Shown here: one piece after another, positions 1 through 64,000 of the stretch | Numbering within the stretch: the stretch's first letter is position 1 | Layout of the letters: each line of letters starts with the position of its first letter | Source of the DNA: Diprion similis | Lineage: Eukaryota > Arthropoda > Insecta > Hymenoptera > Diprionidae | Direction of reading: 5' to 3' | DNA: 64,000 nucleotides | NCBI RefSeq assembly: GCF_021155765.1 | Contig: NC_060115.1 | Coordinates: 6,862,493-6,926,492 of the forward strand | Notes under the pieces: generated by a model | The model's database searches: none | What the model was told of the DNA's origin: nothing | What the model saw: only the letters and a program-made list of their open reading frames with translations | Position numbers and translations under genes: made by a program

Positions 1-51
1 ACTATACCAAACATTAACATACATGCCTAGATATACATTATACACGGATAC

Positions 52-52
<1 letters not shown>

Positions 53-91
<39 letters not shown>

Positions 92-130
92 GTAATAATA
101 ATAATAATAATAATTACAACAACAACAACA
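53..130. repeat. (AAT)n / (AAC)n microsatellite
   Basis: A run of AAT triplets with one AGT interruption passes directly into a short AAC run and then a few more AAT units. It is seen directly in the sequence and is a simple tandem repeat. Confidence 0.95.
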
Positions 131-1865
131 ATAATAATACTAATAATTTGAGAAAAATTCAATGAGTTCATAACATGGGCCCTGTGAAGACAATATACGC
201 AAGTCCTTACAGCATCAGCTAGTCGTTACTAATAATAGGAGTGTACAATGTAACGCTCTGTCTGCTCCATCGTTCCCCTTGCATATCTCTCGCGAATCTT
301 GAGTCAGAATTTGCTCGTATATGTAATTGTGTGTGAATCGTAATTCCTAATTACTGTTGTCAAGTTATGTGTATGAATAATAAGTAATAATCCGTTTATA
401 GATATGAAACCATGCAGTAACTGCGTAACTGTATGATCTGAAGCGTACATTTCTAACAACAATAGATGAAAAAAAAAAACAACTTAGCTTGTCGAAAAGT
501 TGAGGGAATAGTTATTTTGCATATAAAACCTGTGAATGAAACTCTTAGTCAATTTCATTCAACCAAATGGGGGTTGTCTTTTCTGCTGGAAGTTAATTTC
601 ATATGTAATGATATTCTTTTATTATACTACTTGAAAACTAAAAAACTGTCATTCGCGATAATAAAATTCCTGGCCTAATAACTGTATCAACCGCTTTAAT
701 GTCTACCCATGATGCGTTTAGTGCAACTCTCGGAACATCCTGTTCTTACGCAACATGGAATTGATAAGCTTTTCTTTTGAGGAGATCAGTTGAAGTATAT
801 TCAATTTTAACATGTATGATATTTTTAGAAAACTCAGGCAAAAAACTGTTTTCATTCTCTTCGTTTCATTGCGAAATGAAATATTGAAAGCACTATTGAA
901 AATGCAGGTCTGTCTATTAGTTAGATGAAATTGTAGTGGTGTGTATGAGCAACTGCAATGATAAGTTCGTGGACTAGATACACATCTTGGTTAAATGAAA
1001 ATTCATTGGTGCGTTTCCATGGTAACATGTAAAAAAGTTGGGAACAATCGTCCTATGTAAGTTATTCGGTGTTTTAAGACCAAGTTTATTGAAAAGAGAA
1101 TATTTAAAAAAAATTTAAATAATTGATAACGAACTCGATCTGTCGGTACAGAATATTATGAAAAATATCTTCGGTGCCAATGTAAAATAGATTCTGTTAT
1201 TGTTGATTATTCAGAAAAATGATTAAATTAGACTTAAACTTTAGTGTCGATAGTTGCAATTCGCACCACATATATTTTGAAAGAAATCAATAAAAAATAA
1301 ATAAAATAATGTTAGCGAATTTGTAAAGGTATATTTCACATAAAATACCATTTACTTCGTCAGCTATAGAATTCCATAAATGATGTACAACCTTTTAGTA
1401 TACATGATGATGTCTGTACATGCTATTTATACAATTGATATCTTTGTTATATTGTTGGAGATTATCTGACGACGTACAATGTAACAAAATAGAAGTGTGC
1501 CAAGTTTCGGCAGTATTCTAATGGCTGTTACGTACTGTACCATTATCCATTCATTTACATTATGATTATAATTATTATTATTATTATTAGTACTGTGAAC
1601 TCATATTATTGAGAGTTGTAGAGTTTTTGAAGTAGCGTACATGCGGTAAAGATACTGAATGAATATTGCGAATCCAGAATACGAATGAATCTAATTATTT
1701 GCCCTATTTGTGTAGGAACGATAAAATTGTTAGATTGAAGTATTTTTAAGAGTAAAGATATGAATCTGAAGTAGGCTGTAACAGAATTAGATTATAATGA
1801 ATGTAGGGATTCATACTGTGTATTCCGAAAGGTCCGAAAAAAAATTTCGTTCTCTGGGAACGTGA

Positions 1866-1910
1866 TAAATATACATATATATATATATACACACATATAT
1901 ATATATATTT
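1866..1910. repeat. (TA)n / (CA)n microsatellite
   Basis: Two TA runs flank a short ACACAC core, followed by a T-tract. It is seen directly in the sequence. Confidence 0.9.
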
Positions 1911-2749
1911 TTTTTTAGTATCAATGTTGTATGCATGTTAAAATATATTTGTATACATCAAGGATTGAATAATTTTTATCATAAACAACTACGAACTGCC
2001 ATGTTCATTTTATGTGATAAAGCGTAGATATATATCGTTTTACTTCTAATCTTTAATACTTGATTTAAATACATAATTGTTTGTGATTAAACATGAAATT
2101 CATTGTTGAACTTTTAATCAAAAATACGGAGAATAACATTAACCTGCATCTGGACTTTGTGATTTTTAAATTTCTGTCCCAATTTCTGTCAATAACTAGA
2201 TAAGGTAACTTCTTTAAAAAGACATCTTTCGAAAAAGCAACGTGAACTTCGACACATTTTTAATTCACAATGGTTAAAGCGTATATGACATGAAGGGATT
2301 ATAGATCTAACGCAGCAGAATGCAGACTATTCTCCACTAACTTTTACCCTCCACAAAAAAAGTACAGGTAAGCTTGGATTTGTGAAAAAAATCGAACTGC
2401 TACAATATTGGTATTGAACTGATCGATGAATATTCAGGAAATAGCATGGAATCAATTTATTTTTCTAAAATCTGTATACACCAGGTCTTTGATTCTTTAT
2501 TGAATAATCAATGTGAAAAAGCTAAACTATCTGTGATCTATAGTCCCTTTGAAAGATAATTAAATTGAATATCCATAACTTCAAAGGAAATATTACACTT
2601 ACACCGTATTATTAGCTCCCTTATTGGCGAAGATACTCAGCCCTCGTAAGTGTGTATCAATGTATTATAGGAAACGCAGTAATTTTATATAATTTTCAAG
2701 TATGCCGAATATTATGCAATTATTAGCAGTACTAAAAATTTATACAAAA

Positions 2750-2782
2750 CAATATATATATATGCACACACACACATACACA
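2750..2782. repeat. (TA)n-(CA)n microsatellite
   Basis: A TA run is followed by a CA run. A second TA-rich stretch follows at about 2860-2930 but is less regular. Confidence 0.85.
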
Positions 2783-4178
2783 TTTCACGTACATTGTATG
2801 CATATGATTAACATAATGAGCATTATTGTACTGCATCCGTTTTGTATGAATTCATTGGTATATATGTATATGTATGTATAAATATATAATATTTATAATA
2901 ATACACAGACATATATATTTACATAACATATAAATCTATGACATTTATGAAGTGAATGTTTATTGTATGTACAAGTTATGCTCAAAGTCAGAAGTATGGA
3001 ATGAGTGAAATCGAACACCACGTCATAGCGCATTTAAAATAAAACTATCATACTTACTTCTTATATTCTCAATAAAAATTATATGAAATTGTGGAAACAT
3101 TGTAATAGGCTGCTTGTATGTAATAAACTAATTGATAGTACTAGCATAATTTTCATTCTTGTAAATATCTATACATGGTTCGAAACGAAAAATGTAATGC
3201 TAATATTCACCAATGTAATTATAACACTGGTATTAGCAATATTATATGTACAGCAGATTTACCATCGAAATGCAGCATATACTTCATATACTATATCGTT
3301 GTGTATGATATCCATTATCCATAGTTTATTGAATCTGCAGAAGTTGCAGCATATATTTCTTTTGCAGCTTGTGCATATTGCAATTGCAGTATACTAAGTG
3401 AACAATAAAAAGTATGTATCATTCAAATTGAATTTCAATCAGTAAACTTGCTGTGTCGAAAATTTGCAATGCTAAAAAAAAACTAAATGCGTTCAAGGAT
3501 AAAAGATATGGCACTGGAGAATGATTTATTGAAAAATACATTATTCATCGGTCATATGTGTTTTCATATTTCGCGAGGTATAATCATGAGCTAGCAGAAT
3601 GGTCTGACGTGAACAGTTCATTCCAAAGGTTTATGTTTTGATTATGTCATTTTTTTAATGAACCCCAATCCGACCGAGTATACATTTGAATACTAATTAG
3701 TACAAGACAATAGAAATAATAGTTTTGTACATCGTTATTTACGGTTACGATTAACCATCAGATTTTAGTTTTACACGTTAGAGATAGAGTTGATATTTTT
3801 GTCCTGAAATGCTAAGTAGGAAGTTTCATTGTTTCTGCAATTTTTTCATTAGCGCTAATCTAAATCGTATGTATCACACTGTATGCATTAGTTTCTATCT
3901 TTAGATCGACTGATTCAAAGCAAGACTGTAATACCATGTGTTTTTACAGAAGACTGCAATACAGTATTGTGATTGCTTGCATTACCGTATCAACTCATCA
4001 AAACAATTAATCACAATGATTAACTGATTTCTTGAATTAAAAATTGTCACAAACTATGCTTTCGACCAGCCAATAATATGGTATACCATTCAAGTAAACT
4101 ATAGCAATAGTTTAACATAAATAAAATTCCAAAAAATGTAACAGTATTGTATATATTTCACTTACGACTACCTTAATT

Positions 4179-4696
4179 CGACGCCTCTTACGAAAAGTAG
4201 CACGTTTCAGATTTCTTACGAAATCTAGACGTTTAATACAAATTAGTAAGAGTGTAGTATTGCTGGGTATAAAAAATCCAAAGACTGATTTAGTCATCTT
4301 CAATAAGAAACAATAGTTTTTACACTCTGGTAGAAAGATTACGCATAGTTTAGATATGGACTACTTGATATAAATATAATAAGACCAATTGATATTTATA
4401 TTGATAAAAAATCGAACAAATTCAAAAACATCTACAAAGAACCTGTAAAAGAAGCATTCATTTTTCTAAGATCCGCATCAACAAAACAATTTGGAGAATA
4501 TTTATATGTTTATTTTGACGCGAAAAAATGCACTTCTGCATCCGCAGATTGACTTTCATTTCAACTACCGTACACCGCATAAATCTTCACAAAATCCTTA
4601 TTGTACTAATCGAAACATGCTAGTTTTCGTAAAAAGTCGAAACGTGCTAGTCTTTGTAAGAAATCCGAAACTTGCTAGTTTTCTTAAGAGGCGTCG
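4179..4696. repeat. Degenerate foldback element with internal short direct repeats
   Basis: The arm at 4179-4234 is the imperfect reverse complement of 4640-4696, about 57 bp with scattered mismatches. The outer ends read CGACGCCTCTTA and TAAGAGGCGTCG. The right arm is itself built of about 27-28 bp direct repeats starting at 4611, 4638 and 4666, each opening CGAAAC(A/G/T)TGCTAGT. The layout suggests an old non-autonomous element with subterminal repeats. No transposase frame is present and no clear target duplication was found, so assignment to a superfamily is not possible. Confidence 0.6.
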
Positions 4697-5373
4697 TGAT
4701 GATGTCATTTAAATAGGATATTAGAAGAAACCGATACTGAACAGTATGATTAGTAGCAGTTATGATTCAGAATTCCTTATCTAACTAAGTCTTACAACCA
4801 TAAGAATGTTGACTGGTATATTGTGGCAATACAAATGAAACATACTTATATTTAATTGGTAAAGTTGAGTATGCAACCTCTGGGTGAACTTATCAAAGTT
4901 TTTTTAACGCTATGTATTGACTTTTTCTGGATTGGAATGATGCAACATCATTCTGGTCACAGGACAAAACTTGGTTATCAAGAATAAATCTATGAGATAT
5001 TATTACAAAAACTTAAGTTTCAGAAATACAGGTTATTAAAGTATAGTGGGAAAAAATACAGTAAAAATAAATTAAAGAATCATTTCCTCGGGAAACGTAT
5101 TCTCGACTTTCTACATATTAAAAAATACTACTCGAAACTCTGTTATTTATATGATATACTTTGAAGTGAGAAAGCTTTTATCTCAGGTGCCGATTGTCAT
5201 GTAATCGGTTTCCACTCATTTTTGAAATCACGTTGAAATTCTGAACAATGATAATCACGTTTGAACACTATGATACATTTGGAATACATACTCTTGAACC
5301 ATCTAGACGATCTGCTGTATCTTGCAGAACTTGTTTAGCAGATCAGTTGTTCTTTTCGTTCGTTTGATATATT

Positions 5374-5379
5374 TTTATT
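5374..5379 (-). terminator. Polyadenylation signal of the CRAL-TRIO gene
   Basis: TTTATT on the + strand reads AATAAA on the - strand. It lies about 30 nt beyond the stop codon of the CRAL-TRIO gene, a plausible position for a short 3' untranslated region. Confidence 0.6.
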
Positions 5380-5408
5380 TTTGATCATAATTGAGCTGTG
5401 CCTATGTA

Positions 5409-6663
5409 TTACATGTCGGTTGGTAAAATGTCAGGGATCAAATACGAACACAGCTCTATGTCCGAATTGACAAAAAAAACTTTGCTCGACGTGTTTTCGT
5501 CCAACCTGGTGAAAAATATAGTTACATAAGTTTAGTGAAATAAAAATCTAAAGTAATTATATAAATTGATATACATATTCTCTTTGTTTGTCACAAAGAA
5601 AAAGTAAACTGCTGTTAATTTGACTGCGAAGAACGCTAGATCCATTAGAATGAACCAAGAATAATGTTTGTTAAATAACATTAAAACTCACCACCCTCTT
5701 ATTACAGCCCAACATGTGGAGAACAGTGTCGGAGCATTCAGGATCAAGCAGACACCAAGGCGCTCTGGATAATGGCGCGAAAGTAGCCAGATTAAGTTCT
5801 TTATAAGTTGATTATCCATACAGTTGATTCCAAAGTCCTTGAGGTCAAACACAATGCATAAATTATCGATTACTTCCTCGAAACACTTTTTGCAGGCATC
5901 CTCCTGTAAAGAGACTTACATGTCGATAGCCATAATTGTTCAATAATTCTAGTTATATTTCAATTAAAAAGCAGAGTTGTTAGTAAGGTTTCCAGTTCAT
6001 AGTGGTAATATAACGAAATATTCTAATGAATTACTATTGAGTAAGTTTAAAACAGTAAAAATTTAACTTATTTAGGACTGGCATACGTGAAGCAAAATAT
6101 AGATAGTCAACGTTCACAACCTCTGCTAATACCAAATTCATGTAATGTTGTTTTGCCAATGTTACAAAATTTAATTTCACAGATATTCTCAAATGAAAAT
6201 TGATTGAGTGTGAGTATTTTACCAAACAGTATACAATGAACTTGGTCAATTCATCAATGTCTCGCTCGTTTGGATTATGATTTTTAGCAGGTATGTATAT
6301 TACTGGTCGACCATGCATATCGCGATGTCGAAGAACCTTTGCTTTGTTCAGGTTATTCTTAACCACTGGCGAGTCAGGAGTCAAGGCAGCCACACCATAT
6401 TCGACACGCCAAGAATTCGTTTTCAGAATTGCCTGGAATAAGAGGAAGATGAATACTTGGATCGTAGATAGTAAAATGAATTTCAATAGGGTAAGAAAAA
6501 TGTTAATACATACCTGAAAAGCAGCATCAACAGTTTTAAAGGCGCGTAGGTATCTTTTTAATGAAAACTCATTGTGGTACTGCAATGGATCTGCGCTAAC
6601 AATAAGATTCATGCGCTCCTTCAATTCTTTCAAATCAGCCTCGCCAACTGGTTTAGGTTCCAT
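5409..6663 (-). CDS. CRAL-TRIO (Sec14-like) domain protein, four exons
   Basis: Model on the - strand: exon 1 6514-6663, exon 2 6223-6432, exon 3 5692-5903, exon 4 5409-5505 (stop TAA at 5409-5411). The joined frame is 222 residues. All introns are GT-AG and the phases agree (0, 0, 2). Residues about 33-60 look like the helical CRAL-TRIO N-terminal region (FSLKRYLRAFKTVDAAF). The lipid-binding domain runs from about 84 to 222, with HRDMHGRPVIY at 86-96, IVFDLKDFGIN at 137-147 and the family signature HYPERLG...LILNAPTLF at 164-181. Family knowledge: such domains bind one hydrophobic ligand or phosphoinositide in a cytosolic pocket; the ligand here is unknown. The protein is short, ending soon after the domain core. 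It reminds me of the small insect CRAL-TRIO proteins often annotated as random slug protein 5-like, a recollection I cannot check. The start is the first ATG, opening MEPKPVGEADLKEL. Its 5' end faces the satellite about 0.7 kb away. Confidence 0.92.
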
Positions 6664-7354
6664 GATGAAGTTATGTATACTCCGTAGGCTAAGTATGTAG
6701 CTCCTAATTATATCGAATCAAAACATTAATCTTGACATGTTTAACAGATGTGATAAATCGACTGATAAACGAAAAACAGAAATTACATAGGATTTGCTGT
6801 ACTTACGGATAAAACGTGATGAGTTTACCGCGCTATATGCGAAATCCTGAAGAATAATCCTTGATATAGTTGGGCTTTATCATTATAATCAATATTCCCT
6901 CTCAATTAGTCGGTCGTGTCAATAATCAGCCAAAAATATTCCAAACCAAAACTGACGTGCACGTCACGTCACAGCCGTCATGAAACACAGATGACACAAA
7001 TTCATCAGTCGTGTTGAACCATTGATAATAACTTGGCACTACAGCTAGAGTAGAAACCTTCCAAATAGATCCATTTGACTAATGTTGCATCACTCCGGGT
7101 TATTTTTCGTAACAGTTCGGCGGGTTTGAACTTTGGAGGCGTTGGCAGTTTCACGAATTATCAACCAAGTTACTGACCACGCTAGCAAACAAGGTTCTTT
7201 ATAACCAAGAACTGTCATGTGCGGAACGTTGGAAACGTACCGTCGTAACTGTGAAATTCAGTAGGTGAGACATTCCGCGAAAGCAATGCGTGCGCAGAGA
7301 TGCAGCGACGCAAGAATGAATCTGAAATGATGTTAATCCAATATATGTGCATGT
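6664..7354. other. Intergenic interval between the CRAL-TRIO gene and the satellite
   Basis: This contains the presumed promoter and 5' untranslated region of the - strand CRAL-TRIO gene. I see no coding frame or RNA gene. The transition into the satellite is abrupt, with recognisable unit sequence beginning only around 7355. Confidence 0.6.
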
Positions 7355-10300
7355 GTCCGAGACGGAAAATTGTTGACTCCAAAAATGACCAAAAAACAAG
7401 GCTAACCCCTTTGGATTTTTGGCGAAAATTTCGACGACTTTGAAAAGTGCTGCAATTAATTTTGTAGGACACTATTCCGACGTAATTTTGCGAGAGAAAT
7501 CGATTTAGCGTAGTCCCAATACGCTGCGAGCAACGGATCAAAAGTTACAGCCAAAAAACTGCAGATTTTCATCGTCATTTCTCTGCTGTTGGTCCTACGC
7601 TTTTTTTAATGTGTTTTTTGAGTTCCTGGGGTTCCAATTAACCTAGAAACGGTCATACAAATCAATTCGAAGATCAGAAATTTTCAGCTCCAAAAATCGC
7701 AAAAAAAGTAAGGCTAACCCCTTTGGATTTTTGGCGAAAATTTCGACGACTTTGAAAAGTGCTGCAATTAATTTTGTAGGACACTATTCCGACGTAATTT
7801 TGCGAGAGAAATCGATTGAGCGTAGTCCCAATACGCTGCGAGCGACGGATCAAAAGTTACAGCCAAAAAACTGCGGATTTTCATCGTCATTTCTCTGCTG
7901 TTGGTCCCACGCTTTTTTTAATGTGTTTTTTGAGTTCCTGGGGTTCCAATGAGCCTAGAAACGGTCATAGTAATCAATTCGGAGATCAGAAATTTTCAGC
8001 TCCAAAAATCGCAAAAAAAGTAAGGCTAACCCCTTTGGATTTTTGGCGAAAATTTCGACGACTTTGAAAGGTGCTGCAATTAATTTTGTAGGACACTATT
8101 CCGACGTAATTTTGCGAGAGAAATCGATTGAGCGTAGTCCCAATACGCTGCGAGCAACGGATCAAAAGTTACAGCCAAAAAACTGCGGATTTTCATCGTC
8201 ATTTCTCTGCTGTTGGTCCCACGCTTTTTTTAATGTGTTTTTTGAGTTCCTGGGGTTCCAATGAGCCTAGAAACGGTCATACAAATCAATTCGAAGATCA
8301 GAAATTTTCAGCTCCAAAAATCGCAAAAAAAGTAAGGCTAGCCCCTTTGGATTTCTGGCGAAAATTTCGACGACTTTGAAAAGTGCTGCAATTAATTTTG
8401 TAGGACACCATTCCGACGTCATTTTGCGAGAGAAATCGATTGAGCGTAGTCCCAATACGCTGCGAGCAACGGATCAAAAGTTACAGCCAAAAAACTGCAG
8501 ATTTTCATCGTCATTTCTCTGCTGTTGGTCCTACGCTTTTTTTAATGTGTTTTTTGAGTTCCTGGGGTTCCGATTAGCCTAGAAACGGTCATACAAATCA
8601 ATTCGAAGATCAGAAATTTTCAGCTCCAAAAATCGCAAAAAAAGTAAGGCTAACCCCTTTGGATTTTTGACGAAAATTTCGACGACTTTGAAAAGTGCTG
8701 CAATTAATTTTGTAGGACACTATTCCGACGTAATTTTGCGAGAGAAATCGATTGAGCGTAGTCCCAATACGCTGCGAGCAACGGATCAAAAGTTACAGCC
8801 GAAAAACAGCAGATTTTCATCGTCATTTCTCTGCTGTTGGTCCTACGCTTTTTTAAATGTGTTTTTTGAGTTCCTGGGGTTCCAATTAGCCTAGAAACGG
8901 TCATAGTAATCAATTCGGAGATCAGAAATTTTCAGCTCCAAAAATCGCAAAAAAAGTAAGGCTAACCCCTTTGGATTTTTGGCGAAAATTTCGACGACTT
9001 TGAAAAGTGCTGCAATTAATCTTGTAGGACACTATTCCGACGTAATTTTGCGAGAGAAATCGATTGAGCGTAGTCCCAATACGCTGCGAGCAACGGATCA
9101 AAAGTTACAGCCAAAAAACTGCAGATTTTCATCGTCATTTCTCTGCTGTTGGTCCCACGCTTTTTTTAATGTGTTTTTTGAGTTCCTGGGGTTCCAATTA
9201 GCCTAGAAACGGTCATAGTAATCAATTTGGAGATCAGAAATTTTCAGCTCCAAAAATCGCAAAAAAAGTAAGGCTAACCCCTTTGGATTTTTGGCGAAAA
9301 TTTCGACGACTTTGAAAAGTGCTGCAATTAATTTTGTAGGACACTATTCCGACGTAATTTTGCGAGAGAAATCGATTGAGCGTAGTCTCAATACGCTGCG
9401 AGCAACGGATCAAAAGTTACAGCCAAAAAACTGCAGATTTTCATCGTCATTTCTCTGCTGTTGGTACCACGCTTTTTTTGATGTGTTTTTTGAGTTCCTG
9501 GGGTTTCAATTAGCCTAGAAACGGTCATACAAATCAATTCGAAGATCAGAAATTCTCAGCTCCAAAAATCGCAAAAAAAGTAAGGCTAACCCCTTTGGAT
9601 TTCTGGCGAAAATTTCGACGACTTTGAAAAGTGCTGCAATTAATTTTGTGGGACACCATTCCGACGTAATTTTGCGAGAGAAATCGATTGAGCGTAGTCC
9701 CAATACGCTGCGAGCAACGGATCAGAAGTTACAGCCAAAAAACTGCAGATTTTCATCGTCATTTCTCTGCTGTTGGTCCTACGCTTTTTTTAATGTGTTT
9801 TTTGAGTTCCTGGGGTTCCAATCAGCCTAGAAACGGTCATACAAATCAATTCGAAGATCAGAAATTTTCAGCTCCAAAAATCGGAAAAAAGTAAGGCTAA
9901 CCCCTTTGGATTTTTGACGAAAATTTCGACGACTTTGAAAAGTGCTGCAATTATTTTGTAGGACACTATTCCGACGTAATTTTGCAAGAGAAATCGATTG
10001 AGCGTAGTCCTAATACGCTGCGAGCAACGGATCAAAAGTTACAGCCAAAAAACTGCAGATTTTCATCGTCATTTCTCTGCTGTTGGTCCTACGCTTTTTT
10101 AAATGTGTTTTTTGAGTTCCTGGGGTTCCAATTAGCCTAGAAACGGTCATAGTAATCAATTCGGAGATCAGAAATTTTCAGCTCCAAAAATCGCAAAAAA
10201 AGTAAGGCTAACCCCTTTGGATTTTTGGCGAAAATTTCGACGACTTTGAAAAGTGCTGCAATTAATCTTGTAGGACACTATTCCGACGTAATTTTGCGAG

Positions 10301-13300
10301 AGAAATCGATTGAGCGTAGTCCCAATACGCTGCGAGCAACGGATCAAAAGTTACAGCCAAAAAACTGCAGATTTTCATCGTCATTTCTCTGCTGTTGGTC
10401 CCACGCTTTTTTTAATGTGTTTTTTGAGTTCCTGGGGTTCCAATTAGCCTAGAAACGGTCATAGTAATCAATTTGGAGATCAGAAATTTTCAGCTCCAAA
10501 AATCGCAAAAAAAGTAAGGCTAACCCCTTTGGATTTTTGGCGAAAATTTCGACGACTTTGAAAAGTGCTGCAATTAATTTTGTAGGACACTATTCCGACG
10601 TAATTTTGCGAGAGAAATCGATTGAGCGTAGTCTCAATACGCTGCGAGCAACGGATCAAAAGTTACAGCCAAAAAACTGCAGATTTTCATCGTCATTTCT
10701 CTGCTGTTGGTACCACGCTTTTTTTAATGTGTTTTTTGAGTTCCTGGGGTTTCAATTAGCCTAGAAACGGTCATACAAATCAATTCGAAGATCAGAAATT
10801 CTCAGCTCCAAAATCGCAAAAAAAGTAAGGCTAACCCCTTTGGATTTTTGACGAAAATTTCGACGACTTTGAAAAGTGCTGCAATTAATTTTGTAGGACA
10901 CTATTCCGACGTAATTTTGCGAGAGAAATCGATTGAGCGTAGTCCCAATACGCTGCGAGCAACGGATCAAAAGTTACAGCCAAAAAACTGCAGATTTTAA
11001 TCGTCATTTCTCTGCTGTTGGTCCTACGCTTTTTTTAATGTGTTTTTTGAGTTCCTGGGGTTCCAATTAGCCTAGAAACGGTCATAGTAATCAATTCGGA
11101 GATCAGAAATTTTCAGCTCCAAAAATCGCAAAAAAAGTAAGGCTAACCCCTTTGGATTTTTGGCGAAAATTTCGACGACTTTGAAAAGTGCTGCAACTAA
11201 TTTTGTAGGACACTATTCCGACGTAATTTTGCGAGAGAAATCGATTGAGCGTAGTCCTAATACGCTGCGAGCAACGGATCAAAAGTTACAGCCAAAAAAC
11301 TGCAGATTTTCATCGTCATTTCTCTGCTGTTGGTCCCACGCTTTTTTTAATGTGTTTTTTGAGTTCCTGGGGTTTCAATTAGCCTAGAAACGGTCATACA
11401 AATCAATTCGAAGATCAGAAATTTTCAGCTCCAAAAATCGCAAAAAAAAGTAAGGCTAACCCCTTTGGATTTTTGTGCGAAAATTTCGACGACTTTGAAA
11501 AGTGCTGCAAATAATTTTGTAGGACACTATTCCGACGTAATTTTGCGAGAGAAATCGATTGAGCGTAGTCCCAATACGCTGCGAGCAACGGATCAAAAGT
11601 TACAGCCGAAAAACTGCAGATTTTCATCGTCATTTCTCTGCTGTTGGTCCTACGCTTTTTTTAATGTGTTTTTTGAGTTCCTGGGGTTCCAATCAGCCTA
11701 GAAACGGTCATACAAATCAATTCGAAGATCAGAAATTTTCAGCTCCAAAAATCGCAAAAAAAGTAAGGCTAACCCCTTTGGATTTTTGACGAAAATTTCG
11801 ACGACTTTGAAAAGTGCTGCAATTAATTTTGTAGGACACTATTCCGACGTAATTTTGCGAGAGAAATCGATTGAGCGTAGTCCCAATACGCTGCGAGCAA
11901 CGGATCGAAAGTTACAGCCAAAAAACTGCAGATTTTAATCGTCATTTCTCTGCTGTTGGTCCTACGCTTTTTTTAATGTGTTTTTTGAGTTCCTGGGGTT
12001 CCAATTAGCCTAGAAACGGTCATAGTAATCAATTCGGAGATCAGAAATTTTCAGCTCCAAAAATCGCAAAAAAAGTAAGGCTAACCCCTTTGGATTTTTG
12101 GCGAAAATTTCGACGACTTTGAAAAGTGCTGCAACTAATTTTGTAGGACACTATTCCGACGTAATTTTGCGAGAAAAATCGATTGAGCGTAGTCCTAATA
12201 CGCTGCGAGCAACGGATCAAAAGTTACAGCCAAAAAACTGCAGATTTTCATCGTCATTTCTCTGCTGTTGGTCCCACGCTTTTTTTAATGTGTTTTTTGA
12301 GTTCCTGGGGTTTCAATTAGCCTAGAAACGGTCATACAAATCAATTCGAAGATCAGAAATTTTCAGCTCCAAAAATCGCAAAAAAAGTAAGGCTAACCCC
12401 TTTGGTTTTTTGGCGAAAATTTCGACGACTTTGAAAAGTGCTGCAATTAATTTTGTAGGACACCATTCCGACGTAATTTTGCGAGAGAAATCGATTGAGC
12501 GTAGTCCCAATACGCTGCGAGCAACGGATCAAAAGTTACAGCCAAAAAACTGCAGATTTTCATCATCATTTCTCTGCTGTTGGTCCTACGCTTTTTTTAA
12601 TGTGTTTTTTGAGTTCCTGGGGTTCCAATTAGCCTAGAAACGGTCATACAAATCAATCCGAAGATCAGAAATTTTCAACTCTAAAAATCGCAAAAAAAGT
12701 GAGGCTAACCCCTTTGGATTTTTGTCGAAAATTTCGACGACTTTGAGAAGTGCTGCAATTAATTTTGTAGGACACTATTCCGACGTAATTTTGCGAGAGA
12801 AATCGATTGAGCGTAGTCCCAATACGCTGCGAGCAACGGATCAAAAGTTACAGCCAAAAAACTGCAGATTTTCATCGTCATTTCTCTGCTGTTGTTCCTA
12901 CGCTTTTTTTAATGTGTTTTTTGAGTTCCTGGGGTTCCAATTAGCCTAGAAACGGTCATACAAATCAATCCGAAGATCAGAAATTTTCAGCTCCAAAAAT
13001 CGCAAAAAAAGTAAGGCTAACCCCTTTGGATTTTTTACGAAAATTTCGACGACTTTGAAAAGTGCTGCAATTAATTTTGTAGGACACTATTCCGACGTAA
13101 TTTTGCGAGAGAAATCGATTGAGCGTAGTCCCAATACGCTGCGAGCAACGGATCAAAAGTTACAGCCGAAAAACTGCAGATTTTCATCGTCATTTCTCTG
13201 CTGTTGGTCCTACGCTTTTTTTAATGTGTTTTTTGAGTTCCTGGGGTTCTAGTTAACCTAGAAACGGTCATACGAATCAATTCGAAGATCAGAAATTTTC

Positions 13301-16100
13301 AGCTCCAAAAATCGCAAAAAAAAGTAAGGCTAACCCCTTTGGATTTTTGTGCGAAAATTTCGACGACTTTGAAAAGTGCTGCAAATAATTTTGTAGGACA
13401 CTATTCCGACGTAATTTTGCGAGAGAAATCGATTGAGCGTAATCCCAATACGCTGCGAGCAACGGATCGAAAGTTACAGCCGAAAAACTGCAGATTTTCA
13501 TCGTCATTTCTCTGCTGTTGGTCCTACGCTTTTTTTAATGTGTTTTTTGAGTTCCTGGGGTTCCAATCAGCCTAGAAACGGTCATACAAATCAATTCGAA
13601 GATCAGAAATTTTCAGCTCCAAAAATCGCAAAAAAAGTAAGGCTAACCCCTTTGGATTTTTGGCGAAAATTTCGACGACTTTGAAAAGTGCTGCAACTAA
13701 TTTTGTAGGACACTATTCCGACGTAATTTTGCGAGACAAATCGATTGAGCGTAGTCCTAATACGCTGCGAGCAACGGATCAAAAGTTACAGTCAAAAAAC
13801 TGCAGATTTTCATCGTCATTTCTCTGCTGTTGGTCCCACGCTTTTTTTAATGTGTTTTTTGAGTTCCTGGGGTTTCAATTAGCCTAGAAACGGTCATACA
13901 AATCAATTCGAAGATCAGAAATTTTCAGCTCCAAAAATCGCAAAAAAAGTAAGGCTAACCCCTTTGGTTTTTTGGCGAAAATTTCGACGACTTTGAAAAG
14001 TGCTGCAATTAATTTTGTAGGACACCATTCCGACGTAATTTTGCGAGAGAAATCGATTGAGCGTAGTCCCAATACGCTGCGAGCAACGGATCAAAAGTTA
14101 CAGCCAAAAAACTGCAGATTTTCATCGTCATTTCTCTGCTGTTGGTCCTACGCTTTTTTTAATGTGTTTTTTGAGTTCCTGGGGTTCCAATTAGCCTAGA
14201 AACGGTCATACAAATCAATTCGAAGATCAGAAATTTTCAGCTCCAAAAATCGCGAAAAAAGTAAGGCTAACCCCTTTGGATTTTTGGCGAGAATTTCGGC
14301 GACTTTGAAAAGTGCTGCAATTAATTTCGTAGGACACTATTCCGACGTAGTTTTGCGAGAGAAATGATTGAGCATAGTCCCAATACGCTGCGAGCAACGG
14401 ATCAAAAGTTACAGCCAAAAAACTGCAGATTTTCATCGTCATTTCTCTGCTGTTGGTCCTACGTTTTTTTAATGTGTTTTTTGAGTTCCTGGGGTTCCAA
14501 TTAGCCTAGAAACGGTCATACAAATCAATCCGAAGATCAGAAATTTTCAGCTCCAAAAATCGCAAAAAAAGTAAGGCTAACCCCTTTGGATTTTTGACGA
14601 AAATTTCGACGACTTTGAAAAGTGCTGCAATTAATTTTGTAGGACACTATTCCGACATAATTTTGCGAGAGAAATCGATTGAGCGTAGTCCCAATACGCT
14701 GCGAGCAACGGATCAAAAGTTACAGCCAAAAAACTGCAGATTTTCATCGTCAATTCTCTGCTGTTGGTCCTACGCTTTTTTTGATGTGTTTTTTGAGTTC
14801 CTGGGGTTCCAATCAGCCTAGAAACGGTCATACAAATCAATTCGAAGATCAGAAATTTTCAGCTCCAAAAATCGCGAAAAAAGTAAGGCTAACCCCTTTG
14901 GATTTTTGGCGAAAATTTCGACGACTTTGAAAAGTGCTGCAATTAATTTTGTAGGACACTATTCCGACGTAATTTTGCGAGAGAAATTGATTGAGCATAG
15001 TCCCAATACGCTGCGAGCAACGGATCAAAAGTTACAGCCAAAAAACTGCAGATTTTCATCGTCATTTCTCTGCTGTTGGTCCTACGCTTTTTTTAATGTG
15101 TTTTTTGAGTTCCTGGGGTTCCAATTAGCCTAGAAACGGTCATACAAATCAATCCGAAGATCAGAAATTTTCAGCTCCAAACATCGCAAAAAAAGTAAGG
15201 CTAACCCCTTTGGATTTTTGACGAAAATTTCGACGACTTTGAAAAGTGCTGCAATTAATTTTGTAGGACACTATTCCGACGTAATTTTGCGAGAGAAATC
15301 GATTGAGCGTAGTCCCAATACGCTGCGAGCAACGGATCAAAAGTTACAGCCAAAAAACTGCAGATTTTCATCGTCATTTCTCTGCTGTTGGTCCTACGCT
15401 TTTTTTAATGTGTTTTTTGAGTTCCTGGGGTTCCAATTAGCCTAGAAACGGTCATACGAATCAATTCGAAGATCAGAAATTTTCAGCTCCAAAAATCGCG
15501 AAAAAAGTAAGGCAAACCCCTTTGGATTTTTGGCGAAAATTTCGACGACTTTGAAAAGTGCTGCAATTAATTTTGTAGGACACTATTCCGACGTAATTTT
15601 GCGAGAGAAATCGATTGAGCATAGTCCCAATACGCTGCGAGCTACGGATCAAAAGTTACAGCCAAAAAACTGCAGATTTTCATCGTCATTTCTCTGCTGT
15701 TGGTCCTACGCTTTTTTTAATGTGTTTTTTGAGTTCCTGGGGTTCCAATTAGCCTAGAAACGGTCATACAAATCAATTCGAAGATCAGAAATTTTCAGCT
15801 CCAAAAATCGCAAAAAAAGTAAGGCTAACCCCTTTGGATTTTTGACGAAAATTTCGACGACTTTGAAAAGTGCTGCAATTAATTTTGTAGGACACTATTC
15901 CGACGTAATTTTGCGAGAGAAATCGATTGAGCGTAGTCTCAATACGCTGCGAGCAACGGATCAAAAGTTACAGCCAAAAAACTGCAGATTTTCATCGTCA
16001 TTTCTCTGCTGTTGGTCCTACGCTTTTTTTAATGTGTTTTTTGAGTTCCTGGGGTTCCAATTAACCTAGAAACGGTGATACAAATCAATTCGAAGATCAG
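7355..16100 (+). repeat. Left part of the satellite: irregular, short-range duplications
   Basis: Here unit variants recur at short multiples of the unit. Segments at 8979-9518 and 10225-10764 match at 1246 bp (four units less 2 bp). Those at 11415 and 13289 match at 1874 bp, and those at 12322 and 13884 at 1562 bp. Units here carry more private substitutions and indels (for example near 9888, 9950, 14345 and 14365) than those in the centre. This is consistent with an older or less homogenised array edge. Confidence 0.75.
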
Positions 16101-16189
16101 AAATTTTCAGCTCCAAAAATCGCAAAAAAAAGTAAGGCTAACCCCTTTGGATTTTTGGCGAAAATTTCGACGACTTTGAAAAGTGCTGC

Positions 16190-19100
16190 AATTGATTTTA
16201 GAGGACACTATTCCGACGTAATTTTGCGAGAGAAATCGATTGAGCGTAGTCCCAATACGCTGCGAGCAACGGATCAAAAGTGACAGCCAAAAAACTGCAG
16301 ATTTTCATCGTCATTTCTCTGCTGTTAGTCCTACGCTTTTTTTAATGTGTTTTTTGAGTTCCTGGGGTTTCAATTAGCCTAGAAACGGTCATAGTAATCA
16401 ATTCGGAGATCAGAAATTTTCAGCTCCAAAAATCGCAAAAAAAGTAAGGCTAACCCCTTTGGATTTTTGGCGAAAATTTCGACGACTTTGGAAAGTGCTG
16501 CAATTAATTTTGTAGGACACTATTCCGACGTAATTTTGCGAGAGAAATCGATTGAGCGTAGTTCTAATACGCTGCGAGCAACGGATCAAAAGTAACAGCC
16601 AAAAAACTGCAGATTTTCATCGTCATTTCTCTGCTGTTGGTCCCACGCTTTTTTCAATGTGTTTTTTGAGTTCCTGGGGTTTCAATCAGCCTAGAAACGG
16701 TCATACAAATCAATTCGAAGATCAGAAATTTTCAGCTCCAAAAATCGCAAAAAAAGTAAGGCTAACCCCTTTGGATTTTTGGCGAAAATTTCGACGACTT
16801 TGAAAAATGCTGCAATTAATTTTGTAGGACACCATTCCGACGTAATTTTGCGGGAGAAATCGATTGAGCGTAGTCCCAATACGCTGCGAGCAACGGATCA
16901 AAAGTTACAGCCAAAAAACTGCAGATTTTCATCATCATTTCTCTGCTGTTGGTCCTACGCTTTTTTTAATGTGTTTTTTGAGTTCCTGGGGTTCCAATTA
17001 GCCTAGAAACGGTCATACAAATCAATCCGAAGATCAGAAATTTTCAGCTCCAAAAATCGCAAAAAAAGTAAGGCTAACCCCTTTGGATTTTTGACGAAAA
17101 TTTCGACGACTTTGAAAAGTGCTGCAATTAATTTTGTAGGACACTATTCCGACGTAATTTTGCGAGAGAAATCGATTGAGCGTAGTCCCAATACGCTGCG
17201 AGCAACAGATCAAAAGTTACAGCCAAAAAACTGCAGATTTTCATCGTCATTTCTCTGCTGTTGGTCCTACGCTTTTTTTAATGTGTTTTTTGAGTTCCTG
17301 GGGTTCCAATTAGCCTAGAAACGGTCATACAAATCAATTCGAAGATCAGAAATTTTCAGCTCCAAAAATCGCAAAAAAAGTAAGGCTAACCCCTTTGGAT
17401 TTTTGACGAAAATTTCGACGACTTTGAAAAGTGCTGCAATTAATTTTGTAGGACACTATTCCGACGTAATTCTGCGAGAGAAATCGATTGAGCGTAGTCC
17501 CAATACGCTGCGAGCAACGGATCAAAAGTTACAGCCAAAAAACTGCAGATTTTCATCGTCATTTCTCTGCTGTTGGTCCTACGCTTTTTTTAATGTGTTT
17601 TTTGAGTTCCTGGGGTTCCAATTAGCCTAGAAACGGTCATACAAATCAATCCGAAGATCAGAAATTTTCAGCTCCAAAAATCGCGAAAAAAGTAAGGCTA
17701 ACCCCTTTGGATTTTTGGCGAAAATTTCGACGACTTTGAAAAGTGCTGCAATTAATTTTGTAGGACACTATTCCGACGTAATTTTGCGAGAGAAATCGAT
17801 TGAGCATAGTCCCAATACGCTGCGAGCAACGGATCAAAAGTTACAGCCAAAAAACTGCAGATTTTCATCGTCATTTCTCTGCTGTTGGTCCTACGCTTTT
17901 TTTAATGTGTTTTTTGAGTTCCTGGGGTTCCAATTAGCCTAGAAACGGTCATACAAATCAATTCGAAGATCAGAAATTTTCAGCTCCAAAAATCGCAAAA
18001 AAAGTAAGGCTAACCCCTTTGGATTTTTGACGAAAATTTCGACGACTTTGAAAAGTGCTGCAATCAATTTTGTAGGACACTATTCCGACGTAATTTTGCG
18101 AGAGAAATCGATTAAACGTAGTCCCAATACGCTGCGAGCAACGGATCAAAAGTTACAGCCAAAAAACTGCAGATTTTCATCGTCATTTCTCTGCTGTTGG
18201 TCCTACGCTTTTTTTAATGTGTTTTTTGAGTTCCTGGGGTTCCAATTAACCTAGAAACGGTGATACAAATCAATTCGAAGATCAGAAATTTTCAGCTCCA
18301 AAAATCGCAAAAAAAAGTAAGGCTAACCCCTTTGGATTTTTGGCGAAAAATTCGACGACTTTGGAAAGTGCTGCAATTAATTTTGTAGGACACTATTCCG
18401 ACGTAATTTTGCGAGAGAAATCGATTGAGCGTAGTCCCAATACGCTGCAAGCAACGGATCAAAAGTTACAGCCAAAAAACTGCAGATTTTCATCGTCATT
18501 TCTCTGCTGTTGGTCCTACGCTTTTTTTAATGTGTTTTTTGAGTTCCTGGGGTTCCAATTAGCCTAGAAACGGTCATACAAATCAATTCGAAGATCAGAA
18601 ATTTTCAGCTCCAAAAATCGCGAAAAAAGTAAGGCTAACCCCTTTGGATTTTTGGCGAAAATTTCGACGACTTTGAAAAGTGCTGCAATTGATTTTAGAG
18701 GACACTATTCCGACGTAATTTTGCGAGAGAAATCGATTGAGCGTAGTCCCAATACGCTGCGAGCAACGGATCAAAAGTGACAGCCAAAAAACTGCAGATT
18801 TTCATCGTCATTTCTCTGCTGTTAGTCCTACGCTTTTTTCAATGTGTTTTTTGAGTTCCTGGGGTTTCAATTAGCCTAGAAACGGTCATAGTAATCAATT
18901 CGGAGATCAGAAATTTTCAGCTCCAAAAATCGCAAAAAAAGTAAGGCTAACCCCTTTGGATTTTTGGCGAAAATTTCGACGACTTTGGAAAGTGCTGCAA
19001 TTAATTTTGTAGGACACTATTCCGACGTAATTTTGCGAGAGAAATCGATTGAGCGTAGTCCTAATACGCTGCGAGCAACGGATCAAAAGTAACAGCCAAA

Positions 19101-19815
19101 AAACTGCAGATTTTCATCGTCATTTCTCTGCTGTTGGTCCCACGCTTTTTTTAATGTGTTTTTTGAGTTCCTGGGGTTTCAATCAGCCTAGAAACGGTCA
19201 TACAAATCAATTCGAAGATCAGAAATTTTCAGCTCCAAAAATCGCAAAAAAAGTAAGGCTAACCCCTTTGGATTTTTGGCGAAAATTTCGACGACTTTGA
19301 AAAATGCTGCAATTAATTTTGTAGGACACCATTCCGACGTAATTTTGCGAGAGAAATCGATTGAGCGTAGTCCCAATACGCTGCGAGCAACGGATCAAAA
19401 GTTACAGCCAAAAAACTGCAGATTTTCATCGTCATTTCTCTGCTGTTGGTCCTACGCTTTTTTTAATGTGTTTTTTGAGTTCCTGGGGTTCCAATTAGCC
19501 TAGAAACGGTCATACAAATCAATCCGAAGATCAGAAATATTCAGCTCCAAAAATCGCAAAAAAAGTAAGGCTAACCCCTTTGGATTTTTGACGAAAATTT
19601 CGACGACTTTGAAAAGTGCTGCAATTAATTTTGTAGGACACTATTCCGACGTAATTTTGCGAGAGAAATCGATTGAGCGTAGTCCCAATACGCTGCGAGC
19701 AACGGATCAAAAGTTACAGCCAAAAAACTGCAGATTTTCATCGTCATTTCTCTGCTGTTGGTCCTACGCTTTTTTTTATGTGTTTTTTGAGTTCCTGGGG
19801 TTCCAATTAGCCTAG
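16190..19815 (+). repeat. Eight-unit higher-order repeat (2497 bp)
   Basis: Variant combinations at 16190-17318 recur at 18687-19815, an offset of 2497 bp (eight units plus one base). They include the GATTTTAGAGGAC variant, the GTAACAGCC variant and the AAAAATGCTGC variant in the same order. Only part of the eight-unit block is preserved in the second copy. Confidence 0.7.
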
Positions 19816-22800
19816 AAACGTTCATACAAATCAATTCGAAGATCAGAAATTTTCAGCTCCAAAAATCGCGAAAAAAGTAAGGCTAACCCCTCTGGATTTT
19901 TGGCGAAAATTTCGACGACTTTGAAAAGTGCTGCAATTAATTTTGTAGGACACTATTCCGACGTAATTTTGCGAGAGAAATCGATTGAGCGTAGTCCCAA
20001 TACGCTGCGAGCAACGGATCAAAAGTTACAGCCAAAAAACTGCAGATTTTCATCGTCATTTCTCTGCTGTTGGTCCTACGCTTTTTTTAATGTGTTTTTT
20101 GAGTTCCTGGGGTTCCAATTAGCCTAGAAACGGTCATACAAATCAATTCGAAGATCAGAAATTTTCAGCTCCAAAAATCGCAAAAAAAGTAAGGCTAACC
20201 CCTTTGGATTTTTGACGAAAATTTCGACGACTTTGAAAAGTGCTGCAATTAATTTTGTAGGACACTGTTCCGACGTAATTCTGCGAGAGAAATCGATTGA
20301 GCGTAGTCCCAATACGCTGCGAGCAACGGATCAAAAGTTACAGCCAAAAAACTGCAGATTTTCATCGTCATTTCTCTGCTGTTGGTCCTACGCTTTTTTT
20401 AATGTGTTTTTTGAGTTCCTGGGGTTCCAATTAGCCTAGAAACGGTCATACAAATCAATCCGAAGATCAGAAATTTTCAGCTCCAAAAATCGCGAAAAAA
20501 GTAAGGCTAACCCCTTTGGATTTTTGGCGAAAATTTCGACGACTTTGAAAAGTGCTGCAATTAATTTTGTAGGACACTATTCCGACGTAATTTTGCGAGA
20601 GAAATCGATTGAGCATAGTCCCAATACGCTGCGAGCAACGGATCAAAAGTTACAGCCAAAAAACTGCAGATTTTCATCGTCATTTCTCTGCTGTTGGTCC
20701 TACGCTTTTTTTAATGTGTTTTTTGAGTTCCTGGGGTTCCAATTAGCCTAGAAACGGTCATACAAATCAATTCGAAGATCAGAAATTTTCAGCTCCAAAA
20801 ATCGCAAAAAAAGTAAGGCTAACCCCTTTGGATTTTTGACGAAAATTTCGACGACTTTGAAAAGTGCTGCAATCAATTTTGTAGGACACTATTCCGACGT
20901 AATTTTGCGAGAGAAATCGATTAAACGTAGTCCCAATACGCTGCGAGCAACGGATCAAAAGTTACAGCCAAAAAACTGCAGATTTTCATCGTCATTTCTC
21001 TGCTGTTGGTCCTACGCTTTTTTTAATGTGTTTTTTGAGTTCCTGGGGTTCCAATTAACCTAGAAACGGTGATACAAATCAATTCGAAGATCAGAAATTT
21101 TCAGCTCCAAAAATCGCAAAAAAAAGTAAGGCTAACCCCTTTGGATTTTTGGCGAAAAATTCGACGACTTTGGAAAGTGCTGCAATTAATTTTGTAGGAC
21201 ACTATTCCGACGTAATTTTGCGAGAGAAATCGATTGAGCGTAGTCCCAATACGCTGCGAGCAACGGATCAAAAGTTACAGCCAAAAAACTGCAGATTTTC
21301 ATCGTCATTTCTCTGCTGTTGGTCCTACGGTTTTTTTAATGTGTTTTTTGAGTTCCTGGGGTTCCAATTAACCTAGAAACGGTGATACAAATCAATTCGA
21401 AGATCAGAAATTTTCAGCTCCAAAAATCGCAAAAAAAAGTAAGGCTAACCCCTTTGGATTTTTGGCGAAAAATTCGACGACTTTGGAAAGTGCTGCAATT
21501 AATTTTGTAGGACACTATTCCGACGTAATTTTGCGAGAGAAATCGATTGAGCGTAGTCCCAATACGCTGCGAGCAACGGATCAAAAGTTACAGCCAAAAA
21601 ACTGCAGATTTTCATCGTCATTTCTCTGCTGTTGGTCCTACGCTTTTTTTAATGTGTTTTTTGAGTTCCTGGGGTTCCAATTAGCCTAGAAACGGTCATA
21701 CAAATCAATTCGAAGATCAGAAATTTTCAGCTCCAAAAATCGCGAAAAAAGTAAGGCTAACCCCTTTGGATTTTTGGCGAAAATTTCGACGACTTTGAAA
21801 AGTGCTGCAATTATTCTGTAGGACACTATTCCGACGTAATTTTGCGAGAGAAATTGATTGAGCATAGTCCCAATACGCTGCGAGCAACGGATCAAAAGTT
21901 ACAGCCAAAAAACTGCAGATTTTCATAGTCATTTCTCTGCTGTTGGTCCTACGCTTTTTTTAATGTGTTTTTTGAGTTCCTGGGGTTCCAATTAGCCTAG
22001 GAACGGTCTTACAAATCAATCCGAAGATCAGAAATTTTCAGCTCCAAAAATCGCAAAAAAAGTAAGGCTAACCCCTTTGGATTTTTGACGAAAATTTCGA
22101 CGACTTTGAAAAGTGCTGCAATTAATTTTGTAGGACACTATTCCGACGTAATTTTGCGAGAGAAATCGATTGAGCGTAGTCCCAATACGCTGCGAGCAAC
22201 GGATCAAAAGTTACAGCCAAAAAACTGCAGATTTTCATCGTCATTTCTCTGCTGTTGGTCCTACGCTTTTTTTAATGTGTTTTTTGAGTTCCTGGGGTTC
22301 CAATTAGCCTAGAAACGGTCATACAAATCAATTCGAAGATCAGAAATTTTCAGCTCCAAAAATCGCGAAAAAAGTAAGGCTAACCCCTTTGGATTTTTGG
22401 CGAAAATTTCGACGACTTTGAAAAGTGCTGCAATTAATTTTGTAGGACACCATTCCGACGTAATTTTGCGAGAGAAATCGATTGAGCGTAGTCCCAATAC
22501 GCTGCGAGCAACGGATCAAAAGTTACAGCCAAAAAACTGCAGATTTTCATCATCATTTCTCTGCTGTTGGTCCTACGCTTTTTTTAATGTGTTTTTTGAG
22601 TTCCTGGGGTTCCAATTAGCCTAGAAACGGTCATACAAATCAATCCGAAGATCAGAAATTTTCAGCTCCGAAAATCGCAAAAAAAGTAAGGCTAACCCCT
22701 TTGGATTTTTGACGAAAATTTCGACGACTTTGAAAAGTGCTGCAATTAATTTTGTAGGACACTATTCCGACGTAATTTTGCGAGAGAAATCGATTGAGCG

Positions 22801-24184
22801 TAGTCCCAATACGCTGCGAGCAACGGATCAAAAGTGACAGCCAAAAAACTGCAGATTTTCATCGTCATTTCTCTGCTGTTAGTCCTACGCTTTTTTCAAT
22901 GTGTTTTTTGAGTTCCTGGGGTTTCAATTAGCCTAGAAACGGTCATAGTAATCAATTCGGAGATCAGAAATTTTCAGCTCCAAAAATCGCAAAAAAAGTA
23001 AGGCTAACCCCTTTGGATTTTTGGCGAAAATTTCGACGACTTTGGAAAGTGCTGCAATTAATTTTGTAGGACACTATTCCGACGTAATTTTGCGAGAGAA
23101 ATCGATTGAGCGTAGTCCTAATACGCTGCGAGCAACGGATCAAAAGTAACAGCCAAAAAACTGCAGATTTTCATCGTCATTTCTCTGCTGTCGGTCCCAC
23201 GCTTTTTTTAATGTGTTTTTTGAGTTCCTGGGGTTTCAATCAGCCTAGAAACGGTCATACAAATCAATTCGAAGATCAGAAATTTTCAGCTCCAAAAATC
23301 GCAAAAAAAGTAAGGCTAACCCCTTTGGATTTTTGGCGAAAATTTCGACGACTTTGAAAAATGCTGCAATTAATTTTGTAGGACACCATTCCGACGTAAT
23401 TTTGCGAGAGAAATCGATTGAGCGTAGTCCCAATACGCTGCGAGCAACGGATCAAAAGTTACAGCCAAAAAACTGCAGATTTTCATCATCATTTCTCTGC
23501 TGTTGGTCCTACGCTTTTTTTAATGTGTTTTTTGAGTTCCTGGGGTTCCAATTAGCCTAGAAACGGTCATACAAATCAATCCGAAGATCAGAAATTTTCA
23601 GCTCCAAAAATCGCGAAAAAAGTAAGGCTAACCCCTTTGGATTTTTGGCGAAAATTTCGACGACTTTGAAAAGTGCTGCAATTAATTTTGTAGGACTCTA
23701 TTCCGACGTAATTTTGCGAGAGAAATCGATTGAGCATAGTCCCAATACGCTGCGAGCAACGGATCAAAAGTTACAGCCAAAAAACTGCAGATTTTCATCG
23801 TCATTTCTCTGCTGTTGGTCCTACGCTTTTTTAAATGTGTTTTTTGAGTTCCTGGGGTTCCAATTAGCCTAGAAACGGTCATACAAATCAATTCGAAGAT
23901 CAGAAATTTTCAGCTCCAAAAATCGCAAAAAAAGTAAGGCTAACCCCTTTGGATTTTTGACGAAAATTTCGACGACTTTGAAAAGTGCTGCAATCAATTT
24001 TGTAGGACACTATTCCGACGTAATTTTGCGAGAGAAATCGATTAAACGTAGTCCCAATACGCTGCGAGCAACGGATCAAAAGTTACAGCCAAAAAACTGC
24101 AGATTTTCATCGTCATTTCTCTGCTGTTGGTCCTACGCTTTTTTTAATGTGTTTTTTGAGTTCCTGGGGTTCCAATTAGCCTAG
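19504..24184 (+). repeat. Fifteen-unit higher-order repeat, copy 1 (4681 bp)
   Basis: This block repeats almost exactly at 24185-28865. Shared private variants include GAAATATTCAGC near 19535/24216, a T8 run before ATGTG near 19770/24451, CCCCTCTGG near 19889/24570, GCAATTATTCTGTAGG near 21810/26491 and TTTTCATAGTC near 21920/26601. The boundaries are estimated from where variant matching stops. Confidence 0.88.
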
Positions 24185-27100
24185 AAACGGTCATACAAAT
24201 CAATCCGAAGATCAGAAATATTCAGCTCCAAAAATCGCAAAAAAAGTAAGGCTAACCCCTTTGGATTTTTGACGAAAATTTCGACGACTTTGAAAAGTGC
24301 TGCAATTAATTTTGTAGGACACTATTCCGACGTAATTTTGCGAGAGAAATCGATTGAGCGTAGTCCCAATACGCTGCGAGCAACGGATCAAAAGTTACAG
24401 CCAAAAAACTGCAGATTTTCATCGTCATTTCTCTGCTGTTGGTCCTACGCTTTTTTTTATGTGTTTTTTGAGTTCCTGGGGTTCCAATTAGCCTAGAAAC
24501 GTTCATACAAATCAATTCGAAGATCAGAAATTTTCAGCTCCAAAAATCGCGAAAAAAGTAAGGCTAACCCCTCTGGATTTTTGGCGAAAATTTCGACGAC
24601 TTTGAAAAGTGCTGCAATTAATTTTGTAGGACACTATTCCGACGTAATTTTGCGAGAGAAATCGATTGAGCGTAGTCCCAATACGCTGCGAGCAACGGAT
24701 CAAAAGTTACAGCCAAAAAACTGCAGATTTTCATCGTCATTTCTCTGCTGTTGGTCCTACGCTTTTTTTAATGTGTTTTTTGAGTTCCTGGGGTTCCAAT
24801 TAGCCTAGAAACGGTCATACAAATCAATTCGAAGATCAGAAATTTTCAGCTCCAAAAATCGCAAAAAAAGTAAGGCTAACCCCTTTGGATTTTTGACGAA
24901 AATTTCGACGACTTTGAAAAGTGCTGCAATTAATTTTGTAGGACACTGTTCCGACGTAATTCTGCGAGAGAAATCGATTGAGCGTAGTCCCAATACGCTG
25001 CGAGCAACGGATCAAAAGTTACAGCCAAAAAACTGCAGATTTTCATCGTCATTTCTCTGCTGTTGGTCCTACGCTTTTTTTAATGTGTTTTTTGAGTTCC
25101 TGGGGTTCCAATTAGCCTAGAAACGGTCATACAAATCAATCCGAAGATCAGAAATTTTCAGCTCCAAAAATCGCGAAAAAAGTAAGGCTAACCCCTTTGG
25201 ATTTTTGGCGAAAATTTCGACGACTTTGAAAAGTGCTGCAATTAATTTTGTAGGACACTATTCCGACGTAATTTTGCGAGAGAAATCGATTGAGCATAGT
25301 CCCAATACGCTGCGAGCAACGGATCAAAAGTTACAGCCAAAAAACTGCAGATTTTCATCGTCATTTCTCTGCTGTTGGTCCTACGCTTTTTTTAATGTGT
25401 TTTTTGAGTTCCTGGGGTTCCAATTAGCCTAGAAACGGTCATACAAATCAATTCGAAGATCAGAAATTTTCAGCTCCAAAAATCGCAAAAAAAGTAAGGC
25501 TAACCCCTTTGGATTTTTGACGAAAATTTCGACGACTTTGAAAAGTGCTGCAATCAATTTTGTAGGACACTATTCCGACGTAATTTTGCGAGAGAAATCG
25601 ATTAAACGTAGTCCCAATACGCTGCGAGCAACGGATCAAAAGTTACAGCCAAAAAACTGCAGATTTTCATCGTCATTTCTCTGCTGTTGGTCCTACGCTT
25701 TTTTTAATGTGTTTTTTGAGTTCCTGGGGTTCCAATTAACCTAGAAACGGTGATACAAATCAATTCGAAGATCAGAAATTTTCAGCTCCAAAAATCGCAA
25801 AAAAAAGTAAGGCTAACCCCTTTGGATTTTTGGCGAAAAATTCGACGACTTTGGAAAGTGCTGCAATTAATTTTGTAGGACACTATTCCGACGTAATTTT
25901 GCGAGAGAAATCGATTGAGCGTAGTCCCAATACGCTGCGAGCAACGGATCAAAAGTTACAGCCAAAAAACTGCAGATTTTCATCGTCATTTCTCTGCTGT
26001 TGGTCCTACGCTTTTTTTAATGTGTTTTTTGAGTTCCTGGGGTTCCAATTAACCTAGAAACGGTGATACAAATCAATTCGAAGATCAGAAATTTTCAGCT
26101 CCAAAAATCGCAAAAAAAAGTAAGGCTAACCCCTTTGGATTTTTGGCGAAAAATTCGACGACTTTGGAAAGTGCTGCAATTAATTTTGTAGGACACTATT
26201 CCGACGTAATTTTGCGAGAGAAATCGATTGAGCGTAGTCCCAATACGCTGCGAGCAACGGATCAAAAGTTACAGCCAAAAAACTGCAGATTTTCATCGTC
26301 ATTTCTCTGCTGTTGGTCCTACGCTTTTTTTAATGTGTTTTTTGAGTTCCTGGGGTTCCAATTAGCCTAGAAACGGTCATACAAATCAATTCGAAGATCA
26401 GAAATTTTCAGCTCCAAAAATCGCGAAAAAAGTAAGGCTAACCCCTTTGGATTTTTGGCGAAAATTTCGACGACTTTGAAAAGTGCTGCAATTATTCTGT
26501 AGGACACTATTCCGACGTAATTTTGCGAGAGAAATTGATTGAGCATAGTCCCAATACGCTGCGAGCAACGGATCAAAAGTTACAGCCAAAAAACTGCAGA
26601 TTTTCATAGTCATTTCTCTGCTGTTGGTCCTACGCTTTTTTTAATGTGTTTTTTGAGTTCCTGGGGTTCCAATTAGCCTAGGAACGGTCTTACAAATCAA
26701 TCCGAAGATCAGAAATTTTCAGCTCCAAAAATCGCAAAAAAAGTAAGGCTAACCCCTTTGGATTTTTGACGAAAATTTCGACGACTTTGAAAAGTGCTGC
26801 AATTAATTTTGTAGGACACTATTCCGACGTAATTTTGCGAGAGAAATCGATTGAGCGTAGTCCCAATACGCTGCGAGCAACGGATCAAAAGTTACAGCCA
26901 AAAAACTGCAGATTTTCATCGTCATTTCTCTGCTGTTGGTCCTACGCTTTTTTTAATGTGTTTTTTGAGTTCCTGGGGTTCCAATTAGCCTAGAAACGGT
27001 CATACAAATCAATTCGAAGATCAGAAATTTTCAGCTCCAAAAATCGCGAAAAAAGTAAGGCTAACCCCTTTGGATTTTTGGCGAAAATTTCGACGACTTT

Positions 27101-28865
27101 GAAAAGTGCTGCAATTAATTTTGTAGGACACCATTCCGACGTAATTTTGCGAGAGAAATCGATTGAGCGTAGTCCCAATACGCTGCGAGCAACGGATCAA
27201 AAGTTACAGCCAAAAAACTGCAGATTTTCATCATCATTTCTCTGCTGTTGGTCCTACGCTTTTTTTAATGTGTTTTTTGAGTTCCTGGGGTTCCAATTAG
27301 CCTAGAAACGGTCATACAAATCAATCCGAAGATCAGAAATTTTCAGCTCCGAAAATCGCAAAAAAAGTAAGGCTAACCCCTTTGGATTTTTGACGAAAAT
27401 TTCGACGACTTTGAAAAGTGCTGCAATTAATTTTGTAGGACACTATTCCGACGTAATTTTGCGAGAGAAATCGATTGAGCGTAGTCCCAATACGCTGCGA
27501 GCAACGGATCAAAAGTGACAGCCAAAAAACTGCAGATTTTCATCGTCATTTCTCTGCTGTTAGTCCTACGCTTTTTTCAATGTGTTTTTTGAGTTCCTGG
27601 GGTTTCAATTAGCCTAGAAACGGTCATAGTAATCAATTCGGAGATCAGAAATTTTCAGCTCCAAAAATCGCAAAAAAAGTAAGGCTAACCCCTTTGGATT
27701 TTTGGCGAAAATTTCGACGACTTTGGAAAGTGCTGCAATTAATTTTGTAGGACACTATTCCGACGTAATTTTGCGAGAGAAATCGATTGAGCGTAGTCCT
27801 AATACGCTGCGAGCAACGGATCAAAAGTAACAGCCAAAAAACTGCAGATTTTCATCGTCATTTCTCTGCTGTCGGTCCCACGCTTTTTTTAATGTGTTTT
27901 TTGAGTTCCTGGGGTTTCAATCAGCCTAGAAACGGTCATACAAATCAATTCGAAGATCAGAAATTTTCAGCTCCAAAAATCGCAAAAAAAGTAAGGCTAA
28001 CCCCTTTGGATTTTTGGCGAAAATTTCGACGACTTTGAAAAATGCTGCAATTAATTTTGTAGGACACCATTCCGACGTAATTTTGCGAGAGAAATCGATT
28101 GAGCGTAGTCCCAATACGCTGCGAGCAACGGATCAAAAGTTACAGCCAAAAAACTGCAGATTTTCATCATCATTTCTCTGCTGTTGGTCCTACGCTTTTT
28201 TTAATGTGTTTTTTGAGTTCCTGGGGTTCCAATTAGCCTAGAAACGGTCATACAAATCAATCCGAAGATCAGAAATTTTCAGCTCCAAAAATCGCGAAAA
28301 AAGTAAGGCTAACCCCTTTGGATTTTTGGCGAAAATTTCGACGACTTTGAAAAGTGCTGCAATTAATTTTGTAGGACTCTATTCCGACGTAATTTTGCGA
28401 GAGAAATCGATTGAGCATAGTCCCAATACGCTGCGAGCAACGGATCAAAAGTTACAGCCAAAAAACTGCAGATTTTCATCGTCATTTCTCTGCTGTTGGT
28501 CCTACGCTTTTTTAAATGTGTTTTTTGAGTTCCTGGGGTTCCAATTAGCCTAGAAACGGTCATACAAATCAATTCGAAGATCAGAAATTTTCAGCTCCAA
28601 AAATCGCAAAAAAAGTAAGGCTAACCCCTTTGGATTTTTGACGAAAATTTCGACGACTTTGAAAAGTGCTGCAATCAATTTTGTAGGACACTATTCCGAC
28701 GTAATTTTGCGAGAGAAATCGATTAAACGTAGTCCCAATACGCTGCGAGCAACGGATCAAAAGTTACAGCCAAAAAACTGCAGATTTTCAGCGTCATTTC
28801 TCTGCTGTTGGTCCTACGCTTTTTTTAATGTGATTTTTGAGTTCCTGGGGTTCCAATTAACCTAG
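24185..28865 (+). repeat. Fifteen-unit higher-order repeat, copy 2 (4681 bp)
   Basis: This is the second copy of the block at 19504-24184, in direct tandem with it. The last unit differs: it carries CAGCGTCATT and GTGATTTTTGAG near 28790-28835 and the AACCTAGAAACGGTGATAC junction. The tandem duplication therefore ends or recombined about there. Confidence 0.88.
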
Positions 28866-29798
28866 AAACGGTGATACAAATCAATTCGAAGATCAGAAAT
28901 TTTCAGCTCCAAAAATCGCAAAAAAAAGTAAGGCTAACCCCTTTGGATTTTTGGCGAAAAATTCGACGACTTTGGAAAGTGCTGCAATTAATTTTGTAGG
29001 ACACTATTCCGACGTAATTTTGCGAGAGAAATCGATTGAGCGTAGTCCCAATACGCTGCGAGCAACGGATCAAAAGTTACAGCCAAAAAACTGCAGATTT
29101 TCATCGTCATTTCTCTGCTGTTGGTCCTACGCTTTTTTTAATGTGTTTTTTGAGTTCCTGGGGTTCCAATTAGCCTAGAAACGGTCATACAAATCAATTC
29201 GAAGATCAGAAATTTTCAGCTCCAAAAATCGCGAAAAAAGTAAGGCTAACCCCTTTGGATTTTTGGCGAAAATTTCGACGACTTTGAAAAGTGCTGCAAT
29301 TAATTTTGTAGGACACTATTCCGACGTAATTTTGCGAGAGAAATTGATTGAGCATAGTCCCAATACGCTGCGAGCAACGGATCAAAAGTTACAGCCAAAA
29401 AACTGCAGATTTTCATCGTCATTTCTCTGCTGTTGGTCCTACGCTTTTTTTAATGTGTTTTTTGAGTTCCTGGGGTTCCAATTAGCCTAGAAACGGTCTT
29501 ACAAATCAATCCGAAGATCAGAAATTTTCAGCTCCAAAAATCGCAAAAAAAGTAAGGCTAACCCCTTTGGATTTTTGACGAAAATTTCGACGACTTTGAA
29601 AAGTGCTGCAATTAATTTTGTAGGACACTATTCCGACGTAATTTTGCGAGAGAAATCGATTGAGCGTAGTCCCAATACGCTGCGAGCAACGGATCAAAAG
29701 TTACAGCCAAAAAACTGCAGATTTTCATCGTCATTTCTCTGCTGTTGGTCCTACGCTTTTTTTAATGTGTTTTTTGAGTTCCTGGGGTTCCAATTAGC

Positions 29799-32700
29799 CT
29801 AGAAACGGTCATACAAATCAATTCGAAGATCAGAAATTTTCAGCTCCAAAAATCGCGAAAAAAGTAAGGCTAACCCCTTTGGATTTTTGGCGAAAATTTC
29901 GACGACTTTGAAAAGTGCTGCAATTAATTTTGTAGGACACCATTCCGACGTAATTTTGCGAGAGAAATCGATTGAGCGTAATCCCAATACGCTGCGAGCA
30001 ACGGATCAAAAGTTACAGCCAAAAAACTGCAGATTTTCATCGTCATTTCTCTGCTGTTGGTCCCACGCTTTTTTTAATGTGTTTTTCGAGTTCCTGGGGT
30101 TTCAATCAGCCTAGAAACGGTCATACAAATCAATTCGAAGATCAGAAATTTTCAGCTCCAAAAATCGCAAAAAAAGTAAGGCTAACCCCTTTGGATTTTT
30201 GGCGAAAATTTCGACGACTTTGAAAAATGCTGCAATTAATTTTGTAGGACACCATTCCGACGTAATTTTGCGAGAGAAATCGATTGAGCGTAGTCCCAAT
30301 ACGCTGCGAGCAACGGATCAAAAGTTACAGCCAAAAAACTGCAGATTTTCATCATCATTTCTCTGCTGTTGGTCCTACGCTTTTTTTAATGTGTTTTTTG
30401 AGTTCCTGGGGTTCCAATTAGCCTAGAAACGGTCATACAAATCAATCCGAAGATCAGAAATTTTCAGCTCCAAAAATCGCAAAAAAAGTAAGGCTAACCC
30501 CTTTGGATTTTTGACGAAAATTTCGACGACTTTGAAAAGTGCTGCAATTAATTTTGTAGGACACTATTCCGACGTAATTTTGCGAGAGAAATCGATTGAG
30601 CGTAGTCCCAATACGCTGCGAGCAACGGATCAAAAGTTACAGCCAAAAAACTGCAGATTTTCATCGTCATTTCTCTGCTGTTGGTCCTACGCTTTTTTTT
30701 ATGTGTTTTTTGAGTTCCAGGGGTTCCAATTAGCCTAGAAACGTTCATACAAATCAATTCGAAGATCAGAAATTTTCAGCTCCAAAAATCGCGAAAAAAG
30801 TAAGGCTAACCCCTTTGGATTTTTGGCGAAAATTTCGACGACTTTGAAAAGTGCTGCAATTAATTTTGTAGGACACTATTCCGACGTAATTTTGCGAGAG
30901 AAATCGATTGAGCGTAGTCCCAATACGCTGCGAGCAACGGATCAAAAGTGACAGCCAAAAAACTGCAGATTTTCATCGTCATTTCTCTGCTGTTGGTCCT
31001 ACGCTTTTTTTAATGTGTTTTTTGAGTTCCTGGGGTTCCAATTAGCCTAGAAACGGTCATACGAATCAATTCGAAGATCAGAAATTTTCAGCTCCAAAAA
31101 TCGCAAAAAAAGTAAGGCTAACCCCTTTGGATTTTTGACGAAAAATTCGACGACTTTGGAAAGTGCTGCAATTAATTTTGTAGGACACTATTCCGACGTA
31201 GTTTTGCGAGAGAAATCGATTGAGCGTAGTCCCAATACGCTGCGAGCAACGGATCAAAAGTTACAGCCAAAAAACTGCAGATTTTCATCGTCATTTCTCT
31301 GCTGTTGGTCCTACGCTTTTTTTAATGTGTTTTTTGAGTTCCTGGGGTTCCAATTAGCCTAGAAACGGTCATACAAATCAATTCGAAGATCAGAAATTTT
31401 CAGCTCCAAAAATCGCAAAAAAAGTAAGGCTAACCCCTTTGGATTTTTGACGAAAATTTCGACGACTTTGAAAAGTGCTGCAATCAATTTTGTAGGACAC
31501 TATTCCGACGTAATTTTGCGAGAGAAATCGATTAAACGTAGTCCCAATACGCTGCGAGCAACGGATCAAAAGTTACAGCCAAAAAACTGCAGATTTTCAT
31601 CGTCATTTCTCTGCTGTTGGTCCTACGCTTTTTTTAATGTGTTTTTTGAGTTCCTGGGGTTCCAATTAACCTAGAAACGGTGATACAAATCAATTCGAAG
31701 ATCAGAAATTTTCAGCTCCAAAAATCGCAAAAAAAAGTAAGGCTAACCCCTTTGGATTTTTGGCGAAAAATTCGACGACTTTGGAAAGTGCTGCAATTAA
31801 TTTTGTAGGACACTATTCCGACGTAATTTTGCGAGAGAAATCGATTGAGCGTAGTCCCAATACGCTGCGAGCAACGGATCAAAAGTTACAGCCAAAAAAC
31901 TGCAGATTTTCATCGTCATTTCTCTGCTGTTGGTCCTACGCTTTTTTTAATGTGTTTTTTGAGTTCCTGGGGTTCCAATTAGCCTAGAAACGGTCATACA
32001 AATCAATTCGAAGATCAGAAATTTTCAGCTCCAAAAATCGCGAAAAAAGTAAGGCTAACCCCTTTGGATTTTTGGCGAAAATTTCGACGACTTTGAAAAG
32101 TGCTGCAATTAATTTTGTAGGACACCATTCCGACGTAATTTTGCGAGAGAAATCGATTGAGCGTAGTCCCAATACGCTGCGAGCAACGGATCAAAAGTTA
32201 CAGCCAAAAAACTGCAGATTTTCATCGTCATTTCTCTGCTGTTGGTCCCACGCTTTTTTTAATGTGTTTTTCGAGTTCCTGGGGTTTCAATCAGCCTAGA
32301 AACGGTCATACAAATCAATTCGAAGATCAGAAATTTTCAGCTCCAAAAATCGCAAAAAAAGTAAGGCTAACCCCTTTGGATTTTTGGCGAAAATTTCGAC
32401 GACTTTGAAAAATGCTGCAATTAATTTTGTAGGACACCATTCCGACGTAATTTTGCGAGAGAAATCGATTGAGCGTAGTCCCAATACGCTGCGAGCAACG
32501 GATCAAAAGTTACAGCCAAAAAACTGCAGATTTTCATCATCATTTCTCTGCTGTTGGTCCTACGCTTTTTTTAATGTGTTTTTTGAGTTCCTGGGGTTCC
32601 AATTAGCCTAGAAACGGTCATACAAATCAATCCGAAGATCAGAAATTTTCAGCTCCAAAAATCGCAAAAAAAGTAAGGCTAACCCCTTTGGATTTTTGAC

Positions 32701-35700
32701 GAAAATTTCGACGACTTTGAAAAGTGCTGCAATTAATTTTGTAGGACACTATTCCGACGTAATTTTGCGAGAGAAATCGATTGAGCGTAGTCCCAATACG
32801 CTGCGAGCAACGGATCAAAAGTTACAGCCAAAAAACTGCAGATTTTCATCGTCATTTCTCTGCTGTTGGTCCTACGCTTTTTTTTATGTGTTTTTTGAGT
32901 TCCAGGGGTTCCAATTAGCCTAGAAACGTTCATACAAATCAATTCGAAGATCAGAAATTTTCAGCTCCAAAAATCGCGAAAAAAGTAAGGCTAACCCCTT
33001 TGGATTTTTGGCGAAAATTTCGACGACTTTGAAAAGTGCTGCAATTAATTTTGTAGGACACTATTCCGACGTAATTTTGCGAGAGAAATCGATTGAGCGT
33101 AGTCCCAATACGCTGCGAGCAACGGATCAAAAGTTACAGCCAAAAAACTGCAGATTTTCATCGTCATTTCTCTGCTGTTGGTCCTACGCTTTTTTTAATG
33201 TGTTTTTTGAGTTCCTGGGGTTCCAATTAACCTAGAAACGGTGATACAAATCAATTCGAAGATCAGAAATTTTCAGCTCCAAAAATCGCAAAAAAAAGTA
33301 AGGCTAACCCCTTTGGATTTTTGGCGAAAAATTCGACGACTTTGGAAAGTGCTGCAATTAATTTTGTAGGACACTATTCCGACGTAATTTTGCGAGAGAA
33401 ATCGATTGAGCGTAGTCCCAATACGCTGCGAGCAACGGATCAAAAGTTACAGCCAAAAAACTGCAGATTTTCATCGTCATTTCTCTGCTGTTGGTCCTAC
33501 GCTTTTTTTAATGTGTTTTTTGAGTTCCTGGGGTTCCAATTAGCCTAGAAACGGTCATACAAATCAATTCGAAGATCAGAAATTTTCAGCTCCAAAAATC
33601 GCGAAAAAAGTAAGGCTAACCCCTTTGGATTTTTGGCGAAAATTTCGACGACTTTGAAAAGTGCTGCAATTAATTTTGTAGGACACTATTCCGACGTAAT
33701 TTTGCGAGAGAAATTGATTGAGCATAGTCCCAATACGCTGCGAGCAACGGATCAAAAGTTACAGCCAAAAAACTGCAGATTTTCATCGTCATTTCTCTGC
33801 TGTTGGTCCTACGCTTTTTTTAATGTGTTTTTTGAGTTCCTGGGGTTCCAATTAGCCTAGAAACGGTCTTACAAATCAATCCGAAGATCAGAAATTTTCA
33901 GCTCCAAAAATCGCAAAAAAAGTAAGGCTAACCCCTTTGGATTTTTGACGAAAATTTCGACGACTTTGAAAAGTGCTGCAATTAATTTTGTAGGACACTA
34001 TTCCGACGTAATTTTGCGAGAGAAATCGATTGAGCGTAGTCCCAATACGCTGCGAGCAACGGATCAAAAGTTACAGCCAAAAAACTGCAGATTTTCATCG
34101 TCATTTCTCTGCTGTTGGTCCTACGCTTTTTTTAATGTGTTTTTTGAGTTCCTGGGGTTCCAATTAGCCTAGAAACGGTCATACAAATCAATTCGAAGAT
34201 CAGAAATTTTCAGCTCCAAAAATCGCGAAAAAAGTAAGGCTAACCCCTTTGGATTTTTGGCGAAAATTTCGACGACTTTGAAAAGTGCTGCAATTAATTT
34301 TGTAGGACACCATTCCGACGTAATTTTGCGAGAGAAATCGATTGAGCGTAGTCCCAATACGCTGCGAGCAACGGATCAAAAGTTACAGCCAAAAAACTGC
34401 AGATTTTCATCGTCATTTCTCTGCTGTTGGTCCCACGCTTTTTTTAATGTGTTTTTTGAGTTCCTGGGGTTTCAATCAGCCTAGAAACGGTCATACAAAT
34501 CAATTCGAAGATCAGAAATTTTCAGCTCCAAAAATCGCAAAAAAAGTAAGGCTAACCCCTTTGGATTTTTGGCGAAAATTTCGACGACTTTGAAAAATGC
34601 TGCAATTAATTTTGTAGGACACCATTCCGACGTAATTTTGCGAGAGAAATCGATTGAGCGTAGTCCCAATACGCTGCGAGCAACGGATCAAAAGTTACAG
34701 CCAAAAAACTGCAGATTTTCATCATCATTTCTCTGCTGTTGGTCCTACGCTTTTTTTAATGTGTTTTTTGAGTTCCTGGGGTTCCAATTAGCCTAGAAAC
34801 GGTCATACAAATCAATCCGAAGATCAGAAATTTTCAGCTCCAAAAATCGCGAAAAAAGTAAGGCTAACCCCTTTGGATTTTTGGCGAAAATTTCGACGAC
34901 TTTGAAAAGTGCTGCAATTAATTTTGTAGGACACTATTCCGACGTAATTTTGCGAGAGAAATCGATTGAGCATAGTCCCAATACGCTGCGAGCAACGGAT
35001 CAAAAGTTACAGCCAAAAAACTGCAGATTTTCATCGTCATTTCTCTGCTGTTGGTCCTACGCTTTTTTTAATGTGTTTTTTGAGTTCCTGGGGTTCCAAT
35101 TAGCCTAGAAACGGTCATACAAATCAATTCGAAGATCAGAAATTTTCAGCTCCAAAAATCGCAAAAAAAGTAAGGCTAACCCCTTTGGATTTTTGACGAA
35201 AATTTCGACGACTTTGAAAAGTGCTGCAATCAATTTTGTAGGACACTATTCCGACGTAATTTTGCGAGAGAAATCGATTAAACGTAGTCCCAATACGCTG
35301 CGAGCAACGGATCAAAAGTTACAGCCAAAAAACTGCAGATTTTCATCGTCATTTCTCTGCTGTTGGTCCTACGCTTTTTTTAATGTGTTTTTTGAGTTCC
35401 TGGGGTTCCAATTGACCTAGAAACGGTGATACAAATCAATTCGAAGATCAGAAATTTTCAGCTCCAAAAATCGCAAAAAAAAGTAAGGCTAACCCCTTTG
35501 GATTTTTGGCGAAAAATTCGACGACTTTGGAAAGTGCTGCAATTAATTTTGTAGGACACTATTCCGACGTAATTTTGCGAGAGAAATCGATTGAGCGTAG
35601 TCCCAATACGCTGCGAGCAACGGATCAAAAGTTACAGCCAAAAAACTGCAGATTTTCATCGTCATTTCTCTGCTGTTGGTCCTACGCTTTTTTTAATGTG

Positions 35701-36353
35701 TTTTTTGAGTTCCTGGGGTTCCAATTAGCCTAGAAACGGTCATACAAATCAATTCGAAGATCAGAAATTTTCAGCTCCAAAAATCGCGAAAAAAGTAAGG
35801 CTAACCCCTTTGGATTTTTGGCGAAAATTTCGACGACTTTGAAAAGTGCTGCAATTAATTTTGTAGGACACTATTCCGACGTAATTTTGCGAGAGAAATT
35901 GATTGAGCATAGTCCCAATACGCTGCGAGCAACGGATCAAAAGTTACAGCCAAAAAACTGCAGATTTTCATCGTCATTTCTCTGCTGTTGGTCCTACGCT
36001 TTTTTTAATGTGTTTTTTGAGTTCCTGGGGTTCCAATTAGCCTAGAAACGGTCTTACAAATCAATCCGAAGATCAGAAATTTTCAGCTCCTAAAATCGCA
36101 AAAAAAGTAAGGCTAACCCCTTTGGATTTTTGACGAAAATTTCGACGACTTTGAAAAGTGCTGCAATTAATTTTGTAGGACACCATTCCGACGTAATTTT
36201 GCGAGAGAAATCGATTGAGCGTAGTCCCAATACGCTGCGAGCAACGGAATAAAAGTTACAGCCAAAAAACTGCAGATTTTCATCGTCATTTCTCTGCTGT
36301 TGGTCCTACGCTTTTTTTAATGTGTTTTTTGAGTTCCTGGGGTTCCAATTAGC
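29799..36353 (+). repeat. Seven-unit higher-order repeat (2185 bp), about three copies
   Basis: Sets of unit variants recur at 29799, 31984, 34169 and 36354, and at 30199, 32384, 34569 and 36754, always 2185 bp apart (seven units plus one base). The unit with TTCCAGGGG and a T8 run is at about 30700 and 32885, is replaced in the third copy, and reappears near 37255. The copies are therefore mosaics. Confidence 0.85.
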
Positions 36354-39300
36354 CTAGAAACGGTCATACAAATCAATTCGAAGATCAGAAATTTTCAGCT
36401 CCAAAAATCGCGAAAAAAGTAAGGCTAACCCCTTTGGATTTTTGGCGAAAATTTCGACGACTTTGAAAAGTGCTGCAATTAATTTTGTAGGACACCATTC
36501 CGACGTAATTTTGCGAGAGAAATCGATTGAGCGTAGTCCCAATACGCTGCGAGCAACGGATCAAAAGTTACAGCCAAAAAACTGCAGATTTTCATCGTCA
36601 TTTCTCTGCTGTTGGTCCCACGCTTTTTTTAATGTGTTTTTTGAGTTCCTGGGGTTTCAATCAGCCTAGAAACGGTCATACAAATCAATTCGAAGATCAG
36701 AAATTTTCAGCTCCAAATATCGCAAAAAAAGTAAGGCTAACCCCTTTGGATTTTTGGCGAAAATTTCGACGACTTTGAAAAATGCTGCAATTAATTTTGT
36801 AGGACACCATTCCGACGTAATTTTGCGAGAGAAATCGATTGAGCGTAGTCCCAATACGCTGCGAGCAACGGATCAAAAGTTACAGCCAAAAAACTGCAGA
36901 TTTTCATCATCATTTCTCTGCTGTTGGTCCTACGCTTTTTTTAATGTGTTTTTTGAGTTCCTGGGGTTCCAATTAGCCTAGAAACGGTCATACAAATCAA
37001 TCCGAAGATCAGAAATTTTCAGCTCCAAAAATCGCAAAAAAAGTAAGGCTAACCCCTTTGGATTTTTGACGAAAATTTCGACGACTTTGAAAAGTGCTGC
37101 AATTAATTTTGTAGGACACTATTCCGACGTAATTTTGCGAGAGAAATCGATTGAGCGTAGTCCCAATACGCTGCGAGCAACGGATCAAAAGTTACAGCCA
37201 AAAAACTGCAGATTTTCATCGTCATTTCTCTGCTGTTGGTCCTACGCTTTTTTTTATGTGTTTTTTGAGTTCCAGGGGTTCCAATTAGCCTAGAAACGTT
37301 CATACAAATCATTTCGAAGATCAGAAATTATCAGCTCCAAAAATCGCGAAAAAAGTAAGGCTAACCCCTTTGGATTTTTGGCGAAAATTTCGACGACTTT
37401 GAAAAGTGCTGCAATTAATTTTGTAGGACACTATTCCGACGTAATTTTGCGAGAGAAATCGATTGAGCGTAGTCCCAATACGCTGCGAGCAACGGATCAA
37501 AAGTGACAGCCAAAAAACTGCAGATTTTCATCGTCATTTCTCTGCTGTTGGTCCTACGCTTTTTTTAATGTGTTTTTTGAGTTCCTGGGGTTCCAATTAG
37601 CCTAGAAACGGTCATACAAATCAATTCGAAGATCAGAAATTTTCAGCTCCAAAAATCGCAAAAAAAGTAAGGCTAACCCCTTTGGATTTTTGACGAAAAT
37701 TTCGACGACTTTGAAAAGTGCTGCAATTAATTTTGTAGGACACTATTCCGACGTAATTTTGCGAGAGAAATCGATTGAGCGTAGTCCCAATACGCTGCGA
37801 GCAACGGATCAAAAGTTACAGCCGAAAAACTGCAGATTTTCATCGTCATTTCTCTGCTGTTGGTCCTACGCTTTTTTTAATGTGTTTTTTGAGTTCCTGG
37901 GGTTTCAATTAGCCTAGAAACGGTCATAGTAATCAATCCGGAGATCAGAAATTTTCAGCTCCAAAAATCGCAAAAAAAAGTAAGGCTAACCCCTTTGGAT
38001 TTTTGGCGAAAATTTCGACGACTTTGAAAAGTGCTGCAATTAATTTTAAAGGACACTATTCCGACGTAATTTTGCGAGAGAAATCGATTGAGCGTAGTCC
38101 CAATACGCTGCGAGCAACGGATCAAAAGTGACAGCCAAAAAACTGCAGATTTTCATCGTCATTTCTCTGCTGTTAGTCCTACGCTTTTTTTAATGTGTTT
38201 TTTGAGTTCCTGGGGTTTCAATTAGCCTAGAAACGGTCAAAGTAATCAATTCGGAGATCAGAAATTTTCAGCTCCAAAAATCGCAAAAAAAGTAAGGCTA
38301 ACCCCTTTGGATTTTTGGCGAAAAATTCGACGACTTTGGAAAGTGCTGCAATTAATTTTGTAGGACACTATTCCGACGTAATTTTGCGAGAGAAATCGAT
38401 TGAGCGTAGTCCCAATACGCTGCGAGCAACGGATCAAAAGTTACAGCCGAAAAACTGCAGATTTTCATCGTCATTTCTCTGCTGTTGGTCCTACGCTTTT
38501 TTTAATGTGTTTTTTGAGTTCCTGGGGTTCCAATTAGCCTAGAAACGGTCATACAAATCAATTCGAAGATCAGAAATTTTCAGCTCCAAAAATCGCGAAA
38601 AAAGTAAGGCTAACCCCTTTGGATTTTTGGCGGAAATTTCGACGACTTTGAAAAGTGCTGCAATTAATTTTGTAGGACACTATTCCGACGTAATTTTGCG
38701 AGAGAAATCGATTGAGCGTAGTCCTAATACGCTGCGAGCAACGGATCAAAAGTGACAGCCAAAAAACTGCAGATTTTCATCGTCATTTCTCTGCTGTTGG
38801 TCCTACGCTTTTTTTAATGTGTTTTTTGAGTTCCTGGGGTTCCAATTAGCCTAGAAACGGTCATACAAATCAATTCGAAGATCAGAAATTTTCAGCTCCA
38901 AAAATCGCAAAAAAAGTAAGGCTAACCCCATTGGATTTTTGGCGAAAATTTCGACGACTTTGAAAAGTGCTGCAATTATTTTGTAGGACACCATTCCGAC
39001 GTAATTTTGCGAGAGAAATCGATTGAGCGTAGTCCCAATACGCTGCGAGCAACGGATCAAAAGTTACAGCCAAAAAACTGCAGATTTTCATCGTCATTTC
39101 TCTGCTGTTGGTCCTACGCTTTTTTTAATGTGTTTTTTGAGTTCCTGGGGTTCCAATTAACCCAGAAACGGTGATACAAATCAATTCGAAGATCAGAAAT
39201 TTTCAGCTCCAAAAATCGCAAAAAAAAGTAAGGCTAACCCCTTTGGATTTTTGGCGAAAATTTCGACGACTTTGAAAAGTGCTGCAATTAATTTTAGAGG

Positions 39301-40103
39301 ACACTATTCCGACGTAATTTTGCGAGAGAAATCGATTGAGCGTAGTCCCAATACGCTGCGAGCAACGGATCAAAAGTGACAGCCAAAAAACTGCAGATTT
39401 TCATCGTCATTTCTCTGCTGTTGGTCCTACGCTTTTTTTAATGTGCTTTTTGAGTTCCTGGGGTTTCAATTAGCCTAGAAACGGTCATAGTAATCAATTC
39501 GGAGATCAGAAATTTTCAGCTCCAAAAATCGCAAAAAAAGTAAGGCTAACCCCTTTGGATTTTTGGCGAAAATTTCGACGACTTTGGAAAGTGCTGCAAT
39601 TAATTTTGTAGGACACTATTCCGACGTAATTTTGCGAGAGAAATCGATTGAGCGTAGTCCTAATACGCTGCGAGCAACGGATCAAAAGTTACAGCCAAAA
39701 AACTGCAGATTTTCATCGTCATTTCTCTGCTGTTGGTCCCACGCTTTTTTTAATGTGTTTTTTGAGTTCCTGGGGTTTCAATCAGCCTAGAAACGGTCAT
39801 ACAAATCAATTCGAAGATCAGAAATTTTCAGCTCCAAAAATCGCAAAAAAAGTAAGGCTAACCCCTTTGGATTTTTGGCGAAAATTTCGACGACTTTGAA
39901 AAGTGCTGCAATTAATTTTGTAGGACACCATTCCGACGTAATTTTGCGAGAGAAATCGATTGAGCGTAGTCCCAATACGCTGCGAGCAACGGATCAAAAG
40001 TTACAGCCAAAAAACTGCAGATTTTCATCATCATTTCTCTGCTGTTGGTCCTACGCTTTTTTTAATGTGTTTTTTGAGTTCCTGGGGTTCCAATTAGCCT
40101 AGA
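35735..40103 (+). repeat. Fourteen-unit higher-order repeat, copy 1 (4369 bp)
   Basis: This matches 40104-44472 unit for unit. Shared private variants include GGAATAAAAG near 36246/40615, CCAAATATCGC near 36713/41082, ATCATTTCGAAG near 37308/41677, GAAATTATCAG near 37325/41694 and AACCCCATTGG near 38925/43294. It overlaps the right end of the seven-unit zone, so the 4369-bp block was built partly from a seven-unit ancestor. Confidence 0.88.
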
Positions 40104-43100
40104 AACGGTCATACAAATCAATTCGAAGATCAGAAATTTTCAGCTCCAAAAATCGCGAAAAAAGTAAGGCTAACCCCTTTGGATTTTTGGCGAAAATTTC
40201 GACGACTTTGAAAAGTGCTGCAATTAATTTTGTAGGACACTATTCCGACGTAATTTTGCGAGAGAAATTGATTGAGCATAGTCCCAATACGCTGCGAGCA
40301 ACGGATCAAAAGTTACAGCCAAAAAACTGCAGATTTTCATCGTCATTTCTCTGCTGTTGGTCCTACGCTTTTTTTAATGTGTTTTTTGAGTTCCTGGGGT
40401 TCCAATTAGCCTAGAAACGGTCTTACAAATCAATCCGAAGATCAGAAATTTTCAGCTCCTAAAATCGCAAAAAAAGTAAGGCTAACCCCTTTGGATTTTT
40501 GACGAAAATTTCGACGACTTTGAAAAGTGCTGCAATTAATTTTGTAGGACACCATTCCGACGTAATTTTGCGAGAGAAATCGATTGAGCGTAGTCCCAAT
40601 ACGCTGCGAGCAACGGAATAAAAGTTACAGCCAAAAAACTGCAGATTTTCATCGTCATTTCTCTGCTGTTGGTCCTACGCTTTTTTTAATGTGTTTTTTG
40701 AGTTCCTGGGGTTCCAATTAGCCTAGAAACGGTCATACAAATCAATTCGAAGATCAGAAATTTTCAGCTCCAAAAATCGCGAAAAAAGTAAGGCTAACCC
40801 CTTTGGATTTTTGGCGAAAATTTCGACGACTTTGAAAAGTGCTGCAATTAATTTTGTAGGACACCATTCCGACGTAATTTTGCGAGAGAAATCGATTGAG
40901 CGTAGTCCCAATACGCTGCGAGCAACGGATCAAAAGTTACAGCCAAAAAACTGCAGATTTTCATCGTCATTTCTCTGCTGTTGGTCCCACGCTTTTTTTA
41001 ATGTGTTTTTTGAGTTCCTGGGGTTTCAATCAGCCTAGAAACGGTCATACAAATCAATTCGAAGATCAGAAATTTTCAGCTCCAAATATCGCAAAAAAAG
41101 TAAGGCTAACCCCTTTGGATTTTTGGCGAAAATTTCGACGACTTTGAAAAATGCTGCAATTAATTTTGTAGGACACCATTCCGACGTAATTTTGCGAGAG
41201 AAATCGATTGAGCGTAGTCCCAATACGCTGCGAGCAACGGATCAAAAGTTACAGCCAAAAAACTGCAGATTTTCATCATCATTTCTCTGCTGTTGGTCCT
41301 ACGCTTTTTTTAATGTGTTTTTTGAGTTCCTGGGGTTCCAATTAGCCTAGAAACGGTCATACAAATCAATCCGAAGATCAGAAATTTTCAGCTCCAAAAA
41401 TCGCAAAAAAAGTAAGGCTAACCCCTTTGGATTTTTGACGAAAATTTCGACGACTTTGAAAAGTGCTGCAATTAATTTTGTAGGACACTATTCCGACGTA
41501 ATTTTGCGAGAGAAATCGATTGAGCGTAGTCCCAATACGCTGCGAGCAACGGATCAAAAGTTACAGCCAAAAAACTGCAGATTTTCATCGTCATTTCTCT
41601 GCTGTTGGTCCTACGCTTTTTTTTATGTGTTTTTTGAGTTCCAGGGGTTCCAATTAGCCTAGAAACGTTCATACAAATCATTTCGAAGATCAGAAATTAT
41701 CAGCTCCAAAAATCGCGAAAAAAGTAAGGCTAACCCCTTTGGATTTTTGGCGAAAATTTCGACGACTTTGAAAAGTGCTGCAATTAATTTTGTAGGACAC
41801 TATTCCGACGTAATTTTGCGAGAGAAATCGATTGAGCGTAGTCCCAATACGCTGCGAGCAACGGATCAAAAGTGACAGCCAAAAAACTGCAGATTTTCAT
41901 CGTCATTTCTCTGCTGTTGGTCCTACGCTTTTTTTAATGTGTTTTTTGAGTTCCTGGGGTTCCAATTAGCCTAGAAACGGTCATACAAATCAATTCGAAG
42001 ATCAGAAATTTTCAGCTCCAAAAATCGCAAAAAAAGTAAGGCTAACCCCTTTGGATTTTTGACGAAAATTTCGACGACTTTGAAAAGTGCTGCAATTAAT
42101 TTTGTAGGACACTATTCCGACGTAATTTTGCGAGAGAAATCGATTGAGCGTAGTCCCAATACGCTGCGAGCAACGGATCAAAAGTTACAGCCGAAAAACT
42201 GCAGATTTTCATCGTCATTTCTCTGCTGTTGGTCCTACGCTTTTTTTAATGTGTTTTTTGAGTTCCTGGGGTTTCAATTAGCCTAGAAACGGTCATAGTA
42301 ATCAATCCGGAGATCAGAAATTTTCAGCTCCAAAAATCGCAAAAAAAAGTAAGGCTAACCCCTTTGGATTTTTGGCGAAAATTTCGACGACTTTGAAAAG
42401 TGCTGCAATTAATTTTAAAGGACACTATTCCGACGTAATTTTGCGAGAGAAATCGATTGAGCGTAGTCCCAATACGCTGCGAGCAACGGATCAAAAGTGA
42501 CAGCCAAAAAACTGCAGATTTTCATCGTCATTTCTCTGCTGTTAGTCCTACGCTTTTTTTAATGTGTTTTTTGAGTTCCTGGGGTTTCAATTAGCCTAGA
42601 AACGGTCAAAGTAATCAATTCGGAGATCAGAAATTTTCAGCTCCAAAAATCGCAAAAAAAGTAAGGCTAACCCCTTTGGATTTTTGGCGAAAAATTCGAC
42701 GACTTTGGAAAGTGCTGCAATTAATTTTGTAGGACACTATTCCGACGTAATTTTGCGAGAGAAATCGATTGAGCGTAGTCCCAATACGCTGCGAGCAACG
42801 GATCAAAAGTTACAGCCGAAAAACTGCAGATTTTCATCGTCATTTCTCTGCTGTTGGTCCTACGCTTTTTTTAATGTGTTTTTTGAGTTCCTGGGGTTCC
42901 AATTAGCCTAGAAACGGTCATACAAATCAATTCGAAGATCAGAAATTTTCAGCTCCAAAAATCGCGAAAAAAGTAAGGCTAACCCCTTTGGATTTTTGGC
43001 GGAAATTTCGACGACTTTGAAAAGTGCTGCAATTAATTTTGTAGGACACTATTCCGACGTAATTTTGCGAGAGAAATCGATTGAGCGTAGTCCTAATACG

Positions 43101-44472
43101 CTGCGAGCAACGGATCAAAAGTGACAGCCAAAAAACTGCAGATTTTCATCGTCATTTCTCTGCTGTTGGTCCTACGCTTTTTTTAATGTGTTTTTTGAGT
43201 TCCTGGGGTTCCAATTAGCCTAGAAACGGTCATACAAATCAATTCGAAGATCAGAAATTTTCAGCTCCAAAAATCGCAAAAAAAGTAAGGCTAACCCCAT
43301 TGGATTTTTGGCGAAAATTTCGACGACTTTGAAAAGTGCTGCAATTATTTTGTAGGACACCATTCCGACGTAATTTTGCGAGAGAAATCGATTGAGCGTA
43401 GTCCCAATACGCTGCGAGCAACGGATCAAAAGTTACAGCCAAAAAACTGCAGATTTTCATCGTCATTTCTCTGCTGTTGGTCCTACGCTTTTTTTAATGT
43501 GTTTTTTGAGTTCCTGGGGTTCCAATTAACCCAGAAACGGTGATACAAATCAATTCGAAGATCAGAAATTTTCAGCTCCAAAAATCGCAAAAAAAAGTAA
43601 GGCTAACCCCTTTGGATTTTTGGCGAAAATTTCGACGACTTTGAAAAGTGCTGCAATTAATTTTAGAGGACACTATTCCGACGTAATTTTGCGAGAGAAA
43701 TCGATTGAGCGTAGTCCCAATACGCTGCGAGCAACGGATCAAAAGTGACAGCCAAAAAACTGCAGATTTTCATCGTCATTTCTCTGCTGTTGGTCCTACG
43801 CTTTTTTTAATGTGCTTTTTGAGTTCCTGGGGTTTCAATTAGCCTAGAAACGGTCATAGTAATCAATTCGGAGATCAGAAATTTTCAGCTCCAAAAATCG
43901 CAAAAAAAGTAAGGCTAACCCCTTTGGATTTTTGGCGAAAATTTCGACGACTTTGGAAAGTGCTGCAATTAATTTTGTAGGACACTATTCCGACGTAATT
44001 TTGCGAGAGAAATCGATTGAGCGTAGTCCTAATACGCTGCGAGCAACGGATCAAAAGTTACAGCCAAAAAACTGCAGATTTTCATCGTCATTTCTCTGCT
44101 GTTGGTCCCACGCTTTTTTTAATGTGTTTTTTGAGTTCCTGGGGTTTCAATCAGCCTAGAAACGGTCATACAAATCAATTCGAAGATCAGAAATTTTCAG
44201 CTCCAAAAATCGCAAAAAAAGTAAGGCTAACCCCTTTGGATTTTTGGCGAAAATTTCGACGACTTTGAAAAGTGCTGCAATTAATTTTGTAGGACACCAT
44301 TCCGACGTAATTTTGCGAGAGAAATCGATTGAGCGTAGTCCCAATACGCTGCGAGCAACGGATCAAAAGTTACAGCCAAAAAACTGCAGATTTTCATCGT
44401 CATTTCTCTGCTGTTGGTCCTACGCTTTTTTTAATGTATTTTTTGAGTTCCTGGGGTTCCAATTAGCCTAGA
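40104..44472 (+). repeat. Fourteen-unit higher-order repeat, copy 2 (4369 bp)
   Basis: This is the direct tandem copy of 35735-40103. Part of it (about 43220-44470) recurs once more at about 47902-49152, offset 4682 bp, giving a third partial copy with the same AACCCCATTGG variant. Confidence 0.88.
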
Positions 44473-46043
44473 AACGGTCATACAAATCAATTCGAAGATC
44501 AGAAATTTTCAGCTCCAAAAATCGCAAAAAAAGTAAGGCTAACCCCTTTGGATTTTTGGCGAAAATTTCGACGACTTTGAAACGTGCTGCAATTAATTTT
44601 GTAGCACACTATTCCGACGTAATTTTGCGAGAGAAATCGATTGAGCGGAGTCCCAATACGCTGCGAGCAACGGATCAAAAGTTACAGCCAAAAAACTGCA
44701 GATTTTCATCGTCATTTCTGTGCTGTTGGTCCTACGCTTTTTTTAATGTATTTTTTGAGTTCCCGGGGTTCCAAGTAGCCTAGAAACGGTCATACAAATC
44801 AATTCGGAGATCAGAAATTTTCAGCTCTAAAAATCGCAAAAAAAGTAAGGCTAACCCCTTGGGATTTTTGACGAAAATTTCGACGACTTTGAAAAGTGCT
44901 GCAATTAATTTTGTAGGACACTATTCCGACGTAATTTTGCGAGAGAAATCGATTGAGCGTAGTCCCAATACGCTGCGAGCAACGGATCAAAAGTTACAGC
45001 CAAAAAACTGCAGATTTTCATCGTCATTTCTCTGCTGTTGGTCCTACGCTTTTTTTAATGTGTTTTTTGAGTTCCTGGGGTTCCAATTAGCCTAGAAACG
45101 GTCATAGTAATCAATTCGGAGATCAGAAATTTTCAGCTCCAAAAATCGCAAAAAAAGTAAGGCTAACCCCTTTGGATTTTTGGCGAAAATTTCGACGACT
45201 TCGAAAAGTGCTGCAATTAATTTTGTAGGACACTATTCCGACGTCATTTTGCGAGAGAAATCGATTGAGCGTAGTCCCAATACGCTGCGAGCAACGGATC
45301 AAAAGTTACAGCCAAAAAACTGCAGATTTTCATCGTCATTTCTCTGCCGTTGGTCCTACGCTTTTTTTAATGTGTTTTTTGAGTTCCTGGGGTTTCAATT
45401 AGCCTAGAAACGGTCATACAAATCAATTCGGAGATCAGAAATTTTCAGCTCCAAAAATCGCAAAAAAAGTAAGGCTAACCCCTTGGGATTTTTGGCGAAA
45501 ATTTCGACGACTTTGAAAAGTGCTGCAATTAATTTTGTAGGACACTATTCCGACGTAATTTTGCGAGAGAAATCGATTGAGCGTAGTCCCAATACGCTGC
45601 GAGCAACGGATCAAAAGTTACAGCCAAAAAACTGCAGATTTTCATCGTCATTTCTCTGCTGTTGGTCCTACGCTTTTTTTAATGTGTTTTTTGAGTTCCT
45701 GGGGTTCCAATTAGCCTAGAAACGGTCATAGTAATCAATTCGGAGATCAGAAATTTTCAGCTCCAAAAATCGCAAAAAAAGTAAGGCTAACCCCTTTGGA
45801 TTTTTGGCGAAAATTTCGACGACTTTGAAAAGTGCTGCAATTAATTTTGTAGGACACTATTCCGACGTCATTTTGCGAGAGAAATCGATTGAGCGTAGTC
45901 CCAATACGCTGCGAGCAACGGATCAAAAGTTACAGCCAAAAAACTGCAGATTTTCATCGTCATTTCTCTGCTGTTGGTCCCACGCTTTTTTTAATGTGTT
46001 TTTTGAGTTCCTGGGGTTTCAATTAGCCTAGAAACGGTCATAC
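44473..46043 (+). repeat. Five-unit block duplicated 5618 bp downstream
   Basis: Units at 44556, 44859, 45180, 45483 and 45804 recur at 50174, 50477, 50798, 51101 and 51422 with the same private changes (AACGTGCTGC, GTAGCACAC, TTCCCGGGG, CCCCTTGGGAT, TCTGCCGTTGG). The offset is 5618 bp, 18 units plus two bases. The intervening units come from a different family, so the copies are separated rather than adjacent. Confidence 0.85.
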
Positions 46044-49000
46044 AAATCAATCCGAAGATCAGAAATTTTCAGCTTCAAAAATCGCAAAAAAAGTAAGGCT
46101 AACCCCTTTGGATTTTTGACGAAAATTTCGACGACTTTGAAAAGTGCTGCAATTAATTTTGTAGGACACTATTCCGACGTAATTTTGCGAGAGAAATCGA
46201 TTGAGCGTAGTCCCAATACGCTGCGAGCAACGGATCAAAAGTTACAGCCGAAAAACTGCAGATTTTCATCGTCATTTCTCTGCTGTTGGTCCTACGCTTT
46301 TTTTAATGTGTTTTTTGAGTTCCTGGGGTTTCAATTAGCCTAGAAACGGTCATAGTAATCAATTCGGAGATCAGAAATTTTCAGCTCCAAAAATCGCAAA
46401 AAAAAGTAAGGCTAACCCCTTTGGATTTTTGGCGAAAATTTCGACGACTTTGAAAAGTGCTGCAATTAATTTTAGAGGACACTATTCCGACGTAATTTTG
46501 CGAGAGAAATCGATTGAGCGTAGTCCCAATACGCTGCGAGCAACGGATCAAAAGTGACAGCCAAAAAACTGCAGATTTTCATCGTCATTTCTCTGCTGTT
46601 AGTCCTACGCTTTTTTTAATGTGTTTTTTGAGTTCCTGGGGTTTCAATTAGCCTAGAAACGGTCATAGTAATCAATTCGGAGATCAGAAATTTTCAGCTC
46701 CGAAAATCGCAAAAAAAGTAAGGCTAACCCCTTTGGATTTTTGGCGAAAAATTCGACGACTTTGGAAAGTGCTGCAATTAATTTTGTAGGACACTATTCC
46801 GACGTAATTTTGCGAGAGAAATCGATTGAGCGTAGTCCCAATACGCTGCGAGCAACGGATCAAAAGTTACAGCCGAAAAACTGCAGATTTTCATCGTCAT
46901 TTCTCTGCTGTTGGTCCTACGCTTTTTTTAATGTGTTTTTTGAGTTCCTGGGGTTCCAATTAGCCTAGAAACGGTCATACAAATCAATTCGAAGATCAGA
47001 AATTTTCAGCTCCTAAAATCGCGAAAAAAGTAAGGCTAACCCCTTTGGATTTTTGGCGAAAATTTCGACGACTTTGAAAAGTGCTGCAATTAATTTTGTA
47101 GGACACTATTCCGACGTGATTTTGCGAGAGAAATCGATTGAGCATAGTCCCAATACGCTGCGAGCAACGGATCAAAAGTTACAGCCAAAAAACTGCAGAT
47201 TTTCATCGTCATTTCTCTGCTGTTGGTCCTACGCTTTTTTTAATGTGTTTTTTGAGTTCCTGGGGTTCCAATTAACCCAGAAACGGTGATACAAATCAAT
47301 TCGAAGATCAGAAATTTTCAGCTCCAAAAATCGCAAAAAAAAGTAAGGCTAACCCCTTTGGATTTTTGGCGAAAATTGCGACGACTTTGAAAAGTGCTGC
47401 AATTAATTTTAGAGGACACTATTCCGACGTAATTTTGCGAGAGAAATCGATTGAGCGTAGTCCCAATACGCTGCGAGCAACGGATCAAAAGTGACAGCCA
47501 AAAAACTGCAGATTTTCATCGTCATTTCTCTGCTGTTAGTCCTACGCTTTTTTTAATGTGTTTTTTGAGTTCCTGGGGTTTCAATTAGCCTAGAAACGGT
47601 CATAGTAATCAATTCGGAGATCAGAAATTTTCAGCTCCAAAAATCGCAAAAAAAGTAAGGCTAACCCCTTTGGATTTTTGGCGAAAATTTCGACGACTTT
47701 GGAAAGTGCTGCAATTAATTTTGTAGGACACCATTCCGACGTAATTTCGCGAGAGAAATCGATTGAGCGTAGTCCTAATACGCTGCGAGCAACGGATCAA
47801 AAGTTACAGCCAAAAAACTGCAGATTTTCATCGTCATTTCTCTGCTGTTGGTCCCACGCTTTTTTTAATGTGTTTTTTGAGTTCCTGGGGTTTCAATCAG
47901 CCTAGAAACGGTCATACAAATCAATTCGAAGATCAGAAATTTTCAGCTCCAAAAATCGCAAAAAAAGTAAGGCTAACCCCATTGGATCTTTGGCGAAAAT
48001 TTCGACGACTTTGAAAAGTGCTGCAATTATTTTGTAGGACACCATTCCGACGTAATTTTGCGAGAGAAATCGATTGAGCGTAGTCCCAATACGCTGCGAG
48101 CAACGGATCAAAAGTTACAGCCAAAAAACTGCAGATTTTCATCGTCATTTCTCTGCTGTTGGTCCTACGCTTTTTTTAATGTGTTTTTTGAGTTCCTGGG
48201 GTTCCAATTAACCCAGAAACGGTGATACAAATCAATTCGAAGATCAGAAATTTTCAGCTCCAAAAATCGCAAAAAAAAGTAAGGCTAACCCCTTTGGATT
48301 TTTGGCGAAAATTTCGACGACTTTGAAAAGTGCTGCAATTAATTTTAGAGGACACTATTCCGACGTAATTTTGCGAGAGAAATCGATTGAGCGTAGTCCC
48401 AATACGCTGCGAGCAACGGATCAAAAGTGACAGCCAAAAAACTGCAGATTTTCATCGTCATTTCTCTGCTGTTGGTCCTACGCTTTTTTTAATGTGCTTT
48501 TTGAGTTCCTGGGGTTTCAATTAGCCTAGAAACGGTCATAGTAATCAATTCGGAGATCAGAAATTTTCAGCTCCAAAAATCGCAAAAAAAGTAAGGCTAA
48601 CCCCTTTGGATTTTTGGCGAAAATTTCGACGACTTTGGAAAGTGCTGCAATTAATTTTGTAGGACACTATTCCGACGTAATTTTGCGAGAGAAATCGATT
48701 GAGCGTAGTTCTAATACGCTGCGAGCAACGGATCAAAAGTTACAGCCAAAAAACTGCAGATTTTCATCGTCATTTCTCTGCTGTTGGTCCCACGCTTTTT
48801 TTAATGTGTTTTTTGAGTTCCTGGGGTTTCAATCAGCCTAGAAACGGTCATACAAATCAATTCGAAGATCAGAAATTTTCAGCTCCAAAAATCGCAAAAA
48901 AAGTAAGGCTAACCCCTTTGGATTTTTGGCGAAAATTTCGACGACTTTGAAAAGTGCTGCAATTAATTTTGTAGGACACCATTCCGACGTAATTTTGCGA

Positions 49001-51645
49001 GAGAAATCGATTGAGCGTAGTCCCAATACGCTGCGAGCAACGGATCAAAAGTTACAGCCAAAAAACTGCAGATTTTCATCATCATTTCTCTGCTGTTGGT
49101 CCTACGCTTTTTTTAATGTATTTTTTGAGTTCCTGGGGTTCCAATTAGCCTAGAAACGGTCATACAAATCAATTCGAAGATCAGAAATTTTCAGCTCCAA
49201 AAATCGCAAGAAAAGTAAGGCTAACCCCTTTGGATTTTTGGCGAAAATTTCGACGACTTTGAAAAGTGCTGCAATTGATTTTGTAGGACACTATTCCGAC
49301 GTAATTTTGCGAGAGAAATCGATTGAGCGGAGTCCCAATACGCTGCGAGCAACGGATCAAAAGTTACAGCCAAAAAACTGCAGATTTTCATCGTCATTTC
49401 TCCGCTGTTGGTCCTACGCTTTTTTTAATGTGTTTTTTGAGTTCCTGGGGTTCCAATTAGCCTAGAAACGGTCATAGTAATCAATTCGGAGATCAGAAAT
49501 TTTCAGCTCCAAAAATCGCAAAAAAAGTAAGGCTAACCCCTTTGGATTTTTGGCGAAAATTTCGACGACTTTGAAAAGTGCTGCAATTAATTTTGTAGGA
49601 CACTATTCCGACGTAATTTTGCGAGAGAAATCGATTGAGCGTAGTCCCAATACGCTGCGAGCAACGGATCAAAAGTTACAGCCAAAAAACTGCAGATTTT
49701 CATTGTCATTTCTCTGCTGTTGGTCCTACGCTTTTTTTAATGTGTTTTTCGAGTTCCTGGGGTTCCAATTAGCCTAGAAACGGTCATAGTAATCAATTCG
49801 GAGATCAGAAATTTTCAGCTCCAAAAATCGCAAAAAAAGTAAGGCTAACCCCTTTGGATTTTTGACGAAAATTTTGACGACTTTGAAAAGTGCTGCAATT
49901 AATTTTGTAGGACACTATTCCGACGTAATTTTGCGAGAGAAATCGATTGAGCGTAGTCCCAATACGCTGCGAGCAACGGATCAAAAGTTACAGCCAAAAA
50001 ACTGCAGATTTTCATCGTCATTTCTCTGCTGTTGGTCCTACGCTTTTTTTGATGTATTTTTTGAGTTCCTGGGGTTCCAATTAGCCTAGAAACGGTCATA
50101 CAAATCAATTCGAAGATCAGAAATTTTCAGCTCCAAAAATCGCAAAAAAAGTAAGGCTAACCCCTTTGGATTTTTGGCGAAAATTTCGACGACTTTGAAA
50201 CGTGCTGCAATTAATTTTGTAGCACACTATTCCGACGTAATTTTGCGAGAGAAATCGATTGAGCGGAGTCCCAATACGCTGCGAGCAACGGATCAAAAGT
50301 TACAGCCAAAAAACTGCAGATTTTCATCGTCATTTCTCTGCTGTTGGTCCTACGCTTTTTTTAATGTATTTTTTGAGTTCCCGGGGTTCCAAGTAGCCTA
50401 GAAACGGTCATACAAATCAATTCGGAGATCAGAAATTTTCAGCTCTAAAAATCGCAAAAAAAGTAAGGCTAACCCCTTGGGATTTTTGACGAAAATTTCG
50501 ACGACTTTGAAAAGTGCTGCAATTAATTTTGTAGGACACTATTCCGACGTAATTTTGCGAGAGAAATCGATTGAGCGTAGTCCCAATACGCTGCGAGCAA
50601 CGGATCAAAAGTTACAGCCAAAAAACTGCAGATTTTCATCGTCATTTCTCTGCTGTTGGTCCTACGCTTTTTTTAATGTGTTTTTTGAGTTCCTGGGGTT
50701 CCAATTAGCCTAGAAACGGTCATAGTAATCAATTCGGAGATCAGAAATTTTCAGCTCCAAAAATCGCAAAAAAAGTAAGGCTAACCCCTTTGGATTTTTG
50801 GCGAAAATTTCGACGACTTTGAAAAGTGCTGCAATTAATTTTGTAGGACACTATTCCGACGTCATTTTGCGAGAGAAATCGATTGAGCGTAGTCCCAATA
50901 CGCTGCGAGCAACGGATCAAAAGTTACAGCCAAAAAACTGCAGATTTTCATCGTCATTTCTCTGCCGTTGGTCCTACGCTTTTTTTAATGTGTTTTTTGA
51001 GTTCCTGGGGTTTCAATTAGCCTAGAAACGGTCATACAAATCAATTCGGAGATCAGAAATTTTCAGCTCCAAAAATCGCAAAAAAAGTAAGGCTAACCCC
51101 TTGGGATTTTTGGCGAAAATTTCGACGACTTTGAAAAGTGCTGCAATTAATTTTGTAGGACACTATTCCGACGTAATTTTGCGAGAGAAATCGATAGAGC
51201 GTAGTCCCAATACGCTGCGAGCAACGGATCAAAAGTTACAGCCAAAAAACTGCAGATTTTCATCGTCATTTCTCTGCTGTTGGTCCTACGCTTTTTTTAA
51301 TGTGTTTTTTGAGTTCCTGGGGTTCCAATTAGCCTAGAAACGGTCATAGTAATCAATTCGGAGATCAGAAATTTTCAGCTCCAAAAATCGCAAAAAAAGT
51401 AAGGCTAACCCCTTTGGATTTTTGGCGAAAATTTCGACGACTTTGAAAAGTGCTGCAATTAATTTTGTAGGACACTATTCCGACGTCATTTTGCGAGAGA
51501 AATCGATTGAGCGTAGTCCCAATACGCTGCGAGCAACGGATCAAAAGTTACAGCCAAAAAACTGCAGATTTTCATCGTCATTTCTCTGCTGTTGGTCCCA
51601 CGCTTTTTTTAATGTGTTTTTTGAGTTCCTGGGGTTTCAATTAGC

Positions 51646-52897
51646 CTAGAAACGGTCATACAAATCAATTCGAAGATCAGAAATTTTCAGCTCCAAAAAT
51701 CGCAAAAAAAGTAAGGCTAACCCCTTTGGATTTTTGGCGAAAATTTCGACGACTTTGAAAAGTGCTGCAATTAATTCTGTAGGACACCATTCCGACGTAA
51801 TTTTGCGAGAGAAATCGATTGAGCGTAGTCCCAATACGCTGCGAGCAACGGATCAAAAGTTACAGCCAAAAAACTGCAGATTTTCATCGTCATTTCTCTG
51901 CTGTTGGTCCCACGCTTTTTTTCATGTGTTTTTTGAGTTCCTGGGGTTTCAATTAGCCTAGAAACGGTCATACAAATCAATTCGAAGATCAGAAATCTTC
52001 AGCTCCAAAAATCGCAAAAAAAGTAAGGCTAACCCCTTTGGATTTTTGGCGAAAATTTCGACGACTTTGAAAAGTGCTGCAATTAATTCTGTAGGACACC
52101 ATTCCGACGTAATTTTGCGAGAGAAATCGATTGAGCGTAGTCCCAATACGCTGCGAGCAACGGATCAAAAGTTACAGCCAAAAAACTGCAGATTTTCATC
52201 GTCATTTCTCTGCTGTTGGTCCCACGCTTTTTTTAATGTGTTTTTTGAGTTCCTGGGGTTTCAATTAGCCTAGAAACGGTCATACAAATCAATTCGAAGA
52301 TCAGAAATTTTCAGCTCCAAAAATCGCAAAAAAAGTAAGGCTAACCCCTTTGGATTTTTGGCGAAAATTTCGACGACTTCGAAAAGTGCTGCAATTAATT
52401 TTGTAGGACACCATTCCGACGTAATTTTGCGAGAGAAATCGATTGAGCGTAGTCCCAATACGCTGCGAGCAACGGATCAAAAGTTACAGCCAAAAAACTG
52501 CAGATTTTCATCGTCATTTCTCTGCTGTTGGTCCCACGCTTTTTTTAATGTGTTTTTTGAGTTCCTGGGGTTTCAATTAGCCTAGAAACGGTCATACAAA
52601 TCAATTCGAAGATCAGAAATTTTCAGCTCCAAAAATCGCAAAAAAAGTAAGGCTAACCCCTTTGGATTTTTGGCGAAAATTTCGACGACTTCGAAAAGTG
52701 CTGCAATTAATTTTGTAGGACACCATTCCGACGTAATTTTGCGAGAGAAATCGATTGAGCGTAGTCCCAATACGCTGCGAGCAACGGATCAAAAGTTACA
52801 GCCAAAAAACTGCAGATTTTCATCGTCATTTCTCTGCTGTTGGTCCTACGCTTTTTTTAATGTGTTTTTTGAGTTCCTGGGATTTCAATTAGCCTAG
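51646..52897 (+). repeat. Locally amplified single-unit run near the right edge
   Basis: Four successive units (51646, 51958, 52270, 52582) are nearly identical to each other at exactly 312-bp spacing. They share GGACACCATT and, pairwise, AATTCTGTAGG or GACTTCGAAAAG. This looks like recent single-unit or two-unit expansion rather than a long higher-order block. Confidence 0.75.
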
Positions 52898-53378
52898 AAA
52901 CGGTCATACAAATCAATTCGAAGAGCAGAAATCTTCAGCTCCAAAAATCGCAAAAAAAGTAAGGCTAACCCCTTTGGATTTTTGATGAAAATTTCGACGA
53001 CTTTGAAAAGTGCTGCAAATAATTCTTTAGGACACTATTCCGACGTAATTTTGCGAGAGCAATCGATTGAGCGTAGTCCCAATACGCTGCGAGCAACGGA
53101 TCAAAAGTTACAGCCAAAAAACTGCAGATTTTCATCGTCATTTCTCTGCTGTTGGTCACACGCTTTTTTCAATGTGTTTTTTGAGTTCCTGGGGTTTCAA
53201 TTAGCCTAGGAACGGTCATACAAATCAATTCGAAGATCAGAAATTTTCAGCTCCAAAAATCGCAAAAAAAAGGAAGGCTAACCCCTTTGGATTTTTGGCG
53301 AAAATTTCGACGACTTTGAAAAGTGCTGCAATTAATTCTTTAGGACACTATTCCGACGTAATTTTGCGAGAGAAATCG

Positions 53379-53612
53379 AATAAACGCAGTCCCAACACTT
53401 TGCAAACAACGCATGAAGCGTTTCAGCGGAAAACCGGGATAACTTTTCCGTATTTTTCAAGATGTTTGTCGGTCGCTGGTTCAGATTTTTGTCCTCCATT
53501 TCTGAAGACCTAATTAGGCCAATTACGGTTTGTTTAAATTGATTACAGTCCCAGAAATATCCGGGTGCAAAAATCGCAGCACACAAATAACGCTCACTTT
53601 TCTGAACAACAT
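53379..53612 (+). repeat. Strongly diverged terminal satellite unit
   Basis: Near-perfect unit sequence stops after GAGAGAAATCGA at about 53378. What follows still aligns loosely in the same order: CGCAGTCCCAACACTTTGCAA against CGTAGTCCCAATACGCTGCGA, then AATTAGGCCAATTACGGT against AATTAGCCTAGAAACGGT, then TGCAAAAATCGCA against CTCCAAAAATCGCA. It reads as one unit that has escaped homogenisation, marking the natural right edge of the array. Confidence 0.75.
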
Positions 53613-54415
53613 ATAACAAGTCACGTCTAAAACATAAAATTTGGAGAGTTCTGCCAAAAGTGGGGAAGAAAACCACAAATTTATAGGTATCAAGTTTTAG
53701 CTGTTTATTCAATATGCCCTTATACGAATACAAGTGTCCAGGTGTCAGTGTTTAGTAATTTAATAAGTTAGTTCATAGTACGTACTGTAACCTTTGTCAA
53801 ACAGTAAAGTAAAGCAACACAATAAATTACCTAACAAAAGTGTTTGATCAGTTATAAAAAAATATTCATTTTTATATTTTACTTCGACCGTCTGTTTTCA
53901 CTAATCCACATAGCTACATCGTCACAACAAAATAAAAGACAACAAGAAATTCAAAAGTATCATTGAACGTTACACAATAATTCTGATCAGTATAACAGGA
54001 ACAGAAACTACAATATACACTATCTCAACTAGAATAAGAAAAATACCATAATAGATAGTCATGTCGTAGTTTGTAAGTATATCTCAAGTTCCGGCTTGTG
54101 TTCAAAAGCGCAACGCACCTTTGCAGGATACGATTCATGATGATGAATGATGATGATGAATTTTGTACTTTGCATTACAAATGGTCGGTACAATCAGATT
54201 ATCAATACCAATATCTCACGAGACTTACAGCCACCTTGGTATAACTTCGCGTATTGTACGAATAGTAAAATTTGTAATATTTGCAATTATAATAATTAAA
54301 ATATATAAATAATTATACGGGCATTGAAATCGCGGCAACTATCCCGTTTGTATTGCCGGATCTCCTACTGCAGGCATATTGGGTTCTACGGATGCTCGGT
54401 AGAGACTTCTACGAA

Positions 54416-54516
54416 CAGACTCATGCAGTCAGTCTGCACGGGGTAATGCAGCTGAATTCAGACTGACTCTGTCGGTCTGCGAATTAGTGTAATATAGCAA
54501 AGTTCAGACTGGTCTG
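54416..54516. promoter_or_regulatory. Cluster of CAGAC...GTCTG inverted pairs
   Basis: Three inverted pairs lie within 101 bp: CAGAC 54416-54420 with GTCTG 54432-54436, CAGAC 54459-54463 with GTCTG 54475-54479, and CAGAC 54505-54509 with GTCTG 54512-54516. The middle pair extends to a 9-bp stem with one mismatch. CAGAC is the known Smad-binding element, so a regulatory role is conceivable, but a decayed palindromic element is equally possible. Confidence 0.35.
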
Positions 54517-54989
54517 CCGGTGGGCCCAATGCAATCTAGGAGAATAACATTACTTTATTACGGATGAATAATATATGCTTGACTTCAATTAGATGTAATC
54601 ATATGATAATACAATTTCAATGAAATTGTGTATAAAAATAGATATCAGTGAGTCAATTACAAATTAACTGCGTTCACACTAGTCAAGTAATCTGGTGGTA
54701 AAAAAAAAACCAGTTAATGTGCTCCAAGCACTGCATATGCTCTAAGGTATGTCCGTAGTATGCATCTAATCGCGAGATACATTTGAATGAAATCAAAAGG
54801 CAAGTAGAATCTTTTATGTGTGTCATGTCACACGCTGTGCATCTGACCCTTGCAGCTGACAAGAGTCTGAAGTAAGTCCGTGGTCTGAAGTCAAGCTGGA
54901 TGTCTGCATCGGCGCAAGGCCTACAGAATCATAGATATTATAGATAGAGTAGGGAAACCAGCGGAATAAACAAGTTGCGATTGACGAGA

Positions 54990-55111
54990 GAAAGAGAGAG
55001 AGAGAGCGAGAGCGGGAGTAAGAGAGCTGTACCAATACGTCGTAGTAAAAGATTCGTTGCGCATGCGCTAGAAGACAAGAATAATTACCCGATGCTCTCT
55101 CTCTCTCTTTC
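54990..55111. repeat. GA/CT inverted repeat, possible GAGA-factor sites
   Basis: GAAAGAGAGAGAGAGAGC at 54990-55007 is exactly the reverse complement of 55094-55111, 18 bp with an 86-nt spacer. Additional GAGAG words continue to about 55026. Multiple GAGAG motifs 260-380 bp upstream of a housekeeping start codon resemble insect GAGA-factor promoter elements. Function is inferred only. Confidence 0.6.
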
Positions 55112-55365
55112 GTTTCACAAGGTATTTCCACTTGCAGAGGCGTCATGTCTTAACCTATTCACAGATTATCACTGATCTCACTGTTTTAGGTATATCGGTG
55201 CACCTCCTCTATCTGTAAATATCCCTATGCTCAGGATAAAATCTCCCGTATAAACCCGTGGTATAAACTCGTCACGACACAAGTAAATACTGGTGCCGGC
55301 GTTAACCTAAAAGCGAATTTGTATCGTATAAAATTCTACCCTATTATTATTAGTACCACCGCACT

Positions 55366-56070
55366 ATGTCGACAAGATGGTGAGTCAGCCATTCATAATT
55401 CTGTATGTTGGTTGATACGATAACATCTCATTGCGGTAATAGTGATGATCAAAACAAGTATGATTTTCCAGGTATCCGATCTATCAGAAGGGCAACCCTC
55501 AGCTGAGGATATTTCTCCCCAATTTCTGGATGAAACTAGTCGCACCTGATACGCGGCAGCCCGAATGTGTGGTTCAATTTCATTGTTCAATGGAAATGAC
55601 GAAGGCCGACATTAAAAACTACTTGACAAAAATTTATAATATCGATGTCGTCACAGTTAGAACAAGAATTGCCTTGGGTCGATTTATCAGGGAACCGCAG
55701 AAAAAATACATCATGAAATTAGATGACGTCAAAGTTGCCTACGTTACCCTGGTATTTATTCCAAAAAAGCTCTATACAGTCATGATAATATTCGTTCTCA
55801 TTTCTTCAAATTTTACACTTACCTAGTTTTCATCAGCACTTTTTAAAATTCTGTACAATTTACCAACTAGGTGAACAATTTTTAAACTCTAGTCTCATTC
55901 CACAGCCAAAGGACCAACAGTTCACTTTCCCAGACTTATTTCCCAAAGAAAAGAAAGATGCAACTAAAACTGATGCTGATAAAGCATTGGAAGACATGAA
56001 AAATTCGTTTAAGAATTACTTAGAGAAAAACAAGGAGAGGCCTGGTATACCCAGTTGGTACACAATTTAA
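55366..56070 (+). CDS. mRpL23: Mitochondrial ribosomal protein L23 (uL23m), three exons
   Basis: Exons 55366-55379, 55472-55751 and 55906-56070 join to 459 nt, 152 residues plus stop. This is close to the length I recall for insect mRpL23 (about 150). Junctions are GT-AG. The first exon is only 14 nt (MSTR plus two bases of a Trp codon, donor GTGAGT), giving the typical insect N-terminus MSTRWYPIYQKGNPQLRIFL. The L23 core follows: NFWMKLVAP, MEMTKADIKNYLTKIYNIDV, VRTRIALG and KLDDVKVAYVTL, where the fold packs against large-subunit rRNA near the exit tunnel. The third exon begins PKDQQFTFPDLFP and ends PGIPSWYTI. The protein is a nuclear-encoded part of the mitochondrial 39S subunit. Its promoter side faces the satellite, and its 3' end converges on the small - strand gene. 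Confidence 0.96.
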
Positions 56071-56111
56071 CTAGTCACAGTATATTCATATTGTATATAG
56101 AAATCATGAAT

Positions 56112-56117
56112 AATAAA
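56112..56117 (+). terminator. Polyadenylation signal of mRpL23
   Basis: A canonical AATAAA lies 42 nt after the mRpL23 stop codon. Confidence 0.8.
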
Positions 56118-57122
56118 GATACGTTTTCAAATCATTCAAATTTGTCACATTCATTTGTACGAAAGTACGAAATTGAAATAAAAACAGAGTAAAGGCGTTT
56201 CCACATATCAATGTCAGTCATCCCTACCCCCATCACCCATCAATAACATACGTACTAAAGGTATTAGTTCCTCGATCAGTTCATAAGTAAAATTTTAGAA
56301 AAATTATCAAAACGAAGCCATTACAGCATCAATACTTTTGGAAAAATCACTTTATGTATTACTGTACATAGATACCTCTTATTCTAAGTAATATGAGTTT
56401 TGTCAAATGCTGTAAATAAATGGCAGGTAGCAAGAACAATATTCTCAGAAACACTCATTTTTAGGCACAGCCAGATATGTCAAAAATATTGTCTGAAAAC
56501 TTGGAAACTAAATAAGTAATGTAATAAAAAAATCAGCTTCAAGGTTCAAAAACTCCTGTCTCCATAGCAGCAGATTTTTGTAAATTTCGATTCATATTTT
56601 TTGCATTATATTATTTTTGATGCACTCTACTGAAGAAGACCATATCTTGAATCATATATTATTGTGACCGAAATCAACATGTAATTTATTACATGATTTA
56701 TCTTGTAAATTCGAAAAAAATAGTTAAAATAATCACATAGTGAATCACAAAAACGCGATTCATCAGATATACTAAATCAAAAATCCTATAATTAACTGTA
56801 TATCATTTTAGATCTAGTATTTTGGATGATTCGTGCTTTTGTAATTTATTACTTGATTTTCTTTGTATTTTCTTCAAATTTATAAGATAAATCATGTAAT
56901 AAATTACACGCTAATTTCAGTCACAAAATCTTATGATTTATCACATGAACTTTGCTAACATTTGACAATCGACTTATCAAATAATTACATACTATATAAT
57001 ACTAAATCGTAAGTACTGTAAAGCTCGGTGTTACTTTGAGAAAATAATGACGTCAAACATAAATATACCCAGCATATTTTTTCACATCTTTGGTTTGTTA
57101 TAAGTACGAGGCAATAGTTTTC
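56118..57122. other. Interval between converging genes
   Basis: This lies between the 3' ends of mRpL23 (+) and the small cysteine-rich gene (-). It has no coding frame that I can support. It contains one AT-rich foldback element (56650-56938). The rest is AT-rich and unremarkable; I saw no canonical AATAAA for the - strand gene close to its stop. Confidence 0.6.
56650..56938. mobile_element. AT-rich foldback (MITE-like) element
   Basis: The left arm from 56650 is the imperfect reverse complement of the right arm ending at 56938, traceable for roughly 110 bp. Within it, 24 bp at 56680-56703 are exactly complementary to 56885-56908. The arms begin AATCATATATTATTGTGACCG and its counterpart AATCATAAGATTTTGTGACTG. 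There is no coding content. The structure fits a non-autonomous inverted-repeat transposon; target duplications could not be identified with confidence. Confidence 0.65.
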
Positions 57123-57566
57123 TTAAAACTCCATAATCATATATCCATATGCACGGCACCGAGGGCATTCTGACATATCAATAAGAAAGATTGTCTGAAA
57201 GGAGTAAACAAACGAAACGATTAGTAGATTGCAAACTAATACATAGTTGTAGTCAACAAAGATGATTATCCTGTTTCTGAAATAATTGCAAAATCATTCA
57301 CTCGCTATGGAGATAATTTAATAAAAATATTATCTACGCACCTGAGGATGTTTTGGACAGCTGTACCTAACTCTTCCCCAGCCAAGAAAGCCACAGACCT
57401 CGCAGAGGAGGTAACAATGGGACCTGTGACATAGACATTCGCCTGCTGGCAAATTTGAACGGGCTATTCCTCGTCCCCGTCCAATGTGCCTTATGATATC
57501 TGCGCCATAATGCGTCCACTGCACACCTCTGGCCTCGCCTCTGGCAGGACTAGCCGAGGGTGACAT
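57123..57566 (-). CDS. Small cysteine-rich putative zinc-binding protein, two exons
   Basis: Exon 1 57342-57566 and exon 2 57123-57194 on the - strand join in phase 0 (donor GTGCGT, acceptor CCTTTCAG) to 98 residues plus stop. The start is the first ATG in the exon; an in-frame TAA lies upstream at 57606-57608. The N-terminal third is low complexity (Ser, Pro, Gly, Arg). The C-terminal half is rich in Cys and His: CLCHRSHC at 44-51, CEVC at 55-58, GWGRVRYSCPKHP at 62-74 and ECPRC at 84-88. Paired CxxC-type knuckles suggest one or two zinc ribbons. I do not recognise it securely; it vaguely recalls an uncharacterised insect family annotated CG13380-like, unverified. The intron sits exactly between the two knuckle groups. 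It is divergent from TTLL1 and convergent with mRpL23. Confidence 0.75.
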
Positions 57567-58866
57567 TTTACTGTCTATAGGCAAAGACAAAAAATTCCAA
57601 ACCGATTACTTTTATCCTGATAGTACTTTTCAACCAAAGATTCCCTCAAATACGTACGTACTACTGAAGCAAAAGCGATGAAAAATACGACTTACCATGC
57701 GAATGAACACGTGCGGAATTAATTTTGGTGTGATGACCGTTGACCGTTGTGTTGAGTGAAATGTCCGTTTACGGATTAGCCGGTATATCTTATTTGTCAC
57801 TGGACGTTTGTTCTTTTGTTAACAGAGTTTGAAAAGGTAGATTACTATTGGTCCAGAATTGTAAAAAAAAAACATCGCGATGAAGGGTCAATTCGTGAAA
57901 ACTGTTCAGAAAACGGACGACTGCACTTGAAATTATATATACTTTCAAAATTAAGGTTTGTTTTTTAATTGTCTTTGCAATTATCACCTTATTAATTCGT
58001 TAGATTTATTCTCACTTGTAATAATGCACAATTTACTCTTCGAAGCTACGACCCACGTGTGTCGTCTAACGAAATTTCAAACATGAGGCAAGGATTTTCG
58101 ATCATTAGCCAACTTCAAAGCTATCCCCCTATCGACGCAACGATCGACGACTCTTGGGTTGATTCATATTCTCTGCTCTGCTGACGCGATTGGTCGGATT
58201 TCGCGCGCTTTTAAGGTGCCCTGCGTCCTCATGTTTCTTCATGTATCGAAGTCCACGTATCTCAAATGCAAAAAAGGGATTCGAAATCGCAATAATAAAT
58301 TCTTATAATTCGTGCCATTTCTTTATTTCTGCGTCAAGGGAAAATACTTTGGAGTATTTTTTTTCAGGATTCTGTATAGAATGGGGCTGTTGAGCCCTTT
58401 TTTGCGTTCGAAATACGTGGACTTCGATATTTGAAAATATGTACGACAACGTCGAACTCGACTGGGGCACCCCGTTAATTACTATACAGAAATATACGAT
58501 ATTTTTTTGTATGAGCTAAATAAATTATTATTTGTATGGATAATAAAATAGTCGAATCGAATCACAATACCATCAGGAATACCGGAACTGCAGATTTCGT
58601 GTTTTATACGTACATACAACATTATAATGCCGGATTACCAATATCATGCATTTTTCGCGCGGCGCGTTAATTTATTCATACAAGTGTTCCCATCATTATG
58701 AGTTTTGAGAACTTATTTAGTTATATTCAATCAAAAATTTTGCACGACTGAATAACATATTGATCGCGGACTTTTTTTAATCACTTTTCGAAGTAATATT
58801 ATTATCTTTCCTTTACCACGGGTTCCCTGGTAATTGATCAAACATCGTCCCGCACATTCGTCAACA
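57567..58866. other. Divergent promoter interval between the cysteine-rich gene and TTLL1
   Basis: About 1.3 kb between two start codons pointing away from each other. No coding exon is supported; the frame at 58190-58393 lies across an inverted-repeat element. The interval should hold both promoters. Apart from the foldback element at 58211-58478 and a doubled GACCGTT word near 57736-57750, I see nothing specific. Confidence 0.6.
58211..58478. mobile_element. Foldback (MITE-like) element flanked by TTAA
   Basis: CGAAGTCCACGTAT at 58247-58260, followed by a stretch ending GCAAAAAAGGG, is mirrored by CCCTTTTTTGCG...ATACGTGGACTTCG ending at about 58429. The inner arms are 32 bp with four mismatches. 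Weaker complementarity continues outward to GGTGCCC at 58215 and GGGGCACC at 58464-58471. The tetranucleotide TTAA stands at both ends (58211-58214 and 58475-58478), with three extra bases on the right. TTAA duplications are typical of piggyBac-type elements, so a piggyBac-like MITE is an inference. Confidence 0.6.
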
Positions 58867-61005
<2,139 letters not shown>

Positions 61006-61076
61006 AGTGTGACTTACATAATTGGGTCAGGCTGCAAAATAGCTGTAGCTGGGCCTCACCCTTTACTGTTTCGGAT

Positions 61077-61082
61077 AATAAA
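61077..61082 (+). terminator. Polyadenylation signal of TTLL1
   Basis: AATAAA lies 72 nt after the TTLL1 stop codon, a plausible end for a short 3' untranslated region. Confidence 0.75.
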
Positions 61083-63302
61083 GTCGATATTCATATTGTC
61101 GTCATTATTATTACTGAATCTATTTGTAACATACTTAGTTAAATAGTATTGCCACTAATGTGACAAATGTTGGACGGAAAATTAATAACAAAAACATTTT
61201 AGATATACTTAACGAGTTATTGAATTGATTCATAATTCTGATTCTGGTTCTACACTTAGGATGAATGCTAATAATAATTATCAATACTATGATTTAAAAT
61301 ACATTAACAAAATTTTTATTCATTATCGTTATATTCTTACAAATATTTTAGTTATAATGTGATGCTGTGACGGCAAACATACAAAATATAGGTAATAATT
61401 TCAGTCTTGAATACTAAACGAGAATGAAAATTTGATCAGAAATCATCTTAAAATAGTACCGGTGGAATTATAGAATTAAAAGATTCCTTAAACAATCGTA
61501 TTAAATTTTTTCGAAGTCTTGCGATTTTCGAATCAACTTAACTCAATGTTACAGAAGTTTCAATAAAATGTATATACATATATGGCACAGTTTTATGAAT
61601 TTTAATTAAGTCACAGGAACAATCTCACGTTCAAGTTTGTGCATCACTACCTTCATAAAAATTAACATTTCAATTTTGGGTATCACTACTCTTGCACGAT
61701 TTATAAAATGACCTTTGAAAAAAACGAGTGATGTTCAAGAATTAGTTTCATTGATCGGAACTAAACAATTTCTAATAATGTACGAAAATATATAATGATA
61801 CAAGTAACTAAATTTCAGAAGTATCAGTGTTACGTAAATCACAATTTGTCCATATAAGTTTACAATCACGTATATTCTCGAATAATGCTGGTGACAGTAA
61901 AACGTTAGCTGCAAAAACACTAAGATGAAGGAAAAATTTTGGTTCTGGCTGGAATAGCTGCCCAATTATTTCTTTGGATATGTTTTCGTGAACCATGTTC
62001 AAGATTTCTTTTCTTGAATAAGTTTCTTCGAAAACTCAGAACAATGCGTAAAAGACCAAGAACTTTCTTGAAAAGGTGACGTTATATGTCATTAAACACG
62101 AATATTGTAGAATTAATTGCGTTGATTATACATGTGTTTATGTATATTGTCAGCCTTGACTGCGAATGCAACAAGACTGCGCAAGGCAAACTCGTGAAAC
62201 ATAGTCACTTGTTAAAAAAACAGATCATATTGTCAGACAAAGGAAACCAACCGACAAATGCTGATGAATTTAAAGGATTTCAAAGTTTTATAGGCATCGT
62301 TATATTATTTAGTCTTCTAACATGATTGTGTAATAGAAAATTCGAATACCCCATAAAGATGTATCCAATTCAGCCTTTGGTTCTATGCTGCGAAGGTAAG
62401 GAACATAGAATACGGATGTATTCCTATGGTAATGATATCCTGGATTATGAACCCAACTAAAGTATGGATTAATATTGTATATCACAATAAACGGAGTATA
62501 GTAAAAAATGACGGATTAGATTTACACAAGGACGACAGCCTTGTCATGTCCGCGTCATGTAGGCTGATTTTGGTTGTAACTTAAGTTAGTTTATGAAGTA
62601 ATTTACAATTATTTATGCGCTTTAGAAGTAACCTTATATATCTACAGTCTCACACGCGCATTCGTTAGCTTGCACTTGTACAATATTTACAATGGCCACT
62701 ATGAACTATGTGTACAGTGTACATACTGCTGTACAAAAAAAATCCTGTACACAATTAGACCATATCGTATCTACCAGGCACAATGGTATTCGCTTTGTAC
62801 AGGTGGGTAAGTTATCTATATGTATATTTATGTATATTTGCACTTTATGAATTAATTACACTAAATTCTGTACGTACAAATTTTGCATTTACTGATGTCA
62901 TAATTCACACCCCGGCGACGGGAGTGATACAACTCAAAAATTGGCATTTTTGAGTTGAGATCATATTTCAATTTGCAGAGTTCGAATCTATAAGCTTGAA
63001 AAGTGATATTTCTGTAGTTTAAAAATTATCCATCACAGAATAACAAAACAACAGGTAACTTCCATGAGCATGCAATGCTTTTACTCACAGTCATTTGCTT
63101 TCACTGAAAAATTACTATTTTTGAGTTGTGTCATTCCCTTTACCAGAGTGCGAATTATCACTCTTAAAAGCAAAGCCTGTCTCATGGTTTAAGTAAAGCT
63201 CGAATCAGGAGTTAAATTCAGTCAAATAGCTGTAATTACCCTTTGTCAAATCTGGACATCTACACCCTGTGTAAATGCAGTATCATAAAATTACGTCTTT
63301 AC
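61083..63302. other. Interval between TTLL1 and the arrow stop codon
   Basis: This lies between two converging genes. Short AT-rich open frames (61735-62002 and 62086-62325) show no conserved motif, and I do not call them genes. Part of it should be the 3' untranslated region of the - strand arrow gene. It contains a foldback element (62900-63158) and a GTACA-rich palindromic stretch near 62710-62760. Confidence 0.55.
62900..63158. mobile_element. Foldback element with nested hairpin in the arrow 3' region
   Basis: The arm at 62900-62941 is the reverse complement of 63117-63158 over 42 bp with a limited number of mismatches; the innermost 12 bp are perfect. In addition the left inner end forms its own hairpin: CAACTCAAAAAT (62930-62941), loop TGGC, ATTTTTGAGTTG (62946-62957). 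There is no coding content. It may be a MITE, or a structured element of the arrow 3' untranslated region. Confidence 0.6.
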
Positions 63303-64000
63303 TCAAGGTACCGGAGACGGCGGTGGAGGTAACGGACTAAAATAGGTTGAAGACCTAGAACTAGGTGAAGGTGGACAGCTCATAGCAGCATCACTATGGC
63401 TGTAAGATCGCGGCGTAGGAGGAGGTGGAAATGGTTCACTTTCATACCTATACCGCGCAGGGTAATTGCTGTCTGATTCATCGCAGACGTCAGTGCTGCA
63501 CGGGGTCGGAGGCGGCGGTTGATTAATTTGTCTATAATGGCGATAAGGTCTGTACCTAGACGCATTACTACTAGAACATCTTGTCGAGTTAGCTGTAGTA
63601 GCCGGACTAGGTGGAGGGTTTAACGTCTCCTGAGGGTAACTGCCAGCTGAGCTGCCTCTCGTAGAACTCGATGCGCCAGTTATATGACTACGATCATAGC
63701 TTGAGCCAATGCTACTTCCGTTCAAATTAGACAATCTGACAGTCTCCATAACAGGCTTAAGATCTTTTCTTCCATTCTTCTGGATAGGCATTGATTTTAT
63801 GTTAACTCTCCCATGTTTAGGAGAGAGTGGCTCACCCGCTGAATCGTGTAAAATGTCTGGCAGGCCTGCGTTGTTACGTTTTCTTCTACAACAGCAATAA
63901 CTCACGCCTGCCAATATGACTATAACTATCACTAATGGACCGGCAACTATATATATACTGTGCCCAGATTCTAATGGTAACGCAGCATCCTGCTTAGGAT
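63303..64000 (-). CDS. arr: Arrow / LRP5/6-type Wnt co-receptor, C-terminal part (5' end outside window)
   Basis: The - strand frame is open from the window edge to a TGA at 63303-63305. It covers the end of the extracellular region, the membrane segment and the whole cytoplasmic tail. The membrane segment is IYIVAGPLVIVIVILAGVSY, followed by CCCRRKRN as stop-transfer. The tail carries YDRSHITGASSST and all five PPP(S/T)P-type motifs of LRP5/6. They read NPPPSPAT (63603-63617 for the core), PPPPTPCSTDVCD, PPPPTPRSYSH, CPPSPSSR and, at the end, PPPPSP. Known role: after Wnt binds Frizzled and LRP, these motifs are phosphorylated by GSK3 and CK1, recruit Axin and stabilise beta-catenin. The protein ends two residues after the fifth motif. 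A CAG before GATGCT at about 63988 could be a splice acceptor, so the exon may begin there instead of continuing past the edge. Confidence 0.94.
   Translation of the reverse strand, partial: PKQDAALPLESGHSIYIVAGPLVIVIVILAGVSYCCCRRKRNNAGLPDILHDSAGEPLSPKHGRVNIKSMPIQKNGRKDLKPVMETVRLSNLNGSSIGSSYDRSHITGASSSTRGSSAGSYPQETLNPPPSPATTANSTRCSSSNASRYRPYRHYRQINQPPPPTPCSTDVCDESDSNYPARYRYESEPFPPPPTPRSYSHSDAAMSCPPSPSSRSSTYFSPLPPPPSPVP

Follow-up and report, generated by a model that had tools for sequence, protein, structure and literature searches.

What kind of satellite occupies some 46 kb between ordinary genes in the genome of the hymenopteran Diprion similis, and is it set apart from other insect satellites by a higher-order organization or by its location? 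We addressed this question in a window of 64,000 nucleotides, i.e. the whole stretch of DNA that was analyzed (C11:6862493-6926492), and in the host assembly, which comprises 269 Mb in 60 contigs. TRF reported one satellite array in the window, located at 7377-53395, with a period of 312, 147.5 copies and 97% matches. The original prediction of about 147 tandem 312-bp units in 46 kb, for which the borders had been placed at 7355-53378, is thereby confirmed. Most of the space separating a minus-strand CRAL-TRIO gene from a plus-strand mRpL23-like gene is taken up by the array. The claim that it sits between ordinary genes holds as well, as genes were found on both sides:

7377-53395, plus strand: satellite array of about 147 monomers of 312 bp, arranged head to tail in a single orientation (TRF, monomer alignment and orientation search).
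6034-6717, minus strand: left neighbor, reading frame of the CRAL-TRIO gene (Pfam, PF00650).
55464-56070, plus strand: right neighbor, gene of the ribosomal protein L23 family, mRpL23-like (Pfam, PF00276 in the first frame).
59466-60620, plus strand: second right neighbor, frames of a tubulin-tyrosine-ligase family gene (Pfam, PF03133).

Cutting of the array yielded 147 monomers, of which 119 are 312 bp long (17 have 313, six 311, three 314 and two 310 bp), and all 148 full-length matches of the monomer profile in the window are on the plus strand. The last monomer is degenerate and shows 79 differences from the consensus. When it is excluded, pairwise divergence of the remaining 146 monomers averages 9.1 per 315 aligned columns, i.e. 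2.9%. GC content is approximately 30% in the left flank and rises to an even 39% within the array, and the window is free of any N. A coding repeat could be ruled out, since the consensus contains at least one stop per monomer in every frame and the longest stop-free frame within the array comprises 112 codons. Thus, the locus is a long tandem head-to-tail array of non-coding monomers, and its earlier reading as a long young satellite array in gene-bearing insect DNA was right. A name for the 312-bp unit was not found in the literature searched, coverage of which was partial.

Several further properties of the monomer were recorded. Conservation along its length, which was inspected in search of a conserved box, varies marginally (permutation p of 0.058 for the minimum and 0.041 for the maximum). 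A dimeric origin of the monomer was ruled out by the best internal shift, which reaches an identity of only 35%. AA/TT/TA steps in the monomer consensus and the array are phased at 11.6 bp, with a power that was reached by none of 500 dinucleotide shuffles. The observed/expected ratio of CpG is 1.34 in the satellite and 1.04 and 1.02 in the flanks. Outside the array, TRF detected a small 28-bp tandem repeat with 2.9 copies (window 4610-4689).

The satellite family is abundant in the genome. A 36-base core of the monomer, searched with up to 3 mismatches, produced 29,941 genomic matches (15,425 forward, 14,516 reverse), and a second 36-mer from the monomer 15,866 (8,535 and 7,331); the reversed-pattern controls yielded no match on either strand in both cases. 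Within the window, the two 36-mers match 148 and 147 times, respectively. The lower genomic count of the second 36-mer indicates that many copies elsewhere are more divergent in that stretch. Counting one 311-bp monomer per match of the first 36-mer, the high copy number corresponds to about 9.3 Mb or about 3.5% of the genome, a figure that is approximate because the counts from the two 36-mers differ twofold. Monomers are present on at least ten large contigs (C1, C2, C3, C4, C6, C7, C8, C11, C12 and C14). TTAGG repeats mark the beginning of C1, and the assembly gave 103 odorant-receptor matches, a low number that may be in keeping with a sawfly. On C1, the arrays among the matches listed are located at approximately 0.12, 2.9, 4.3, 4.95, 7.1, 9.7 and 12.8 Mb. 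The family also includes variants in length: a subfamily with 304-bp spacing resides at C1:4.31-4.34 Mb (C1:4308754-4337973; loci L033 and L034) and a variant of 338-339 bp at locus L027.

Are other arrays likewise flanked by genes? In 12 flanks of other arrays, 88 frames of at least 75 codons were present, and seven chosen frames from five of these flanks were run against Pfam. Genes were recognized in three of the five scanned flanks, namely NOL11 (L038), La plus an RNA-binding motif (L039) and LisH (L041), and the frames from the flanks L031 and L035 gave no Pfam recognition. A frame in the L050 1-3726 flank contains a short repeated peptide (PNYRQPIL-like), and is probably another tandem repeat. 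Judging from the recognized frames, some other arrays likewise adjoin genes. Arrays of this family thus occupy many chromosomal places, including places near genes, which is the distribution of a euchromatin-dispersed satellite. The locus in the window is not special; it is one array of an abundant dispersed family. The peculiarity of location that the original prediction had implied is accordingly not borne out, given a family that makes up about 3.5% of the genome and has further arrays beside genes.

This distribution is also difficult to reconcile with a structural role of the arrays, in which they would serve centromeres or a spread-out centromere. Long arrays of 312-bp units as well as the 11.6-bp phasing of A/T dinucleotides, reached by 0/500 shuffles, would be compatible with such a role. 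However, many arrays are located on the single chromosome C1 (at least seven places listed), some arrays lie beside genes, and searches by pattern for a CENP-B-like box detected no match in the window and no relaxed form in the consensus. A centromeric satellite is therefore very unlikely in our view.

To compare monomers between arrays, 29 sources, i.e. the window and 28 fetched loci, were searched for full-length monomers. Locus L034 with its 304-bp units yielded none and was dropped. Up to ten monomers from each of the remaining 28 sources gave a set of 190, which was reduced to 187 after merging stretches of the same array and excluding three lone monomers. For 178 of these 187 monomers the nearest neighbor resides within the same array, compared to a mean of 5.6% and a maximum of 12.6% upon shuffling of the labels. 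Ten sampled monomers of the window are 2.2% apart among themselves and 5.5% apart from the nearest other array. Hence, monomers are closer within arrays than between them, as in concerted evolution, in a sample that leans towards window-like arrays, because the arrays were fetched by similarity to a window monomer and divergent ones are under-sampled.

We then compared the monomers of the window all-versus-all along every diagonal, using shuffles of monomer order as null. Monomer order turned out to be non-random: 12 multi-monomer diagonal blocks were detected, whereas 100 shuffles of the order gave 0.07 on average. Blocks of 15 and of 14 monomers form near-perfect tandem duplications, and a lag of 18 monomers is present as partial pairs, one with 4 mismatches in 1753 positions and another with 37 in 2139. 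Further blocks at lags of 2185 (7 monomers), 6555 (21), 4370 (14) and 5618 bp (18) show differences of approximately 0.1-1.7%. In the 40 longest near-identical block pairs, the lags are at most 6 bases off whole multiples of 312, which is what in-register exchange would leave. The main blocks are:

19366-28832, plus strand: block of 15 monomers that was recently duplicated in tandem and is present about twice at a lag of 4681 bp (2 mismatches over 4786 bp).
35561-44582, plus strand: block of 14 monomers, likewise recently duplicated in tandem and present about twice at a lag of 4369 bp (4 mismatches over 4653 bp).
44299-51669, plus strand: partial block pair, lag 5618 bp (18 monomers), 44299-46051 and 49917-51669 (4 mismatches in 1753).
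27968-42013, plus strand: domain of 7-monomer periodicity (lags 7, 14, 21 and 35), the 7-mer being clearest from about 29529 to 36708 (lag averages and diagonal blocks).

The last of these features corresponds to monomers 65-109, in which lags of 7, 14, 21 and 35 monomers average 6.2, 4.3, 4.4 and 4.9 differences, respectively, versus 7.9 overall in this domain, each value being lower than in all 500 order shuffles. Here, a multi-monomer unit is more alike at its own period than adjacent monomers are, i.e. there is genuine higher-order organization. The 7-monomer lag of 2185 bp is periodic over monomers 70-93, corresponding to about 3.4 copies with a mean of 2.65 differences, and past about monomer 87 lag 14 alone persists. 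When all 146 monomers are considered, lags of 3, 4, 7, 9, 14, 15, 18, 21, 24, 28 and 35 monomers beat the shuffles (at most 5 of 500). Of the five higher-order periods proposed in the original prediction, those of 2185, 4369 and 4681 bp were recovered and that of 5618 bp is represented by partial pairs. In contrast, the period of 2497 bp (8 monomers) is high only in a raw lag scan; it lacks a diagonal block and its mean of 9.17 differences is close to the overall value of 9.15.

In primate alpha satellite, one higher-order unit is iterated many times. Could the array represent a true satellite of this type, whose principal repeating unit comprises several monomers and has been propagated many times? 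The non-random monomer order, the nested block lengths and a domain of 45 monomers with four lags below all 500 shuffles would fit. However, the clear 7-mer is present in about 3.4 copies only and the 14- and 15-monomer blocks in about 2, so that many-fold iteration of one unit is not the main organization of the array. Moreover, no periodic lag beats the order shuffles when monomers 0-59 are taken together, and even the best lag of the whole array, 14, still has a mean of 7.4 differences versus 9.15 overall. We consider an alpha-like organization improbable, and the comparison with alpha satellite drawn earlier was overstated, as the copy numbers of the blocks are about 2-3.4 and the period of 2497 bp lacks support. 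The nested blocks are genuine yet local and of few iterations. As the local 7-monomer periodicity shows, amplification by blocks exceeds what a purely monomeric array would display, and the higher-order organization is a local by-product.

The near identity of the two copied blocks might also raise the suspicion that the copy number was inflated by an assembly artefact. This is hardly credible, since the window lacks any N and has non-satellite flanks on both sides, the blocks are of graded divergence, and tens of thousands of monomers exist elsewhere in the genome.

The two edges of the array differ in structure. On the left, the array ends abruptly next to a dispersed repeat. At the right edge the array decays into a degenerate monomer, followed by sequence with dozens of genomic relatives (at least 60 matches at the 40 scored of 65 candidates, and 41 matches in each of two further searches). 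The features concerned are:

7089-7276, plus strand: dispersed repeat just beyond the left edge, extending to 7345-7357 in two close copies within C11 (with itself counted, 40 scored matches in the genome).
53383-53781, plus strand: degenerate edge monomer leading into the first part of an old composite of satellite and 416-bp core (79 differences; profile positions 3-320 correspond to 53435-53781; core alone, 53647-53808).
53883-54152, plus strand: second part of the 416-bp core, about 100 bp apart from the first part here (profile match; similar sequence at C11:5.61 Mb and elsewhere).

The other matches of the dispersed repeat at 7089-7276 have 72-84% identity, the closest among those scored being located at 5.77 and 7.24 Mb of C11. 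Satellite was found near this repeat at one of seven loci read (L012), with none nearby at the other six. The right flank (window 53385-54419) recurs, at 84-89%, at the border of an array in inverted orientation 1.3 Mb away (L020-L022; C11:5612658-5614519), which hints at a local duplication or inversion between arrays. Further to the right, a GA-rich inverted repeat (window 54978-55123) gave two weak sub-threshold matches to plant microRNAs in Rfam, which we take as chance; no Rfam family scored above cut-off anywhere in the window.

A profile of the composite, comprising 678 positions and derived from 11 loci, has pieces of the monomer at both ends flanking a 416-bp core. The core has no significant similarity to the monomer and contains stops in all six frames. 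A tRNA-headed SINE was ruled out, as ARAGORN detected no tRNA across ten loci. Scored matches on ten contigs display the arrangement of shortened monomer, core and monomer. Copies of the core are 66-83% identical to the copy at L027, which indicates that the composite is far older than the window array with its monomer divergence of about 3%. The core is located within 1.5 kb of 7 out of 18 array edges or gaps (the right edge of the window, L031, L033, L039, L043, L049 and the right edge of L050). It is absent from the other 11 within this distance, one of which is only about 100 bp long (L048), and from all 12 flank stretches further out (52 kb). These 18 edges had been fetched for similarity to the satellite rather than to the core, and two of them are the window's own, the right one carrying the core. 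Conversely, monomers are found beside the core in all 12 loci reached via flank or core sequence and then read (L020, L023-L029 and L051-L054), eight of which are not independent of the satellite because about 230 bp of degenerate monomer formed the start of the query. The edge-first test is therefore the fairer one. In the loci reached via the core, the distance between monomers within a locus can equal that between loci (e.g. 27.5% at L020, 16.7% at L025 and 15.3% at L024), indicating that homogenization is a trait of the younger arrays.

From the sequence evidence, we regard it as probable that the array is a locus of a major satellite dispersed in euchromatin, the growth of which takes place at ancient scattered seeds through unequal exchange. 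In this scenario, numerous sites would have received monomers in the distant past, frequently along with the 416-bp companion between monomer pieces, and at some of these seeds the monomers would subsequently have expanded in place. Expansion and homogenization may have proceeded by in-register unequal exchange, i.e. unequal crossing-over or replication slippage between monomers. Such a process would account for monomers that are specific to each array, for a degenerate edge and for copied blocks comprising 7, 14, 15 or 18 monomers, the latter being local and presumably soon overwritten. The array itself would have no function for the host. However, 11 of the 18 edges lack the core, the left edge of the window adjoins a different dispersed repeat, and neither a target-site duplication nor a terminal structure is established for the composite. 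Exchange between arrays or reinsertion of circular DNA could explain part of the pattern.

What was the vehicle of the seeds? It is possible, though we lean against it, that the monomers and the 416-bp core are the present or former interior of a non-autonomous transposable element and the arrays over-grown interiors of such elements, a reading that overlaps with seed expansion in that it names the vehicle. Recurrence of the same composite on ten contigs and at 7/18 array edges would be explained in this way, the end of the composite may resemble an A-rich tail as found in non-LTR elements, and there are parallels in oysters and Tribolium. However, comparison of the composite at 11 and 13 loci revealed no clear ends, target-site duplications or terminal repeats, and every reading frame of the core contains stops. 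The absence of a tRNA in ten loci and of an Rfam family above cut-off in the window likewise speaks against an element of this kind. A more far-reaching version is rather doubtful: most satellite copies would descend from one ancient mobile composite of monomer, 416-bp core and monomer, which seeded scores of euchromatic sites, and the arrays of up to tens of kb between genes would be seeds that ignited independently. If true, these seeds would represent a genome-wide natural experiment in the birth of arrays and of the first higher-order blocks.

Returning to growth at old dispersed seeds, a single locus here displays block copies, the young periodicity of 7 monomers, an edge monomer of old age and a composite shared with other edges. 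By itself this locus overturns nothing. Models of array nucleation, growth, higher-order blocks and homogenization beside working genes become testable here through synteny in sister species.

How does this satellite compare to known systems? With primate alpha satellite it shares blocks of monomers that are more alike than adjacent monomers, represented here by the local 7-monomer periodicity. Unlike in alpha satellite, iterations are few and confined to part of the array, the monomers are just about 3% divergent, and there is no sign of centromere specificity. A 2025 review distinguishes two distribution patterns of satellites and names insects in which abundant satellites are mainly euchromatic, e.g. 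Rhynchophorus ferrugineus and Rhodnius prolixus; Triatoma infestans is also listed among the insects with euchromatin-dominant satellites, and three satellites account for over 3% of the Rhodnius genome (PMC12692304). In Tribolium castaneum, TCAST satellite-like elements are euchromatic, near genes and on all chromosomes, one type being part of a complex transposon-like unit; they form up to tetramers, with equal homogenization between levels (PMC3411249). Scattered repeats of this beetle are discussed as satellite seeds in another article (PMC10218199), and a 2023 review argues along the same general lines (PMC10048060). For oysters, the 2025 review describes Helitron-linked tandem repeats, the monomers of which occur with a non-satellite companion and also as standalone arrays (PMC12692304). 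Euchromatin-dispersed satellites of insects had already been described, and the view that a location among genes is unusual does not stand (PMC12692304, PMC3411249).

As in the oyster repeats, the monomers studied here occur both beside a non-satellite companion sequence and in arrays of their own, whereas no Helitron ends or genes are shown. The satellite resembles Tribolium TCAST in its proximity to genes and differs from it in its array of about 147 units and strong local homogenization. Like the satellites of Rhynchophorus ferrugineus, Rhodnius prolixus and Triatoma infestans, it is abundant along chromosomes and contributes at least a few percent of the genome, a likeness drawn without sequence comparison; here, array, edges and genes are read base by base, with the location deduced from sequence alone. 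The array is thus genuine, yet it represents a type of repeated DNA that is already familiar and follows a pattern known from beetles and bugs.
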